In this document: piece after piece, positions 1 to 64,000 of the stretch
Layout: each line of letters begins with the position of its first letter
How positions within the stretch are numbered: the stretch's first letter is position 1
Assembly: GCF_003933735.1 (NCBI RefSeq)
Contig: NZ_RSED01000001.1
Location: forward strand, 372,001-436,000
Reading direction: 5' to 3'
Source: Aquabacterium soli
Lineage (GTDB): Bacteria; Pseudomonadota; Gammaproteobacteria; Burkholderiales; Burkholderiaceae_C
DNA length: 64,000 nucleotides
The notes under the pieces: generated by a model
What the model was told of the DNA's origin: nothing
Database searches by the model: none
The model's input: only the letters and a program-made list of their open reading frames with translations
Made by a program: the position numbers and the translations under genes

Positions 1-104
1 TCACGGCGCAGCTCAGGGTTGAGTTCGCCCATGCGCTTGATCGCATCCATGTACAGCCGCACGGTCGTGTGGTCGTCGGTCATCAGTCTGTGGAACTCAC
101 CCAT
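1..104 (-). CDS. Partial CDS, N-terminus of an unidentified protein (runs off left edge)
   Basis: Only the first 34 codons are in the window, with no stop before the edge. ATG at 104 is preceded by a good ribosome site (GGAG, six bases upstream), which decides the start; ATG at 83 is an in-frame alternative. The peptide begins MGEFHRLMTDDHTT and is hydrophilic with no signal sequence. It starts 22 bases after the stop of the small upstream gene on the same strand, so the two are probably co-transcribed. I do not recognise the family from this fragment. Confidence 0.5.
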   Translation of the reverse strand, partial: MGEFHRLMTDDHTTVRLYMDAIKRMGELNPELRR

Positions 105-126
105 GTCGCACTCCAGGCTCTTGGTG

Positions 127-333
127 TCAAGGACGCTCGGGGCGTCCGGGTTTCTTGATCTGGTCCAGCCCGCGCATGCCGTGCAGGTCGGTGTCCATCT
201 GGCCTGACTCGATGTCTCGTCGGGCCTGTTCGATGACGCCGTCCGGGTCGGGTGCGACGTCGTGGTGGTCCTGATCGCGTTCGTGAGGCAATGGTGCCTC
301 GGACGCGGAATGAGGGGCTTTGTTCTTTTTCAT
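127..333 (-). CDS. Small hydrophilic hypothetical protein
   Basis: A 68-residue, highly charged, His/Asp/Pro-rich peptide starting MKKNKAPHS, with no membrane segment or cysteine. ATG at 333 has GGAG nine bases upstream; an in-frame ATG at 348 would add five residues. It lies between the BON lipoprotein gene and the edge-truncated gene on the same strand. Small disordered proteins of this kind often sit beside stress genes in Burkholderiales, but I do not recognise a family and infer no function. Confidence 0.45.
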   Translation of the reverse strand: MKKNKAPHSASEAPLPHERDQDHHDVAPDPDGVIEQARRDIESGQMDTDLHGMRGLDQIKKPGRPERP

Positions 334-448
334 GGTTGTCTGCTCCATGGTGTTCGATCCTCAGTCCGCGTCCGCAGACGCCACCGGGGCCGGAAGGTCA
401 CTGGCCCTCCTTTGGCCGCCGGACGGATGCATTGCCGGCCGCAGCCGA

Positions 449-961
449 TCAGGAGGTCTTGTCGACGGTCAGGCGGTTGACCACATTGGTCACGCCCGTC
501 ACGGCCTGTGCCAGCTCCGAGGCGCGTGCCAGGGACTGAGCGTCAGGGGCCACCCCCGTCAGGGTGACCTGACCGGCGCTGGTGTCCACGTTGATCTTGG
601 TGGCCTTGAGCTTGTCATCGGCTGCCAAAGCAGCGTTCACCTTCGTGGTGATGGTGGCGTCGGCCACGCTCGATTCGATCTTGTTGCCCAGGTCCTTGGC
701 CTTGGCGCTGGCTTCGTTGGAAGCATTGGCCGAAGATTCGCGGGCATCGTTGACAGCCACCTGGGTGTCTGCCTTCAGTTCTGCAGCACCTTGGCGGGCG
801 TCGGTGGCGGCATTGTCGGCAGCGCTGGAGGCGCTGGCGATGGCGCTGTCCAGTTGCTGGCCGGCGGTGCGTTCGTCATGACGGTTACAGCCGCTCAGGG
901 CGACCACGCCCAGCAGGGCCAGGGTGGCGGGAGCGATCAGTCGGTGTTTCAAAGTGTTCAT
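449..961 (-). CDS. BON-domain lipoprotein (OsmY-like)
   Basis: The 170-residue product has a lipoprotein signal ending in LSGC (lipidated Cys25). An Ala/Asp/Ser-rich segment (about 30-95) looks helical and extended. One BON domain follows (about 100-167), with the typical ITTKVNAALAAD start and the GQVTLTGVA beta segment. BON domains bind phospholipid or envelope surfaces, and OsmY-type proteins are periplasmic stress proteins; this one should be anchored by lipid. ATG at 961 is chosen because AAGGAG lies six bases upstream; the open frame extends further but its extra N-terminus would spoil the signal peptide. It is downstream of the oxidoreductase gene on the same strand, separated by 126 bases. 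Confidence 0.85.
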   Translation of the reverse strand: MNTLKHRLIAPATLALLGVVALSGCNRHDERTAGQQLDSAIASASSAADNAATDARQGAAELKADTQVAVNDARESSANASNEASAKAKDLGNKIESSVADATITTKVNAALAADDKLKATKINVDTSAGQVTLTGVAPDAQSLARASELAQAVTGVTNVVNRLTVDKTS

Positions 962-1087
962 GCTTTTCTCCTTGTCCAGCGGCGGCGCTCTCAAGAAGCC
1001 GCCTGTGTTGGTGGTGCGTCGGATGGCGGCCAGACCGTCTTCCGCATGCTCATAACGATAAGAGCGCGCCGCTCGGGCGGCCAGTCA

Positions 1088-2590
<1,503 letters not shown>

Positions 2591-2591
2591 G

Positions 2592-2750
2592 TCAGATGTG
2601 GCCCAGCAGGACCAGTACCAGCAGCACCACCACCACCAGGCCCAGGCCGCCAGTGGGGCCGTAACCCCAGTTGCGGCTGTGGGGCCAGGCGGGCAGGGCG
2701 CCGATCAGCATCAGCAGCAGCACGATCAGTAGGATGGTTCCCAGTGTCAT
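2592..2750 (-). CDS. DUF3309 family small membrane protein
   Basis: A 52-residue protein with two hydrophobic helices (about 1-20 and 34-52) around a PAWPHSRNWGYGPTGG loop, the pattern of DUF3309 proteins. These occur widely in proteobacteria, often among stress genes; their function is unknown. ATG at 2750 follows GAGGAG with good spacing. It is the first gene of a likely two-gene unit with the oxidoreductase, whose GTG starts one base beyond this stop. A CCTACAGTG box lies 30 bases upstream of the start. Confidence 0.8.
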   Translation of the reverse strand: MTLGTILLIVLLLMLIGALPAWPHSRNWGYGPTGGLGLVVVVLLVLVLLGHI

Positions 2751-2780
2751 GGTCGTCTCCTCGTTGTGGTTCGATGAGGC

Positions 2781-2789
2781 CACTGTAGG
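2781..2789 (-). promoter_or_regulatory. Possible -10 element (CCTACAGTG) upstream of DUF3309 gene
   Basis: Reading on the minus strand, GCCTACAGTGG lies 30 bases before the DUF3309 ATG. TACAGT matches four of six bases of a sigma70 -10 box, and CTACAGT five of seven of an RpoS-type CTATACT. The same CCTACAGTG occurs upstream of the CsbD and ankyrin genes. No convincing -35 box is visible. Inference only. Confidence 0.3.
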
Positions 2790-3035
2790 CAAGGCTCGGC
2801 ACGCTTGGCATCAGCGGACAGCGCGATCGGCTGTAGGGTGGTGCCTACCCACAAGCCTGTTGTCGGCGTTGCCCTACAGGCCTATCAGCCGATGCTGCCG
2901 TCTTTGTCGGCATCCATCCAGATGTGGCCCTGACAGCGGCGCCGCACACTCCATGACGTCACTTCAAGGCCCTGCTGCTGAGGGGGCCATCCAACGAAGT
3001 GCCTTCGTTTCGACATGAACCACACGGAGATACCC

Positions 3036-3614
3036 ATGAAAAATACACCCCGCATCGCCCGCACTGCTCTTCAATCGCTGGTGTTCGCTTCCAGCGCCTT
3101 GTTCCTGGCCTCGGTGGCACACGCTGCCGACACCCACGCCAAGGGCAGCAAGGAAGCCTACGAGCACACCAAGTCCGAGGCCAAGACCAAGTACGACGCC
3201 GACAAGGAAAGCTGCAAGCAGCTCAGCGGCAATGCCGCCGATGTGTGCAAGGCCGAAGCCAAGGTGCACCACGTGACCGCCGTGTCCACGGCTGAAGCCC
3301 AGTACAAGAACACGCCCAAGGCCGCGCACGCCGCCCGCAAGGACATCGCCGAAGCCCAGTACGATCTGGCCAAGGAAAAGTGCGATGACCAGACCGGCAA
3401 TGCCAAGGACGTGTGCAAGAAGGAAGCAGAAGCCACGTACACCGCAGCCAAGGCCGACGCCGAGGTCAAGCTGAAGACCCGCAAGGCCATCAACGAAGCC
3501 GCTGAAGACAAGAGCGATGCGAAGTATGCTGCTGCCAAGGAAAAGTGTGATTCTCTGAACGGTGATGCCAAGGACGCTTGCCAGAGCAAGGTCAAGGCTG
3601 ATTTCGCCAAGTAA
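3036..3614 (+). CDS. Exported protein with three Cys-pair helical repeats
   Basis: The 192-residue product has a signal peptide ending near SVAHAAD and a mature part that is almost entirely charged helix. Three repeats carry the pattern [KQ]Y-x3-K-E-x-C-x(8)-D-x-C, with cores KESCKQLSGNAADVC, KEKCDDQTGNAKDVC and KEKCDSLNGDAKDAC. Each repeat could form a local disulfide in the periplasm. Such proteins are common in Burkholderiales and are usually annotated as hypothetical or cell-envelope proteins; function unknown. The ATG at 3036 is preferred over 3015 because the signal peptide then begins MKNTPR and an AGGAGA-like GGAGAT site precedes it. It is monocistronic, with a stem-loop downstream. 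Confidence 0.8.
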   Translation: MKNTPRIARTALQSLVFASSALFLASVAHAADTHAKGSKEAYEHTKSEAKTKYDADKESCKQLSGNAADVCKAEAKVHHVTAVSTAEAQYKNTPKAAHAARKDIAEAQYDLAKEKCDDQTGNAKDVCKKEAEATYTAAKADAEVKLKTRKAINEAAEDKSDAKYAAAKEKCDSLNGDAKDACQSKVKADFAK

Positions 3615-3655
3615 AGTCGAGCGCGTTTCCTCTCTCGTTCTTTGGATTTGAACGC

Positions 3656-3683
3656 GGGCGGCTGGCCACCAGGTCAGCCGCCC
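3656..3683 (+). terminator. Stem-loop, probable terminator after the Cys-repeat gene
   Basis: GGGCGGCTG (3656-3664) pairs with CAGCCGCCC (3675-3683), extended inward by a few pairs. The following bases are only moderately T-rich (TTGTCCGTTGT), so it is a weak intrinsic terminator candidate about 40 bases after the stop. Confidence 0.4.
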
Positions 3684-3724
3684 TTGTCCGTTGTCATTGA
3701 TGCCTGGATGGCTGGTGGTTCGCC

Positions 3725-4450
3725 GTGAGTGTCCCGTTGTCTACCCTGCCCCTTGTACAGCCCTTGATCACCCAGCAGGCCCAGCCGAGTGCCGATTCGG
3801 TCAGGCTGGAGGTGTTGCAGCGCGTGGTGCCGTCGATGCGCCACGATTTGATGAACCAGTTGATGGTCATCGAACTGCGCACGACCCTGCTGAAGGCATC
3901 GCTGGCACAGCAAGGTGGCGGCAGCGCGGCATCGACGAACGAGGCCGTGAGCGCCTTGTGCGATGACATCCGTGAGGCCATCGATGTGGGCCGTGGCCTG
4001 GCCCGCTGGATGCACAGCCTGGAGCCCGTGAGCCTGGACCAGGTGCTCGACGCCTGTAGCGGCTGGGTGGGGCTTGCGTTCAAGTGCCGCGAATTGACGC
4101 TGGAGGTCTTGCCCCCATTGCCCAGCCGCGAGCGGCCGGATGCCCCATGGCCCTTTGCCGCCTCGGTGGAGGCCTACTATGGCGTGCTGACGGCGCTGTG
4201 GTACTGGTTCGATCACGAGGCCTCCGTGGGCGCGCGGCTTACCGTGCAGGCTGAAGGCGGACGGGGCTGCCGGTGGCGCCTCGAGCCTCCTGAATCGTTG
4301 GGTGATCTGGACCCCGCTCAGGGCTGGGAAATGGCGCAGCGCCTGCGCGTCGATGAAGACGGCCTGCATGCCTTGCTGCATGCCCAGGGCTGGGAGATTC
4401 AACTCAATGGCCACGAGCTCTGGATCGGCGGCCCGGCATCCGGGCTTTGA
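3725..4450 (+). CDS. Degenerate histidine kinase-like protein (DHp helix retained)
   Basis: The 241-residue product holds one recognisable kinase feature: an H-box-like helix MRHDLMNQLMVIELR with His40 as the candidate phospho-acceptor, as in HDLxN kinases. The C-terminal half resembles a shrunken ATPase domain; I cannot find convincing N, G1 or G2 boxes. There are no membrane segments. It may be a phosphotransfer or adaptor protein, or a scaffold for the adjacent receiver. It starts with GTG (GGTGG six bases upstream) and its stop abuts the stop of the convergent receiver gene with no gap. The pairing with the signalling operon is positional. Confidence 0.6.
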   Translation: MSVPLSTLPLVQPLITQQAQPSADSVRLEVLQRVVPSMRHDLMNQLMVIELRTTLLKASLAQQGGGSAASTNEAVSALCDDIREAIDVGRGLARWMHSLEPVSLDQVLDACSGWVGLAFKCRELTLEVLPPLPSRERPDAPWPFAASVEAYYGVLTALWYWFDHEASVGARLTVQAEGGRGCRWRLEPPESLGDLDPAQGWEMAQRLRVDEDGLHALLHAQGWEIQLNGHELWIGGPASGL

Positions 4451-4849
4451 TCAGTTCAGGCCAGCCGCTGGCGGGCGGGAAAACTGCTTGAACAGCATCA
4501 GCACCTCGACCAGATCGCTGCGGTCGGTGCCTTTGTGGATGAACACATCGGCGCCCAGGGACAGGCACTGATCCCGCAGCTTCGGCGACCGCGATTGCGT
4601 GTAGACCACGCGCATCGCATCGGGCTGGCGGGTGGCCAACTCATGCAGCACCTGAAGGCCCGAACCTTCACCCAGGCCCAGATCGACAATGGCCAGGTCC
4701 ACCTTCTGACGCTCGATGATGCGGCTGGCCTGGCTTTGGCCGCTGGCCAGCGCAATGTCGAAGTCCGTGTCCACGAGCCCCAGCAGGACGGTCAACGCCT
4801 CCATGGCCTTGGGCTGGTCTTCGACCAGCAGCACGTTCTTGCCCGTCAT
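4451..4849 (-). CDS. Single-domain response regulator
   Basis: A 132-residue stand-alone receiver domain. The acidic pair is in LLVEDQ, the phospho-acceptor Asp in AIVDLGLG, the switch Thr/Ser region in VVYTQSRS and the conserved Lys in FIHKGTD. There is no output domain, so it would signal by protein contact, as CheY or Spo0F do. ATG at 4849 follows GGGAGG. It is the last gene of the hybrid kinase - cheR - cheB - receiver-kinase series, about 80 bases after the receiver-kinase stop. It is the likely phosphate acceptor of one of those kinases. Confidence 0.85.
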   Translation of the reverse strand: MTGKNVLLVEDQPKAMEALTVLLGLVDTDFDIALASGQSQASRIIERQKVDLAIVDLGLGEGSGLQVLHELATRQPDAMRVVYTQSRSPKLRDQCLSLGADVFIHKGTDRSDLVEVLMLFKQFSRPPAAGLN

Positions 4850-4931
4850 GGGATGTCCTCCCGGAAGTGGCGGTGGCCCAGTGTCTGCCCAAGCCAGATC
4901 GCCCGCTGTCGGCTGCAGGCGCGATCCTGCG

Positions 4932-6101
4932 TCAGGGCTGCCTGACAAGCTGGGCGGTGGTGGTTCCCAGTGCCTCCGACGGCTCATTGACCGGAGAACG
5001 CGGTTGGCGCACCACGAAGGACGTGGTGTCCTCTTCCTCGTTGACGTTCACGTCGATGGTGCCCTCATGGGCCCGCACGAACTGGTGGACGATGTACAGA
5101 CCCAGGCCCAGCCCCTTGGTTCGCGGCTTGGCCGGGGCGTTCAGGCAGGGCTTGAAGGGCTGGAACAGCTCGGGCAGCTTGTCGGCCGGGATGGTGCCGC
5201 GGTTGCTCACTTCGAGCGTGACCATGTGGGGTGTGCGGCCGTCCAGGGTGATCTTGATCGGGCTGCCTGGCACGCCATGGGTCATGGCATTGCCCAGCAG
5301 ATTCGTCAGCACCTGCTGCCAGCGGTCCAGGTCGATGCGGGCATGCGTGTCGCCCAGGGCCGTGAGCACCAGGCGGCCACTGTCACCCGGGTCGAGTTCC
5401 TGCACGGCCTGCTGGGCCAGGGCGGCCAGGTCGTGGCTGCGCAGGGCCAGGGAGAGCTGCCCGCCGCGGATGCGGGACAGGTCAAGCAGCTGTTCGATCA
5501 TGCGGGCCATGCGGGAGGTGCTGCCCTCCACCCGGTCGAGCAAGGTATTGGCCTGCGGGCCATTGACCGCGTCGCGCAGCAGGCGCACACCCAGGGACAT
5601 GGCCGTCAGCGGTACGCGCAGATCGTGGGCCAGCACGGCCACGAACATCTCATTGAGCTGCAGGGTTTCGCTCAGGCGGGCGTTCTGCAGCCGGATCTGG
5701 CGTTGCTGGCTGTACAGGTCGATGAAGACGTTGACCTTGCTGATCAGCACATGGCTTTCCACCGGCTTGTGCAGGAAATCGACAGCCCCGTATTCATACC
5801 CCTGGAACTGGCGCTGCTGGTCGGCGGCGGCCGCGGTGACGAACATCAAGGGGATGTGGCGGGTGCTGTCGCGGCCACGGATCAGTTCGGCCAGCTCGAA
5901 GCCGTCCATGTCGGGCATGTGCACATCAAGCAGGGCCACGGCCACCTCGTGCAGCAGCAGCAACTCCAGGGCTTCCACGCCTGAGGCCGCCTTGATGACG
6001 CGCACGCCGGGCCGGGCCAGCAGGGCTTCCATGGCCAGCAGGTTCTGGACCAGATCGTCCACCACGAGGACATTGACGTCCAGATCAGTGTCCGTGTTCA
6101 T
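4932..6101 (-). CDS. Receiver-histidine kinase hybrid (REC-HisKA-HATPase)
   Basis: The 389-residue soluble protein has an N-terminal receiver (VVDDLVQN acidic pair, Asp in ALLDVHMPDMDG, Lys in FLHKPV), a HisKA helix with the H-box AHDLRVP, and an ATPase domain with N box NLLGNAMTHG and G box GLGLGLYIV. Receiver-first kinases usually take phosphate from another kinase and pass the signal on. Its ATG at 6101 overlaps the cheB stop (ATGA), so translation is coupled. The open frame continues upstream through cheB in a different reading frame; that extension is not real. The likely partners are the large hybrid kinase upstream and the single receiver downstream. Confidence 0.9.
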   Translation of the reverse strand: MNTDTDLDVNVLVVDDLVQNLLAMEALLARPGVRVIKAASGVEALELLLLHEVAVALLDVHMPDMDGFELAELIRGRDSTRHIPLMFVTAAAADQQRQFQGYEYGAVDFLHKPVESHVLISKVNVFIDLYSQQRQIRLQNARLSETLQLNEMFVAVLAHDLRVPLTAMSLGVRLLRDAVNGPQANTLLDRVEGSTSRMARMIEQLLDLSRIRGGQLSLALRSHDLAALAQQAVQELDPGDSGRLVLTALGDTHARIDLDRWQQVLTNLLGNAMTHGVPGSPIKITLDGRTPHMVTLEVSNRGTIPADKLPELFQPFKPCLNAPAKPRTKGLGLGLYIVHQFVRAHEGTIDVNVNEEEDTTSFVVRQPRSPVNEPSEALGTTTAQLVRQP

Positions 6102-6709
6102 CGCGGCTCCTTGCTTGTGCTCGAGCGTTCGACATCGAAAATCCGGCACAACGCCGGGGCCATCCGCTGCAGTGGCATCACGGTGCTGGAAGGCACCGTG
6201 TCCTGCACCGCCGCGGGCATGAGGCTGGCCTCGGCCGAGCCAGGATCTTGCACCCAGATGGGCGCACCGGCAAGCGCCAGCGCCTGTGCGCCGCGCGCGC
6301 CATCGCGGCTGGCACCCGACAGTACCACGCCCACCATGGGCAGCCCGGGCCGGGCCGCGGCGGCCGATTCGAACAGCACATCGATGGAGGGGCGCGAGAA
6401 GTTCACGGCCTCGTCCACCGACAATGAAAAGTGGAGCTCGTCGCCGCCAGTCTCCACCATCAGGTGGTAGTTGGGGGGGGCCACGTAGATGGTGCCCGCA
6501 GCGATGGTTTCCTTGTCGTCGGGTTCTCGCACCGGCAACGCGCACAAGGGCGACAGCAGCTCGACCAGCAGGCTGGGTTTGTCTGGCGGCAGGTGCAGCA
6601 GCACGATCACCGCCACGCGCAGGCCGGCGTGCAGGCCGGGCAGCACCGCCATCAGGGCCTGCACGCCGCCGGTGGAGGCGCCGATGAGCACCAGTCCGTC
6701 GGGGCTCAT
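6098..6709 (-). CDS. cheB: CheB-type methylesterase domain protein, without receiver
   Basis: The 203-residue product is a stand-alone CheB catalytic domain. The triad is visible: Ser in LIGASTGG, His in LLHLPPDK and Asp in SGASRDG. Classical CheB removes methyl groups from chemoreceptor glutamates and is controlled by an N-terminal receiver; that receiver is absent here. The start at 6709 overlaps the cheR stop (ATGA), and its own stop overlaps the next gene. No chemoreceptor, CheA or CheW is in the window. The CheB/CheR pair may instead modify the coiled-coil region of the hybrid kinase, as suggested for similar kinase-linked CheBR proteins (inference). Confidence 0.85.
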   Translation of the reverse strand: MSPDGLVLIGASTGGVQALMAVLPGLHAGLRVAVIVLLHLPPDKPSLLVELLSPLCALPVREPDDKETIAAGTIYVAPPNYHLMVETGGDELHFSLSVDEAVNFSRPSIDVLFESAAAARPGLPMVGVVLSGASRDGARGAQALALAGAPIWVQDPGSAEASLMPAAVQDTVPSSTVMPLQRMAPALCRIFDVERSSTSKEPR

Positions 6710-7545
6710 GGCCGCCTCCGGTAGAGGCGTTCTTCCGCCTGCCAGGGCTCGAACACATGTTCGTGGGCCCCGAAGCGCAGGGTTTCCTTGCTGCCCAGCC
6801 CCAGAAAGCCACGCGGCACCAGCGCGTCGCGGAACAGGCCCACGGCGCGGTCCTGCAGTGCGCGGTCGAAATAGATCAGCACATTGCGGCACGACACCAG
6901 GTGCATCTCGGAGAACACATGGTCGGTGGCCAGGCTGTGGTCGGCGAAGACGATGTGCTTCTTGAGCTGACGGTCGAATACGATCGCCTCGTAGCCGGCC
7001 GTGTAGTAATCGGACAGCGAGCCCGTGCCGCCGGCCTGCAGGTAGTTGCGGCTGAACTGCGCGGCGCGCTCGATGGGGTAGACGCCGGCCTCGGCCGTCT
7101 TGAGCGACTGGGCGTTGATGTCGGTGGCGTAGACCAGGCTGCGGTCCAGCAGTCCGGTCTCACGCAGCAGGATGGCCATCGACCAGACTTCCTCGCCGGT
7201 GCTGCAGCCGGCCACCCACACCTTGATGGACGGGTAGGTCTGCAGCAGCGGCACCACGGCTTCGCGCAGGGCCCGGAAATAGCCAGGGTCGCGGAACAGG
7301 TCGCTCACCTGCACGGTGAAGTACTGCAGCATCTGTGCGAACAGCTCGGGTTCGCGCAGCACGCGTGACTGCAGGCTCGAGAGCGTGTCGCAGCCGTGGC
7401 GCTCCATGGCCAGCACCAGGCGCCGGCGCAGCGAGGCCATGGAGTACTGGCGGAAATCGTAGTGGTACTGCTGGAACACCCCTTCCAGGAACAGCCGGAT
7501 CTCCAGGTCCAGCAGCGGGGCGGGCGCCAGCGAGTTTGTGCCCAT
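6706..7545 (-). CDS. cheR: CheR-type protein-glutamate methyltransferase
   Basis: The 279-residue product has the N-terminal helical CheR domain (about 15-75) and a SAM-binding domain with the motif VAGCSTGEEVWSMA, followed by ATDIN and the RNVLIYF segment typical of CheR. It would transfer methyl groups from S-adenosylmethionine to glutamates. ATG at 7545 lies two bases after the kinase stop (TGACC-ATG), consistent with coupling; a longer frame exists but extends into the kinase gene. It pairs with the receiver-less CheB directly downstream. Confidence 0.9.
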   Translation of the reverse strand: MGTNSLAPAPLLDLEIRLFLEGVFQQYHYDFRQYSMASLRRRLVLAMERHGCDTLSSLQSRVLREPELFAQMLQYFTVQVSDLFRDPGYFRALREAVVPLLQTYPSIKVWVAGCSTGEEVWSMAILLRETGLLDRSLVYATDINAQSLKTAEAGVYPIERAAQFSRNYLQAGGTGSLSDYYTAGYEAIVFDRQLKKHIVFADHSLATDHVFSEMHLVSCRNVLIYFDRALQDRAVGLFRDALVPRGFLGLGSKETLRFGAHEHVFEPWQAEERLYRRRP

Positions 7546-7547
7546 GG

Positions 7548-10751
<3,204 letters not shown>

Positions 10752-11055
10752 TCCGGAGTGGCACCAGGGCCCTGTAACGACGCGAGGGACCGACCGGAGA
10801 CCGTTCGCTGACATTGGAACGGATGTTTGATCGGGGCGAAAGCTGCGCGATGGTACCCAGCACCAACAGCCTCACTTCGTCAGGTGTGTCGGATTGTTCT
10901 GTAGGGGGATGCTGACAAGGGTTTCAGCCGATGCCGCACACGGCGCTGTCAGCACCGGCCGACAGGGGGTTCAGTGGCGGACGACAGCCTGCGAGCCAGG
11001 TGCTCGTTAAGGTGACACCACTAGTATCACTGCCTGCTCTGGGCCGACATCAGCC
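10752..11055. promoter_or_regulatory. Divergent intergenic region, no gene seen
   Basis: 304 bases between the divergent hybrid kinase and phosphodiesterase-family genes. It should hold both promoters. Visible: CCTACAGAA on the minus strand at 10897-10905, resembling the stress-gene box elsewhere, and GTGACACCACTAGTATCAC at 11012-11030, an imperfect inverted repeat around the palindrome ACTAGT about 26 bases before the plus-strand ATG. No coding potential. Confidence 0.35.
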
Positions 11056-11853
11056 ATGTACCGAGACCCTTCCAGTGAGCCGGTGAGCCGGCCGCGCGGC
11101 ACCGGTGGTGCGGACACCCCGCTGACCGTGCTGACCTTGAACCTGCACAAGGGCTTCACTGCGATGAACCGGCATTTCGTGCTGCCGGCCCTCAAGGCGG
11201 CGGTGCAGCACTGCGATGCAGACATCGTCTTCCTTCAGGAGGTGCTGGGCCAGCACGACACCCATGCGCAGCGTGTGCATGGCTGGCCTGCGCAGTCGCA
11301 GTACGAATACCTGGCGGATTCGATCTGGCGAGACTTTGCCTATGGCCGCAATGCGGTGTATCCGCAAGGCCACCACGGCAATGCCGTGCTCTCCAAGTTC
11401 CCGATCGTGGCCTGGCGCAACCAGGACGTGTCGGTGCACACCATCGAGAAGCGCGGCCTGCTGCATGGCGAGCTGGATTGGAAGACCCGTGGCAAGACGC
11501 TTCACGTGATCTGCGCCCACCTGGGCCTGCTGGAAAGCCAGCGCCAGGAGCAGATCCGCCGACTGGTGGCCTTGATCAACGAGCGCGTGCCGCCCGACGC
11601 GCCGCTGATCGTTGCTGGCGACCTGAACGATTGGCGCCAGCGCGGTCACCCGGCGCTGCTGCGTGCAGGCCTGCGTGAGGTGCACCACACCCTGCGGGGC
11701 CGCCTGGCACGCACCTTCCCTGCGCGCATGCCCGTGCTGCCGCTGGACCGCGTCTACGTTCGCCACCTGGAGCCCGTGTCGGTGAAGGTGCTGTCGCAGG
11801 CTCCCTGGAACCGCTTGTCGGACCATGCAGCGGTGCTGGCGGAGGTGGCCTGA
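11056..11853 (+). CDS. Endonuclease/exonuclease/phosphatase family protein
   Basis: The 265-residue product has the EEP fold signature: Asn in TLNLHKG, Glu in FLQEV, His in VICAHLGL, the AGDLNDW metal and catalytic motif, and the terminal SDHAAV His. All active-site residues are present. EEP members cleave phosphodiesters in DNA, phospholipids or inositol phosphates; substrate cannot be read from the sequence. There is no signal peptide, so it is probably cytoplasmic. Close relatives in Burkholderiales often lie beside cardiolipin synthase genes, but none is present here. Confidence 0.85.
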   Translation: MYRDPSSEPVSRPRGTGGADTPLTVLTLNLHKGFTAMNRHFVLPALKAAVQHCDADIVFLQEVLGQHDTHAQRVHGWPAQSQYEYLADSIWRDFAYGRNAVYPQGHHGNAVLSKFPIVAWRNQDVSVHTIEKRGLLHGELDWKTRGKTLHVICAHLGLLESQRQEQIRRLVALINERVPPDAPLIVAGDLNDWRQRGHPALLRAGLREVHHTLRGRLARTFPARMPVLPLDRVYVRHLEPVSVKVLSQAPWNRLSDHAAVLAEVA

Positions 11854-11909
11854 TGTGCAATGGAGCCTGCCAGAACCTGTGTGGTCCGGGCCGCGCACCG
11901 CGCGAGGTG

Positions 11910-12635
11910 TCAGGGCCGCAGCAGGGATGCGCCGATGTTGACCGTCAAAGCCAGCAGGGTGGTGTTGAACACGAAGGACACCACCGCGTGCGCCAGCACC
12001 AGGCCGCGCATGCGTGTGGTGGCCACGCCCACGTCGGAGGTCTGGGAGGTGGCGCCGATGGTGAACGAGAAGTACAGAAAATCCACATACACCGGCGTCT
12101 GCCGTCCGGAGAAGTCGAGCGGCGCGCCCTGGGTGTTGTGGCGCCCATGCGCGACGATGTAGTAGCGGTGGGCGTAGTGCAGCGCGAAGGCGGTGTGGAT
12201 GACCAGCCAGGCTGTGGAAATGCTGGCACCGGCCAGCACCATCGTGAGCAGGTCGGGTTGAGCGCTGCGTCCGGAGCCCGCCAGTTCCATCACCACCGCG
12301 CCGATGCTGGCACCCGCAGCCAGCACGATCAGCAGCAGGATCACGGCGGCTCCCTCGTCTTCGTGCCGGGCCCGCTGCTCGATGGACGCGTTGTCCGCCG
12401 TGAGCATCAAGGCCATTCCCTGCACCAGGTATACCGCGCCAAAGGTGCACCAGGCGATCAGGAGTCGGCGCACGGGATCCCCGCTGCCTTGTGTCGCGCA
12501 CCAGACGGCCCCGCCCAGACCGATGGACAGCCACAGCCGTCGGCGGGTCCACAGTAAGCGGCCGGCAGCATGGCCAGCCAACCAACGGGGGACGGGGGAG
12601 TAGGCATGGAACAGCTTCCGGATCAGGGACTTCAT
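11910..12635 (-). CDS. DUF1345 family integral membrane protein
   Basis: The 241-residue product has about five membrane helices, including stretches around LIAWCTFGAVYLVQGM, VILLLIVLAAGASIGA and VLAHAVVSFVFNTTLLAL. The FLYFSFTIGATSQTSDV segment resembles a K+ channel-like pore loop, a hallmark of DUF1345 proteins. Function is not established. ATG at 12635 gives an N-terminus MKSLIRKLFHAY. The first 30 bases of this gene overlap head-to-head with the start of the divergent YihY-type gene. Confidence 0.75.
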   Translation of the reverse strand: MKSLIRKLFHAYSPVPRWLAGHAAGRLLWTRRRLWLSIGLGGAVWCATQGSGDPVRRLLIAWCTFGAVYLVQGMALMLTADNASIEQRARHEDEGAAVILLLIVLAAGASIGAVVMELAGSGRSAQPDLLTMVLAGASISTAWLVIHTAFALHYAHRYYIVAHGRHNTQGAPLDFSGRQTPVYVDFLYFSFTIGATSQTSDVGVATTRMRGLVLAHAVVSFVFNTTLLALTVNIGASLLRP

Positions 12636-13520
12636 ACCGTGGCGGGCGGGCCTGTGGCGCCTGCCGAGAAATTGGGCAAGCCCACAGTATGGGGTGTCCT
12701 GCGTGATGCGGCCCTGGCCTGGATCGATCACCGCAACATCGGCACCGCCGCCGCGCTCGCCTACTACGCCGCCTTCTCGATGGCCCCGGTGCTGGTGATC
12801 GCGGTGACGCTGTCCGGCGTGTTCTATGGCCGGGAGAGCGTCGAGGGGCATGTGGTGGCCCAGTTCAGGGACCTGCTGGGCCAGTCAGGCGCCGAGCTGC
12901 TCCAGAAGATGATCCAGGCGAGCTATCTCTCGCCCAGCAGCTGGCAGGCCGGACTGATCGGGCTGGGCGGCATGTTGATCGGCGCCACGGCGCTGTTCGC
13001 CGAACTGTCGGCGGCCTTCGGTCGCATCTTCGGCACCCAGCGCACCTACCGCTATGCCTGGATGAGCGCCGTGATGGAACGGCTCAAGGGCCTGACCCTG
13101 GTGGTAGGCATCGGCTTTTTGCTGGTGGCCTCCCTGCTGGCCAGTGCGGGCCTGATGGCCGTGGGCGAATGGGTGGCGCGCTGGTCGCGGGCAGAAGCGG
13201 TGCTGCTGAGCGTGATGCAGGCGGGTGTGTCCTTGCTGATGCTGTCGCTGCTCTTCGGCATGATGCTGCGCCTGATGGCGCCGGTGAAGCTGGCGCGCCT
13301 CACCGTGGCGGCGGGGGCCCTGACCACCGCTGTGCTGTTCGAGGTGGGCAAATGGGCTCTGGGGCTGTACCTGGGGCAGGGGGCGGTGGGGTCGGTGTTC
13401 GGCGCCGCTGGCACGCTGGCTGTCTTGCTGGTGTGGCTGAACTATGTCGCGATGGTGCTGTTGTTCGGCGTCGAGCTCACCTACCAGTTCTACCGCTACC
13501 AGGATGAGCTGTTCCGCTGA
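12606..13520 (+). CDS. YihY/BrkB family inner-membrane protein
   Basis: The 304-residue product has a short cytoplasmic N-terminus and about six membrane helices, with the family landmarks WIDHRNIGTAAALAYYAAF near residue 50 and LNYVAMVLLFGVEL near the C-terminus. The family was once called ribonuclease BN, but that assignment was withdrawn; YihY/BrkB proteins are of unknown or transport-related function. ATG at 12606 is chosen because GGGGGAG lies six bases upstream. The start lies inside the 5' end of the divergent DUF1345 gene. Confidence 0.8.
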   Translation: MEQLPDQGLHTVAGGPVAPAEKLGKPTVWGVLRDAALAWIDHRNIGTAAALAYYAAFSMAPVLVIAVTLSGVFYGRESVEGHVVAQFRDLLGQSGAELLQKMIQASYLSPSSWQAGLIGLGGMLIGATALFAELSAAFGRIFGTQRTYRYAWMSAVMERLKGLTLVVGIGFLLVASLLASAGLMAVGEWVARWSRAEAVLLSVMQAGVSLLMLSLLFGMMLRLMAPVKLARLTVAAGALTTAVLFEVGKWALGLYLGQGAVGSVFGAAGTLAVLLVWLNYVAMVLLFGVELTYQFYRYQDELFR

Positions 13521-13632
13521 TGCCGGCGCCATGTCAGTCTCTGCTGACGCGCACACGCGCCATGTGCTGATGGCATCACGGGGATGAGTGGCGCAATCTG
13601 GGGCTGTCTTTTTTCATACCCCAGGAGAAGCC

Positions 13633-14130
13633 ATGAAAGTGCATGACCAGACCCATCCCGCCATGAAGAAGGTGGCCGACCTGATCGAGGACATGAACGT
13701 CTGCATGATCACCGCAGTGGACAGCCACCACCTCGCCAGCCGCCCCATGAGCCCGATCCTGCTGGACAAGGATGGCGCGCTCTGGTTCCTGACCAGCGCC
13801 TCGGCCATGGAGGGTGTGCGGCTCGAATCGCTCACCGCGGCATTCTCGAATGAGTCGGATGCCAGCTATGTGTCCATGGAAGGCAGCGCCTACCTGATCG
13901 ACGACACGCCGACCAAGGAACACCTGTGGTCATCGTTCGCCAAGCCCTGGTTCCCTGACGGCCCGGAAAGCCCGGACCTGCGCGCCTTGAAGTTCGTGCC
14001 CCGCAGCGTGGACTACTGGGATTCGCCTTCGAGCAAAGTGGTCCGCATGTTCGCGATCGCCGCGTCGGTGATCGCCGGCAAGCCGGTGGGCCTGGGGGAA
14101 CATGAACATCTGGCACTGGGTGGACGATGA
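13633..14130 (+). CDS. General stress protein 26-like pyridoxamine 5'-phosphate oxidase family protein
   Basis: The 165-residue product has the split-barrel flavin-binding fold of the PNPOx-like family. It shows MCMITAVD-type first strand (MNVCMITAVD), the SRPM motif, LWFLTS and a SYVSMEGSA strand, matching the GSP26/YdaG group. Such proteins may bind FMN or F420-like cofactors and are induced by general stress; the reaction is unknown. ATG at 13633 follows AGGAG with good spacing. Its stop overlaps the AsmA gene start (ATGA). Confidence 0.85.
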   Translation: MKVHDQTHPAMKKVADLIEDMNVCMITAVDSHHLASRPMSPILLDKDGALWFLTSASAMEGVRLESLTAAFSNESDASYVSMEGSAYLIDDTPTKEHLWSSFAKPWFPDGPESPDLRALKFVPRSVDYWDSPSSKVVRMFAIAASVIAGKPVGLGEHEHLALGGR

Positions 14131-16169
14131 GTGACCAGCCTTCAAGGTCTGCGTTAGATCCCGCCCAACCCACGTCCAGGCGCCGCCTGCACTTGGGCTG
14201 GTGGGTGGGTGGCCTGGTGATCGTCGGCGTGGTGGGCGGCATCGCCTATGGAGAGCACCGGGCATGGCCATGGTTGTCAGCGCCTACCGAGCGCCTGTTG
14301 TCAGGCGCGCTGCACCGCGATGTGAGCTTCGGCCAGACCGCTGGGCAAGGCCAGGCTCGGGTGCGTCTGTTGGGCGGCATCCGCGTCTGGGCCGATGAAC
14401 TGCGCATTGGTTCCCCCCAGTGGAGCAAAGCGCCTTTCATGGTGTCTGCCGAGGGGGCCTATCTGCAGTTGGCCTACCACGACCTGTGGCGGGCCTACCG
14501 TGGCAGGCCTGTGCTGGTCGAGCAACTGCGTGCGCGCCAGCTCACGGCCTGGCTGGAGAGAACCGCGGACAACCGTGCCTCCTGGCAGTTCGGCCCACCC
14601 CGCACCAGCAAACCGGATGCGCCCTCGCTGTTCGATGGCCTGCATTTCGACGTGCTCCAGCTCGCGCAGGGCGAAGTGCATTACAAGGATGCCCTGCTGG
14701 CGCTGGACTCCCGGACAGACGTCTCGCTCAGTGTGCGCGATGCGCGGCGTGCCGGGCCTGTCGAGGGAGATGTGCCCGAAGGTCTGCGTGCGAAGACCCA
14801 AGGCAGCTACAACCGCTTCCCCTTGCGGGCTTCGCTCACGTCCGGTCAACTGGCGCCATGGCTGCTGGGCGGCGAGGGCCGCATGGCCTGGCCCATCGAT
14901 TTCCACCTGAACGTGGGCCAGGCGCGTCTTGACTTCACCGGATCGGTGGACCAGCTCAGTGCCGAGGCCGATGTGCTGGGGACGTTCAAGGCGCGTGGGC
15001 CTTCGCTTGCGGCCATGGGTGAGCCCCTGGGCGTGACATTGCCCACCACGGGCACGTTCGACATGCGTGGTAATGTGCGCCACCAGGGCCTTCGCACCTT
15101 CGTGGTGGTCAAGGGCGCCGAGATCGGGTCGAGCCGCCTGCGCGGCGAGTTCGCCTTTGACCGTCGTGAGCGGGTGCCGATGCTGTCCGGGCGCCTGGGC
15201 GGATCTCGCCTGGCGCTGGCGGATCTGGGCCCGGCCGTCGGGGTGCCGACGGATGGCCAGCCTGCGTCCAGCCGCAACGAAGATGCCCGCGTGCTGCCGG
15301 ATCGCAAGTTCGATCTGCCGTCGCTGGCCGCGATGAACGCCAATGTTCTGATCGATATCGCGCAGATGGACTTGGGCTCGGAGACCCTGGCACCGTTGGA
15401 GCCGCTCAAAGGCCACCTGGTGCTGGACTCGTCCGTGCTCACCATCAGTGATCTGCAGGCCCGCACGGCCCAGGGCGAGTTGACCGGCCGCCTGGCCCTG
15501 GACGGGACGCAGAAGACCAAGGCCTTGTGGAACGCCGATCTGTCGGTCAACAACGTGGTGATCGAGAACTGGATCAAGGCGCTCAAGCCCGAAGGGCGGC
15601 CGCCTTATCTCACAGGGCGCATCAATGGGCGGGCGTTGGTCAAAGGTGAAGGCCAGTCCACGGCAGCCATCCTGGGTTCGCTCACCGGGCCGGTGCAGGT
15701 TCGCCTTCGCGACGGCACCATCTCACACCTGGCGGTGGAAGGCGCCGGCATCGATGTGGCGCAACTGCTGGGCGTGCTGATCAAAGGCGACGAATCGCTG
15801 GCCGTGCCCTGTGCGCGGGCTGACATCAAGGCCTTCAACGGCATGCTCACGCCGGAGCTGTTCGTGTTGAACACCACCGATTCCAGCGTGTGGGTGCAGG
15901 GTGCCATTTCGCTCAAGGACGAGCGCATGGACCTGCAGGCCCGGGTGGCGCCCAAGGATTTCAGCGTACTGACTCTGCGTACACCGGTGCTGGTGAAGGG
16001 GCCGTTGAACGATCCCAAGGTGTCCATCAAGGCCTCGGCGCTGCTGCCGCGGGTGGCGGGGGCCGTGGCCCTCGGCTTCCTGAACCCGGTTGCTGCCATC
16101 GTGCCGCTGATCGATCCGGGCAACAAGGACATCGCCCGACAGGCGGACATGGCCTGCGAATCCAGTTGA
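14127..16169 (+). CDS. AsmA family protein
   Basis: The 680-residue product has one N-terminal membrane helix (about 20-40), a large periplasmic beta-rich region, and a C-terminal AsmA_2-type domain with GTISHLAVEGAGIDVAQLL, LFVLNTTDSSVWVQGAI and VLVKGPLNDPKVSI. AsmA-like proteins (AsmA, TamB, YhdP) are elongated periplasmic bridges involved in moving phospholipid to the outer membrane. That would fit the nearby Mla/Pqi-type operon, although they are separate units. The start overlaps the previous gene (ATGA). A bidirectional terminator follows 20 bases after the stop. Confidence 0.85.
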   Translation: MSDQPSRSALDPAQPTSRRRLHLGWWVGGLVIVGVVGGIAYGEHRAWPWLSAPTERLLSGALHRDVSFGQTAGQGQARVRLLGGIRVWADELRIGSPQWSKAPFMVSAEGAYLQLAYHDLWRAYRGRPVLVEQLRARQLTAWLERTADNRASWQFGPPRTSKPDAPSLFDGLHFDVLQLAQGEVHYKDALLALDSRTDVSLSVRDARRAGPVEGDVPEGLRAKTQGSYNRFPLRASLTSGQLAPWLLGGEGRMAWPIDFHLNVGQARLDFTGSVDQLSAEADVLGTFKARGPSLAAMGEPLGVTLPTTGTFDMRGNVRHQGLRTFVVVKGAEIGSSRLRGEFAFDRRERVPMLSGRLGGSRLALADLGPAVGVPTDGQPASSRNEDARVLPDRKFDLPSLAAMNANVLIDIAQMDLGSETLAPLEPLKGHLVLDSSVLTISDLQARTAQGELTGRLALDGTQKTKALWNADLSVNNVVIENWIKALKPEGRPPYLTGRINGRALVKGEGQSTAAILGSLTGPVQVRLRDGTISHLAVEGAGIDVAQLLGVLIKGDESLAVPCARADIKAFNGMLTPELFVLNTTDSSVWVQGAISLKDERMDLQARVAPKDFSVLTLRTPVLVKGPLNDPKVSIKASALLPRVAGAVALGFLNPVAAIVPLIDPGNKDIARQADMACESS

Positions 16170-16188
16170 CGCGCCAGCCACACTCATG

Positions 16189-16218
16189 AAAAAGGCCGCC
16201 CCACATGGGCGGCCTTTT
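16189..16218. terminator. Bidirectional intrinsic terminator
   Basis: AAAAA, then GGCCGCCC (16194-16201), a five-base loop, GGGCGGCC (16207-16214) and TTTT. The stem is perfect and is flanked by A and T tracts, so it can end transcription of both the AsmA-like gene and the convergent small gene. Confidence 0.85.
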
Positions 16219-16233
16219 CAACGTGCGACGCCG

Positions 16234-16578
16234 TCAGGCGGTGTGCACGCGCATCAGCGGTGTCAGCACGCCGTTGATGCGCGTACGCACCTCCAGCCAA
16301 GGGTGCTTGCGGTGGGCCAGGTGGCGGCGAACGGCTTCTGCAGCGGCATGCAGCAGTCCCTGGCGGGTGGGTTGTCCTCCGCGGCACAGGCCACGCGGAA
16401 TCACCAGGGCGATCTCTTGCGGACGCTGTGGGCGGTCGGCCACGGCCAGCATGCAAGGCACCACCACCACCTTGTGGTTGGCCAGGCTCACTTCCACGTC
16501 ATGGGTTTGTTCGGGGTGCTCCTCGGGGTCTTCCGTGGCCAGAACTTCGTCCAGCTCCTTGATCGTCATGATCTTCAT
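16234..16578 (-). CDS. Hypothetical cytoplasmic protein
   Basis: A 114-residue protein starting MKIMTIKELDEVLA, with an acidic N-terminal third, a hydrophobic strand KVVVVPCMLAVAD and a basic C-terminal half. No signal peptide or membrane helix. ATG at 16578 has GAGG eight bases upstream; an earlier ATG at 16626 lacks a site. It is convergent with the AsmA-like gene and uses the shared terminator. I do not recognise the family. Confidence 0.55.
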   Translation of the reverse strand: MKIMTIKELDEVLATEDPEEHPEQTHDVEVSLANHKVVVVPCMLAVADRPQRPQEIALVIPRGLCRGGQPTRQGLLHAAAEAVRRHLAHRKHPWLEVRTRINGVLTPLMRVHTA

Positions 16579-16884
16579 CGCATGTACCTCGTTATCGTTG
16601 TGTCGCTCTTTCGGCATGGAGGTCATGCTAAGGATCCGTGATCGGGGCGTCTGTCGTCCTGGCCTGTTTGCCGTGTAGGCGGCGGCCGACCCCGGACATG
16701 GGGGAGGTAGATCTTCAGCCCCGACCTCCCCCGGCCCGGCCGTGCGTCAGGCAGCCCTCACACGGTGATCAGGGAGCGCTGGCGCGCTGCGGGGGCACGG
16801 CCCGACGGCGATGCTGTGGTCCGGCAGGCACCATGGAGACCACGGGGCGCCCACTTGGCAGGCGCCTATAGAAAGGACCTGATC

Positions 16885-17061
16885 ATGTTGAAATGGGCAC
16901 TGATTTTTGCGCTGATCGCCGTCGTGGCCGGTCTACTGGGCTTCACCGGCGTGGCGGCGGGTGCCGCCTCGATCGCCAAGATCCTGTTCGGTATCTTCCT
17001 GGTGCTGGCGCTGGTGGTGCTGCTACTGGCCGTTCTTGGCGTCAAGGCGTTCAGTCGCTGA
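16885..17061 (+). CDS. DUF1328 family small membrane protein (YtjA-like)
   Basis: A 58-residue protein with two membrane helices, beginning [20 protein letters not shown] and containing [19 protein letters not shown], the standard DUF1328 pattern. These are inner-membrane proteins of unknown function, commonly seen with stress genes. ATG at 16885 has AAGGA upstream; the longer frame is not supported. Its last 39 bases overlap the end of the convergent lipoprotein gene. Confidence 0.85.
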
Positions 17062-17685
17062 CTGAGCGGGCAGCAAAGGCACATCGCGGACCACCAGGTC
17101 GGCGATGGCCTTCATCAGGCCGGCCATCGCGTCGGTCTGCGCAGCGGCCAGGGTGCCGCTGCCTTTGCTTTGCAGGGGCTGGCTGCTGGTTCGCAGCACC
17201 TGGCCCTCTGCGCCGATCAAGGTCCACTGCGCCCAGGCCGTGAGGATCTGGCTGGCGCGGTCATAGTCCATCGGTGACAGGCTCACCAGCAGCCGCACGG
17301 GCCGGCGCGATGCACCTTCACAGCGCAGCGGGCACAAGCGCCAGGGGGCGGGCAAAGCGCTCTCCAGCTCGATCGACAGGTTGCGTGTCAGGCCCACCTC
17401 GACCCGCTCGGCCCAAACGGTGTTCTCCCATGATTTGACATCGCCGCCATCGCGGTAACGCACGGCGCGCGACTGCCAGTATTCGGGGATGTCCAGCCGG
17501 CCGACCTGCAGCCATCGGGTGTCAGGGCCTGCCCCGCCGGCGGCGGTCTGTGGCAGCGCAGGCGTGGGCAAGGCCAGCAGGTGCTGCTCGGGTGCGCTGC
17601 TGGCGCAGCCCACCAGGGCCATCATGGCTGTCACGGCCAGGGCCAGGATCGGGCGGCGTGAGGATGGGGCAAGGTGCTTGAGCAT
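17023..17685 (-). CDS. PqiC-like ABC-type transport auxiliary lipoprotein
   Basis: The 220-residue product has a lipoprotein signal ending in ALVGC (Cys27) and the ABC transport auxiliary (PqiC/YmbA) pattern: [18 protein letters not shown] near the N-terminus, WAERVEVGL in the middle, and a C-terminal helix with [10 protein letters not shown]. Partners of MCE systems of this type are thought to sit at the outer membrane. It is the last gene of the permease - ATPase - MCE - lipoprotein operon, 12 bases after the MCE stop. Its 3' end overlaps the convergent DUF1328 gene. Confidence 0.8.
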
Positions 17686-17697
17686 GGAAAGGTCTCC

Positions 17698-18654
17698 TCA
17701 GCGGCGTCCGAAGATCAGGGCATTGGGCTGGTTCTCGAGCAGTTCCGCCACCTGGCGCAGGCTGCGCGCCGTCTGCGACAGATCGCGCAGGGTGGACTCG
17801 AGGTCTTCTCGGGGGGGCGATCCGGGCGCGGACAGTTCCGAGAACGACTGCATGCCGACCTCGACCGAGCGGGCCGCATCGCGCGTGGAAGACAGCGTGC
17901 GCGCGATGTCGGGCTGGGTGGCGGCCACCAGGCTGTTGGTGGTGTCCGACAGCCGTTGCACGGACGCCAGCGTGGCATTGGCCTGGGTGCCCACGGTCTG
18001 GAGTGTGCGGTCGGTGTTGCGCAGAATCTGCTGCGCGGCCAGCGAGGCTTGGCGCCAGTCTTCGCCGGCCTGTTTCATCACCTTCTGCGCCTCTGCCGAA
18101 GTGCTCTGAAGGGCTGCCAGGGTGCTGCGCAGATCGCCCACGGTGTCTTTCAGGGGCAGTTCGGTGATCTGGGCGACGAGATCATCAAATGCCCCCTTGA
18201 CGACGGGGATCTCGACGCTCTTGCTGTCCTTGTCGCCCACCAGGGCCAGCGGGGTCTGTGGGTCGAAATCCAGGTCGATCAAGGCCTGACCCGTGACCAG
18301 GCTCTGCTGTGCCAGGCGGGCGCGCAGGCCGCGCTGCACCAGTTGGCCCAGGTCCATCGTGTCGCCGCCACTCATCTGCAACAGCTTGGAGGTGATGAAC
18401 AGCTGCACGGGCACGCGTGTGACCAGGCTGTTCGGGTCAAGCTCGATGCCGATGGCATCGACCTGCCCGATGGGCACGCCACGGAAGGTGACGGGCGCCC
18501 CCACGTACAGGCCCTTGACGCTGTTGGTGAAGTACACCACCGCGCGCGTGCGCTGTTCGAACAGGCGGTTGCCGCCCAGGAAGGTGATGGCCAGAGCCCC
18601 GAGGGCCAGAGAGACCAGCACGAACAGGCCGATCATCAGGGCGTTGCGTTTCAT
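17698..18654 (-). CDS. MCE family lipid-binding protein (MlaD/PqiB-like)
   Basis: The 318-residue product has an N-terminal membrane anchor (about 5-25), one MCE domain (about 40-120, with VYFTNSVKGLYVGAPV and FRGVPIGQV) and a long C-terminal helical segment rich in Gln, Ala and Thr (about 150-300). MCE proteins form hexameric rings that pass lipids across the periplasm; the helical tail may extend the channel. ATG at 18654 overlaps the ATPase stop. With the permease, ATPase and lipoprotein it forms a complete MCE transport set. Confidence 0.9.
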   Translation of the reverse strand: MKRNALMIGLFVLVSLALGALAITFLGGNRLFEQRTRAVVYFTNSVKGLYVGAPVTFRGVPIGQVDAIGIELDPNSLVTRVPVQLFITSKLLQMSGGDTMDLGQLVQRGLRARLAQQSLVTGQALIDLDFDPQTPLALVGDKDSKSVEIPVVKGAFDDLVAQITELPLKDTVGDLRSTLAALQSTSAEAQKVMKQAGEDWRQASLAAQQILRNTDRTLQTVGTQANATLASVQRLSDTTNSLVAATQPDIARTLSSTRDAARSVEVGMQSFSELSAPGSPPREDLESTLRDLSQTARSLRQVAELLENQPNALIFGRR

Positions 18655-19406
18655 GATGAAGGCTCCTGGCGCGCCAGGAAGGCGCGCACGGTGGGGTGGG
18701 TGTCGGAGGCTGCCTTGAGATCGGCAGGCTTGCCGCGCGCGATCGGTCGTTTGCTGTCGGCATCCAGAAAGATGCCGTCGTCGGCGATGGACAGCAGGCT
18801 TTCCAGCTCGTGGCTGACGATCAGCACGGCGGCGCCGGTGCGGTCGCGCAGGTCGGTGATCAGGCGGTCCAGGCGCACCGAGCTGATCGGGTCCAGCCCG
18901 GCGGAAGGCTCATCGAAGAACAGGAAATCAGGCTCGCCGGCGATGGCGCGCGCCAGACCGGCGCGTTTCTTCATGCCGCCGCTGAGGTCGGAAGGGCGCT
19001 TGTCGGCAGCATCCTGCATGTCCACCCACGACAGCAGTTCCATCGCGCGCTCGCGGCGCTCGGCGCTGCCCAGGTCAGGTGATTTGAGCTCCAGCGGCAC
19101 CATGACGTTGTCGACCACGCTCATGGACGTCCACAAGGCGGCGCTCTGGAACAGCACGCCGAAGCGCTGGCGGATGTGGCGCTGGGCGCTCTCGGGTTCG
19201 GCCCAGTAGTCCTGATCGTCCACCAGCACCTGGCCCTCGAAGGGGCGCAGCAGGCCGATCATGTGCTTGAGCAAGGTGCTCTTGCCGCAGCCGCTGCCCC
19301 CCATGATGGCGAAGATGGTGCCGGACTCGACCGAGAGCTCAATGCCTTCCTGGATCAGCTTGTCGCCGAAGCGCATGGTGAGGTTCTTGACGTCCAGCCG
19401 GCTCAT
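18651..19406 (-). CDS. ABC transporter ATP-binding protein (MlaF-like)
   Basis: The 251-residue product carries all nucleotide-binding motifs: Walker A GGSGCGKST, Q-loop in FQSAALW, signature LSGGM, Walker B FLFFDEP and switch His in IVSHE. The FQSAALWTSMSV sequence is typical of MCE-associated (MlaF/Ttg2A) ATPases. It should bind the permease encoded just upstream and energise lipid movement. ATG at 19406 lies two bases after the permease stop. An in-frame codon at 19433 would overlap the permease and is less likely. Confidence 0.9.
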   Translation of the reverse strand: MSRLDVKNLTMRFGDKLIQEGIELSVESGTIFAIMGGSGCGKSTLLKHMIGLLRPFEGQVLVDDQDYWAEPESAQRHIRQRFGVLFQSAALWTSMSVVDNVMVPLELKSPDLGSAERRERAMELLSWVDMQDAADKRPSDLSGGMKKRAGLARAIAGEPDFLFFDEPSAGLDPISSVRLDRLITDLRDRTGAAVLIVSHELESLLSIADDGIFLDADSKRPIARGKPADLKAASDTHPTVRAFLARQEPSS

Positions 19407-19408
19407 GC

Positions 19409-20209
19409 TCAGATGTCCAGTGCGTTGGCGCACACTGCAAAGATGGCGTCGAGCGCGATCACGCCGACGATGCCAGCGACCACGGCCTTGGTGGTGGCGC
19501 GCCCCACCCCGGCGGCATCCCGGCTGGCGTTCATGCCGGCGTAGCAGCCGCCGATGGCGATCAGGATGCCGAAGACGACGGTCTTGCTGATGCCCAGGGC
19601 CACGTAGCTCAGCGGGCTGGCCAGCAGGGCGCGGTCGAAATAGGCCTGTGGGTTGATGTCGAGCATGGTGGTGCCCACGGCCATGCCGCCCAGCAAGGCC
19701 GCCACGCAGCCGTACACATACAGCAGCGGCATCATCACCAGCAGCGACAGCACACGCGGCAGCACCAGATAGCCGATCGGATCGAGCCCCAGCACGCGCA
19801 AGGCGTCGATCTCTTCATTGGCCTGCATGGTGGCCAGCTCAGCTGCGAAGGATGCTGCGGTGCGCCCGGAGATCACTACCGCGGTGATCACGGCCGCCAT
19901 CTCGCGCGTGACGGCGATGCTGACCAAATCGGCCACGTAGATGCCGGCGCCGAACTTGACCAGCTGCACCGCGCCGACGAAGGCCAGGATGGCCCCCACC
20001 AGCGCGTTGACGATCAGCACGATGGGCAAGGCCTGCGCGCTGGCTTCGTTCAGCACGCGCAGCAGGTCAGGCTTGCGGAACTGCCAGCCGCGCGCGGCGC
20101 GGCCACTGGCCAGCAGCACCTCCCCCAGAAAGGCCACGGGCAGCAGCCACGCCTTGAGGCGTGACTGCAGTTCGGTCTTGAGGGAAGAAGGGGCCGCCAG
20201 TCTGGGCAT
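19409..20209 (-). CDS. MlaE-like ABC transporter permease
   Basis: The 266-residue product has an N-terminal amphipathic helix and five or six membrane helices with the MlaE landmarks: VGAILAFVGAVQLVKFGA, VISGRTAASFAAELATM, EEIDALRVLGLDP and a Gly-rich GGCYAGMNA near the C-terminus. It forms the inner-membrane core of an MCE lipid transporter. It starts nine bases after the beta-barrel gene stop, so it probably belongs to the same transcript as the ferritin-like and barrel genes upstream. Whether it serves phospholipid or another lipid cannot be read. Confidence 0.9.
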   Translation of the reverse strand: MPRLAAPSSLKTELQSRLKAWLLPVAFLGEVLLASGRAARGWQFRKPDLLRVLNEASAQALPIVLIVNALVGAILAFVGAVQLVKFGAGIYVADLVSIAVTREMAAVITAVVISGRTAASFAAELATMQANEEIDALRVLGLDPIGYLVLPRVLSLLVMMPLLYVYGCVAALLGGMAVGTTMLDINPQAYFDRALLASPLSYVALGISKTVVFGILIAIGGCYAGMNASRDAAGVGRATTKAVVAGIVGVIALDAIFAVCANALDI

Positions 20210-20218
20210 GGCCCTATT

Positions 20219-21061
20219 TTAGAAGCGCATCCGCAGGTAAACCGCGGGACCGTCCAGTTCAAGCCTCACTCGGGCCGTGGACGCGTCGTCCTTCTGCTTC
20301 AGGCGGATCCGGGTGGAGGCGTATTCGGCGCCCACGCCGATGTTCTTCCAGGGGAACCATTCCGCACCGATGGCGGCGTTGGTGATGGTGCCCGACAGGT
20401 CGTCGCCATTCTTACGCACACCCGACAGATCGGCGTAGATGCGGACCTGGTCGCTCACCTGTGTCCGCCAGCCCAGGGTCACCAGCGGTGCCCAGCCCGA
20501 TTCATCGGTGCGCTGGATGGTGTCGTAGGTGAGGGGGCCCACGCCGACCGAGGCGCGCAAGGTGGCGTCGAGCTTGTAGTACGCGGCACCCAGGCCCAGG
20601 CCGAAGATGTTCTTGTTGCTCGAATCACCGAACCACCAGCGGTACGAGAAGTTGCCGATGTCCAGCGTGGTGTCGGCGGCCACGCGGCCGGTGGCCGTGT
20701 AGTTGACGCCACCGAAGGAGAAGGGACGCTCGATGCTGCGCGAGCTGTCGTCTTTGACGCGGAAGTAATCCACCGAGAAGCCCTGGCTGTCCATGATCAG
20801 CCAGTCCAGGCGGGCGCGCTGCACCGTCTTCTGGCCCGACAGGAACTGCTGGTCACCCGTGTCGACGTTGTTGCCAGGATCGCGCACCGAGGCGAAGCCA
20901 TCGATGTCGGCGCGGTAGCCGCCCAGCCAGATGCTGACGCGGTCGAGCGCGGGTGAAGGTTCCGCGTGGGCGATCCGGGGAGCCAGGCTCCACAGAGCCG
21001 AGGCGGCGATGACAGCGGATGTGAAGATGAATTTTTGATTTGATTTCACGATAGGCCTCAT
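20219..21061 (-). CDS. Predicted outer-membrane beta-barrel protein
   Basis: The 280-residue product has a signal peptide cleaved near RIAHAEP, alternating beta strands with aromatic girdles, and a C-terminal strand ending in Phe (LRMRF), the usual signature for BAM insertion. Glycine/aromatic-rich strands such as NFSYRWWFGD and GLGLGAAYYKL suggest a barrel of about ten strands. I do not recognise a named family. Position between the ferritin-like gene and the MCE permease suggests an outer-membrane partner for the lipid transporter (inference). ATG overlaps the ferritin-like stop (ATGA). Confidence 0.7.
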   Translation of the reverse strand: MRPIVKSNQKFIFTSAVIAASALWSLAPRIAHAEPSPALDRVSIWLGGYRADIDGFASVRDPGNNVDTGDQQFLSGQKTVQRARLDWLIMDSQGFSVDYFRVKDDSSRSIERPFSFGGVNYTATGRVAADTTLDIGNFSYRWWFGDSSNKNIFGLGLGAAYYKLDATLRASVGVGPLTYDTIQRTDESGWAPLVTLGWRTQVSDQVRIYADLSGVRKNGDDLSGTITNAAIGAEWFPWKNIGVGAEYASTRIRLKQKDDASTARVRLELDGPAVYLRMRF

Positions 21062-21642
21062 GATTCGAGCATGTCCTTGAGTTCGTCGGCGTGTTCCTCT
21101 TCGACGCTGAGGATGGACTCCAGCATGCGTCGGGTGGTGGGATCCTTGTCCCCGATCAGGGCAACCATCTGGCGGTAGCTTTCGATGGCCACGCGCTCGG
21201 CCACCAGGTTGGCCCGCACCATCGCCTGCAGGTCGGTCGAGGTGTCATAGTCGGCGTGGCTGCGCTCGAGCATGCCCACAGGGTTGAAGTCAGGCTCACC
21301 CCCGAGCTGGATGATGCGTTCGGCGATTTGGTCGGCATGGCCGGCCTCTTCGTTGGCGTGCACCATGAACTCTTCGGCGATCTTGGGCGAGGCCAGGCCG
21401 TGCGCGGTGAAGTGGTGGCGCTTGTAGCGCAGCACGCAGATCAGCTCGGTGGCGAGGGCGCCATTGAGCAAGCGCACGATCTCGTCGCGCCAAGGGCCGT
21501 AGCTGGGGGTGATGGCGCCGTCGTCGATGCCCTGGCGGGCGGCTTCGATGGCGTCTTCGTCCAGCGTCAGGGAATGCAGCGCAGGGTTGGCCTGAGGCTG
21601 TCCCTGTGCTGGCGTCGACGTTCGGGGGGCTGGGTGAGACAT
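21058..21642 (-). CDS. Ferritin-like/bacterioferritin-type protein
   Basis: The 194-residue product has a disordered N-terminus of about 45 residues followed by a four-helix bundle. Metal-ligand patterns of the ferritin-like superfamily are visible: Glu in ATELICVLRY, EExxH in NEEAGHAD, Glu in AERVAIESY and EExxH in VEEEHADEL. It probably binds a di-iron site; storage, oxidase or DNA-protection roles cannot be separated. ATG at 21642 has AGGAG upstream. It leads the barrel and MCE operon by a stop-start overlap, an unusual neighbourhood. Confidence 0.8.
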   Translation of the reverse strand: MSHPAPRTSTPAQGQPQANPALHSLTLDEDAIEAARQGIDDGAITPSYGPWRDEIVRLLNGALATELICVLRYKRHHFTAHGLASPKIAEEFMVHANEEAGHADQIAERIIQLGGEPDFNPVGMLERSHADYDTSTDLQAMVRANLVAERVAIESYRQMVALIGDKDPTTRRMLESILSVEEEHADELKDMLES

Positions 21643-21732
21643 CTCACTCTCCTGATGGGCTGCAGATGGTTGCTGTCGGGGTGGTTCGGGAAGCGCGGCC
21701 GTGGGGACGGACGGGGCCGGGCTTTCCGGGGG

Positions 21733-21930
21733 TCAGTGGTTGGAGGTCCAGCTGTCCACCTGGCGCTCGGCTTCATCCTTGGCCACGCCATAGCGCTCCT
21801 GGATGCGGCCGACCAACTGCTCACGGCGGCCTTCGATCTTGTCGAAGTCGTCGTCGGTCAGCTGGCCCCATTGTTCCTGCACCTTGCCTTTGAGTTGCTT
21901 CCAATTGCCTTGTACGCGATCCCAGTTCAT
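21733..21930 (-). CDS. CsbD family stress protein
   Basis: A 65-residue hydrophilic protein with the CsbD hallmarks: [20 protein letters not shown] at the start, [14 protein letters not shown] and [10 protein letters not shown]. CsbD-like proteins are induced by stress (sigmaB in Bacillus, YjbJ in E. coli) and have no defined activity. ATG at 21930 follows AAGGA. A CCTACAGTG box lies about 72 bases upstream. Confidence 0.9.
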
Positions 21931-22002
21931 GGCCTGTTCCTTTGGTTGAAGTGATTGATCGGGGGTGTCCCGTCAGGTGAAACCTGCTCGGGCGTTCGAA
22001 TG

Positions 22003-22011
22003 CACTGTAGG
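22003..22011 (-). promoter_or_regulatory. Possible -10 element (CCTACAGTG) upstream of CsbD gene
   Basis: On the minus strand TTCCTACAGTGCA lies about 72 bases before the CsbD ATG, identical over nine bases to the boxes before the DUF3309 and ankyrin genes. TACAGT is a four-of-six match to a -10 hexamer. TTGACT lies about 22 bases upstream of CCTACAGT, giving a tentative -35. Inference only. Confidence 0.35.
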
Positions 22012-22203
22012 AACACGCCTTCGGAACGTCTGTAGTCAAGTGATGAAGCTGGCGTCAGCAAGCGCTGACGCTTCGTTACGCGTCAGACGCGCCTGACACA
22101 GCTTTCGGCGCCCGCCGTCTGCGCAAGCGGGGCACATTGGTGAACCATTCAGCCCATGCCGTGAAAGCACTGCCCGAGCCCACCCGACGAGAAGGACACC
22201 ACC

Positions 22204-22533
22204 ATGAGCGCTGCACCTACCTGGAGCCTGAAGGCCCCCGCCACGCCTGACGACGATGCGTCGCTCATGCCCTACCTGTTCTACACGCTGCTGCTGGCCC
22301 TGTGGATCACGCTGCTGGCGGTGTTCTACGGCGTGATGTCGGACACGGTGAACCGCGCCGAGCAGCGCCATCGCGACACGGTGGACCGTACGCTGGCCCT
22401 GAGCCGCTGCGAATGGAAGATCGGGGGGGAGGCGCGGGCCGCCTGCCGCGCACAGTTCGCCTCGCCCATGCAGGCAGAGCTGCCCAACCTCTCGTCTGAC
22501 GTCGAGCCTTCGCTGAACCTGGCCTACCGCTGA
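22204..22533 (+). CDS. Small single-helix membrane protein
   Basis: A 109-residue protein with a 22-residue cytoplasmic N-terminus, one membrane helix (about 23-45, LFYTLLLALWITLLAVFY) and a hydrophilic tail of about 60 residues containing two cysteines (in SRCEWK and RAACRAQ) that could pair. Ribosome site GAGAAGGA precedes the ATG. Convergent with mtgA. No family recognised. Confidence 0.6.
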   Translation: MSAAPTWSLKAPATPDDDASLMPYLFYTLLLALWITLLAVFYGVMSDTVNRAEQRHRDTVDRTLALSRCEWKIGGEARAACRAQFASPMQAELPNLSSDVEPSLNLAYR

Positions 22534-22558
22534 CGGGTGGCTCGCGGCCCTGGGGTGC

Positions 22559-23371
22559 TCAGGGCAGTTCGACCGCCCGCAGGCGCGCGGCAATCATGTT
22601 CGAACGCAGGCGCAGATAGCCCGAGCCGGGGTTCTTCTCGAAGCGCTTGGGTGCCGGCAGCATCACGGCCAGCCGGGCCGCCTGCAGCGGCGACAGCTGA
22701 GAGGCCGAGATGTGGAAGTAGTGGCGTGATGCGGCCTCGATGCCGAACACACCTTCGCCCCATTCCACATTGTTCAGGTAGATCTCCAGGATCCGCTCCT
22801 TGCCCAGCATGCCTTCGAGCATGAAGGTGAGCATGATCTCCTGGCCCTTGCGCAGAAAGCTGCGCTCGCTGGACAGGAACAGGTTCTTGGCCAGTTGCTG
22901 GGTGATGGTGGAGCCACCGATCACCTTGGGCGTGGCGTTGAGGGCCGAAGGCATCTCAGGCGCCGGGCGGCCACGGGCCTGGGCGCGGCTGGCGGCACGC
23001 TGGTAGCGCTCCATGGCCTTTTGCTTCTGGCTTTCCAGGCGCTGTTGTGCTTTGCTGTTCTTCTGCCAGGCCTTCTCCAGCGCATCCCACTCCACACCGT
23101 TGTGGTCCACGAAGCCTGCGTCTTCCGAGGCGATCACGGCGCGCTTGATGGACGGGCTGATCTGTGCGGCCGGCAGCCATGACTGGGACCAGAGGATGCG
23201 GCCTTGCTCTCGCAACAGGCGCGACATCTCGCTGCGCTGGAAGGCGGTTGATTGCGGATCGATCACGGCCATGGCACCGATGCGTGCCGCGAAGTACAGC
23301 TGCAGGCACACGCCCGACAGCACCATCAGGGCCACGATGCGCCAGGCTTGTCGGCCGATCGAAGGCTTCAC
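22559..23371 (-). CDS. mtgA: Monofunctional biosynthetic peptidoglycan transglycosylase
   Basis: The 270-residue product has an N-terminal membrane anchor (about 9-28) and a GT51 domain. The catalytic Glu lies in [18 protein letters not shown], with [28 protein letters not shown] and [13 protein letters not shown] as further family motifs. It polymerises lipid II glycans without a transpeptidase domain. A Lys/Gln-rich insertion at about 105-140 is somewhat longer than in E. coli MtgA. It starts with GTG overlapping the aroE stop (GTGA), the aroE-mtgA order seen in many betaproteobacteria. Confidence 0.93.
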
Positions 23372-24267
23372 CGGGTGGCCTCCGGCGTGAGGCTGTCCAC
23401 CTCGGCGCGCAGCTGCGCCAGCACCGGGCGGGTATCAGGCCGCACGCCACGCCAGAGCGCGAAGCTCTCAGCCGCCTGTTCCACCAGCATGCCCAGGCCG
23501 TCACGGGCCATGGCGCCTTGCGCGCGCGCCCAGTCCAGGAAAGGCTGGGCGGCGGGGCCATACATCATGTCCAGCGCCAGGGATCCGGGCTTGAGCGCCT
23601 GGGCGCCCACGGGCACCTCGCCACCGCCCAGGCTGGCGGCAGTGCCGTTGATCAGCACGTCGAAGCCTTCACCTGCGTCGGTCAGGGCGCGGGCCTGCAG
23701 GGCGACGCCGTGCTGGGTCGCCCAGGCTTGGTGGCGCTCGACGAGGGCACGGGCCTTGTCCACGGTGCGGTTGGCCAGCACCAGTTCGCGGGGACGCTGT
23801 TCGATCAAGGGGCCCAGCACACCCGCGCTGGCACCACCGGCGCCCAGCAGCAGCACGCGCCGACCCTGCAGGGGCACGCCCGCATTGGCGGTGATGTCGC
23901 GCACCAGTCCTACGCCGTCGGTGTTGTCGGCCAGCCAACCGCCGTCGGCCTCGCTGTCGAAGCGCAGGGTGTTGGCCGCGTGGGCCAGCACGGCGCGCGG
24001 GGTGTGGCGCGCGGCCATCTCGAACGCTTCGAACTTGAAGGGCACGGTGACGTTGCAGCCGCGGGCGCCCTGCTGCACGAACTCGGTCAAGGTGGCCTTG
24101 AACCCGTCCAGCGGGCACAGCAGGCGCCCGTAGTCCAGCGTCTGGCCGGTCTGTGCGGCGAACAGCGCATGGATGCTGGGGGAGCGGCTGTGGGCGACCG
24201 GGTTGCCGGCCACAGCGTAGCGGTCCAAGCCCCGGGCGTCGGACGGGGTGCTGGCGGGAGCGTTCAT
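23368..24267 (-). CDS. aroE: Shikimate dehydrogenase
   Basis: The 299-residue product reduces 3-dehydroshikimate to shikimate with NADPH in the aromatic amino-acid pathway. It has the substrate-site HSRSPSIH, the catalytic Lys in NVTVPFK, the Asp in ADNTDGVG, the nucleotide motif [10 protein letters not shown] and the NADPH-selecting ANRT. Length is typical for AroE with a slightly long N-terminus (about 15 residues). The start overlaps the TonB-like stop (ATGA) and its stop overlaps mtgA. Confidence 0.95.
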
Positions 24268-25154
24268 GGCGTGGGCGTGGCCTGCGTGGCCGTGGTCGTG
24301 GCTTCCATGCCGGCGTCGCGGGTGAAGCGAAAGCGCGAAGAGATCAGCAGCAGGTCATGGCCGGCGCGCACGTCGTCGGGCACGACGCCGAAGGGGCCGG
24401 CATTGCGCACGATGGCGGCGGCGCGTTTGTCCAGCCGCTTGTTGCCCGAGCTGCGCGTGACGATCGCATCGACCACGCGGCCCTGCCGGTCCAGCCAGAC
24501 TTCCATGACCAGATCGCCGTAGAGCTTGCGGCCGCTTTCGGTGGGAAAGTGCGTGGTGCCGGCGCGCTCGACCTGCGTGCGGAACTGGCTGTAGTACAGC
24601 GCATCGGCCGACTTGAGCGTGGCCGGGCTGAGGTAGCGCTTCTTGGGGCGTGCGTTCTCTTCGCGGATGCGTTTGTCGATCTCGGCCAGCAGTTCGGTCA
24701 GCTGGCGGCGCTTTTCGCGGTCGGAGCGGTTGTCACTGGCCTGGTTGGGTGCGCGCGGCTGTGGTGGAGGCAGGGCGGCCAGTTCATCCTGGATCTGGGT
24801 GAGCAGGCGCTGCTGCTCGATCTGCATGTTCTCGATCATGCGCCGCTCGGCGTCCAGCGAATCGCCCAGTTCGCTCTGCGGCGAGGGCGGCAGCGGCGAG
24901 GTGGCCCGGCCGCTGTCGGCATCGCCGCCGCCGGCCAGGTTGGCCTGGGCCAGCGCCTGTGCCTTGTCAGGCTTCTGCTCGCTGGCCGCGTTGACCAGGA
25001 TCACTTCCAGCGGCGTGTCCTTGAAGACGCGGTTGAAGCCTTCCGGATCGACGAAGCGCACCGTGAACAGGGCGGCGTGCAGGGCCACCGACACCGCGAG
25101 TGTCTTTTGCAGCAGGCTGAAGTTGCCGAGGGCAGACAGGAGCTTGTTGGGCAT
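24264..25154 (-). CDS. TonB-like energy transducer domain protein
   Basis: The 296-residue product has one N-terminal membrane helix (about 17-33), an acidic/Pro linker with a coiled coil (about 95-165), and a C-terminal TonB-type domain with [25 protein letters not shown] and [17 protein letters not shown]. The domain is intact, but the linker is not the long Pro-Lys repeat of classical TonB. In Burkholderiales this gene sits between rnb and aroE without exbB/exbD. Its role (TonB- or TolA-like) is unclear. It lies 38 bases after the RNase stop. Confidence 0.8.
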
Positions 25155-25192
25155 GGTGTCCGGAAGGCGGGGCGGGCCGCTGGGGTGTCGTG

Positions 25193-27262
25193 TCAGGCGC
25201 CGGATCCTGGGGCCTCGGTGGCGGATGCGTCGGCATCCGTCACGTCGATGGCCAGGGTCAGCGGTCCTGCATTGTCCAGCACCTCGTCCTCGCTTTCGGC
25301 CTCGGGATCACCCTGGGCCGGCGCAGCCGCATCGTCCAGGCGGGTGAGCAGGCTGGCGTGCACATCCAGCGTGAGTTCGTCGATGCCCGTGACGCGCACG
25401 CGCACCTTGGCGTTGCGTGGCAGGCTCTCGCAGCCCAGGGCCTTGAAGACCAGGGGCAGGCTGTCTGCGCGCACCAGGCCGTTCATCATCACGGCGCAGT
25501 CGAGCTCGGTGACGCCCTGCTGCTGCAGGTGTTTCAGCGTCCAGTAGCGCTCCAGGCTGGACTGGAAGCCGTTGTAGGCGCTGTAGGCCGCATCGAAGTT
25601 GGAGATGATGGCGAAGAGCTCGGCATCCTTGGGCTTGAAGGGGGCGGCCAGGGCGGCGGTGCGCCCGTGGCGCGCGCAGGCCACGATCTGCCACTGGTTG
25701 ACCAGATCGACATAGCGGCGCAGCGGCGAGGTGGCCCAGGTGTACTGCGCCACGCCCATGCCGGCGTGCGGCATGGCCTTGGTGCCCATGCGCACCTTGA
25801 TGCCGGGCTGCAGGCTGGCCTGGCTGCGGTAGATGCCGGGCACGCCGTGCTCGTGCAGCCAGCCGCCCCAGGTGCTGTTGGCCAGGATCATGGCCTCGGC
25901 CACGATCAGGTCCAGTGGGGCGCCGCGCTTGCGCGTGCCGATCACCACCTGCTCGTGGCCGGTGGGCTCCAGGCGGTCCTCGGTGGTGTTCTCGCTGCCG
26001 TCGGGCTCGACCAGCTTGAAGGTGTAGTCGGGTCGGTTGAAGGTCTCGGGCTTGCCGCGCACCACTTCGCGCTGGGCTTTCAGGTGCCTGGCCAAACGGA
26101 AGGCAAAAGCCAGTTCAGGAGCAAAGTCGTAGCCGGCCGGAGCCTGGCCGGTCAGGCTGGCCTCGGTGATGGTGTCGTCGAGCTGGTCATGGCGCAGGTT
26201 GGCGGCGATGGGCACGCGTTCCAGCCTGGTTTCGCTGGCCTTGCGTTCGAGCGTGGCCTCGTCGAAGGTGACATACAGCGACACGGCAGGGCAGTCGCGG
26301 CCGGCCTGCAGGGTGTAGCTCTGCACCACCTCGTCGGGCAGCATGGTGATCTTGTGGCCCGGCATGTACACGGTGGACAGGCGCCCACGCGCCACGCCAT
26401 CGATCGGCGTGCCCGGCGCGATGGCCAGGCTGGGCGCTGCGATGTGGATGCCGTAGGTGACCGTGCCGGTGCCCAGGCCCTGCACAGACAGCGCGTCGTC
26501 GATCTCGGTGGTGGCCGAGTCGTCGATGGAGAAGGCCTTCACGGGCGCCAGGGGCAGCTCGTCCTTGATCGGGGGCGCTTCCAGCGCCGGGAAGCCCGTG
26601 CCCTTGGGGAAATGCTCGAACAGGAAGCGCTTCCAGTGGAACTGGTAGGGGCTGTCGATGGCGCCGGCGTCCTTCAGCAGGTCCAGCGGGGCGCGCTGGG
26701 TGGCCTTGGCCGCTTCGACCACGGCCTTGTACTCGGGGCCGTTCTTGTCGGGCTTGAACAGGATCTTGTAGAGCTGTTCCTTGATGGCGGGCGGGCAGGT
26801 GCCTTCACCGAGCTCACGCGCCCACTGCTCGATCTGCAGGGCCTGCTGCTTCTTGCGCTCGATGGCCACCAGGGCCTGCTTGAGGATGTCCTCGGGGGCC
26901 TTGCGGAAACGGCCCTTGCCGCGGCGGTGGAAGTAGTGCGGCGTCTCGAACAGGCGCATCAGCATGGCGGCCTGCTGCACGGGCGTGGCGGTGTCGCCAA
27001 AGTACTCGTTGGCCAGTTCGTCGAACCCGAAATCTTCTTCGGGGGCGACCTCCCAGACCAGGTCGACGTCGATCTCGGCCGCCATGGCGGGTGCCTGCCC
27101 CATCACCTCGGCGGGCGAGGGCTTGGCAAACTTGATCAGCACGTTGGCGGCTTTCACCTTGACGCGCTTGCCCGAATCCAGCTCGATCTGCATCGAACTG
27201 TCGGCTTCGGACATCACGCGGCCGGCGAGGAACTTGCCAGCGTCATCAAAAAGGGCAAACAT
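25193..27262 (-). CDS. RNB-domain ribonuclease (RNase II/R family)
   Basis: The 689-residue product has a family RNB catalytic domain in the middle, with the acidic motif SATTEIDDAL, IHIAAPSLAI, MPGHKITMLPDEVVQ and the MGTKAMPHAGMGVAQYTW-region typical of the C-terminal part of RNB. A beta-rich N-terminal region and a poorly conserved C-terminal S1-like stretch flank it. It should degrade RNA 3' to 5'. ATG at 27262 is preferred over TTG at 27265; no clear ribosome site is seen on this strand. Confidence 0.88.
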   Translation of the reverse strand: MFALFDDAGKFLAGRVMSEADSSMQIELDSGKRVKVKAANVLIKFAKPSPAEVMGQAPAMAAEIDVDLVWEVAPEEDFGFDELANEYFGDTATPVQQAAMLMRLFETPHYFHRRGKGRFRKAPEDILKQALVAIERKKQQALQIEQWARELGEGTCPPAIKEQLYKILFKPDKNGPEYKAVVEAAKATQRAPLDLLKDAGAIDSPYQFHWKRFLFEHFPKGTGFPALEAPPIKDELPLAPVKAFSIDDSATTEIDDALSVQGLGTGTVTYGIHIAAPSLAIAPGTPIDGVARGRLSTVYMPGHKITMLPDEVVQSYTLQAGRDCPAVSLYVTFDEATLERKASETRLERVPIAANLRHDQLDDTITEASLTGQAPAGYDFAPELAFAFRLARHLKAQREVVRGKPETFNRPDYTFKLVEPDGSENTTEDRLEPTGHEQVVIGTRKRGAPLDLIVAEAMILANSTWGGWLHEHGVPGIYRSQASLQPGIKVRMGTKAMPHAGMGVAQYTWATSPLRRYVDLVNQWQIVACARHGRTAALAAPFKPKDAELFAIISNFDAAYSAYNGFQSSLERYWTLKHLQQQGVTELDCAVMMNGLVRADSLPLVFKALGCESLPRNAKVRVRVTGIDELTLDVHASLLTRLDDAAAPAQGDPEAESEDEVLDNAGPLTLAIDVTDADASATEAPGSGA

Positions 27263-27331
27263 CAAACAGGAGGGTTCGTTCGGTCAGGGCGTGATTGTCC
27301 CATTTTGGCGAGACCACCGGCCGAGGGGGTG

Positions 27332-27952
27332 TCAGGCGATGCCGGGGGCGGGATCCGGCAGGCCCAGGAAGGCCAGCAGGTCTGGCAGGTGCAGGTCGAA
27401 ATCGCTGACGGCGTGGTCGCTGCCATCGAGCAGCTTGACGCGTGCGCCATCGTAGTGCGAGAGCATTTCGTGCCAGTCCAGCACCTCGTCGCCCTTGGCG
27501 ATCAACGCCCAGTAACGCTCGGCATGCTGAAGGGGATAGGGATCGAGCGCCTCGAACTCGGCAATGAACTCGGGGCGGAAGAAGAAGCGGTCGGCCGGGT
27601 TGTGGAAGGAGGTCTGCTCGCCGATGTGGCGGGCCAGGTCGCGCGCCGGGGCCACCGCCGGGTTGATGACGGCGGCGCGGCAGCCCAGGCGTTCAGCCAG
27701 CACTGTGGCGTAGAAGCCCCCAAGGGAGGAACCGATCACCACCATATCGTCGCGCGGCCACAGGGCCACGAGCGCTTCGAGTTCGGCAATGGCCTGGCGG
27801 GGCGAAGGCGGCAACTGGGGGCAGGCCCAGAACAGATCGCCTCCAGGGGGGCACAGCGGCTTCACTGCCTGCCCCAGGCGCACGGCCTTGGCTGATCTGG
27901 GCGAAGACCGGAAACCGTGCAGGTAGAGCAGGTGGGTGGGCGAGTGCGTCAT
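27332..27952 (-). CDS. yqiA: YqiA-type alpha/beta-hydrolase (esterase)
   Basis: The 206-residue product shows the YqiA/YcfP pattern: LLYLHGFRSSPRSAKA with the oxyanion-hole HGF near the start, the nucleophile Ser in VVIGSSLGGFYA, an Asp in KGDEVLDW and the terminal His in GSDHAVSDF. It is a small cytoplasmic carboxylesterase-like hydrolase; natural substrate unknown. It begins six bases after the upstream lipoprotein stop and 69 bases before the RNase gene, so it is probably part of one transcript. Confidence 0.85.
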   Translation of the reverse strand: MTHSPTHLLYLHGFRSSPRSAKAVRLGQAVKPLCPPGGDLFWACPQLPPSPRQAIAELEALVALWPRDDMVVIGSSLGGFYATVLAERLGCRAAVINPAVAPARDLARHIGEQTSFHNPADRFFFRPEFIAEFEALDPYPLQHAERYWALIAKGDEVLDWHEMLSHYDGARVKLLDGSDHAVSDFDLHLPDLLAFLGLPDPAPGIA

Positions 27953-27958
27953 GGCGAT

Positions 27959-28711
27959 TCATTGTGGCACCACGGTGCTGGACCTGGCCAGTGGCGTTTC
28001 GGCGGGTCCGGGAGGCTGCCAGCGGGCATCCGCCACGGCTTCGAGCACCTCGTCCAGGTAGCCGCCGACATAGTCGGGCAGGTGGTTCGCACCGCACTGC
28101 ACCACCAGCCATTGGCGGCCGTCAGGGAAGGAAGGGCCCAGATCGGCGGCCATCGTGGCCGCTTGCGTGGCGCCCTGGTAGGCGCCGGCCTGTTGGGGCC
28201 ACTGTTGCTGCGTGATGACCAGCCAGGCAGGACGCGTCCCTATGTTGGCCTGGCGGGAGGACACGACCGTGTGGGTCTGAGGGGGCGTCGGCAGGCTGCC
28301 ATCGCCATTGAGACCGACCCGGTAGCCGCGTGCGAGCACCGGCCAGATGCGGTGCCGTGAGGGCTGAAGCTGCACTGGCAGTTGACTGAGCAACTCGGCG
28401 ACGTGGGTTGAGGTGGGGGTCAACTGCAGCGCGCTGCCTTGGGTCAGCAGGCGGCTGAGCAGGCATCCCCGCGCGCCCGCGTCGTCTGAAAATGCCATCA
28501 GGGGTTCGGCACTGACATCGCGGCGGCGCGGATCTCCACGCTCGCGGTGACGCCTCAGGGCCTCGGCCGTCTGGTCGATGAAGCCCGGGGGCAAGTCGAT
28601 CTGCAGCCCGCTGGCCAAGTGGCTGATGGCCACGGGCCGAGGGGCCGCGCAGCCAGCCAGCATCGTGGCGAATACCGCCATGGCCAGCCTTCTATTCCTG
28701 GTGTTTTTCAT
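27959..28711 (-). CDS. Hypothetical lipoprotein
   Basis: The 250-residue product has a lipoprotein signal ending in MLAGC (about Cys21) and a mixed alpha/beta mature domain. It has one further Cys pair candidate (ARGCLLS and VVQCGAN) and a Gln/Thr-rich centre. No family is recognised. It lies between glpQ and yqiA on the same strand; expression with them is likely. Confidence 0.6.
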   Translation of the reverse strand: MKNTRNRRLAMAVFATMLAGCAAPRPVAISHLASGLQIDLPPGFIDQTAEALRRHRERGDPRRRDVSAEPLMAFSDDAGARGCLLSRLLTQGSALQLTPTSTHVAELLSQLPVQLQPSRHRIWPVLARGYRVGLNGDGSLPTPPQTHTVVSSRQANIGTRPAWLVITQQQWPQQAGAYQGATQAATMAADLGPSFPDGRQWLVVQCGANHLPDYVGGYLDEVLEAVADARWQPPGPAETPLARSSTVVPQ

Positions 28712-28809
28712 CGTGATCGCGGCGCGAGGCCGGATGGCAGCATGGCGCCATTGTGGCCTGGAGGCTGTGCATCCTGGCCGCGATCACATCCCCGTCATGA
28801 GGGGGCAGT

Positions 28810-29991
28810 TCAATCCCGCGTGAATTGATCGATCGCCTGGCGGCCCAGGAAGGGGTGATCGGTGAAGATGCCATCGAGCCCCAAGCGCAGGAAGGCCAGG
28901 ATCTGTCCGGCCAGGTCACCCCAGTCGCCCGCGTTGGCGCTGCTGTCAAACTCGTTGGGCAGGAACTGGTTCTCGGCGCGGAAGGTCCAGCCGTGCACGG
29001 TGAGACCTGCCGCATGGGCGTCGCGCACCAGCGTGGTGGGGGTGCCCAGCCGTCCGCCGGCCAGGGGGATCATCAGTGCCGTGTGCGCACCGATGCCGTC
29101 GGCGTAGCCGGCGATCTCCTTCAGGCCGGCGGGCGTGGCCAGGTCGGCATAGGTGCGGCGGTCTCCGGCCACGGTGAAGTCATAGGGCTGGCCGCCGTTG
29201 CTGAGCAGCTGGGCCAGGCGCAGCGAGGTCTTGCGCGACAGGGCCTTGAGGTTGGCCACCTCGAAAGACTGGATGATGACTGGATCACCCTTGTGGTGGT
29301 AGCCATGGCGGGCCAGGGTGCGCAGCAGGGGTTCTTCCAGCGGCAGCTTGATGCTGGCGAAGTAGCTGGGGTGCTTGGTCTCGGGGTACACGCCGATGGG
29401 CTTGACCTTCAGCAGGGCCTTCAGGCCGCCACGGCTCAGTGCCTGTTGGCGGCGGCGTTCGTTGGCCTGCTTGACCAGGTCGAGCACCTCGTTCAACGTG
29501 GGCACTTCGAACATGTTGTCGAAGCGGGTGTTGGCCGTGCGCAGGGCGGGCAGGCGCTCGCGGGCGCGCAGGGTCTTGAGCTCGGCCAGGGTGAAGTCCT
29601 CGGTGAACCAGCCGGTGAGGGCGACGCCGTCGATGGTCTTGGTCGTCTTGCGGCTGGCGAACTCCGGGCGGTCGGCGACGTCGGTGGTGGCTTCGCGGAG
29701 GCTGCCATCGGCGTTGAGCAGGGCGATGGCATTCTCGTGGCGGGCCACCAGCACGCCATCCTTCGTGATGACCAGATCGGGCTCGACGTAGTCGGCGCCC
29801 TGCTCGATGGCCAGCCAGTAGGCGGCCAGGGTGTGCTCGGGCACATAGCCGCTGGCGCCGCGGTGCGCGATGAGCAGTGGCTCGGCATTGTCCACGTGGC
29901 CTGGCAGGCTGGCGTGGACTGCAGTGGGGGTGAAGGCGAGCGCGGCAGACAGGGCCAGCGCACTGGTCAATGCATTGATCAGGCGGTGCAT
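28810..29991 (-). CDS. glpQ: Glycerophosphodiester phosphodiesterase (periplasmic GlpQ type)
   Basis: The 393-residue product has a signal peptide cleaved near AVHASLP and a GDPD TIM barrel. The catalytic His-Arg lies in LIAHRGASGYVPEHT, the metal-binding Glu/Asp in DYVEPDLV, and the second catalytic His in VARHEN. Length and signal match periplasmic GlpQ rather than cytoplasmic UgpQ. It would release glycerol-3-phosphate from deacylated phospholipids. ATG at 29991 has CAGGAG upstream. It heads the minus-strand run towards mtgA. Confidence 0.92.
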   Translation of the reverse strand: MHRLINALTSALALSAALAFTPTAVHASLPGHVDNAEPLLIAHRGASGYVPEHTLAAYWLAIEQGADYVEPDLVITKDGVLVARHENAIALLNADGSLREATTDVADRPEFASRKTTKTIDGVALTGWFTEDFTLAELKTLRARERLPALRTANTRFDNMFEVPTLNEVLDLVKQANERRRQQALSRGGLKALLKVKPIGVYPETKHPSYFASIKLPLEEPLLRTLARHGYHHKGDPVIIQSFEVANLKALSRKTSLRLAQLLSNGGQPYDFTVAGDRRTYADLATPAGLKEIAGYADGIGAHTALMIPLAGGRLGTPTTLVRDAHAAGLTVHGWTFRAENQFLPNEFDSSANAGDWGDLAGQILAFLRLGLDGIFTDHPFLGRQAIDQFTRD

Positions 29992-30283
29992 GGTCTCTCC
30001 TGGATGAGGGTATGACAAGGGGAGCGGGGTGCTGGTTCCCGCCACGTTCGACGATAGGCCGCCTGTGTGTCGGTACCGTGATGCTGCGGTCCGGCCGAGG
30101 GGATCACATGGAGATGCGGGGGCGCGCTGTCATCAAGCTGTCAGCAATAGGCCAATAGGATCACGGCCTGTCTTGTGGCGTGATCACTGCCTGCCTTTCG
30201 GGCGAGGTGATCGGTCTGTTGTTCCATCCCGTCATGTGCCCGTCGATGCGGCCTGCAAAGGCCGCGTGGCTGAACTCGTCCCT

Positions 30284-30691
30284 ATGAAACGCTCACGCGG
30301 CTTCACCCTGCTCGAACTGCTGGTTGTCCTGGTCATCATCGGCCTGCTGGCCGGCTATGTCGGGCCGCGCTTCTTCGCGCAGATCGGCAAGTCCGAGGTC
30401 AAGACGGCCACGGCGCAGATCGACGCATTGACCAAGGCGCTGGACCAGTTCCGCCTGGACACGGGCCACTACCCCAGCTCGGAGCAAGGGCTGGGTGCGC
30501 TGTGGACCAAACCCGGCGATGAAACCCGCTGGTGGGGACCTTACCTGCGTAAGGCGCCGCCCAAGGATCCCTGGGGCCGTGAGTACCAGTACCGGGCCCC
30601 CGGAGAGCACGGTGATTTCGACCTGTTCTCGCTGGGCAAGGATGGCCGCGAGGGCGGCGATGGCGAAGACCAGGACATCACCAGCTGGTGA
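30284..30691 (+). CDS. gspG: Type II secretion major pseudopilin GspG
   Basis: The 135-residue prepilin has a short basic leader cut before FTLLELLVVLVI, with the essential Glu at +5. The mature end, with HGDFDLFSLGKDGREGG and EDQDITSW, is the calcium-site region typical of true GspG. HYPSSEQGLGAL is another GspG signature. It builds the periplasmic pseudopilus. The ATG at 30284 is fixed by the leader; the longer frame is not real. It is the first gene of a ten-gene cluster. A 292-base gap to glpQ must hold its promoter; no obvious boxes seen. Confidence 0.92.
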   Translation: MKRSRGFTLLELLVVLVIIGLLAGYVGPRFFAQIGKSEVKTATAQIDALTKALDQFRLDTGHYPSSEQGLGALWTKPGDETRWWGPYLRKAPPKDPWGREYQYRAPGEHGDFDLFSLGKDGREGGDGEDQDITSW

Positions 30692-30722
30692 TGTCCATGG
30701 CCCACCCGCAAGCGTGATCACC

Positions 30723-31961
30723 ATGGTGCGTTACCGCGTCCGTCACATGGCCCTGGGGGCCATCGCCGAGCATGAGGTGCAAGCCGGTGGCCTGCGCGAT
30801 GTCCCTCAGGCCTTGTCGCAGGTGCTGGGCCAACCGGTGGCGCCCGGCGATCTGCTGCAGGTGCATCCCCTGGGTTCCGCGAAGGCGTCCGGGCAGTCGG
30901 TGTCGTCAAGCGCGCCCGCGCCCGTGCCTGCCTCGGGCGATTTCCCGCGCCGCCTGTTCTGCCAGGAGCTGGCTGTGTTGCTCGATGCCGGCATCCCCCT
31001 GTATGAATCCTTGATCACCTTGCGCGAGAAGGAATCCTCGGCATCGGTGTCGGCCGTGCTGTCAGGTCTGGTCGAGGCACTGTCGCAAGGACAGACCCTG
31101 GCCCAGTCCATGCGTTCTCAACCCCAGGCCTTCAGCACACTGCTGATTGCCAGCATCGAAGCCAGCCAGCGCACGGGGCACACGCCGCAGGCCCTGCGCC
31201 AGCACGCGGCCTACCTGGCTTGGGTCGATGGCCTGCGCGACAAGCTGGTGGGCGCGGCCATCTACCCGGCGATCCTGGTGAGCGCCAGCCTGTTGGTGAT
31301 CACCTTCCTGACCGTGTTCGTGGTGCCGCGCTTTGCCGACATCTACGAGGGCATGGGAGGTGAGTTGCCCTGGCTGTCAGGGGTGTTGCTCAAGGCAGGG
31401 CAGGCTGTGGGCGCGCATCCCTGGGTGGTGATGGCAGGCCTTGTGGCGTTGGCGGGCATGGGTGTGATGGCCTGGCGCTCACCGGCTGTGCGCGGTGCGC
31501 TGGCCGAGCGCTTGTGGCGCCTGCCGGTGGTCGGCGACCGACTGCGCCTGGTCGAACTGGCCACGCTGTACCGCACGCTGGGCTTGCTGCTGCAGGCCGG
31601 CGTGGCCGTGGTGGCCGCGCTGGAGGCATCGAGCGAACTGGTCAAGCCGGCGCTGCGTCCAGCATTGGCAGAGGCCGCGAGGCGTGTGCGCGAAGGCGCC
31701 CGCCTGTCGGACAGCTTCCAGGAGCATGCGCTGACAACACCCGTGTCGCTGCGCATGATGCGGGTGGGCGAGCACACGGGCGAGCTGGGCTCGATGCTCG
31801 AGCGGGCCGCCACCTTCTATGACGAAGAGCTGGCCCGCTTCACCGACTGGATCGGCCGCGTGGTCAGCCCCGTGCTGATGCTGGTGATGGGCGTGCTGAT
31901 CGGCGGCATCGTGGTGCTGATGTACCTGCCCATCTTTCAGGTGGCGGAGCAGATCCAATGA
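30723..31961 (+). CDS. gspF: Type II secretion inner-membrane platform protein GspF
   Basis: The 412-residue product has a short N-terminal domain (about 1-65), an Ala/Pro/Ser linker and two T2SSF domains. The first carries FCQELAVLLDAGIPLYESL and the second LATLYRTLGLLLQAGV. Three membrane helices are visible, near 180-200 (IYPAILVSASLLVITFLTVF), 225-245 and the C-terminus. It is the platform that couples the ATPase to the pseudopilus. ATG at 30723 is 31 bases after gspG. Its stop overlaps gspE (ATGA). Confidence 0.92.
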   Translation: MVRYRVRHMALGAIAEHEVQAGGLRDVPQALSQVLGQPVAPGDLLQVHPLGSAKASGQSVSSSAPAPVPASGDFPRRLFCQELAVLLDAGIPLYESLITLREKESSASVSAVLSGLVEALSQGQTLAQSMRSQPQAFSTLLIASIEASQRTGHTPQALRQHAAYLAWVDGLRDKLVGAAIYPAILVSASLLVITFLTVFVVPRFADIYEGMGGELPWLSGVLLKAGQAVGAHPWVVMAGLVALAGMGVMAWRSPAVRGALAERLWRLPVVGDRLRLVELATLYRTLGLLLQAGVAVVAALEASSELVKPALRPALAEAARRVREGARLSDSFQEHALTTPVSLRMMRVGEHTGELGSMLERAATFYDEELARFTDWIGRVVSPVLMLVMGVLIGGIVVLMYLPIFQVAEQIQ

Positions 31962-33538
31962 GCGCCGTGTTGTCGATGCCGGCGGCGCCTTCATCGGGCG
32001 GGCAGGTGCCTTCTGTGGTGCCTGACTGGTCGCTCTGGCCGCTGGTGCAGGCCCTGAGGCTGCGCGTGGTGGTGGGGCTGGATGCCGATGGCCGCTGGAC
32101 GGCATGGACGACCGATGCGGCCGACCACGTGATGCGCGAGATGGTGGCCCGCCGTGTGCCGCATATCTTGCAATGGCAGACCTTGAGCGACGAGGCACTC
32201 GATGCCTTGCTGGGCCAGGGCGAGGCAGGCTACGAAGCACGCGATGCACTGGAGGATCATGCCCTTGGTGGCGCCGCCTCGGATGCGGTGGCCGTCCACG
32301 AGTTGTCGGTGGACGCGATCAACCGCCAGACCAGCCCCGTGGTGCGCTTGCTTGACGCCACCTTGTTCGATGCGCTCAAGGCCCAGGCCAGCGACCTGCA
32401 CCTGGAGTCCACCGCCACCGGCATGACCATCCGGCACCGGCTCGACGGCGTGATGGTGGAGGTGGGCAGTGTCGGCTCCCGCGAAGTGGCCGAGCAACTG
32501 GTGTCGCGCCTGAAGGTGATGGCCGAGCTGGACATCGGCGAGCGTCGGTTGCCGCAGGACGGGCGCTTCAAGCTGCGCGCCCGCATGGGCCAGGCAGCCG
32601 GTGCCGACGGCCTGTCCAGCCGCGATGTGGATTTCCGCGTCTCCATCATGCCGTCGAGCTTCGGTGAAGACGCGGTGCTGCGCATCCTGGACCGTTCGCG
32701 CCTGTCGGCCGATGCCTCGGCCATGACGCTCGAAGGCCTGGGATTCGATGCGGACGACGCGAACGTGGTGCGCCGCCTGGCCGCCAAGCCTTACGGCATG
32801 CTGCTGGTCACTGGCCCCACCGGCAGCGGCAAGACCACCACGCTGTACGCCGTCGTGCAGGAAATCAACGACGGGCGCGACAAGATCATCACCATCGAAG
32901 ACCCGGTGGAGTACCAGCTGCCCGGCGTGGTGCAGATCCCCGTCAACGACAAGAAGGGCCTGACCTTCGCACGCGGCCTGCGCAGCATCCTGCGCCATGA
33001 CCCGGACCGTGTGATGGTGGGCGAGATCCGTGATGCCGAGACGGCGCAGATCGCCTCACAGGCCGCGCTCACCGGCCACCTGGTGCTGTCCACCATCCAC
33101 GCCAACAACGTGTTCGATGTGGTGGGCCGCTTCATGCACATGGGTGTCGATCTGTACAACATGGTGTCGGCGCTCAATGGCGTGGTGGCGCAGCGCCTGA
33201 TGCGCAAGCTGTGCGTGCACTGCCGCCAGCCTTGGCAGCCCGATGCGTCTGACCTGCGTGCTGCCATGCTGCCGCTGGACACGCGGGGCACTTTCCAGCA
33301 GGCCGTGGGGTGTGCGCATTGCCGCCACACCGGCTACCGGGGCCGCAAGGCCATCTCCGAGGTGCTGCTGATGGACGACACCCTGCGCGACCTGATCGTC
33401 TCGCGCGCCTCGCTGATCAAGATCAAGGCGCATGCGCGCGCCAGCGGCACCCGCCTGCTGCGCGAGTCGGCCCTGGCCTGCGTGCTGCGCGGCGAATCGA
33501 CCCTGGAGGAGTTGAACCGTGTCACGCTGGCCGAGTGA
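31958..33538 (+). CDS. gspE: Type II secretion assembly ATPase GspE
   Basis: The 526-residue product has a divergent N-terminal domain (about 1-120), then the ATPase core with Walker A in VTGPTGSGKTT, an Asp box ITIEDPVEY, Walker B ILRHDPDRVMVGEIRD and a His box. A tetra-cysteine zinc module follows (LCVHC and GCAHC), typical of GspE and PilB. It powers pseudopilus assembly. The N-terminal region differs from that of classical GspE, consistent with a variant platform. It overlaps gspF by four bases and the next gene by 20. Confidence 0.92.
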   Translation: MSAVLSMPAAPSSGGQVPSVVPDWSLWPLVQALRLRVVVGLDADGRWTAWTTDAADHVMREMVARRVPHILQWQTLSDEALDALLGQGEAGYEARDALEDHALGGAASDAVAVHELSVDAINRQTSPVVRLLDATLFDALKAQASDLHLESTATGMTIRHRLDGVMVEVGSVGSREVAEQLVSRLKVMAELDIGERRLPQDGRFKLRARMGQAAGADGLSSRDVDFRVSIMPSSFGEDAVLRILDRSRLSADASAMTLEGLGFDADDANVVRRLAAKPYGMLLVTGPTGSGKTTTLYAVVQEINDGRDKIITIEDPVEYQLPGVVQIPVNDKKGLTFARGLRSILRHDPDRVMVGEIRDAETAQIASQAALTGHLVLSTIHANNVFDVVGRFMHMGVDLYNMVSALNGVVAQRLMRKLCVHCRQPWQPDASDLRAAMLPLDTRGTFQQAVGCAHCRHTGYRGRKAISEVLLMDDTLRDLIVSRASLIKIKAHARASGTRLLRESALACVLRGESTLEELNRVTLAE

Positions 33539-34220
33539 GCTCACCACAAGGGCATGGCATGCACGTTGGCGTGCGCGCTTGCGCACTTGGCGCAACCCTT
33601 CAGGCCTGTGCCTGGCCCCGTCCGTGGACACCGCCCTCTCGCCGCTGGGCGTGCCCTTGCACGACGAGGCGCTGTTGCAATGGCGCCGCTGGTGCGAAGC
33701 CCACGAGGGGCGGCATGTGCGCCTGGGCCTGTCTGCCCGCTGGCTGCTGAGCACCGCGCTGTCCCCTGCGGGCCAAGGCGGGGCGGGGCGTGAGCAGGCG
33801 CAGGCCGACGCCGTGTCGCGCTGGTCTCACTTCCTGGGCCTGGACGAGGCTGCCTGGCAGGCCCGCTGGGTGACGCGTGCCGTCCACCTGCCGCAGGGCG
33901 TGCTGGTGTGCGCCGTGCCGCGAGCGCTGGTGGACGATGTGCTGGCCGTGGCTGCGCACCACCATGTGACGGTGCAATGGCTGGGGCCTTGGTGGGCGCA
34001 GGATCTGAACCAGTGGCTGACAGCCGGCGGGGCCACGGCAAGCCGCCGGACCGTGCGGATGCGCGAGCCGGCCTGGGCGGTGCATGTGCAGGCCCAGGGC
34101 GCTCACGTGACGCAGTTGTGGGGCGAGCCTGATGGTGACGAGGCCGGTGCGGTTGATGAGTCCCCGTGGAAAGCCCAGATGCTGGTTGGCGATGCCACTG
34201 CATGGAAGGCCGAGGCATGA
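33519..34220 (+). CDS. Cytoplasmic assembly protein, PilM/GspL-like by position
   Basis: The 233-residue product has no signal peptide or membrane helix and is Trp/Arg/His-rich. It starts with GTG inside the gspE 3' end (GAGGAG seven bases upstream), so it is coupled to gspE. By position before the two bitopic proteins it would be the cytoplasmic PilM or GspL-cytoplasmic equivalent, but I see no actin-like ATP motifs and it is much shorter than PilM. The assignment is by context only. Confidence 0.5.
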   Translation: MSRWPSELTTRAWHARWRARLRTWRNPSGLCLAPSVDTALSPLGVPLHDEALLQWRRWCEAHEGRHVRLGLSARWLLSTALSPAGQGGAGREQAQADAVSRWSHFLGLDEAAWQARWVTRAVHLPQGVLVCAVPRALVDDVLAVAAHHHVTVQWLGPWWAQDLNQWLTAGGATASRRTVRMREPAWAVHVQAQGAHVTQLWGEPDGDEAGAVDESPWKAQMLVGDATAWKAEA

Positions 34221-34933
34221 GCACCGGCATGACATCTCCCACGGCGACCTGGTGGCGAGGCTTGACAGCTCGGGTGTCCAGGGGAACGGCTCGATGGGCG
34301 TGTGCGGGCGGCCGCCGTGGCGACCGCTGGATGGCGTCCCTGGATTTTCGGCCTGTGCAGCCCAAGCCAGCGGTCTGGGCTTGGGCGTTGTTGGCTGCGG
34401 GCATGTTGTCCGTGCTGTGGCTGGCCGATCAGGCCGATCAACTGCAGCAGCGGCAGGCTGAGGCCCAGGCCCAGCTTCAACGCCTGGCGCGGGCTGACCG
34501 GCAAGTGCGCCTGGAGCGTGCAGTGCGCGAACGCGCCGTTGGTGCGTCGGCGCCTCAGCCCGCAGCCAGCGCGCCGGTGCTGAGCCCTGCTGCCGCGGAC
34601 GAGGCCGTGGCCATGCTGCGCGCACTGGCCTTTCCGTGGCCCGATACGCTGCGGCGCATGGAGATGTCGGCGTCGAAGGCGGGCGCGGTGATGCTGTCGA
34701 TGAGCACCTCGCTCGATGAGGCCGGGCGCACGGCGGGGCCCACCTGGCGCCTGCAGGCGGCCGTGCCCGACGATGCTGCCGCCTTGGGATGGGCGGCCAG
34801 CCTGCCGGCCGGCCGCCTGATCACACGGGCTTCGCTCGCCACGCCGTTCTCGACGGCGCATGGGCCTTATGGGCTGAAGGCCGAGGTGCAGGCCCAGCCC
34901 TCCTGGGTGTCATTGATGGAGGCCGTGCCATGA
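34217..34933 (+). CDS. Bitopic inner-membrane assembly protein, PilN-like
   Basis: The 238-residue product has a basic N-terminus, one membrane helix (about 52-70, AVWAWALLAAGMLSVLWLA), a coiled-coil stretch (about 72-105) and a small periplasmic alpha/beta domain, the PilN/GspL-periplasmic layout. It overlaps its neighbours by ATGA on both sides, which suggests stoichiometric coupling. It probably recruits the preceding cytoplasmic protein to the membrane. Family call by architecture. Confidence 0.55.
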   Translation: MSTGMTSPTATWWRGLTARVSRGTARWACAGGRRGDRWMASLDFRPVQPKPAVWAWALLAAGMLSVLWLADQADQLQQRQAEAQAQLQRLARADRQVRLERAVRERAVGASAPQPAASAPVLSPAAADEAVAMLRALAFPWPDTLRRMEMSASKAGAVMLSMSTSLDEAGRTAGPTWRLQAAVPDDAAALGWAASLPAGRLITRASLATPFSTAHGPYGLKAEVQAQPSWVSLMEAVP

Positions 34934-35547
34934 ACGCCTTCAATGGGCAGCACATCCACGCCTTGTTGGGCCGCCTGGGTTGGCCTGGGCTGGTCGGCTT
35001 GCTGATGGGTATGGTCGGCACCTGGGGGGCTTGGCAGGTGGTGCCTGCGTGGCGAGCCGCTGTCGAAGAAGATGAAGCCCAGGTGCTTCACCTGCGCCAC
35101 CAGTTGCAGCAGCAGGCCGAGGGGCTCGCGCGGTCGGACGCCGCCACGCGGGCCCGGTCCTCCGCTGCTGCGCAACCTGTGCCTGATGACGTCACGCCGG
35201 CGATGGTGCGCGACACCTGGGCACGCAGCTGGGCGGCCCTGCCCATGCCTGCGGATGCGGTCGCGCGGCAGGGTGCGGTGCTGGCGCAGGCCGCGCAGCG
35301 CGGTGTGTCGGTGCCGTCCGTGCAATACCGAGGTGGTGCGCTGACCACCTTGCCATCCGTGTGGCGCCAGCAGATGGTGCTGCCGGTCGAGGCCAGCTAC
35401 CCCGCGCTGCGGGCCTGGCTGGGGGCAGTTCTGCAGGACCGCGCCGTGAGCCTGGATGCGCTTGACGTGGTCCGACCCGATCCGATGGGCGAGCAGGTCA
35501 AGGCCCGCGTGTCGCTGTCGGTGTGGTGGCGGTTGGAGGCCCCATGA
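34930..35547 (+). CDS. Bitopic inner-membrane assembly protein, PilO/GspM-like
   Basis: The 205-residue product has a short cytoplasmic tail, one membrane helix (about 18-38), a coiled coil (about 40-75) and a ferredoxin-like periplasmic domain with the strands QMVLPVEASYPALRAWLG and KARVSLSVWW. This is the PilO/GspM pattern, in which the protein pairs with PilN. It overlaps both neighbours by four bases. Confidence 0.6.
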   Translation: MNAFNGQHIHALLGRLGWPGLVGLLMGMVGTWGAWQVVPAWRAAVEEDEAQVLHLRHQLQQQAEGLARSDAATRARSSAAAQPVPDDVTPAMVRDTWARSWAALPMPADAVARQGAVLAQAAQRGVSVPSVQYRGGALTTLPSVWRQQMVLPVEASYPALRAWLGAVLQDRAVSLDALDVVRPDPMGEQVKARVSLSVWWRLEAP

Positions 35548-36143
35548 GCGCACGCCTGAACCCTCGCCTGGGCTGGGTGCTTCTTGCGGTGCTGGGGCTG
35601 TGCGCCTTCCTGGCTGCCCAGCCTTCGCCCGATGACGATCTGGCAGCGCCGGGCCGTGAGCGCTCGGCGGCGCCAGCGGCCCATGGGCGCGCCGCTCAAC
35701 CGTCCTTGCCTGAGGCACGCGGTGCCACGGCCGGTTCACGGAGCGCGGCAGAGGCTGTTGCCCGTGCCGCCAGCACACCCAGTGCCGCGCAAGCCCGCGA
35801 TCTGGCTGGCTGGGCCGTCGCCTGGGAGCGCCGCGCGCCCGATGCCTGGGCGCCCGCCTCTTCGGATGCCCGCTGGAGCTGGGCCCCTCAGCAGCCTCCA
35901 CCGCCACCCCCCGTCGCCGCGCAAGAGGCCCCCCCGCCGATGGCGCCGGCGTTTCCGTACGCCTGGGTGGGGCGCTTCGTGGATGAGGCGCCCCGGGCCG
36001 TCATCGCCGGACCGAACCGCACCTGGGTGCTGGCGCAGGGCGAGGTGATCGAAGGGCAGTGGCGCGTGGGCGCCATCGCCGAGCGCCAGCTCACCGTGAC
36101 CTACCTGCCGCTGAACCAGGACCAGAGCGTGGCCTTGAAATGA
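35544..36143 (+). CDS. Bitopic inner-membrane protein, PilP/GspC-like
   Basis: The 199-residue product has one membrane helix near the start (about 9-26), a long Ala/Pro/Arg-rich linker with an eight-Pro run near 125, and a small C-terminal beta domain (about 145-199) with YAWVGRFVDEAPRAVI and VIEGQWRVGAI. That domain resembles the homology region of GspC and of PilP, which contact the secretin N0 domain. It overlaps gspD by four bases, as expected for a secretin partner. Confidence 0.6.
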   Translation: MSARLNPRLGWVLLAVLGLCAFLAAQPSPDDDLAAPGRERSAAPAAHGRAAQPSLPEARGATAGSRSAAEAVARAASTPSAAQARDLAGWAVAWERRAPDAWAPASSDARWSWAPQQPPPPPPVAAQEAPPPMAPAFPYAWVGRFVDEAPRAVIAGPNRTWVLAQGEVIEGQWRVGAIAERQLTVTYLPLNQDQSVALK

Positions 36144-38338
36144 GCATGATCTCCAGAATGTCCCCTTCTTCGATCCTGGCCGCCGGCCTGCTGGCCACGG
36201 CCTGCCTGTTGGCGGGCTGCGCAGCGCCGGAGCTGAAGGAGGCGCAGAGCCTGACCCAGTCCGGCCAGCATGAAAAAGCCTTGCTCACGCTGCAGCAGGC
36301 GTCACAGGCAAAGCCTGACGACACCGCCTTGCGCACGGCGTACCTCAAGCAGCGCGACACCACGGTGGCCTACCTGCTGTACCAGGCTGAATCTGCCAGG
36401 GCCGCCGGCCGCCGAGGCGAGGTGCAATCCCTCATCGAGCGGATGGAGGTGGCCGCGCCCGGCCACCCCCGCGCGGCCTGGCTGCGTGAAGAGCTGGCGC
36501 GCGACGACCGCCAGCAGCGCCTGCTGACCGAGGCGAAGGAGGGGCTCGACAAGAAGCGCTGGGCCGTGGCAGATGCCGCCCTGCGTGCAGTGCTGTCGGA
36601 AGCGCCTGGCCAGTCAGAAGCCCGCTGGCTGATGAGCCAGCTCGACGAGCAGCGCGCCGAGCAAACGCGCCGGCAATCGACTTTGCAGCTGAGCACGGCC
36701 GACAAGACCATCACCCTGGAGTTCCGCGAAGCCGCCTTGCGCAGCGTGTTCGAAACCCTGGCGCGTGCGGCCAATGTCAACTTCGTGTTCGACAAGGATG
36801 TGCGCGGCGACGCCAAGGTCACCTTGTTCCTGCGCAACACCACGGTGGACGAGGCCTTGCGCGTGATCCTCAACACGCAGCAGCTGGGCCACAAGCTCCT
36901 CAATGGCAACACCGTGCTGGTGTTTCCCAACACGGCGCAGAAGCAGCGCGAGCTGCTGGACACCGTGGCCCGCAGCTTCTACCTGGTCAACGCCGATCCG
37001 AAGCAGGCCCAGGCGCTGGTGCGCACCGTGGCCAAGACACGCGATGTGTTCCTTGACGAGCGCCTGAACATGATCGTGGTGCGCGACACGCCCGAGGTGA
37101 TGCGCCTGGTCGAGCGCCTGATCGCGGGCATCGACCTGCCCGATCCCGAGGTCATGCTGGAGGTGGAGGTGATGGAGGTCTCCAGCAAGAAGATGATCGA
37201 CATGGGGCTGACCCTGCCAGGCACCGCCAACTATGGCGTGCCCGGTTCCACCGCTCCGATCAGCAGTGTGTCCGGCCTGCGCTGGAGTGCCGCGAACCCG
37301 TTGGCGATCGCCACGCTCAAGGGCAGCACGGACGGCACCAACCTGCTGGCCAACCCCAAGATCCGGGCGCGCAACCGCGAGAAATCGAAAATCCTGCTGG
37401 GTGAGAAGCTGCCGGTGTTCACCACCACGTCCACGGCCAATGTGGGGGTGTCGGCCTCCGTCAGCTACCTGGACGTGGGCCTGAAGGTCGAGCTCGAACC
37501 CCAGGTGCAGCTGGACAACGAAGTCACCATCAAGGTGGCGCTGGAGGTCAGCAGCGTGACGGGCCGCGTGACGGGCCCGGAAGGCTCGCTCGCCTACCAG
37601 GTGGGCACGCGTCAGGCCACCACATCCCTGCGCCTGAAGGATGGCGAGACGCAGGTCCTGGCCGGCCTGATCAACGATGAAGAAATCCGCAGTTCCAGCG
37701 GCCTGCCCTGGCTCCACGACCTGCCCGGCGTCGGACGGCTGTTCGGCACCACCAAGGACGACCGCAACAAGACCGAGGTGGTGATGCTGATCACTCCGCG
37801 CGTGGTGCGCAACATCAGTCAAGGCCTCATGTCGACGCTGCCCATGGCCTCGGGGACGGAGGCCCAGCCCGGGGCGCCGGCCTGGGTGATCACCTCGGGT
37901 GAGGTGGGCGCCACGGCCGGCCGTGGTGGTGCCGGTCCGGCGGGCCGATCGCCCGCCCCGGCATCGCGACCCCTGGCCGGTGTCGCCACTGAAGGCCCCC
38001 AACTGGGCGGGCCTGATGAAGTGCCTGCCGGTGGCAGCTTCCAGGTCACCGTGACCAACCCAGGCAAGGAGCCGCTGAGCGCGGGCCTGCTGTACGACTT
38101 GGGCGTGCTGAGTGCCGTCACCGCGCCAGGCGGACCGCCCGACAGTGGCCGTGTGCAGGTGGATGTGCCCCCGCTCGGCAGCAAATCCTTCATGTTCCAG
38201 GCCAGGCCGATCGTGGTGGCCAACGAGACCAACCTGAGCCTGGACAACGGCGCGGCGGCGGCCTGGACGGTGCGCATCCTGGGGGCTCAGGAGCCAGGCA
38301 TGCCTGCGCCCGGCGATACGCCACCGGACCCGCGCTGA
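36140..38338 (+). CDS. gspD: Type II secretion-like secretin, lipoprotein with TPR-like N-terminus
   Basis: The 732-residue product has a lipoprotein signal ending in LLAGC (Cys27), helical TPR-like repeats (about 30-185), secretin N0/N1 modules (ITLEFREAALRSVFETLA; VFDKDVRGDAKVT), and the secretin core with LLANPKIRARNREKSKILLGE and DGETQVLAGLI (about 430-600). A C-terminal Ig- or cohesin-like extension lies beyond 640 (FQVTVTNPGKEPLSAG). It forms the outer-membrane channel. The lipid anchor and TPR part could replace a separate pilotin (inference). MshL- and TcpC-like secretins are alternatives. Confidence 0.88.
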   Translation: MSMISRMSPSSILAAGLLATACLLAGCAAPELKEAQSLTQSGQHEKALLTLQQASQAKPDDTALRTAYLKQRDTTVAYLLYQAESARAAGRRGEVQSLIERMEVAAPGHPRAAWLREELARDDRQQRLLTEAKEGLDKKRWAVADAALRAVLSEAPGQSEARWLMSQLDEQRAEQTRRQSTLQLSTADKTITLEFREAALRSVFETLARAANVNFVFDKDVRGDAKVTLFLRNTTVDEALRVILNTQQLGHKLLNGNTVLVFPNTAQKQRELLDTVARSFYLVNADPKQAQALVRTVAKTRDVFLDERLNMIVVRDTPEVMRLVERLIAGIDLPDPEVMLEVEVMEVSSKKMIDMGLTLPGTANYGVPGSTAPISSVSGLRWSAANPLAIATLKGSTDGTNLLANPKIRARNREKSKILLGEKLPVFTTTSTANVGVSASVSYLDVGLKVELEPQVQLDNEVTIKVALEVSSVTGRVTGPEGSLAYQVGTRQATTSLRLKDGETQVLAGLINDEEIRSSSGLPWLHDLPGVGRLFGTTKDDRNKTEVVMLITPRVVRNISQGLMSTLPMASGTEAQPGAPAWVITSGEVGATAGRGGAGPAGRSPAPASRPLAGVATEGPQLGGPDEVPAGGSFQVTVTNPGKEPLSAGLLYDLGVLSAVTAPGGPPDSGRVQVDVPPLGSKSFMFQARPIVVANETNLSLDNGAAAAWTVRILGAQEPGMPAPGDTPPDPR

Positions 38339-38351
38339 AAGGGCTCAGGCG

Positions 38352-38819
38352 ATGCGCATGCGCGGCTTCACCCTGCTGGAGATGGTCATCGTGGTGATGA
38401 TCGTCGGCATCCTGGCCAGCGCCGCGGTGCCGCTCACGGCGCTTCACCAGCGTCGCCAGGACGAGGCAGAACTGCGCTCGGGCCTGCGCACCATCCGCCT
38501 GGCGCTGGACGCCTACAAACGCGCCTGGGACCAGGGGCAGATCGAGAAGAAGGAGGGAGAGACAGGCTATCCCCCGACGCTGGATGTGCTGGTGAGCGGG
38601 GTGGTCGACATCCGCCAGACCACGCCCAGGCGCATCTACTTTCTGCGGCGCCTGCCACGCGATCCTTTCGCGCCGATCACAGAGCCTGCGGCGGCTACCT
38701 GGGGCCTGCGCAGCTATGCCAGCCCGCCAGGCCAGCCTCAGCCCGGTGCCGATGTGTTCGATGTGTATTCACGCACCGACGGAGCTGGGCTGGACGGTGT
38801 GCCCTATCGCCAATGGTGA
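38352..38819 (+). CDS. Type II secretion-like pseudopilin
   Basis: The 155-residue prepilin starts MRMRG then FTLLEMVIVVMIVGIL, with the Glu at +5 for prepilin peptidase processing. The C-terminal part has no calcium-site motif, and its end, LDGVPYRQW, resembles that of the next pseudopilin. It follows the secretin by 13 bases. A GspG/H-type minor pseudopilin is the best description. Confidence 0.85.
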   Translation: MRMRGFTLLEMVIVVMIVGILASAAVPLTALHQRRQDEAELRSGLRTIRLALDAYKRAWDQGQIEKKEGETGYPPTLDVLVSGVVDIRQTTPRRIYFLRRLPRDPFAPITEPAAATWGLRSYASPPGQPQPGADVFDVYSRTDGAGLDGVPYRQW

Positions 38820-39214
38820 AGCCCATGCCTCCCCACCGCCGCATCAAGGGCTTCACCCTGATCGAGCTGATCGTGGTGATGGCCATCATCGGCCTGCTGG
38901 CCAGCATCGTGGCGCCGCGCTACACACGCAGCGTCGAGCGTGCACGCGAGGCCTCGGTCAAGACCTCGCTGGCCGTGATGCGCGACGCCATCGACAAGTT
39001 CGCGGGTGACCGCAGGCGGTACCCGGCCTCGCTGGACGAGATGGTGCAGATGGGCTACCTGCGCAGCCTGCCGGAAGACCCGCTGACGGGCCGGCGCGAC
39101 AGCTGGGTGATGCTGCCACCGCTGCCCGAGAGCAGCATGGAAGGCGGTGTGGGCGACGTGCGCAGCGGGGCCGCAGGCCGGGGCCTGGATGGCACGCCAT
39201 ATGCGTCGTGGTGA
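38813..39214 (+). CDS. Type II secretion-like pseudopilin
   Basis: The 133-residue prepilin has a basic leader followed by FTLIELIVVMAIIGLL with Glu at +5. The body has RRRYPASLDEMVQMGYL, LPEDPLTGRRDSW and an end LDGTPYASW. ATG at 38813 overlaps the previous stop; the second ATG at 38825 would give a nine-residue leader, closer to the usual length, and may be the real start. It overlaps the next gene by 14 bases. Confidence 0.85.
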   Translation: MVKPMPPHRRIKGFTLIELIVVMAIIGLLASIVAPRYTRSVERAREASVKTSLAVMRDAIDKFAGDRRRYPASLDEMVQMGYLRSLPEDPLTGRRDSWVMLPPLPESSMEGGVGDVRSGAAGRGLDGTPYASW

Positions 39215-39692
39215 GCAGGGGCCGGGGCCAGCGCGCGGGTTCACCTACCTGGCGTTGCTGTGGTGGGTGGCCATCAGCGGCGTGATGCTGGCCGCGCTGG
39301 GCAGCCAGTGGCGGCTGGACGCCACGCGGCAGCGCGAGGTGGAGATGGTGTTCCGTGGCGAGCAGATCCAGGCCGCGCTGGCCGCGTACCAGGCCAACAC
39401 ACCGGCCGGCCAGCCGGCCTTGCCGACCGAACTGGCGGAGTTGCTGGACGACACGCGCCAGGGGCCTCCCAGACGGCACCTTCGCCGCTTGTGGAGTGAC
39501 CCGATCACAGGCCAGGCGTGGGGCACCCTGCGCACGGAGGAGGGCCGCATCCGCGGGGTGTTCAGTGCCTCCGACCGCAAGCCCCTGACCGCGCCCGAGG
39601 GCATCGCCAGCTACCGTGAATGGCTGTTCGACATCCCTGAAACACCGCCACCACCGCCGGAAGCGGCGTCGGCGGCGTCGAGCGGCGGCTGA
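39201..39692 (+). CDS. Atypical pseudopilin-like protein
   Basis: The 163-residue product begins MRRGEQGPGPARG, then FTYLALLWWVAISGVML. The processing site (G/F) is kept, but the +5 Glu of pseudopilins is replaced by Ala or Leu, as in GspK-like tip proteins. The body is helical with DATRQREVEMVFRGEQIQ, and the C-terminus is Pro-rich. It may be the pseudopilus tip or a non-processed assembly factor. It ends the cluster. Confidence 0.7.
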   Translation: MRRGEQGPGPARGFTYLALLWWVAISGVMLAALGSQWRLDATRQREVEMVFRGEQIQAALAAYQANTPAGQPALPTELAELLDDTRQGPPRRHLRRLWSDPITGQAWGTLRTEEGRIRGVFSASDRKPLTAPEGIASYREWLFDIPETPPPPPEAASAASSGG

Positions 39693-39780
39693 AGGACAGG
39701 TTTGGACGAAGCCGCTTTACATTCGTCAACAAACCGTCACGAGTGGTCCCGACAATGGCGCGTCCAGGGCAAACACACAC

Positions 39781-40632
39781 ATGAAATCACACGCCACCAC
39801 GTCCGAGCCGTCCGAGTGTCTGCTGCGCATCGTGGAAGCGGCCCCTCAGGTCAGTCGCCGCCACCAGTTCTTCCTGTGGAGCCAGGGCGATCTGCAGCGC
39901 TGGCTGCCGCACAAGCTGCTGGTGTGCGGTGCCTATCACCGCGAGTTCCGTGACCTGGTGTTCGACGTGTTCAACAGCGTGCCGATCCCGGAGCCTGCCT
40001 TGCGCGGCCTGCAGACGGTGCGCGAGCCGGCCATCGCGGCCGCGATCAAGCGCTGGCACCTGCGCCGCCAGCAACCGTGCTGGCTGCACCGTGACGAGTT
40101 GCCCCAGGGCGATCCGGTGGCCCAGATGATGCACGAGGCGGGCTACCAGCAGTTGCTGGTGCATGGCATGAGCCGGCCCGGTCGCCCTGACGACATCGAG
40201 AGCATCTTCCTGTTCGGGGCGCCCAACCACATCCAGGATGAGCAGGCGCTGGTGCACGCCGACATGCTGCTGCCCTGCCTTCACACCACCTACCTGCGCG
40301 TGCATACCACCGAGTGTCAACTGGTCGGGCAGGGTGGGGTGGGGCAGGGCGCACGCTCAGGTGCAGCCTCAGCTGGAGCACCGCGCCATGGGGGCATCAC
40401 GGAGCGCGAGCGGGAGATCCTGCTGTGGGTGCGCGATGGCCTGAACAACCAGCAGATCAGCGAGAAGCTGGGCATCAGCGCGCTGACGGTGAAGAACCAC
40501 ATCCAGAAGATCCTGCGCAAGCTGGGGGCCGCCAACCGGGCACAGGCCGTGGCCAAGGCCATGAGCATGCAGGCCCTGGCCTTGCCGCCTGGAGCCTTGT
40601 CGCAGGACGAGCGTGGCGGTGCCCTGACCTGA
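39781..40632 (+). CDS. epsA: EpsA-type LuxR-family transcriptional regulator (PEP-CTERM/XrtB associated)
   Basis: The 283-residue product has an N-terminal domain with RRHQFFLWSQGDLQRWLPH, characteristic of the EpsA regulator family found near XrtB and exopolysaccharide loci in betaproteobacteria. A LuxR helix-turn-helix follows at about 210-270 (ITEREREILLWVRDGL, ISEKLGISALTVKNHI). It has no receiver domain. Here it lies between the type II-like cluster and the two-partner secretion block rather than an exopolysaccharide operon. A PEP-CTERM protein is 21 kb away. ATG at 39781 is chosen by family length. Confidence 0.85.
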   Translation: MKSHATTSEPSECLLRIVEAAPQVSRRHQFFLWSQGDLQRWLPHKLLVCGAYHREFRDLVFDVFNSVPIPEPALRGLQTVREPAIAAAIKRWHLRRQQPCWLHRDELPQGDPVAQMMHEAGYQQLLVHGMSRPGRPDDIESIFLFGAPNHIQDEQALVHADMLLPCLHTTYLRVHTTECQLVGQGGVGQGARSGAASAGAPRHGGITEREREILLWVRDGLNNQQISEKLGISALTVKNHIQKILRKLGAANRAQAVAKAMSMQALALPPGALSQDERGGALT

Positions 40633-40660
40633 GCCCGTGCTGAAGAGCCCTTGAGGCTGC

Positions 40661-41335
40661 TCAGGGTGGGCTGCCGGCTGTAGCCTTCACACGCAGGCGT
40701 GCCGCATCGATTTTGTCCTGGTATTCGGCCTTGAAGTTCTCAAGCCGCACGCGGCTGGTCTGGATGAACGGGTCGCTTTCACCCAGAACCTGGGCCATGC
40801 CCTTGTGCTCATAGCGGGTCAAAAGGTCTTCGCCGATCTGGGCGAGGTCGGCATTGTGGCGGGCACACTTGGCGCTGCCCTCGCTCAGCAGCTGGTTCTG
40901 CCCCTTGAGCGATGCCTCCGTGGATTGGGCTCGTGTTTGCTCGGCTTGCACCTGGGTCTTGAGTTCGGCCAACTGCGTGCTCAGCGTTTGCACCTGTGCG
41001 TGGAGCTGGTCGCGCTCCTGTTTGAGCGCATCGGCCTCTTTGGCCAGGGTGCTGGCGCGTGCGGCCGTGGCACCAGAGCTTGAGCGCAGGCGCTTGAGTT
41101 CGGACTGGGCTTCGCCCAGAGACTTCTCGGATTGCTGGCGGGCCTGGTCGGCCTTGGCCTGCTCTTCCTGCGCTGCTGTCTGCTGCTGTTGAACCTGACG
41201 CAGCTGCAGCCGAAGGCGCTTGACCTGTTCCTGCGCCTTGTCCGCCTGGGCGAAGGCCGATGAGACGACCAGGCTCAAGGCCGTGACGGCCAACAGGCGC
41301 GTGGACCAACGTGTGGAGGGTGGGGTTGATTGCAT
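40661..41335 (-). CDS. Exported coiled-coil protein
   Basis: The 224-residue product has a signal peptide cleaved near SSAFAQ and a long Gln/Glu/Ala-rich coiled coil (about 30-150), followed by a short tail containing a lone Cys and LENFKAEYQDKIDAARLRV. It is probably periplasmic. Coiled-coil proteins of this shape can act as spacers between membranes. It is the last gene of the two-partner secretion block, 16 bases after the porin stop, so it is likely co-expressed. No family recognised. Confidence 0.65.
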   Translation of the reverse strand: MQSTPPSTRWSTRLLAVTALSLVVSSAFAQADKAQEQVKRLRLQLRQVQQQQTAAQEEQAKADQARQQSEKSLGEAQSELKRLRSSSGATAARASTLAKEADALKQERDQLHAQVQTLSTQLAELKTQVQAEQTRAQSTEASLKGQNQLLSEGSAKCARHNADLAQIGEDLLTRYEHKGMAQVLGESDPFIQTSRVRLENFKAEYQDKIDAARLRVKATAGSPP

Positions 41336-41351
41336 GGCGACTGGATGTTGG

Positions 41352-43064
41352 TCAGAAGCGCACATTGAAATCCACCTGCAGGCTGTTGACCTTGTAGGTC
41401 GCGTTGGGAAAGTTGCTGTTGATCGTGCTGTTGATGTTCTCGGCCGCCAAGTAGCGAACGCCGATCGTGCTGTTGCGGTACAGCCCATAGGTGAAGCCGA
41501 GGATGTAGCCGCGCAGGTTGGTGCCGCCCAGGCCCAGATCGCTGTCGGTGAAGGCATCGAGGACGGCGTCTGAGCCGACGTTGCGGTAGGTGGCCTGCAC
41601 CTGCCAGTCATGGGATTCGCGAACCTCGCTGGCGCCCAGAGCCACCTTCAACTGATAGCCATCACGCTTGCCGCCCGGGTCGACGTTGGCATAGGTCGGG
41701 AAGGTGGCACGTTCACGGAAATCGGATGCGCTGAAGGCCGTGTTGTTGGCGTACTCAGCCGATACCATGATGTTGAAGGGATTGAAGTGCGTGAACTCGG
41801 CAGAAGCCGTGAGCACGATGGGCTTGAACTGGTAGGCCAGGCCCCATACCGGCGCGGTGTCGAGTGAGCCCGAGAGCAGGGGGTTGGTCTCGAAGACGGT
41901 GTTGCCCTTCTGGCGCAGGCCCACGGGGTACTCGTACTGTCCGTAGGTCGAGCCCGTGGGGACGCTGGTGCCGCTGATGGTGTAGTCGTTGTCGGAGCGG
42001 CCCTCGAGGTTGTTGTACTGGTAGTAGGCCAGTCCCAGCTTGACACGCGTGCGGGCACTCAGGTCCCAGTTGGCGCCAACCTGGGCGCCCCAAAGCGAAC
42101 GTGAGTTGCGCGAAGGTGGGGTCGATTCGCGCAGCGGAAAGTAGCCCAGCGTCACGAAGGGTCTGACCGATGCGGTGGGATCGGGGCTGCGGAAGGTGGC
42201 TGCGAAACCCTCGAAGTTGAGGTTCTCGTTCCACGTCATTTCGCTGCTGAACCAGGGGTTGGGGATGCGCCCGCCCTGGATGGTGACCCATTCCGCCGGA
42301 TCGAGTCGCACGAAGGCGCGGTCCACGAACAGTTGGTACTTGTTGAAGTTCTGCCCCATCGTCTGGTTGGTGGAGACGCGGTCCGTGGCGTTGCCCGTGG
42401 CGAGGCGCACCCCCACGCCGACCTCGTCGGTGACCTTGGCCGACACGCCCAGGCGCAGTCGGACGCGCTCGCGCGAGCGATCCGAGGCGGGGTCATTCAC
42501 GGGCTGGGGCAGGTTGGTGCTCGTCAGCCGATAGGCCGCGAAATCAGGGATGCGGCTGATGCCGTTGGCGTTGTTGAGCTCGGCAGCCAGGTAGGTGATC
42601 GCCGAGGTGTTGTTCTCGCTCGCGTCATCGCGTTGGTAGCGCACGCGCATATCGCCTTCGATGCGGATGCGGTCGACCCAGGAGGGCGTGGCATTGGGCA
42701 CCCCCCAGCGTTCGGCCTTGGCCTGGGCCAATACCTCTTCCTTGACCTCGTCGCGGATCTGGTTGCGCACGCTGTCTGGCACATAGGGCACCCGCAGTAC
42801 TGGCTTGCCGTCGGCCGTGGTCGTTGCGGCAGGCACTGGTTTGCGGGTTTGTTCGGCGGCGGCCTTCTGCTCTGCCGCGGCCATCAGGGCGTCGGCCTTC
42901 TCGCGGCTCAATACGCCGCCCTCCACGAGGGCGTCGATCAGGTTGCGTGTGGTTTGGCGCAGGGTCTCGAGCGCGGCGCGCTCATCGGCATGGGCGGCTG
43001 GTGCGGTGAGGGCCAGGACCATGGCCGAGAGGGCAGGCCAGTAGCGGAAGGACGTGGATGTCAT
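41352..43064 (-). CDS. Putative outer-membrane porin (Porin_5-like)
   Basis: The 570-residue product has a signal peptide cleaved near AAHADE and a short helical N-terminal domain (about 25-75, LEGGVLSREKADAL-type VEGGVLSREKADAL). A barrel-like region follows with many aromatic strands, for example WVTIQGGRIPNPWF, and an end LQVDFNVRF with terminal Phe. The layout is that of the putative porin family PF16930, where the helical domain may bind peptidoglycan or trimerise. It lies 50 bases after the TonB-like gene and might be its energised outer-membrane partner; no plug domain or TonB box is seen. Confidence 0.75.
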   Translation of the reverse strand: MTSTSFRYWPALSAMVLALTAPAAHADERAALETLRQTTRNLIDALVEGGVLSREKADALMAAAEQKAAAEQTRKPVPAATTTADGKPVLRVPYVPDSVRNQIRDEVKEEVLAQAKAERWGVPNATPSWVDRIRIEGDMRVRYQRDDASENNTSAITYLAAELNNANGISRIPDFAAYRLTSTNLPQPVNDPASDRSRERVRLRLGVSAKVTDEVGVGVRLATGNATDRVSTNQTMGQNFNKYQLFVDRAFVRLDPAEWVTIQGGRIPNPWFSSEMTWNENLNFEGFAATFRSPDPTASVRPFVTLGYFPLRESTPPSRNSRSLWGAQVGANWDLSARTRVKLGLAYYQYNNLEGRSDNDYTISGTSVPTGSTYGQYEYPVGLRQKGNTVFETNPLLSGSLDTAPVWGLAYQFKPIVLTASAEFTHFNPFNIMVSAEYANNTAFSASDFRERATFPTYANVDPGGKRDGYQLKVALGASEVRESHDWQVQATYRNVGSDAVLDAFTDSDLGLGGTNLRGYILGFTYGLYRNSTIGVRYLAAENINSTINSNFPNATYKVNSLQVDFNVRF

Positions 43065-43114
43065 GGTGATACGGCGTGTGAAGTCGGTCAAGGTGTTGCC
43101 AACGCAGGTGGGAC

Positions 43115-43798
43115 TCAGCCCGTCATGCGGTTGGTCACTTGCAGGCGGATGGGCTGGGGCACTCCAGCCGGAGGCGGGTTGCGAAAGCCGCGGAACTGCG
43201 CCAGGGCCTGGCGCAGGCGGGCATCGATGTCGGTGTTGCCGGAGGCTTCGTCAAGCTGGAAACGCTCGATGCTGCCGTCGGCGCGCACCCACAGGCTCAC
43301 GGGCAGCTTGTAGTCGCCGCCGCGCCGGAGGTTTTGGTCACGGTTGAGGTAGTCGTTGAGCTCACGGCGTGCCGCGTTGCCGAAGCTGTTGGCGGCCAGT
43401 TTGTCGCTCAGCGTGCTGCCGCTGCCACCTGTCATCACGGCACCGCCCCTGTAGTCGCTGTTCACTGAGCCTGCGGCAAACGCACTGGGACCGTCGCCTG
43501 CGGCGCCCTCCATCTTCAGCTGCTGCGGCTCGGGCGGTGCCTCCACGGGCTTGGGCTGCTCCTGAGGCTGGGGCTTGTTCTCTGGCGGCTTGGGCTCGGG
43601 CTTCTTCTCTTCCTTGGGCGGCGGTGGCGGCGGGGTGTCCGGCAGCACGGCGATTTTCACCGTCTGTGTGCGAGGTCCCTTCGCGGCGCCGCCCAGGTTC
43701 TTGTAGGCCAGCCATCCGCCGGCCATCAGTGCCAGCACGATCACGCCTGGAACGATGAACCGGGACAGGCCTTCGTCAGTGGATTCGGAAGCCGCCAT
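43115..43798 (-). CDS. TonB-like energy transducer protein
   Basis: The 227-residue product has one membrane helix (about 14-32, SRFIVPGVIVLALMAGG), a Pro/Lys/Glu-rich periplasmic spacer (about 50-95, PDTPPPPPPKEEKKPEPK), a Gly/Ser segment, and a C-terminal TonB/TolA-type domain with LPVSLWVRADGSIERFQL. This is the classical TonB layout. It lies one base after the ExbD stop, the standard ExbB-ExbD-TonB order. It would connect proton flow to an outer-membrane partner, possibly the TPS transporter, exoprotein or porin. Confidence 0.82.
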   Translation of the reverse strand: MAASESTDEGLSRFIVPGVIVLALMAGGWLAYKNLGGAAKGPRTQTVKIAVLPDTPPPPPPKEEKKPEPKPPENKPQPQEQPKPVEAPPEPQQLKMEGAAGDGPSAFAAGSVNSDYRGGAVMTGGSGSTLSDKLAANSFGNAARRELNDYLNRDQNLRRGGDYKLPVSLWVRADGSIERFQLDEASGNTDIDARLRQALAQFRGFRNPPPAGVPQPIRLQVTNRMTG

Positions 43799-43799
43799 G

Positions 43800-44201
43800 T
43801 CAGGTGCCTATCCTTGATGTGACCAGGCCCATGGGCACTTCCAGCTTGTTGCACAGGTCGATGACGGTCACGACCTGGGCGTACTGCGCCCTGGCGTCGC
43901 CCTTGATGGCGACGCTCATCTTCGGGTCGCGGGCCTTGGCCTGGGCCAGCTCGCTTTCGAGTTGCTGCGCGCTCACTGGTACACCGTTGAGCAGCATCGT
44001 GCCGCCGGGCATCACCTGCACCACCTTGAGCTCGTGCTTCTCGGTGCTGGGCTTGTTGCTGGGCTTGGGCATGGAGACGCTCAAGCCCTGTACCGAGGCC
44101 GTGGTCATCAGGATGAACACGACCAGCAGCACATAGGCCAGGTCCAGCATCGGCGTGACGTTGATGCTGTCGTAGGGTTTGGTCTCGTTCTGGATTTGCA
44201 T
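43800..44201 (-). CDS. exbD: ExbD/TolR family proton-channel subunit (second copy)
   Basis: The 133-residue product has one N-terminal membrane helix with the essential channel Asp in INVTPMLDLAYVLLVVFI and a periplasmic domain with GTMLLNGVPVS and DARAQYAQVV. It forms the ion path with ExbB. It shares nearly its whole helix and the MTTASVQG flank with the preceding ExbD, but the periplasmic domains differ, so the two may form a hetero-dimer. Confidence 0.9.
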   Translation of the reverse strand: MQIQNETKPYDSINVTPMLDLAYVLLVVFILMTTASVQGLSVSMPKPSNKPSTEKHELKVVQVMPGGTMLLNGVPVSAQQLESELAQAKARDPKMSVAIKGDARAQYAQVVTVIDLCNKLEVPMGLVTSRIGT

Positions 44202-44222
44202 GGTGTCAATGGCGCGGGTGCT

Positions 44223-44630
44223 CTACTGCAGGCGCTTGGTGGCCAGGCCGATCTCGGTGATGTCCAGGCGCTTGGCGATCTCCAGCACTTCCATGACCTT
44301 GTCGTACTGCGTGGCCGCATCGGCCTTGAGCACCACAGGCAATGCCGGGTTGGCGGCCTTGTACTGGGCCAGGCTGTCGCGCAGCTGGTCCATGCTCACG
44401 GGGTAGGCGTCCAGATAGACCTGGCCATCGGCCGTGATCGTGATGCCGCGTGTCTGGGGCTTGGCCAGGTTGTTCACCGCCAGGGTCTTGGGCTCATTCA
44501 CCTTCACACCCTGTACGGAGGCCGTGGTCATGATGATGAAGACCACCAGCAGCACATAGGCCAGGTCCAGCATGGGCGTGACGTTGATGTCGTCATACGC
44601 CTGCAACTCGCCTTTGACATCAGCGGCCAT
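44223..44630 (-). CDS. exbD: ExbD/TolR family proton-channel subunit (first copy)
   Basis: The 135-residue product has the channel helix INVTPMLDLAYVLLVVFI with the essential Asp, then a periplasmic domain with GQVYLDAYPVSMDQLRD and DAATQYDKVMEVLEIA. It follows the ExbB fusion by 37 bases and precedes the second ExbD by 21. Together with the ExbB fusion and TonB-like protein it should make a proton-driven transducer. Confidence 0.9.
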   Translation of the reverse strand: MAADVKGELQAYDDINVTPMLDLAYVLLVVFIIMTTASVQGVKVNEPKTLAVNNLAKPQTRGITITADGQVYLDAYPVSMDQLRDSLAQYKAANPALPVVLKADAATQYDKVMEVLEIAKRLDITEIGLATKRLQ

Positions 44631-44667
44631 GGTGTGCCCCTGGTTGGAGGTTCGCGTTCATGCCGGC

Positions 44668-46374
44668 TCAGCGCGCGCCGTAGGTCTCGGCCACGCGGGT
44701 CACGAACTCATCGACGAAGATGCCCATGTCCGACGAGATGTTCTTGATGCGGGCGGCCAGGTAGTTGTAGCCAAACAGGGCGGGGATGGCGACCGCCAGG
44801 CCGGCCACGGTGGCCAGCAACGCGGCCGCGATGCCCGGGGCGATGGCGTTGACGTTCACATCGCCTGCGGCGGCAATGGCCGCAAAAGTGATCATCACGC
44901 CCACGACCGTGCCCAGCAGGCCCAGGAAGGGGCCGCCGGAGATGGCGATGGTCAGCAGCACGATCTTGCTGTTGAGCGTCTGGCTTTCGCGGATCAGGTC
45001 GGCATCGATGGCGGCCTTGACGGCGTCGATGGAGGCGCCGCTCAGGGGCGTTGAGCCTGTCTTGCCCACGTCACGCTTGGTCAGCTCGCGCAGGCCGGCT
45101 TCGTACAGGCGAGCCAGTTGCGAGTGCTTCATGCCTTGCGACGACACGGTCATCACATCCCTGGCGTCGCGAAAGCCCGACAGGAACTTGCGATTGTCCT
45201 TGTCGGCGCGGCCCACCAGCACGGCCTTGTCATACATCACCCACGCGGCGATCACGAACATGACACCCAGGATGGCAATGACGACCCAGGCGTCCACCGT
45301 GAGGTTGTTGACCAGGATGGCGAAGTGACCAACCTCACCGCCGCCTTCGGCGTGTGCGACGGAGTCAGGCGTTTCGGTGCTGGTGGCCACCAGCTTGGCA
45401 TCGGCGCTCTGGGCGGCGTGGGCCAGCTTGAGCCAGTCCGCGCTGCGCACGGTGGTGGCGACCTCGAGCTGGTCCACAAGGCCGGTGATGCCCTGGCCCA
45501 GTTGAAGTGCGCCCTCAATGGGAGCGCCGGCGGCGGGCAGGTCCGTTTGGGCCGCCTGGGCACCGTTCACGTAGAGGGTGAGCTTGCCGTTGCCGACGGT
45601 CAAGGCCAGGTGCGCCCAGGCGCCAGTGGGCAACTCACCGCCGGTGGCCGTGGTGCTTCCCACGGTGACGCTGGGCTTGCCGGCATCGAGCTTCAGGCTC
45701 AGCGGGCCTTGTGCGATCAGCGTGCCCGTCACCGCCTCGGGCTTGAACCACAGGCTGATGCTGTAGGGCGCATTGGCGGCGGCCTTGAGCTTGTCGCTGG
45801 ACCAGGAAACGGCCTGGCCATCGAGCTTGCCGGATGGGCCGATCAGGCCCGTGGCTTCGCGCGCGAGGGGGCCGGAGGACTGCAGAGCGCTGGTGGCATC
45901 GGCCACGGGTTCGCCGTTCTGGCCCGAGAAGGGAATGGCCGCGGCCATGGCGCCGTCGAACAAGGCCGCATTGATGGGCTCGGCCACGGCGGCCTCGTTG
46001 CCGGCGTAGACGTAGACGGTGTTCTTGTCCGTGCCTGGCAAGGTGTTGGGCAACTGCACCCAGACCACGGCCAGCTCATTGGTGCCATCGAAACGCTCGA
46101 CCCAGTACTTCAGCGGTGTCTTGTCGTCGGCGGCGATGACGCGAAGGTCGGCCCCATCCGGCTTGGCGCCGATGAAATCGAAGTTGCCCGAATGCAGGCG
46201 CACAGGCACGACCACGCCCGACAGCGCTTCCTTGGTTTCCATGCCCTGGGCCGAGGTGTTCAGAACGACCTTGGTGCGGTGCTTGAAATCACCGCTCCAC
46301 CACGCATGGGCCAGGGATGGCAAGACCAGTGCCGACATCAGCAGGGCAGATGAGAGGATGCGCGGGACATTCAT
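44668..46374 (-). CDS. ExbB/TolQ proton channel fused to periplasmic DUF2341 and LamG-like domains
   Basis: The 568-residue product has a signal peptide (cleavage near SLAHAW), a DUF2341 domain (about 30-130, KHRTKVVLN to NTVYVYAGN), a concanavalin/LamG-like domain (about 180-325, with YSISLWFKPEAV and LTLYVNGAQA), and a membrane helix (about 358-378). A MotA/TolQ/ExbB domain follows (about 430-560) with GPFLGLLGTVVGVMITF and the last helix. Ordinary ExbB has about 240 residues and a short periplasmic tail. Here a likely ligand-binding module is placed in the periplasm on the proton channel itself. ATG at 46404 is an alternative start. Confidence 0.87.
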   Translation of the reverse strand: MNVPRILSSALLMSALVLPSLAHAWWSGDFKHRTKVVLNTSAQGMETKEALSGVVVPVRLHSGNFDFIGAKPDGADLRVIAADDKTPLKYWVERFDGTNELAVVWVQLPNTLPGTDKNTVYVYAGNEAAVAEPINAALFDGAMAAAIPFSGQNGEPVADATSALQSSGPLAREATGLIGPSGKLDGQAVSWSSDKLKAAANAPYSISLWFKPEAVTGTLIAQGPLSLKLDAGKPSVTVGSTTATGGELPTGAWAHLALTVGNGKLTLYVNGAQAAQTDLPAAGAPIEGALQLGQGITGLVDQLEVATTVRSADWLKLAHAAQSADAKLVATSTETPDSVAHAEGGGEVGHFAILVNNLTVDAWVVIAILGVMFVIAAWVMYDKAVLVGRADKDNRKFLSGFRDARDVMTVSSQGMKHSQLARLYEAGLRELTKRDVGKTGSTPLSGASIDAVKAAIDADLIRESQTLNSKIVLLTIAISGGPFLGLLGTVVGVMITFAAIAAAGDVNVNAIAPGIAAALLATVAGLAVAIPALFGYNYLAARIKNISSDMGIFVDEFVTRVAETYGAR

Positions 46375-46506
46375 GGGAAACAACCGTCTTTCAAAGAATT
46401 TCATTATTTCAATCGCGTGTGTCCTGAGAAGGGCAGGTGCTTGAGCCGATGGGGCTACGCTTGGGCAAGTTGCGGGACATGAAAGCGTCATGCTTGTGTG
46501 ATGGGC

Positions 46507-49500
46507 TCAGGGCGCGTCCTGCTCCCTTTCCTTGTCCTTGCGGTCCTTGGCCTTCTGATCGCTTGTGGGTGTGTCTGTCTTGCTGCCCGTGGCATCGCTG
46601 GCAGGCAGTGCATTCGAAGAGGCTGCGCTGGCGGCCGTGGAGGCTTCACCAAAGCCCAGAAGATCGACGGTCAGCAAAGAGGACGTTTCCTTCGCGCCTA
46701 CACCTATTGCCTCAGCTGCCTGGGCCACACCAGCCGCCGTGTCGGCAACCTTGGGCGTCAAGCTCACGTTGGGGGTGGGGGGAGGCGAGGTTGCCGCACC
46801 GGTAATGTTGTCGGCGCCGATCACAATGGGAGAGCCAATTTCAGGGGGTTCGGCGCTGATGACGAATGCATCCAACGCGCGGATCTCACCATTCGGGGCA
46901 TAGAGGCCCATCCTGGTTGTCACGTCGGCCGGCGGCTCTACGACCTGGAGGCCACTGCCCGAGGTGGGGGGCTGGCCCTGTGTGACAACCGTGCCGGTAG
47001 CCGGATCGAACATTCGAACCGGAGTTGGCTTGGTCACGATGGTGTTCGAGCCCTTGCCCGAGTCGATGTCACCATCCATGGTGTAGATGTACAGGTTGCC
47101 GCGCCCCACGACAATGACCTTCTGATCGCCAACGAGGAAGTCGCCACCTGTCAGGGATCGGAAACTGCCACCTTGGAAGTTGATGAAGCCTGCGGGCTGG
47201 TCGGCGGCGCTGGGCAAGCCGGCCGCCACCTGGCCTGCGGCGATCACGTCGATGCCGCCTTTGCTGTTGTCCACCTGTCCCGATGTCGATCCGCCACCGA
47301 CGCCCAAGTTGTGCACCTTGGCGTTGGTCAGATCGATGTCACCGTTGCGGTGGAAGCTGGCACCCAGGCCCGCCAGGTCTGCCACACCTGCCGCTTGGTC
47401 AAACAAGCCCTTGCGTTGGGTGGCGCGTCGGGCTTCCTCACCGGCATTGTCCGAGGCGGCGATCGCGATGGCCTGGCCGGCCAGGGCCCTGATCTGCTGC
47501 CACATGGCCTCCTGCTTCAGACGCAGGAAGGGCTCGGACCGGTAGTAGGCATCGGTTCGGCCAGCCTGATCGGGCAGGTAGCGCGCCACGAAGGCGGCGT
47601 TGAGGTAGCGGTTGACGGCTTCGACCTGGTGCTCATCCGTCAGGCTTCGGAAGGTGCCCAACGCCGTGTCGAAGCTGACCTCAGCCCAACTGCTGGCACC
47701 ACCCGGAACGGGCAACTGGCTGTCTGCCAGTGCGCGGTTCATGGCATCACGCAGCGCTGGATCGCTGCCATGAAGTTCGATCAGCTTGTCGCTGTTGAGG
47801 GAGCGGTCATTGCCGGCCGACAGTGTGATCTTGGCGGACTGCTCAGGCAGAGCCGTGTTGATCTGGTTGGCCACGGCCACCACGCCCAGGGACTGGTTGA
47901 GCAGGATGTCCCTGCCGGCTTCGACGTGCAGCGCGCCCGGGCCACCGATGACGATCTGGCTGCTGGTGTCGATGCCACCGATGATGTCGCGTCCTGCCTT
48001 CACGATCGTCACATCGTCGTCGGTGAAGTTCTGCCCGATGAAGGCCGGGTTGATCAGGTCACGCCCAGCGACGATCTCCGTGGGACGGTTGCTGCGCAGG
48101 AAAGGGTTGGCCGACGTGCCGTCCTCGGTCTGCCGGTCGAAAATGATGTCTCGCCCGGCATGGACACGGACGACGTTCTCATTGGCCTGCTGCCCCAGGT
48201 CGTAGATGGCGTTCGCTTGCAGGACACTCATGTCGCTGAAGACACGGAGCCCGTTGGCGTTGGCCGCGGCGGCACTGCCAGCGGGTGCCAGGCTGGTGTT
48301 GAGGCCAGAGAGGTTGAAGCTCGTGGCGGCTGTCGAGGCATTACCCGACACCAGCGCTGGCTGCGCGGCGCTGGGAAGCCCCAGTTGGGCCTGTGCGGCA
48401 TCGATCAACTGCACATGGCCTTGCAGAACCACATCCTGGTCCGCATACACGTTGAAGTCGGACATGGCGGACGGCATGACGTAGAGCGGCGATGCGGGAC
48501 TGGAGGTGCTGCCGCCGTCGGACAAGGCCAGGCCGACTCGGTTGAACGTCACATCACCTTGCAGGCTGGTGACGTGGACCACCGGGGGCGCGATGCTCGC
48601 CAGGTAGGAGGCGTTGGACGTGACGGAGCCCGTCATGGACATCGTTTCCGTGGCGGAGGTCTTGTGCATCAGGTTGAGTGCCTGGGCATTGGCCTCCCAG
48701 TTGACATCCCCCTTCAGCGAGCTCAGCGATACCCCTGCGTCCTGTGCGTAGGTGAAGTAGAGCGAAGCCGTCGTCGCACTCAGGCCCGAGGCGGCGCCAC
48801 TGACAGAGCCGGTGTTGACCGGGCTGCTGCCGTTGGCGCGGAAAGGCATGATGGTCGGATTGAACACGTAGGACACCGTCAGGTCGTCCAGTGCGGACAC
48901 ATCCCAATGGCCATTCATCAGACCCAGCATCGTGCCGGGTTCATACACCATGGTGGTGTCCGGAGCCGTGCCGTCGGCCACGCTGTCCGCGCCGCGATTG
49001 AGTGAACCGCCAGCCGTGATGCGGCCCGCACCCCGTCCCAGGAAGTACACACCGCCATCGATGTTGCGGCCAGCGATCACCTCGATGTTGCCGCCATTGA
49101 GTTCCTTGAGGGAGGTCTGCACCACCTGGCCGTTGTCATCGATCATCTGCACCGAGCGAGCGTTGGTGGGCGCCACGACGGCCACGTTGCTGATGTCCTG
49201 GCCTGCCGTCACGCTGATGTTGCCGCCACCGAACGAACCGAAGCCTTGGCGGAAAGCGTTGAGCCCCGTCCACCAGGCCACCGGCACACGCTGCGTGGCC
49301 AGTGCAGCGTTGGGGTTGCCGCCGTGATAGAAGTAGTTGCCCGTCATCTGACTGACCTGCTGCGGTGTAAGCGTCGTCACGCCGTCGACGGTGCTCACGG
49401 CGGCATAGCTGCCCACGTTGCCGCCTGCGGCCACCGTCAAGCGGCCACCGCGCTCGGTGAAGCGCGCATTGGCGTAGGCGGTGGTGGCCGCGCCCGTCGT

Positions 49501-52500
49501 GGTGAAGCGCTCATTGGTCGCCAGGGCCGAGGTGCGCCCCGCCACATAGATGGCCGATGTCGTGGCCAGCGTCGGTGCCATCAGGCGGACATCACCCGAT
49601 GCGTGCACGTCGATGGAGCCTGCGGTGGTGCGGATGATCTTGCCGCCGGCAAGCGTGAAGTGTCCTTTCGAGGCATCGGCCTTTGTGGCCGAGAGCTTGG
49701 CCGATGAGGTGTCGGCCCCGGCAACGAAACGCATGGAGGTGGCATCGCCCGCGGCCGTGCTCAGCGTGGTGCCCGACAGCGTGAAGCCATCGCTGATGGT
49801 GCTGTTGACGTTGAGGTCGCCGGCGGCGCGGACGGTCAGGGCCAAAGGCTCTGTGCCGGCGCGCACCGTGCTCAGGTTGATGTCGGTCCCGTTGCCGATG
49901 GTCAGGTTGCCCAGGGTCTGAATCTCGACGCCCGCCTTGACATGCGCTTCGCTGCGGCCCGTCAGGCCCAGCTTGGCCAGGGCCTTGGCCTTGTTGGTGG
50001 CTGTGGCGAAGGTGGCGGCATCGGCGGCCAGGCTGGTCAGCCCCCATGCCGTGCTGGTGCTGTTTCCAGCCACCAGGCTGGTGTGCCATGTGGTTGGGGA
50101 TGCCGTCGAAGCATCCTTGTAGACGCGCACGGCTTCGATCTCGATCTGCCCGGCCTGCAGTGTCAACTTGGCATCTGCGGGATCGGTGACCGAGGCAGGC
50201 AACAGGCCCACGTTCACGTCGCCTGTGTAGGCGCCATTGGCATGGCGGGTCTGGCCCGCCCGGATGACGATGCGGCCGTCGGCAGCATCGTTGGCGCTGT
50301 CGGCCTTGATGGTGGCCTTGCCCAGCAGCACCTGCCCGTCCGTGGAGGACAGCAGGATGTCGCCACCATTGGCCCCGTCACGGGTGGACTGGGCCAGCAC
50401 CTGCGCGCCGGTCTGCACGGTTAGGTCGCCCTTGGCCTGCAATTGCACCACGCCGCCCTGCGGCACGGTGGCGTCGATCAGGGCTTGGCTGCCCAGGTCG
50501 AGCTTGCCGCTGTCCGAGGTCAAGGCCACCATGGCCGCCTTCACCGTGGTGTTCAGGGCCAGGTCGGTGCCACGCACGCGCACGTCCACCGCGCGGTGGC
50601 CCGTGCCGCTGGCGTTGCGACTGATGTCCAGCAGCTTGTCCAGGCCGGTTTGCGCCGCCTGTGCATTGGCGCTGGCCGCGGCCTGGGCCGCGGCATCCAG
50701 CGTCAACTGGCGTGCATCGACTGTCAAGGAGCCACCTTTGCCGCTGGCGGCTTCGAGGTTGATGTCCGCGTTGGCGCCAATCACCAGGGCACCATCCGCC
50801 GCGCTGGCCGCTTTCAGCGAGATGCTGCCAGCGTAGGGGTTGTCGCCAGCGTAGCCTGTGGGCATCACCGGGGCAGTGGCCGACAGGTGGCCATCGACCA
50901 CCAGGCGGCCGGTCTGGGCCTCGGCAGTGATCTGGCCACCGCCAGAGGCCACGGCGTAGCTGTCGGATACCTGGCGCAGTCGCCCGTCTACACGGGTTTG
51001 TGAGCCAGTGGCGAAGACCACGGTGTCGCTCTGGCCAGCCAAGCCACGTCCCAGCAGGTTCAGTCGACCTGCCTCGATGTCGATGAGGCCGTTCTGCGTG
51101 ACGATGCCCCCCGACAGGCCCAGCTTGCCGCCAGCGCCCAGGGATTCGTTGAGTGACTTGCCTGCCGCGTGGCGCTCGACCGTCAGGGTGCCGGTGGCGT
51201 CGGCCTGCTGATCCGAGGTGCTGGAGGCTGTGACGCGCGCCGCGCGCAGGGTCAGGTCGCCCTGAGCGAGGGTCTGGCCGCGTCCCGTGAACACGATGTC
51301 GCCGGTGCTTTCCAGGAGGCTCTTGGCAAAGCCCAGGCGCTGGCCGGCCAGCGCACCGGCGGCCTGGTCCTTGGCGAGAGATGCGTCGATCGTCAGGCCG
51401 CCTGTGTGCCCGTCCCGCAGAACGGGTTGTGCCAGGATCTGCAGAGACGATGCGCCTTGCTCGACCTGGGACTGGGCATCGGTGGGGGCTGTGCGGCCGG
51501 AGCTGTTGGCCAGGACCACATCGCGGGCACGCACCACGACGGTGTCGGCGGAGGTGCCAAGGCCCAGCAACTGTGGCGCATCCAGCGTCAGGCTGCTCAT
51601 CCCGGCGGAGCCCAGTTGCGCCGAGCCGTGGAAATCGATGCTGCTGTAGGAGCGCAGCTTGAGGCGGTCTGCCTGGTTGGCGGCGGCCAGCAGGTCGCCA
51701 CTGATCGACAGGGTGGACGCGTCCGTTGATGCCGCCGGATCCGCGCCCACGGCCACCCGCTTGCCACCCAGGCTCAGCGAGCGTGTGGCCAGGTCGGTGG
51801 ATTCGGCCATGGCCAGCACGTTGGTGGCATCGAGTTGCACCGAATTGCCCTTGAGCACGACTTGGCTGCTGGCGCTGCTTTGTCCGATCACCAGATTGCC
51901 CTGATCCACGCCGGTGGCACCAGTCACGCTGATGTCGGTGTTGGCCAGGTGGCCCACCTGCAGGGCGGCGCCGTCGCCTTCGATCACGTAGCGGCGCGTG
52001 GCGCCCGTGTCCGCGCCGGTGGACTGCAGCGTCAGGCCGCTCTCGACCGTCACGGTGCTCTTGGCCACGGCCAGCAGTTCGCCTGTGGTGCTCAGCACAT
52101 TGCGTGATGCCACGGGCTGGCCATTGGCGTCCACGTCGGCCTGGAAGGTGATGCTGTCTGCTGCGCGCGTGACGGTGATGCTGCCGTCGTTGTTGGTCTT
52201 GCGCGTGCCGCCCAGCAGGATGCTGTCGGCCCCCAGGGCATTGAGTTGTGCCAGGCCGACGCTCTTGGCCCCCGTGGGCACGGCCTGTGTGGTGTCGGCC
52301 TGCACCACCATGTTCGCCATGGACAGGTCGAACTGGCCGCCCTTGAGTGCCTCGCTGGCCTTGCCCGCGAAGTTGAAGCGCGCGGCCCAGTCGAAGGCGT
52401 GGTCCGACACCAGGCTCACTCGGCCGGCATCACCCGGTTTGAACAGGGTGTCGCCACTGCGGTTGGACAACTGCGCCTGGTAGGCATTGCCCGAGGTCAC

Positions 52501-55500
52501 GATGATCTCGGACTTCTTGCGGAAGGTGGATTCGGGCTCGAGCGTGAGCGCCAGGCGCTGGTCACCACCCCCGTTCTGCAGGGTGCCCGTGGTGGTGCGG
52601 TGGCCGGACACGATGACCGATCCATCGTCGTTCCTGATGGCCATGGGCATGGGCGTCGTCACGTTCAGCGACGTGGCGCTGACCAGCACGGCGCCGGGCA
52701 GGATGCCGTAGCGGGCATCCATCAAGGTGTACGTGCCGGCTTTCAGTACGCTGTTGCTGGTGGCAATGGTGACCTGGTCACCGGGTTTCAGTGTCGATCC
52801 GAGCTTGTGTGTCGTGGCGTTGATCTCGGCATCCGTCGGCGCAAAGTCGTACCCGTAGTTGGGCACGATGGCGAAGACGTTCTTGCGCAGGAAGGTGTCG
52901 GTGGTGCCGCCCACGCCCTGCTTGAACTCCCACGCCAGGATGTCGCCCCCCGCGCTCACGTCCACCGAAGCCTGGTTGCTCAGGCTCAGGGTCTTGCCGT
53001 TGAGGGTGATCTGCTTGTTCACCGGCAACTTCGTCAAGTCGATGACGGTGTTGTTGTCGGATGGGGCCAGATTGGCCGCTTCGCCGCTTGCGGCGGTGGT
53101 GCCCTGGGTGCCATAGACCCAGCTGGTCTGGTTGAGCGTGCTGCCCACCGGCACCTGGGTGCCGTCGCCCGAGATGGACAGGGCCGCGCGCTCTGTCAAT
53201 GTCAGGGTGTTGGCCTGCACATCGATGGTGCCGAAGGGCTGGCGCACGGTGCCATCCAGGATGACCTCGCCGGCCTTGATGTTCAGTGTGGCCAGTGCCG
53301 ACAGCGGTGTCTGGCTGGTGCTGCCCGCCCTGGGGGCGCTCACGGTCAACTTGCCGCCTGGGGCCGTGCCTTGCGCGTCGAAGCCCTTCACGCTGAAGTC
53401 GCTCAGCGTGGTGGCGTAGACCTGCCCCGCCACCAGGTTCAGATCGCCCGTGAAGCTGAGTTGCCCCTTCAGGGCCGCGCTGCTTGAAGAACTCTGGCCC
53501 ACGAGGCGGATCTCGCCGTTGGTGCGCCCGAGGGCGGTCGAGGCGGTGGGCGACAGGGTGGCGTGCAGATCGAGCTTGTCGACGCCCATCACTGCGGTGT
53601 TGCCCACCAGCTCGATCAGGCCTGCCTGCACCTCCAGGGTGCCGGTGCCGCCCAGCTGGCCCTGCTCGGCGCGCTTGCTGGCCGTTTCCACCTGCGGGGC
53701 CAAGGGCAGGCTGTCGCCGACCTTGGTCTTGGGGCCGATGCTGACCTGGTGGGCCTGGATGAGATGCGATGCACCATCGGCCACGTCGACCACCGAGGTG
53801 TTGAGCACGATCGATTGCAGCCGGGTGCGGTCGTTGGCGGCCACCAGATGGGCCCCGGCATTGAGCTGCACGCTCTCGTCTGCACGCAACTGGATGCGGT
53901 CGAAGCCAGAGCCATTGAGCAATTCGGCCGAGACCACGCCTTCGCCGAACTTCAGGCCTGACGCTGCCAGCCGTCGCGCTTCCTCTTGCGTACCTGTGAT
54001 GCGGATGGCGCGCTTGCCGGCCGCCTCGCCATCGGGGTACTGGGCAGAGGCCGCGGCCGGGTCTGTGCGATCCACCAGCCCTTCCTGGCTCAGTGCGATG
54101 TTGATGATGCCCCCAGCCACCGAAGCATTCGGTGCCTTGGCTTCCACGGTGCCCGACAGCTGGAAGCCATCGGTGGACATGATGTTGAGCGTGCCCGCGC
54201 CTGCGCTGATCAGGCTCTTGCCGGGCAGGGCGCTGCGGTCCAGCAGACCGGTGGCGCCATTGAGGCGGATCGTGGCCGCTTCGTCCATGATGAGCTGGCC
54301 ACGCGTGGCCGTGCCATCGCTGCCACCCAGCGTGACGGTGCCGCCTGCCAGCACCTCGCCTACCTCGCGTGAAGGCTGGCCTGGCAGGCCGCCGTCGGCG
54401 CTGTAGCTCTTGACGGTGCCCGACACTTCAATCAATGAACCTGCCGCCAGGTGGATGCGCTGGCCGGCCAGGTAGCCCACCGATTCGACATCGGTGCCAC
54501 CTGCTGATGCGCCCCGTGCGCCCAGCAGCCGCAGGTTGACCTTGCCGGCCAGTGCTTGAAGGGCGCCAGCCATCTCGATGCTGCCCCCCGCGCTCAGGTT
54601 GATGCTGCCGCCGATGCCCATGTCCAGCAGCGCACCCTGCCCAATGGACAGGTTGGCCCCCTTCGCCAGCCCAAAGGTGGACGCCGTAGCCGTGCCAGGC
54701 TCGGTCTTGGCGCTCAGAGTGAGGTTGAGTCCTTGGCGCCGACCGGTGTCCAGCACGGTCAGCTCATACGGCAACGCCGACAAACCGCCCAGGCGTGCCG
54801 CAGTGGCCACCATGTTGACCAGTTGTGGGCGCACCTGTGCCCCCGCCTGCACATCGATGTGGCCGATCGATGCCACATCCAAGGTGCCGAAGCCGCGCTC
54901 GGCGAACAGGTTGGTGCCGATCGAGAAGGCACTTTCACGGCTGCCGCCGATGAGCACCGCCGGCAAGCCCGACAGCTTGAGCGTGCCTCCAGCGCTGAAG
55001 TCATATCCGCTGAGCAGACCGCCGAGTGTGAGGGTGCCCTCAGGGGGCTGCGTCCTGTCGGCATACTGCTGGTTGATGGCCAGGCTGACCGTGCCGGCGG
55101 TGCCTTGCACCAGGGTGCCGGCGCTGGAGCGCCAGGCGGCCCCCGAGACGTTGATCTGGCTATCCTGCGCCATGATCAGGCTGCGGGCCGCCTCCACGGT
55201 GACGGTGCCACCCTTGCGCGCGATACCGTCGTTGGCAGGGGCTGCCGTCACGCGCTCATCGCGCACCGTGCCCGCGGCGTCCAGCACGGCATGGCGGCCC
55301 AGCACCACGTCGGCATCGACCTGTCGCGCCTTGAGTGTCAGCGTGCCGCCAGCGGAGGTGATGCGGCCATCGATCTGGATGCCTGCGAGGGCGTTGACCT
55401 CGAAGCTGCCGCCGGATGCCAGCTTGATGGTGGGGCGATCGCCCGCGTCGGCAGCGCCCACCGTCACGGTGTTGGCCTGAAGGCTCAGGCCCGCCAGGCC

Positions 55501-58065
55501 AGCGTTGTTGATCAGGCTGGCGGCCAGTTTCAGGTCGGTGCCGACCTGGCTCAGAACTTCTTGCCAAGACTCGGTGGTCCAGCTGTTGGCCAGCGTCGGC
55601 AGCACGGGCGCCTGGCTGGTCACGGTGATGGATGAGATGGCGGTGCCCTCGGGAACCTTGGTATCGCTGTTCTCGACGCCATGCTGGCCCAGCACCAGCA
55701 GGCCGGCTGTGGGCCTGAGCGACGCATAGAGGTGGGGCTGCGTCGTCAAGGCCTGCGCGCGGTTGACCACGCGGTTTTCATCCGTCATCTGGGCGATTGA
55801 CAGGTTCGTGTTGAAGGCACGGTCACGCTCCGCCACATCGGTGGACAGGCGTTGCGTCTCGCTCATCGTGACGTGGCCATCGAGCGTGGCGCCCAGAGAC
55901 ATCACCGGAGCCGAGAGCCAAGCCACGCCTGCGCTCATGCCCACGCTCTGGGATTCCAGCACCGTGGGGGCGGTCGCGCCGGGATCTACCAGGCCCAGGC
56001 GGCTGAGGTCTTCCGCGCTGGACTTGGTCGGATCAGAGATCAGTCCGTCGTAGCGCAGGTCCTTGCTGGCGTCTTCCAGGCGGGTGATCAGGCCATTGCG
56101 CAGCAGCAGGGACGAGACCAGCGTGCCCGCGTCATAGGTGACCTGGCCGCCGCTGAAATCGATGAGCGCATCCTTGTCCAGCAGCATGGCGCCCTGGGCC
56201 TGCATGCGCAGCATGCCGCCGGCCGTCGAGTATTCTGCGGCGCTGTAGCGGATGTTGTTGTACAGGCCGGCCACGTCGCCAATGGTGATGCGGCGGCGTG
56301 CGTCGGCCAGCAGTTCGGCCCGGTAGATCACACCGTCTCGCTGCAAGGCGGCATCGGCCAATTCGATCGAGAACAGCCTGCCCTGCAATTGGTTGCGGGA
56401 CGCTGGCAGCAGCAGGTTGTTCAGGCCGGAGACGTCGACCTTGGCGCTTGACTCCATCACGATCCGGCTGTCGTCCTGCACAGGCGCCGATTGGCCGGTT
56501 CGAAGCGGTGATGTGGCCCAGTTGCTGGTGGCCAGGATGTTGACCTCGCCCGCGGGGGCCTGCACCACCGAGCCCGAGCGCAGGGTGATCTCCTTGCCGA
56601 TGATGTCGATGCGCGAGCGGTAGAAGGTGTCGCTGGATTGCTGCAGCAAGGCTTCATAGACCTTCAGGTCAGCCTCGTAGGCGGCCTTGGCCAGGTTGTA
56701 CGCGGCCTTCTGATCATCCGTGGCGGTGGACGAGATGGCCGCCGGGGCGACAGGCTTGTCACGCACGCGCATGACCTCATCCGGGCTGACACCGATCTTG
56801 CCTTCGGCGATCTGGGCCGGCGTCAGCACCAGGCCATCGACCGAGGGCAGCACCTCGGTGACGCTACCCGCGGCCAGCTCGACCGTGCCGGTGTTGTTGG
56901 CCACACGAACCGAGCTGATGCCGTCGTTCGCTGGCGTCACGGTGGTCGTGTCCTTCATCGCCGTCAGGAAGATGGCGCCGTTGTGCCCCTTCACCGCGGT
57001 GGTGGCCGTCAGCGTGCCCTTCTGGCGGATGGCCGCCCCGACCAGGTTGATCGTGCCCTTGTCGGCCCGGACCGTGCCGCTGCGGGCATCGCCGTCCAGG
57101 CGCACGTTCTCCACCGAGCCCAGATCCGGCGCCTCGGCCAGCGCCGCTTCGTCGAAGTTGTCGATGGCCACCAGCAGGCCTCGTTGCGCCAGATCCAATG
57201 GGGCGTACAGGTAGACCGTCTTGCCCGCGGCCAGGATGGCCTGGCCTTGAGGCGTCTCGATCAGGCCCTGGTTCACCACGCGGGGCGCCACCAGGATCAC
57301 GTCGCCGCCCGGCAGCGAGCGGATCTCGGCGCCTTTCTCGACCGAGATGAAGCCATGGATGGCACTGTTGTCGCCACCGAACGAGGCTTCGCCCTTGCGG
57401 AAGGCCCGGATACCCGTTTCGAACGCCTCGCTGCTGATCTTCAGTGCCGTGGCCACGAAGCTGCGGGTGTCCACGCGTGCGTTGTTGCCGAAGATCACGC
57501 CCGCGGTGTTCTCGAGCATCACTTCGCCATTGGCCGACAGCACGCCGTCGATGACCGACGGGGTGAGGCTGGCGACGCGGTTGAGCGCGCGGCCCCCGGT
57601 GGGCTGCACGAACCGCACCTGGTAGCCCTGGCCGATGTCGAAGCTGTCCCAGTTCAGCACGATGGTGGTGCCGTTCTGCACCAGCGTCATGATCTTGCCG
57701 TCATTGGACAAGCTGGGGTCTTGGTAGTTGCCGGTGTTGAGCGACCAGTTTCCGGCCGAGTAGGTGGGCAGGTTGGCCCGTGGATTGGCCAGTGCATCAC
57801 GCACCAGCGCCGATACCGGGCGCGCCGCTGGCGTCACGGTCATGGCGCCTTGCGCGCGCGATACCGCCGTGCCTGCCACGGCCCCGTCTGAGCGCATTTG
57901 TGCTTGGGCAATCGTCGACAAGCCCACCAGCGTCAGTGCACCTACCAGGGCCACGGCACGTGTCTGGCCGCCGGCGGCCTTGCTGGCCGTCCTGGCATGT
58001 TCATGCGCGGGCACCCGCATGCCGCGGCGGCGGTCGAACACAAGGCGGTGGACGTGCTTGTTCAT
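46507..58065 (-). CDS. Giant TpsA exoprotein, filamentous hemagglutinin family
   Basis: The 3852-residue product has an extended signal peptide (HRLVFDRRRGM type ESPR, 1-25, then a hydrophobic core to about 56) and an N-terminal TPS domain (about 80-290). That domain is of the HMW1 type: VLNWDSFDIGQGYQVRFVQP, GGRALNRV and IFGNNARVDTRSFVATAL. A very long Ala/Gly/Val/Thr/Asp-rich beta-helix repeat region follows, mostly of hemagglutinin-like turns. Near the C-terminus GNLYIYTMDGDIDSGKGSN and GLYAPNGEIRALDAFV resemble a DUF3739-type end, followed by a charged tail. It should be exported by the TpsB encoded 35 bases upstream. No frameshift is seen. Confidence 0.92.
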   Translation of the reverse strand: MNKHVHRLVFDRRRGMRVPAHEHARTASKAAGGQTRAVALVGALTLVGLSTIAQAQMRSDGAVAGTAVSRAQGAMTVTPAARPVSALVRDALANPRANLPTYSAGNWSLNTGNYQDPSLSNDGKIMTLVQNGTTIVLNWDSFDIGQGYQVRFVQPTGGRALNRVASLTPSVIDGVLSANGEVMLENTAGVIFGNNARVDTRSFVATALKISSEAFETGIRAFRKGEASFGGDNSAIHGFISVEKGAEIRSLPGGDVILVAPRVVNQGLIETPQGQAILAAGKTVYLYAPLDLAQRGLLVAIDNFDEAALAEAPDLGSVENVRLDGDARSGTVRADKGTINLVGAAIRQKGTLTATTAVKGHNGAIFLTAMKDTTTVTPANDGISSVRVANNTGTVELAAGSVTEVLPSVDGLVLTPAQIAEGKIGVSPDEVMRVRDKPVAPAAISSTATDDQKAAYNLAKAAYEADLKVYEALLQQSSDTFYRSRIDIIGKEITLRSGSVVQAPAGEVNILATSNWATSPLRTGQSAPVQDDSRIVMESSAKVDVSGLNNLLLPASRNQLQGRLFSIELADAALQRDGVIYRAELLADARRRITIGDVAGLYNNIRYSAAEYSTAGGMLRMQAQGAMLLDKDALIDFSGGQVTYDAGTLVSSLLLRNGLITRLEDASKDLRYDGLISDPTKSSAEDLSRLGLVDPGATAPTVLESQSVGMSAGVAWLSAPVMSLGATLDGHVTMSETQRLSTDVAERDRAFNTNLSIAQMTDENRVVNRAQALTTQPHLYASLRPTAGLLVLGQHGVENSDTKVPEGTAISSITVTSQAPVLPTLANSWTTESWQEVLSQVGTDLKLAASLINNAGLAGLSLQANTVTVGAADAGDRPTIKLASGGSFEVNALAGIQIDGRITSAGGTLTLKARQVDADVVLGRHAVLDAAGTVRDERVTAAPANDGIARKGGTVTVEAARSLIMAQDSQINVSGAAWRSSAGTLVQGTAGTVSLAINQQYADRTQPPEGTLTLGGLLSGYDFSAGGTLKLSGLPAVLIGGSRESAFSIGTNLFAERGFGTLDVASIGHIDVQAGAQVRPQLVNMVATAARLGGLSALPYELTVLDTGRRQGLNLTLSAKTEPGTATASTFGLAKGANLSIGQGALLDMGIGGSINLSAGGSIEMAGALQALAGKVNLRLLGARGASAGGTDVESVGYLAGQRIHLAAGSLIEVSGTVKSYSADGGLPGQPSREVGEVLAGGTVTLGGSDGTATRGQLIMDEAATIRLNGATGLLDRSALPGKSLISAGAGTLNIMSTDGFQLSGTVEAKAPNASVAGGIINIALSQEGLVDRTDPAAASAQYPDGEAAGKRAIRITGTQEEARRLAASGLKFGEGVVSAELLNGSGFDRIQLRADESVQLNAGAHLVAANDRTRLQSIVLNTSVVDVADGASHLIQAHQVSIGPKTKVGDSLPLAPQVETASKRAEQGQLGGTGTLEVQAGLIELVGNTAVMGVDKLDLHATLSPTASTALGRTNGEIRLVGQSSSSSAALKGQLSFTGDLNLVAGQVYATTLSDFSVKGFDAQGTAPGGKLTVSAPRAGSTSQTPLSALATLNIKAGEVILDGTVRQPFGTIDVQANTLTLTERAALSISGDGTQVPVGSTLNQTSWVYGTQGTTAASGEAANLAPSDNNTVIDLTKLPVNKQITLNGKTLSLSNQASVDVSAGGDILAWEFKQGVGGTTDTFLRKNVFAIVPNYGYDFAPTDAEINATTHKLGSTLKPGDQVTIATSNSVLKAGTYTLMDARYGILPGAVLVSATSLNVTTPMPMAIRNDDGSVIVSGHRTTTGTLQNGGGDQRLALTLEPESTFRKKSEIIVTSGNAYQAQLSNRSGDTLFKPGDAGRVSLVSDHAFDWAARFNFAGKASEALKGGQFDLSMANMVVQADTTQAVPTGAKSVGLAQLNALGADSILLGGTRKTNNDGSITVTRAADSITFQADVDANGQPVASRNVLSTTGELLAVAKSTVTVESGLTLQSTGADTGATRRYVIEGDGAALQVGHLANTDISVTGATGVDQGNLVIGQSSASSQVVLKGNSVQLDATNVLAMAESTDLATRSLSLGGKRVAVGADPAASTDASTLSISGDLLAAANQADRLKLRSYSSIDFHGSAQLGSAGMSSLTLDAPQLLGLGTSADTVVVRARDVVLANSSGRTAPTDAQSQVEQGASSLQILAQPVLRDGHTGGLTIDASLAKDQAAGALAGQRLGFAKSLLESTGDIVFTGRGQTLAQGDLTLRAARVTASSTSDQQADATGTLTVERHAAGKSLNESLGAGGKLGLSGGIVTQNGLIDIEAGRLNLLGRGLAGQSDTVVFATGSQTRVDGRLRQVSDSYAVASGGGQITAEAQTGRLVVDGHLSATAPVMPTGYAGDNPYAGSISLKAASAADGALVIGANADINLEAASGKGGSLTVDARQLTLDAAAQAAASANAQAAQTGLDKLLDISRNASGTGHRAVDVRVRGTDLALNTTVKAAMVALTSDSGKLDLGSQALIDATVPQGGVVQLQAKGDLTVQTGAQVLAQSTRDGANGGDILLSSTDGQVLLGKATIKADSANDAADGRIVIRAGQTRHANGAYTGDVNVGLLPASVTDPADAKLTLQAGQIEIEAVRVYKDASTASPTTWHTSLVAGNSTSTAWGLTSLAADAATFATATNKAKALAKLGLTGRSEAHVKAGVEIQTLGNLTIGNGTDINLSTVRAGTEPLALTVRAAGDLNVNSTISDGFTLSGTTLSTAAGDATSMRFVAGADTSSAKLSATKADASKGHFTLAGGKIIRTTAGSIDVHASGDVRLMAPTLATTSAIYVAGRTSALATNERFTTTGAATTAYANARFTERGGRLTVAAGGNVGSYAAVSTVDGVTTLTPQQVSQMTGNYFYHGGNPNAALATQRVPVAWWTGLNAFRQGFGSFGGGNISVTAGQDISNVAVVAPTNARSVQMIDDNGQVVQTSLKELNGGNIEVIAGRNIDGGVYFLGRGAGRITAGGSLNRGADSVADGTAPDTTMVYEPGTMLGLMNGHWDVSALDDLTVSYVFNPTIMPFRANGSSPVNTGSVSGAASGLSATTASLYFTYAQDAGVSLSSLKGDVNWEANAQALNLMHKTSATETMSMTGSVTSNASYLASIAPPVVHVTSLQGDVTFNRVGLALSDGGSTSSPASPLYVMPSAMSDFNVYADQDVVLQGHVQLIDAAQAQLGLPSAAQPALVSGNASTAATSFNLSGLNTSLAPAGSAAAANANGLRVFSDMSVLQANAIYDLGQQANENVVRVHAGRDIIFDRQTEDGTSANPFLRSNRPTEIVAGRDLINPAFIGQNFTDDDVTIVKAGRDIIGGIDTSSQIVIGGPGALHVEAGRDILLNQSLGVVAVANQINTALPEQSAKITLSAGNDRSLNSDKLIELHGSDPALRDAMNRALADSQLPVPGGASSWAEVSFDTALGTFRSLTDEHQVEAVNRYLNAAFVARYLPDQAGRTDAYYRSEPFLRLKQEAMWQQIRALAGQAIAIAASDNAGEEARRATQRKGLFDQAAGVADLAGLGASFHRNGDIDLTNAKVHNLGVGGGSTSGQVDNSKGGIDVIAAGQVAAGLPSAADQPAGFINFQGGSFRSLTGGDFLVGDQKVIVVGRGNLYIYTMDGDIDSGKGSNTIVTKPTPVRMFDPATGTVVTQGQPPTSGSGLQVVEPPADVTTRMGLYAPNGEIRALDAFVISAEPPEIGSPIVIGADNITGAATSPPPTPNVSLTPKVADTAAGVAQAAEAIGVGAKETSSLLTVDLLGFGEASTAASAASSNALPASDATGSKTDTPTSDQKAKDRKDKEREQDAP

Positions 58066-58100
58066 GATGGACTTCCTGGGGGCAGTGATTCAAGCGAGGG

Positions 58101-59789
58101 TCAGAACGATTGGCGGACGCTGATGTCCAGCCGGTAACGGCGGTCAGCCTTGGCGCCGCTGGCGTATTGGCGTGTGCCGTCGTCGGAGGGACGCAGCGTG
58201 TCGAAGGCCACGCGCGCCACGTCGATGCTCACCTGCAGGCCGCGCGGGCCGTTGCCGAGGCGCAGGCCCACGCCCTGGCTGCCCAAGTGGGTGCGCCCTT
58301 GCTGGGTGAGTTGTGGGTTGATCAGGTGGACGAAGCCCCTGTCAGCGAACACCAGGGCCGTGGTCTCGATGCCGGCGAACTCGAACCAGGCGGGTGTGAC
58401 CAGTTCTGCGCGGGTGCTCCAGCCCTGGTCGCCCGACTGCTCGTAGTCGAAGTAGCCGCGCACCGTGGCGGGCCCGCCCAGGCTGTATTGCTCGCCGCTA
58501 GGCAAGGCTCCGGATGCCAGCTGAAGGTCGGCGCTGAAGTTCATCCGCCAGTTGCCGAACACCGGCCGGCCATGGCCCACACCGATCTGCCACGCGAGGA
58601 AATCAGCGCTGGAGCCGGCGCGTTTGCAGTCGAACTGTTCCAGCTGCTGCCCGTTGCAATCGACCTTGCGGCCGGCCAGCGAATGCGTGCTGCCCTTGAT
58701 CGAGGTGCTGAAGCTGGTCAGTGTGTCTCCGGCACCGTTGTGCGTGATGCTGTAGCCGGCCGACAGCAGCGGATAGCGGGTAGGGGGGCGCTGAACGATG
58801 GCGCCGTCGACGAAGGTATTGAAGTCGCGGTTGTGCTTGTAGTCCACGGCCGCGTAGAAGCTGTGGTTGATCGGCCAGTTCAACCCGTCCAGCCGGCGTG
58901 ACCAGCGCAGCCCCATGAAGGTGCCCTTGGTCAGGGTGGATGAGGGGCCCGTGCCGCTGACCTTGGTGAGGGTGTCGCTCTGGCTGTCGGTGAGGGAGGC
59001 GAGCAGGTCGTCCCGGCCGCTCAATGGCAGGCCGTAGATGAGCGACAGCGAGTTGCTGTCCTTGGGGCGCTGCGGCGCGTACTGCCAGCTCAGGCCCAGG
59101 CTGTGCCCGCGCTGGAAAAGGTTGGTGGTGCTGATCGAGGCCACCACGCGGCCTCGGGTGGTGTTGAAGCTCTGCCCGTTGTTGAGTTCGATGCTGCCAC
59201 TCACGGGAGGCCTGTCCTCGACCTTGAGGTCCACATCGATGCCTTGGCCAGATTCGCTCGCGTTGACCAGGGGCGTGATCTGCAGGTCGGCCGATTGCAA
59301 TGCGGCCAGTTCCTGTTGAACCTGGGGGAAGTGCGGCACCTCGCCAGCCTTCAGGCTGGGCACGGCCTCACGGATGCGGCTGGGCAGGTGGTACTGCGAG
59401 CCAGTGACTCTCAGCTTCTCCACAGGGGCCTCGACCACCTCCAGGCGCACTTCGCCTCCATCCACACGCTGATTGGGCAGGCTGACCAGCACCGACAGGT
59501 AGCCAGCGCTCTGATAGGCCTTCTCGAGTGCGGCGCGTGCCTGCTCCAGGTCCGCGAAGCGCCGGCCCGGGCCCATGAAGGGCGTCACGGCGCGCTCGAC
59601 CACGGACGAGGGCAGCACGGTGTTGCCTTCGATCACGTACTCGTACACATCGAAGCTGGGATCGGTCTGTCCTGCCGCGGAGGCCTGCGGTGCGGGGGCA
59701 TCGGCCGCAGCAGCAGCGGCTGACTGAGCCTGCACAGGCAGGCTCTGGGCAATGGACAGCCCCAGGGCGATGGCGAGCGCTTTTTTCAT
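58101..59789 (-). CDS. TpsB outer-membrane transporter (FhaC/ShlB family)
   Basis: The 562-residue product has a signal peptide (cleavage near SLPVQAQ), a POTRA domain pair (about 50-205, YVIEGNTVLPSSVVERAV; LRVTGSQYHLPSRIREAV) and a 16-strand barrel with the VRGY motif in GGPATVRGYFDYEQSG, a hallmark of the family. The last strand ends in Phe. It passes the unfolded TpsA through the outer membrane. It is the first gene of the block. There is no convincing ribosome site upstream of ATG 59789; a terminator-like hairpin ends about 13 bases before the start. Confidence 0.93.
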   Translation of the reverse strand: MKKALAIALGLSIAQSLPVQAQSAAAAAADAPAPQASAAGQTDPSFDVYEYVIEGNTVLPSSVVERAVTPFMGPGRRFADLEQARAALEKAYQSAGYLSVLVSLPNQRVDGGEVRLEVVEAPVEKLRVTGSQYHLPSRIREAVPSLKAGEVPHFPQVQQELAALQSADLQITPLVNASESGQGIDVDLKVEDRPPVSGSIELNNGQSFNTTRGRVVASISTTNLFQRGHSLGLSWQYAPQRPKDSNSLSLIYGLPLSGRDDLLASLTDSQSDTLTKVSGTGPSSTLTKGTFMGLRWSRRLDGLNWPINHSFYAAVDYKHNRDFNTFVDGAIVQRPPTRYPLLSAGYSITHNGAGDTLTSFSTSIKGSTHSLAGRKVDCNGQQLEQFDCKRAGSSADFLAWQIGVGHGRPVFGNWRMNFSADLQLASGALPSGEQYSLGGPATVRGYFDYEQSGDQGWSTRAELVTPAWFEFAGIETTALVFADRGFVHLINPQLTQQGRTHLGSQGVGLRLGNGPRGLQVSIDVARVAFDTLRPSDDGTRQYASGAKADRRYRLDISVRQSF

Positions 59790-59802
59790 ATTCACAGCGG
59801 TA

Positions 59803-59835
59803 CAAAAAGGAACAGTCCCCATGGTTGGGGACTGT
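59803..59835 (-). terminator. Intrinsic terminator or attenuator between exported-protein gene and tpsB
   Basis: On the minus strand ACAGTCCCC pairs with GGGGACTGT (59812-59820 with 59827-59835) around a six-base loop, followed by TCCTTTTTG. It lies after the 59898-61178 gene and 23 bases before the tpsB ATG. It could end that transcript or attenuate read-through into the two-partner block. Confidence 0.7.
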
Positions 59836-59897
59836 CATGTCAGGGCTGTGGCGGCCCCTTCGCTCCCCCCGTGAAGAGGGGAGGTGCAACCAACCGA

Positions 59898-61178
59898 TTA
59901 CTGCTTGGTGATGGCGTTGGCATTGCTGCCGTTGCGCGTGAATTCATTGCTGGCGTTGGGGAACAGGCCAGTCAGGCCGGTCAGGTCGTCCAGCTTCGCG
60001 TCGATGGCATTCAGCACGGCGGTGGCGGTGTTGTCGTTGGCGAACTTCTGTGCCTGGTACCAGAACTCGTAGGAGCCATTCTTGGCGGAGGCCACGCTGC
60101 CAGCGCCGTCGTAGGCAGCGACGCCGTTCAGCTTGACGAAGCGGTAGCCGCCCAGTTCGCCGGTGGCGATGGTGGCAGCCGGGCTGTTTTCCAGAGACAG
60201 CACGCCGACGCTGTAGCCGTTGGCGTTGAGGCAGTCGCGGGCGTTGGAGGTGCCGCCGCCTTCCTGCACTTCAAAGCTGTCCAGACCCGAACCAGCGCCG
60301 TAGGTGGCCAGGTCGGCGACGCCGTAGGCGCCAGCGTTGGCACCGTCGGAACCGATGAAGCTGTTCAAGAAGTACTGGTTGGACGAGGCCTGGGTGCCCG
60401 AGGTGGAGATGCGACGGCACAGGGTCAGCTTGTCACCGGCGGTACCAACGCCCAGCAGAGCGTTGATGTCTTGCTTGGCCGAGTTGAAGGCGTCCACCAC
60501 GATGGCGGTGTACTGGGCGCGGCTGATGCTGGGCTGGTAGGCGGGCAGGCGGTTGTCGGCGCCACCAGGCACGGTGATGCCTTGGGCGGTTTGCAGTGCG
60601 CGGTACAGGTCGTTGCTCACGGCCACACCGAACAGCTGGCTGAAGCTGGCGGGCGTGGTCTTGGCGGCCAGGGTGGAAGCCGACACGCCAGCGGCGATCA
60701 GTTCAGACTCAGGGAAGGCTGCGGGCTCGATGTCCAGGAAACCGCCACGCGATTTCTGGCCGGTCAAGGATGCGGCCACACCGGTTTGCAGGGCGATGCC
60801 AGCCAGGTTGGCGGTGCCGGCTGCGGCGGTGCCACCAGTGGTGGGAACGAAGGCGAAGGTGGCGGTGCCAGCCGAGCCGGACACGGCGGTGAACGAGCCA
60901 CCGCTCACGTTGAAGGCCACGCCGTCAACGGCCACGCCACCGGCGTTGCTCAGGCCTGTGAAGTTGGTGCTGCACTTGGCCGTGAAGAAGTTGCCCAGGG
61001 CGGTTGTGCTCGTGTCGGTCTTGTACACGGTGAAGGTGCCAGTGCACAGACCCTTGAGAGCCTTGACGTAGGCGATGGAGGTGGCCGAAGCGCCTGTGAG
61101 GTTGACGGTGGCGGCTTGGGCTTGGGCGGCGACGGCCAGGGTGGCGACGGCGGCCAGCGCGATCTTGGTGAAGGTCAT
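59898..61178 (-). CDS. Exported four-cysteine protein, possibly periplasmic-binding-protein-like
   Basis: The 426-residue product has a signal peptide (cleavage near AQAQAAT) and a mature domain beginning VNLTGASATS. It is rich in Ala, Gly, Ser, Thr and Asn. Four Cys are spread (LKGLCTGTF, TAKCSTNF, LTLCRRIS, ARDCLNANG) and could make two disulfides. The GASA motif and early strands recall phosphate-binding-type PBP folds, but I cannot confirm it. A ribosome site GGAGATTC precedes the ATG. It is the gene before tpsB. A secretion substrate role is a guess. Confidence 0.65.
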   Translation of the reverse strand: MTFTKIALAAVATLAVAAQAQAATVNLTGASATSIAYVKALKGLCTGTFTVYKTDTSTTALGNFFTAKCSTNFTGLSNAGGVAVDGVAFNVSGGSFTAVSGSAGTATFAFVPTTGGTAAAGTANLAGIALQTGVAASLTGQKSRGGFLDIEPAAFPESELIAAGVSASTLAAKTTPASFSQLFGVAVSNDLYRALQTAQGITVPGGADNRLPAYQPSISRAQYTAIVVDAFNSAKQDINALLGVGTAGDKLTLCRRISTSGTQASSNQYFLNSFIGSDGANAGAYGVADLATYGAGSGLDSFEVQEGGGTSNARDCLNANGYSVGVLSLENSPAATIATGELGGYRFVKLNGVAAYDGAGSVASAKNGSYEFWYQAQKFANDNTATAVLNAIDAKLDDLTGLTGLFPNASNEFTRNGSNANAITKQ

Positions 61179-61226
61179 GAGAATCTCCGGACGATGGATG
61201 AGCAAGAGGAGGACAGCATTCAACCC

Positions 61227-61253
61227 GGCGGTGCCCCTTTTCAGGGCACCGCC
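61227..61253. repeat. Perfect inverted repeat, hairpin
   Basis: GGCGGTGCCC (61227-61236) pairs with GGGCACCGCC (61244-61253) around a seven-base loop. It lies between the PEP-CTERM gene stop (61292) and the start of the next gene (61178). There is no T-tract after it on the minus strand, so it is not a classical terminator. It could stabilise the PEP-CTERM mRNA end or act in the leader of the next gene. Confidence 0.55.
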
Positions 61254-61291
61254 TTCCTCAGCAGAGGAGTCAAGTCAGGTCAGGTGGGAGT

Positions 61292-62173
61292 TCAGGCGGC
61301 GCGACGGCGGCGAGCCATCAGACCGACCACGCCCATGCCCAGAAGGGCCATGGCGTAGGTGGAAGGTTCGGGCACGGAAGGCACCACGTTGGTGAAGGTC
61401 AGGGTGCCGTTGACGGTGTCGAGGTTGAGGCGACCCAGCAGTTGTTCGTTGCCGTTGCCGTCAGCCAGCCACAGGCCGTTTTCCTCGGTGGCGTAGACGG
61501 TGCCGCCCAGCTTGTTGGCATTGCGCCAGTTGTTGCCGAAACCGTCGCCGGCCATCACGTAGCCGTTGGAACGCGTGGTGGCGCCGTCAGCGGCGGTGAA
61601 CGTGTAGGCGCCGTTGTCGGCCGAGCCGATGGTGCCCTTGTTGGCGATCGGGGTGAAGATGTCGTTGGTGGTGGAGATCAGGGCCAGCGTGCTGGTGTTG
61701 GTGGCGTTCTGCGAGGTCAGGGCCTGGTCCGTGGGGGTGGTGGAGCCAGAGATCAGCGAGCGCTTGTTGGCGCCGAATCCCGTGGTGTCGTTGGCACCGA
61801 CGACCCATTGCAGTTCACCCAGGTCGGCGTTGGCCAGCAGCGTGCTGTAGGCGGCGGACCAGTTGGTGGAACCCAGGGTGGTGACTTGGCTGCCGTTCAA
61901 TGAGACGGTGTTGTTCGCGAAGTTCCACACCACGGTGGTGTTGGCTGCGGACAGTGCGCCCAGCGTGCTGGAGGTGCTGCCGTTGCCGGTGGCACCAGCG
62001 AAGCTGCTCAGGGTGTAGCCCAGGTCGAAGAAGCCCGAGGTGGTGGTGCCGTTCTGGTTGTCGAACGCGATCAGGAACAGGGAGCCGTCACCGTTGGTAC
62101 CGTTTTGGACAGCAGCGTTGGCGGCGCCAGCGGCGATCAGGGCCAGGGCGGCGGCGATGTGTTGAAGTTTCAT
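61292..62173 (-). CDS. PEP-CTERM sorting domain protein
   Basis: The 293-residue product has a signal peptide (cleavage near GAANAAV), a Thr/Ser/Asn/Gly-rich surface-type body, and a C-terminal PEP-CTERM tripartite signal: VPEPSTYAM, a hydrophobic helix and RRRRAA. Exosortase recognises this signal in bacteria with extracellular polysaccharide systems. The gene has a strong GGAG site. It marks an exosortase-bearing genome, and EpsA nearby agrees with that. No exosortase is in the window. Confidence 0.93.
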   Translation of the reverse strand: MKLQHIAAALALIAAGAANAAVQNGTNGDGSLFLIAFDNQNGTTTSGFFDLGYTLSSFAGATGNGSTSSTLGALSAANTTVVWNFANNTVSLNGSQVTTLGSTNWSAAYSTLLANADLGELQWVVGANDTTGFGANKRSLISGSTTPTDQALTSQNATNTSTLALISTTNDIFTPIANKGTIGSADNGAYTFTAADGATTRSNGYVMAGDGFGNNWRNANKLGGTVYATEENGLWLADGNGNEQLLGRLNLDTVNGTLTFTNVVPSVPEPSTYAMALLGMGVVGLMARRRRAA

Positions 62174-62480
62174 TGCGAGATCTCCGAGAAAGGAAGGAAA
62201 TTTGTTGGAGCCCCTGGTGACAGCGCAGGCCAGGAACACGGCGAAGTGTCTGCAGCCCGTGTGACAAGCCGAGGGGTGCAAACAGGGCTTTGCCTTAGTC
62301 CTTTCGGATGGTTCGGCGGGGAATCTGCACGGCACAAGCCAATGGGCTCATGGGGCGTGACAGTCGGCTGTGAAATTCACGCAAGACCTGATCTGTTCGG
62401 ATCACTCGACTCAAAGCCGTTCGGATCAGTCCGGCAGGTCGGTGAAGTTCAGCCCCTTCAAACAGGGGGGCGTCCGCGAC
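62174..62480. promoter_or_regulatory. 307-base intergenic region with TTCGGAT repeats
   Basis: Between the PEP-CTERM start and the ankyrin gene stop. It carries three TTCGGAT copies (62303-62309, 62396-62402, 62420-62426); the last two lie in a ten-base direct repeat GTTCGGATCA (62395 and 62419). It should hold the PEP-CTERM promoter. No RNA gene or coding sequence is apparent. Confidence 0.4.
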
Positions 62481-63371
62481 TCATGGTGTTGTGATGATGA
62501 GATCGGGTGGCTTGTCCATCAGCACCTGCGTGAGTGGGTGTGCCACTTGCACGCCGCGCGCCTGCAGCCAGTCGGCGGCTTCGAACCGCCGCCCCAATGC
62601 TGCCGCATGCAAGGCGTTGAGCCCGTGCTGATCAGGGGTGTCTGCCGGCAGGCCCCAAGCCGCCAGGGCTTCCATCGCCGGGATATGTCCGCCCAATGCG
62701 GCCTCTGACAGGGCGTGGCGCCCGTCGCGGTTCCACACCATCGGGTCGGCCTTGGCCTTGAGCAGTTGCTGGACGACCCGGGTGTGACCGGTGCGTGCCG
62801 CCAGGTGCAGCGGTGCCTGGCCATTCGCAGACACGCGATTCGCATCGGCATGGGCGCGCAGCAGTTCACGCACCACCAGTTCGTGGCCACGCATGGCGGC
62901 GGCGGCCAGTGGCGTGAGCCCATTCACGCCGCGCCGATCAGGGTCAGCGCCGCGGCGCAGCAGGTCCTGTACGGTGGGCAACTCGCCAGCGCGCGCCGCC
63001 AGGGTGAGCAAGGTGGCCCCGTCCTGGTCGCGGACGTCGGGGTTGGGCTGGTGCGCCTTGAGCTCTTCCGCCAGGGCTGGCCAGCGGCCCTGATGGGCCA
63101 GCGCCAATGCAGTGCGTGCACGGATCGGCACAGTGGGTGCATCGGCCTCGGACCATGGGCCGCCCTGGCGCAGCACGCTGAACTGCGCCTCGTCCCGTGG
63201 GCCGGTGCGGGGCGGTTCCGCCAGCGGCTGCGTGAAATCGCTGAACTCATGGACATCGCTGTGCACTTGCGTCGACATCTGGGCCGGCGGTGCGATCTGG
63301 GCTGTTGCGGCCGAGGCCACGCAAAAGGCCAGCCCAAGCAGTGAGAGGGAGATGGGGAGTCTGTCATTCAT
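62481..63371 (-). CDS. Exported ankyrin-repeat protein
   Basis: The 296-residue product has a signal peptide (cleavage near SAATAQ), a 100-residue linker and about five ankyrin repeats (about 115-280), with the motifs DGATLLTLAARAGE, NGLTPLAAAAMRGHE, NGQAPLHLAARTGHT, DGRHALSEAALGGH and HGLNALHAAALG. Ankyrin arrays mediate protein contacts; a periplasmic location follows from the signal. It is separate from the PEP-CTERM gene. A CCTACAGTG box lies seven bases before the ATG, which would imply a nearly leaderless transcript if it were a -10 element. Confidence 0.88.
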   Translation of the reverse strand: MNDRLPISLSLLGLAFCVASAATAQIAPPAQMSTQVHSDVHEFSDFTQPLAEPPRTGPRDEAQFSVLRQGGPWSEADAPTVPIRARTALALAHQGRWPALAEELKAHQPNPDVRDQDGATLLTLAARAGELPTVQDLLRRGADPDRRGVNGLTPLAAAAMRGHELVVRELLRAHADANRVSANGQAPLHLAARTGHTRVVQQLLKAKADPMVWNRDGRHALSEAALGGHIPAMEALAAWGLPADTPDQHGLNALHAAALGRRFEAADWLQARGVQVAHPLTQVLMDKPPDLIITTP

Positions 63372-63378
63372 GCAACGG

Positions 63379-63387
63379 CACTGTAGG
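63379..63387 (-). promoter_or_regulatory. CCTACAGTG box just upstream of ankyrin gene
   Basis: The third copy of the nine-base CCTACAGTG found before DUF3309 and CsbD genes. It lies only seven bases before the ankyrin ATG, so its promoter role is doubtful unless transcription starts at the start codon. Confidence 0.2.
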
Positions 63388-63506
63388 CAGCGCACGTGAC
63401 AGCACGGCCGCCCACATGACAGCAGCGCATGGCTCTTAAGGACTACGCCGTGAGCCGGGCGGAAGGCTTGCGTCTTGCCCTGGCGCGTGCCCGTCGCCTG
63501 GCCACT

Positions 63507-63520
63507 GGTCCGAACGGACC
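63507..63520. repeat. Short palindrome GGTCCG-AA-CGGACC
   Basis: A six-base inverted repeat separated by AA, in the gap between the divergent ankyrin and edge genes. It could be an operator; its half site (CGGACC) partly resembles the TTCGGAT motif upstream of the PEP-CTERM gene. No further support. Confidence 0.25.
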
Positions 63521-63595
63521 CATGGCGAGCCTGGCGCGACACAGCGCTGTCAGAGGGGATGGCGATACTGGTCAGGCACAGGGAGGTGTGATGTC

Positions 63596-64000
63596 ATGAG
63601 CGCGCAGTTGGGAGAGTGGTTGTCAAGGGGCTTGTACCGCCACCGCAAACGTTTGCTGTGGTTGGGGCTGGCTGTGCTCAGTGGCGTGGCGGTGGCTGGC
63701 TGGTCGGCCTGGTCCGCCAAGCCCGTGCGGGCCTCGGAGGCCATGGCCTTGCCTGGCAGCAGTTTGGGGGCGCAGCCTGTGCCTGCGTCATTGGCGGTCA
63801 CGGCCGATGAGCAGGCCTTGTTCCAGACCGCATGCCAGGGACCGGCCACGCGCCGGTTGGTCCAGCAGGCCCGCAACAACTGCGAGCGCTTCGTCAATCA
63901 CCCGACCCTCGCCGGCCAGGCGCATGCCGTCCTTGCGGCCTTGTTGACCGAACCACCGCTGCAGGATCTGGAGCGTGCGGTCGAGCATGCGCGGCAGGCC
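63596..64000 (+). CDS. Partial CDS, membrane-anchored protein (runs off right edge)
   Basis: An open frame of 135 codons with no stop to the end of the window. It has a basic N-terminus, one hydrophobic helix (about 20-42, LLWLGLAVLSGVAVAGW) and a mature part with two Cys (TACQGPA, NNCERFV). Ribosome site GGGAGG precedes ATG 63596; the nearby ATG at 63591 is followed by a stop after one codon. Signal anchor likely. No family can be assigned from the fragment. Confidence 0.55.
   Translation, partial: MSAQLGEWLSRGLYRHRKRLLWLGLAVLSGVAVAGWSAWSAKPVRASEAMALPGSSLGAQPVPASLAVTADEQALFQTACQGPATRRLVQQARNNCERFVNHPTLAGQAHAVLAALLTEPPLQDLERAVEHARQA

What the first reader, a model, noticed from the sequence alone, without database searches (positions are those of the whole stretch)
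40661..59789. Two-partner secretion block with its own proton-motive transducer and porin
Seen: eight same-strand genes with short gaps, TpsB - TpsA (3852 aa) - ExbB fusion - ExbD - ExbD - TonB-like - porin - coiled-coil protein. Established: TPS systems normally need only TpsB and TpsA, and ExbBD-TonB usually powers receptors for iron or vitamins. Inference: a surface exoprotein may be energised, tethered, released or retracted by a dedicated TonB-type motor, with the porin as a second outer-membrane partner. This is the best candidate here for an undescribed system.
Basis: partly seen in the sequence, partly recalled or inferred. Interest (0 to 1): 0.85.

Follow-up and report, generated by a model that had tools for sequence, protein, structure and literature searches.

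The report
Motor-coupled giant surface protein locus
In this bacterium and many relatives a giant secreted surface protein is inherited together with its own proton-driven motor, an outer-membrane channel and a protein shaped like a phosphate binder, beside genes that carry a phosphate-starvation control site, which hints at a machine for gathering phosphorus that still has to be tested.

Summary
The block is real: TpsB, TpsA (3852 aa), ExbB fusion, two ExbD, TonB, porin and coiled-coil protein on one strand. It is part of a larger conserved cluster: in 34 of 35 well-flanked relative loci all of these occur with a PstS-fold protein and a PEP-CTERM protein; the exception is a second, TPS-less motor. 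In 299 Pseudomonadota genomes DUF3739 (TpsA), DUF2341 (ExbB) and strong Porin_5 hits fall in the same nine genomes, one DUF2341 missing at a contig end. In Aquabacterium the outer-membrane set, with the TonB C-terminal domain, was swapped around an unswapped ExbB-ExbD core, the break lying inside tonB. TpsA ends in a short signature (86 of 100 tails, 0 of 1881 interior windows), a possible TonB docking peptide. A type II secretion operon with a conserved Pho box lies beside it. The core is in print as the phosphate-regulated pdtA/pdtB-exbB2-exbD2-tonB4-PA0696 locus of P. aeruginosa, its Ton genes called uncharacterised (PMC7035377, passages). Best reading: a phosphorus-scavenging surface machine whose Ton motor acts on the TpsA/porin complex. 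Coupling is well supported; the motor's action is inferred.

The parts
40661..41335 (-). periplasmic coiled-coil protein with signal peptide (224 aa)
   Evidence: homologue in 34 of 35 well-flanked relative loci
41352..43064 (-). Porin_5 (PF16930): model has 16 long strands behind N-terminal helices, no plug domain seen; nearest solved fold OmpM1 of Veillonella
   Evidence: Pfam E=4e-153; AlphaFold2 model pLDDT 82.6; Foldseek 8bys E=1.8e-16; sequence hits 8bym and 8bys E about 6e-4
43115..43798 (-). TonB: N-terminal TM, Pro/Glu/Lys-rich linker, TonB_2 C-terminal domain (about 43115-43414)
   Evidence: Pfam PF13103 E=1.3e-5; N-part tracks ExbB, C-domain tracks TpsA/porin
43800..44201 (-). ExbD (second copy)
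   Evidence: PF02472 E=2.7e-23; TM Asp pattern in 225 of 228 ExbD ORFs examined
44223..44630 (-). ExbD (first copy)
   Evidence: PF02472 E=5e-25
44668..46374 (-). ExbB fusion: signal peptide, periplasmic DUF2341 + LamG_3 (ConA-like), then ExbB/TolQ proton-channel domain
   Evidence: PF10102 1.5e-12, PF13385 7.5e-15, PF01618 1.2e-27; GLLG-T-V type pattern in 127 of 133 ExbB ORFs
46507..58065 (-). TpsA exoprotein, 3852 aa: ESPR, TPS domain, DUF3739 at residues 3656-3757
46648..46674 (-). C-terminal signature LTVDLLGFG of TpsA (residues 3798-3806), candidate TonB docking peptide
58101..59789 (-). TpsB outer-membrane transporter (ShlB/FhaC type)
   Evidence: PF03865 1.1e-21, PF08479 1.4e-15
59898..61178 (-). 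PstS-fold secreted protein, no Pfam or NCBIfam match
   Evidence: AlphaFold2 pLDDT 86.6; the 15 Foldseek hits at E<=0.001 are all described as phosphate-binding or phosphate-transport proteins
61292..62173 (-). PEP-CTERM protein
   Evidence: PF07589 1.9e-9; exosortase genes in the same genome; conserved position
62481..63371 (-). ankyrin-repeat protein, homologue in 22 of 35 well-flanked loci
28810..29991 (-). glycerophosphodiester phosphodiesterase (GlpQ-like), divergent from the T2SS operon
   Evidence: PF03009 5.8e-40; sequence
30127..30144 (+). Pho box CTGTCATCAAGCTGTCAG, 13 of 14 consensus bases
   Evidence: >=11 of 14 upstream of gspG in 20 of 20 loci scored
30284..39692 (+). type II secretion operon: gspG 30284-30691, gspF within 30495-31961, gspE 31958-33538, unassigned ORFs 34166-36143, gspD 36059-38338, pseudopilin-like 38352-39214, further ORF to 39692
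   Evidence: neighbours of the block in relatives
39616..40632 (+). LuxR-type regulator linked to T2SS and the block
   Evidence: PF00196 1.7e-18

Best explanation
It is a phosphate-starvation surface machine. TpsB exports the giant filament TpsA. The end of TpsA (linker plus the conserved signature, hydrophobic-[T/S/L]-[V/L]-[D/E/Q]-x-x-G-x-G) stays in the periplasm, as the ends of FhaB-type exoproteins do (recalled). There, or at the porin next to it, the C-terminal domain of the dedicated TonB binds, while its transmembrane end sits in the ExbB-ExbD proton motor. Proton flow then pulls on or remodels the TpsA/TpsB/porin complex. The purpose is to catch phosphorus compounds at the surface (PstS-fold and PEP-CTERM proteins, GlpQ-type enzyme, type II secretion) and let them in through the porin. 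Shown here: gene content, conserved linkage, co-switching of the outer-membrane set with the TonB C-terminal domain, tail signature, PstS fold (model), Pho box on the neighbouring T2SS operon. Inferred: periplasmic location of the tail, TonB-tail contact, the work done by the motor, the substrate.
For: Co-occurrence: DUF3739 in 9, DUF2341 in 8 and Porin_5 at E<1e-100 in the same 9 of 299 Pseudomonadota genomes (2e-17 for nine of nine under random placement); in the ninth genome the ExbB fusion is cut by a contig end (L208). Same genus: 35 of 41 have the fusion; the 6 without it have neither Porin_5 nor DUF3739. Linkage survives rearrangement: motor first and TPS half downstream, divergent halves, TpsA-TpsB-ExbB order. 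Module swap: rpoB groups G001/G017/G033 with G028 (support 1.0), as does the ExbB+ExbD core (0.85), but TpsB, TpsA, porin, PstS-like and TonB C-domain group them with four other genomes (0.93-1.0); DNA similarity stops inside tonB after the linker and resumes after the coiled-coil gene. TonB C-domain vs TpsA r=0.91, vs ExbB C-part 0.29; TonB N-part vs ExbB N-part 0.67. Tail signature. PstS fold. Pho box in 20 of 20 scored loci. The P. aeruginosa counterpart is PhoB-regulated (PMC4971064, PMC7035377, passages).
Against: No contact, transport or transcript data. In the window no Pho box of 11 or more of 14 stands before the TPS block itself; over 36 loci the tpsB upstream regions reach 11 in 14% versus 2% of shuffles. 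The tail signature is not exclusive: another TpsA of this genome, without DUF3739 and without a nearby motor, ends in INVDLAGLGD. The tail pattern was written after seeing the tails. The porin stalk has a conserved segment (VRVPYVPE type), an alternative docking site that looks alike in both haplotypes. The PstS-like family aligns with the genome's true PstS over 25 residues only and not significantly. Within type A alone the coiled-coil protein follows the ExbB N-part (0.72) more than TpsA (0.46-0.54). G016/G004 group with type A G031 by rpoB (1.0) but not in the motor tree, so there the motor did not simply stay. In G410 the motor is on another contig. Type V translocation is described as not powered by a gradient (PMC5422565 passage). 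TonB lacks the transmembrane His in 96 of 104 members.
Confidence: 0.5

Rival explanations
1. TonB works on the porin (or on TpsB), not on TpsA: an energised or gated porin imports the ligand, while TpsA is a surface receptor or scaffold, as HxuA serves HxuC.
For: Porin co-switches with the TonB C-domain (r=0.84); conserved linear segment of VRVPYVPE type between its periplasmic helices; HxuCBA precedent (PMC5422565 passage).
Against: The porin model shows no plug, and its segment looks alike in the two haplotypes whereas the TpsA signature changes with the TonB type.
Confidence: 0.25
2. Proton-driven movement of a surface adhesin, as in Myxococcus Agl-Glt gliding: one TolQ-like, two TolR-like, TonB-like domain, outer-membrane barrel, surface adhesin. 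TpsA would be moved or retracted to pull the cell or its catch.
For: One ExbB with two ExbD genes in Aquabacterium; weak GltJ match of TonB, E=0.0013, far under the cut-off. The Agl-Glt comparison is recalled.
Against: Many distant loci carry a single ExbD; Pho box, PstS fold and GlpQ neighbour point to nutrition; motility partners were not searched for.
Confidence: 0.12
3. No physical coupling: neighbours that are exchanged together as a variable surface-antigen cassette by recombination, the motor serving something else.
For: The exported proteins vary fast and co-switch; a paralogous ExbB-ExbD-TonB motor in G019 stands without TPS and porin; in G410 the motor lies apart.
Against: The switch includes only the C-terminal domain of TonB and skips ExbB-ExbD lying between the swapped parts; near-perfect co-occurrence in distant families, even where the motor lies apart; linkage kept through rearrangements.
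Confidence: 0.13

Closest known systems
Pseudomonas aeruginosa VreI regulon locus: pdtA-phdA-pdtB-exbB2-exbD2-tonB4-PA0696 (putative porin)-PA0697-PA0698-PA0699, beside hxc T2SS and lapA
   Same: TPS pair, then ExbB-ExbD-TonB-porin-next gene in that order, T2SS neighbour, Pho box (PMC2729926, PMC4971064, PMC7035377: passages read). A plasmid locus of Klebsiella quasipneumoniae shows a short protein annotated TonB-dependent receptor, sigma factor, DUF4880 protein, TpsA, TpsB, the DUF2341-type ExbB, ExbD, TonB, porin, coiled-coil homologue, YbjN, PPIase in that order.
   Different: The window has two ExbD, TpsB before TpsA, a PstS-fold and a PEP-CTERM protein upstream (not named in the passages on PAO1), and no sigma/anti-sigma genes beside the TPS genes. 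The domain make-up of PA0693 itself was not tested.
HxuCBA of Haemophilus influenzae
   Same: TPS exoprotein that serves nutrient uptake together with a TonB-linked outer-membrane partner (PMC5422565 passage)
   Different: HxuC is a TonB-dependent transporter; here the barrel is a porin without a plug and the cluster has its own ExbBD-TonB
Myxococcus Agl-Glt and Flavobacterium GldLM/SprB (recalled)
   Same: TolQR/ExbBD-type motor coupled to large surface proteins
   Different: different adhesins and partners; no motility evidence
OmpM1 of Veillonella parvula
   Same: nearest solved fold to the porin and its only sequence match in the PDB
   Different: no S-layer homology domain among the Pfam matches of the porin

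Membership tests
Two-partner secretion (type Vb) | TpsB with POTRA and ShlB-type barrel | tested here: met
   PF08479 and PF03865
Two-partner secretion (type Vb) | TpsA with TPS secretion domain, adjacent to tpsB | tested here: met
   PF05860 1.1e-20, ESPR 1.2e-8
Two-partner secretion (type Vb) | secretion without proton motive force | not testable with these tools
   needs an experiment
Ton system | ExbB, ExbD and TonB with TM, linker, C-terminal domain; channel residues kept | tested here: met
   residue roles recalled
Ton system | conserved His in the TonB transmembrane helix | tested here: not met
   His in the predicted TM core in 8 of 104 distinct sequences; none in the window protein
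Ton system | cognate TonB-dependent receptor with plug next to it | tested here: not met
   the barrel is Porin_5; 16 long strands, no plug in the model
P. aeruginosa Pdt/VreI-type locus | TPS genes followed by exbB-exbD-tonB-porin-next gene in that order | tested here: met
   order in PAO1 from PMC7035377
P. aeruginosa Pdt/VreI-type locus | VreA-like protein, ECF sigma and FecR-like anti-sigma beside the TPS genes | tested here: not met
   STN, sigma and/or FecR/DUF4880 proteins lie by the TPS genes in L206, L207, L209, L214 and in two plasmid loci, but not among the genes that flank the window block
P. aeruginosa Pdt/VreI-type locus | Pho box in the promoters of the TPS genes | tested here: inconclusive
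   strong Pho box before the T2SS operon, none before tpsB or the PstS-like gene in the window
PstS phosphate-binding proteins | PstS fold | tested here: met
   Foldseek 4exl E=3.1e-7, TM 0.69 by target, 0.45 by query
PstS phosphate-binding proteins | sequence homology and ligand residues | tested here: inconclusive
   R-x3-S-G-T segment invariant or nearly so and aligned with that of PstS, but hhalign probability 2.8%
Agl-Glt gliding machinery | one TolQ-like with two TolR-like subunits | tested here: met
   not kept in many distant loci
Agl-Glt gliding machinery | Glt outer-membrane/periplasmic proteins and motility | not tested
   only a weak GltJ match seen

The most novel reading that the evidence does not exclude
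A widespread, so far unnamed machine in which a proton-driven Ton motor pulls on the periplasmic tail of a giant two-partner-secreted filament through a TonB-box-like C-terminal peptide, so that a TPS exoprotein acts as an energised scavenging arm for phosphorus. Two-partner secretion would then not be a purely passive pathway, and TonB would have a class of partners other than plugged receptors.
Probability: 0.33. Interest if true: 0.88.

Novelty: new variant of a known kind. Interest (0 to 1): 0.76.

Why it matters
Type V secretion is described as not powered by a hydrolysable energy source or gradient (PMC5422565 passage), and TonB as serving plugged receptors. A conserved set that ties a TPS exoprotein, a porin without plug and a dedicated Ton motor together, with a natural recombination break inside tonB that separates motor-facing from outer-membrane-facing halves, makes 'does proton motive force act on a TPS protein?' a direct experiment in a bacterium not known to me as a pathogen. 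It would also suggest a function for uncharacterised P. aeruginosa genes and link TPS, T2SS and Ton to phosphorus supply.

Tried and rejected
Pho boxes before the PEP-CTERM, PstS-like, TpsA and Ank genes: no excess over shuffles worth claiming; tpsB (5 of 36) and ExbB (1 of 12) are weak. The first rpoB comparison picked wrong reading frames and gave about 50% identities; rejected and redone by ORFs that hold a typed motif: seven motifs typed from recall, one matched per sequence, mean identities between groups then 91-93%. Profile comparison of the PstS-like family with the genome's PstS: not significant. TonB-dependent receptor reading of the porin: rejected, no plug. Signature exclusive to motor-linked TpsA: rejected, one of four other TpsA of the genome has a similar end. 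Generic iron Ton system: rejected as the sole reading, since the TonB C-domain follows TpsA/porin.

Selections: of 49 motor loci at E<1e-60 besides the window, I fetched the neighbourhoods of 42 and set aside 7 of these with too little flanking DNA (G140, G049, G009b, G085, G037, G009, G034) before counting 34 of 35. Mirror-tree counts use 26 loci of one genus; rpoB was found in 23 of 26. One of 21 T2SS regions (L277) had no T2SS match and was not scored. Of 11 plasmid records covering at least 80% of the query I opened 6; by my profiles five hold motor, TpsB, porin and coiled-coil genes (four of them TpsA too), and one (L256) holds motor, coiled-coil gene and a TpsA about 15 kb on, without porin or TpsB in the stretch.

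Literature: 10 searches, two of them on the same terms, in open-licence PMC only; for only the top of longer lists was seen. None of the listings showed a paper that describes this set as a system; DUF3739 occurs in no held paper. Papers were read by passages only (PMC12505986, PMC2729926, PMC7035377, PMC5422565, PMC4971064, PMC12204202, PMC3750573).
Full report
What is there. Upstream follow, on the same strand, a protein without any Pfam or NCBIfam match, a PEP-CTERM protein and an ankyrin protein. The window lies in the genus Aquabacterium: contigs of genomes that the tool calls same genus have the lengths of named Aquabacterium records, for example G025 contig 55 and A. lacunae KMB7 (384,899 bases), G013 contig 2 and A. 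olei pTB101 (366,221 bases).

The unmatched protein has the PstS fold. An AlphaFold2 model from 35 aligned sequences has pLDDT 86.6; the 15 Foldseek hits with E up to 0.001 are all described as phosphate-binding or phosphate-transport proteins. An R-x3-S-G-T segment, part of the phosphate site of PstS as I recall it, is invariant or nearly so. A profile comparison with the genome's own PstS aligns just this segment and is not significant. The protein is PstS-like by fold; its ligand is open.

The porin model has 16 long strands behind N-terminal helices and no plug. Its closest solved structure is OmpM1 of Veillonella, also its only sequence match in the PDB. It is not a TonB-dependent receptor.

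Linkage. The ExbB fusion is found at E<1e-60 in the own genome, in 35 of 41 same-genus genomes and in 12 of 107 other genomes of the family and order. Of 42 fetched loci, 35 have enough flank; 34 of these carry PEP-CTERM, PstS-like, TpsB, TpsA, ExbD, TonB, porin and coiled-coil genes; the one exception is a second motor copy in G019, beside DabA-type inorganic-carbon genes. In 80 named loci, nearly all Betaproteobacteria by their deposited names, TpsA lies in the stretch in 75 and TpsA or TpsB in 77. The parts mostly stay together although their order changes: motor first with the TPS half downstream (L132, L138, L167, L171, L174, L177), divergent halves (L130), TpsA-TpsB-motor (L195). The 6 same-genus genomes without the fusion have no Porin_5 and no DUF3739, while two positive controls rang.

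Phylum scale. In 299 Pseudomonadota genomes, DUF3739 occurs in 9, DUF2341 in 8, Porin_5 in 12; nine of the porin genomes have E<1e-100 and are exactly the nine with DUF3739; the eight DUF2341 genomes are among them. The three further porin genomes (G299, G379, G427) have weaker matches and lack the other two domains. In the ninth genome (G425) the ExbB fusion is cut at a contig end (L208). Nine shared of nine has a probability of 2e-17 under random placement, relatedness ignored; the nine fall in six families. In one of them, G410, TpsA, coiled-coil gene, porin and TpsB lie on one contig and ExbB-ExbD-TonB on another: linkage is broken but the set is kept.

Natural module exchange. Among 26 loci of the genus, 19 are of type A (the window) and 7 of type B. 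Distances of the porin follow TpsA and TpsB (r=0.93, 0.95) but not ExbB/ExbD (0.28-0.39), although ExbB and ExbD lie between them. Split TonB: the C-terminal domain follows TpsA (0.91) and porin (0.84), hardly the ExbB C-part (0.29); the N-terminal part follows ExbB (0.60-0.67) and ExbD (0.62) more than TpsA (0.53). Within type A alone the trend holds more weakly (C-domain with TpsA 0.72-0.84, porin 0.60-0.68, ExbB C-part 0.23), and there the coiled-coil protein follows the ExbB N-part (0.72) more than TpsA (0.46-0.54). G001, G017 and G033 are sisters of G028 by rpoB (98.1-98.5%; tree support 1.0), yet carry type B while G028 is type A. Against G028 the DNA of G001 aligns from ExbB through both ExbD and the TonB linker (85.6%), stops at the TonB C-domain, and resumes behind the coiled-coil gene (88.6%); upstream it stops behind the LuxR gene, before the PEP-CTERM gene, but for a 192-base piece in tpsB. 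Trees agree: the ExbB+ExbD core with G028 (0.85), TpsB, TpsA, porin, PstS-like and TonB C-domain with the other type B genomes (0.93-1.0); ExbB alone is poorly resolved (0.50) and the TonB N-part gives neither grouping. A second case is less clean: G016 and G004 are nearest to type A G031 by rpoB (1.0), but the motor tree does not show this. In the clear case, then, what faces the outer membrane, including half of tonB, was exchanged and the motor kept. This is the strongest sign that TonB here serves this outer-membrane set.

The TpsA end. After DUF3739 a low-complexity linker leads to a signature such as LTVDLLGFG (window), LLLDFLGFG (type B), ISVQVLGFG (G425, same class) or IIVEVLGFG (G344, another class of the phylum), near the C-terminus. 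It occurs in 86 of 100 distinct tails that reach the family's C-terminal profile and in 0 of 1881 interior windows of the same proteins. The pattern was drawn from the tails, so the tail count describes and the interior count is the control. Most of the 14 misses are near variants. Within the genus the third residue is V in the 19 type A and L in the 7 type B tails. By shape and place it could add a strand to the TonB C-domain as a TonB box does (recalled); this is inference. Against exclusivity, one of the four other TpsA of the genome, without DUF3739 and without a motor nearby, ends similarly.

Phosphate context. A type II secretion operon (G, F, E, D and pseudopilin-like genes) with a LuxR regulator converges on the block in the window. 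In relatives, LuxR or T2SS genes precede the block in 24 of the 25 other genus loci examined (not found for G012) and in several distant families. The best Pho-box match of the whole window, 13 of 14 bases, lies between gspG and a divergent GlpQ-type gene. In 20 of 20 loci with a scored gspG (window included) the 300 bases upstream hold a box of at least 11 of 14, mostly TTGTCACAAAGCTGTCAG or close; shuffles reach this in 1.6%. The boxes are related by descent, so they are not 20 independent cases. The TPS block of the window has no such box of its own.

What is known. In P. aeruginosa, by PA numbers, vreAIR, hxc T2SS, lapA, pdtA, phdA, pdtB, exbB2, exbD2, tonB4, PA0696 (putative porin) and PA0697 to PA0699 follow one another; the pdtA and phdA promoters depend on PhoB and sigma-VreI; the Ton genes are called a still uncharacterised putative TonB system. 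A Klebsiella quasipneumoniae plasmid carries this order with an ExbB that matches the fusion from residue 62 on, and a Methylosinus plasmid a similar one. So the core is the same kind. The Aquabacterium form differs by two ExbD, PstS-like and PEP-CTERM genes, TpsB before TpsA, and no sigma/anti-sigma genes beside the TPS genes. A recent stator survey names DUF2341 as an unexplained N-terminal domain of such A subunits (PMC12505986 passages).

Mechanism. Committed reading: a low-phosphate surface machine in which the Ton motor acts on the TpsA/TpsB/porin complex, most likely through the TpsA tail (0.5). Rivals: TonB acts on the porin (0.25), adhesin movement (0.12), co-exchanged cassette without contact (0.13). 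No experiment here separates them; the tests are listed. Interest is high because a conserved, exception-poor set makes a question about energy in two-partner secretion testable; it is held below the top because the core locus is in print in P. aeruginosa and the action of the motor is unproven.

Noticed in passing
window 28810-40632: GlpQ-type gene, conserved Pho box and a T2SS operon with LuxR regulator beside the TPS block.
   Followed up: yes
L227 (own genome, contig C1 near 209 kb): Another TpsA (about 1118 aa, no DUF3739 hit, no ExbB hit nearby) has INVDLAGLGD near its end, similar to the signature.
   Followed up: no
L065/L066 (G019): Second ExbB-fusion/ExbD/TonB motor without TPS or porin in the stretch, beside DabA and a proton-antiporter-like protein.
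   Followed up: partly
L206, L207, L209, L214: STN or STN + TonB_2 proteins, an ECF sigma and FecR/DUF4880 proteins by the TPS genes; G344 has three DUF3739 matches for one DUF2341 and one Porin_5 match.
   Followed up: partly
L216 and L217 (G410): TpsA, coiled-coil gene, porin and TpsB on one contig, ExbB-ExbD-TonB on another: the set is kept although split.
   Followed up: partly
window 43115-43798 and relatives: TonB of this family lacks the transmembrane His in 96 of 104 distinct sequences.
   Followed up: no
window 59811-59836: Terminator-like 11-pair stem between the PstS-like gene and tpsB.
   Followed up: no
L173, L178, L187: Several tandem small ORFs matching the PEP-CTERM profile behind the coiled-coil gene in Methylobacillus loci.
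   Followed up: no
L081 (G024): A second PstS-like gene sits between TpsA and the ExbB fusion.
   Followed up: no
L253, L254, L255: The system is carried on plasmids in Aquabacterium olei, Klebsiella quasipneumoniae (typed conjugative, IncFIB) and Methylosinus.
   Followed up: no
window 24264-25154 (-): Another TonB-domain protein next to shikimate dehydrogenase and transglycosylase genes.
   Followed up: no
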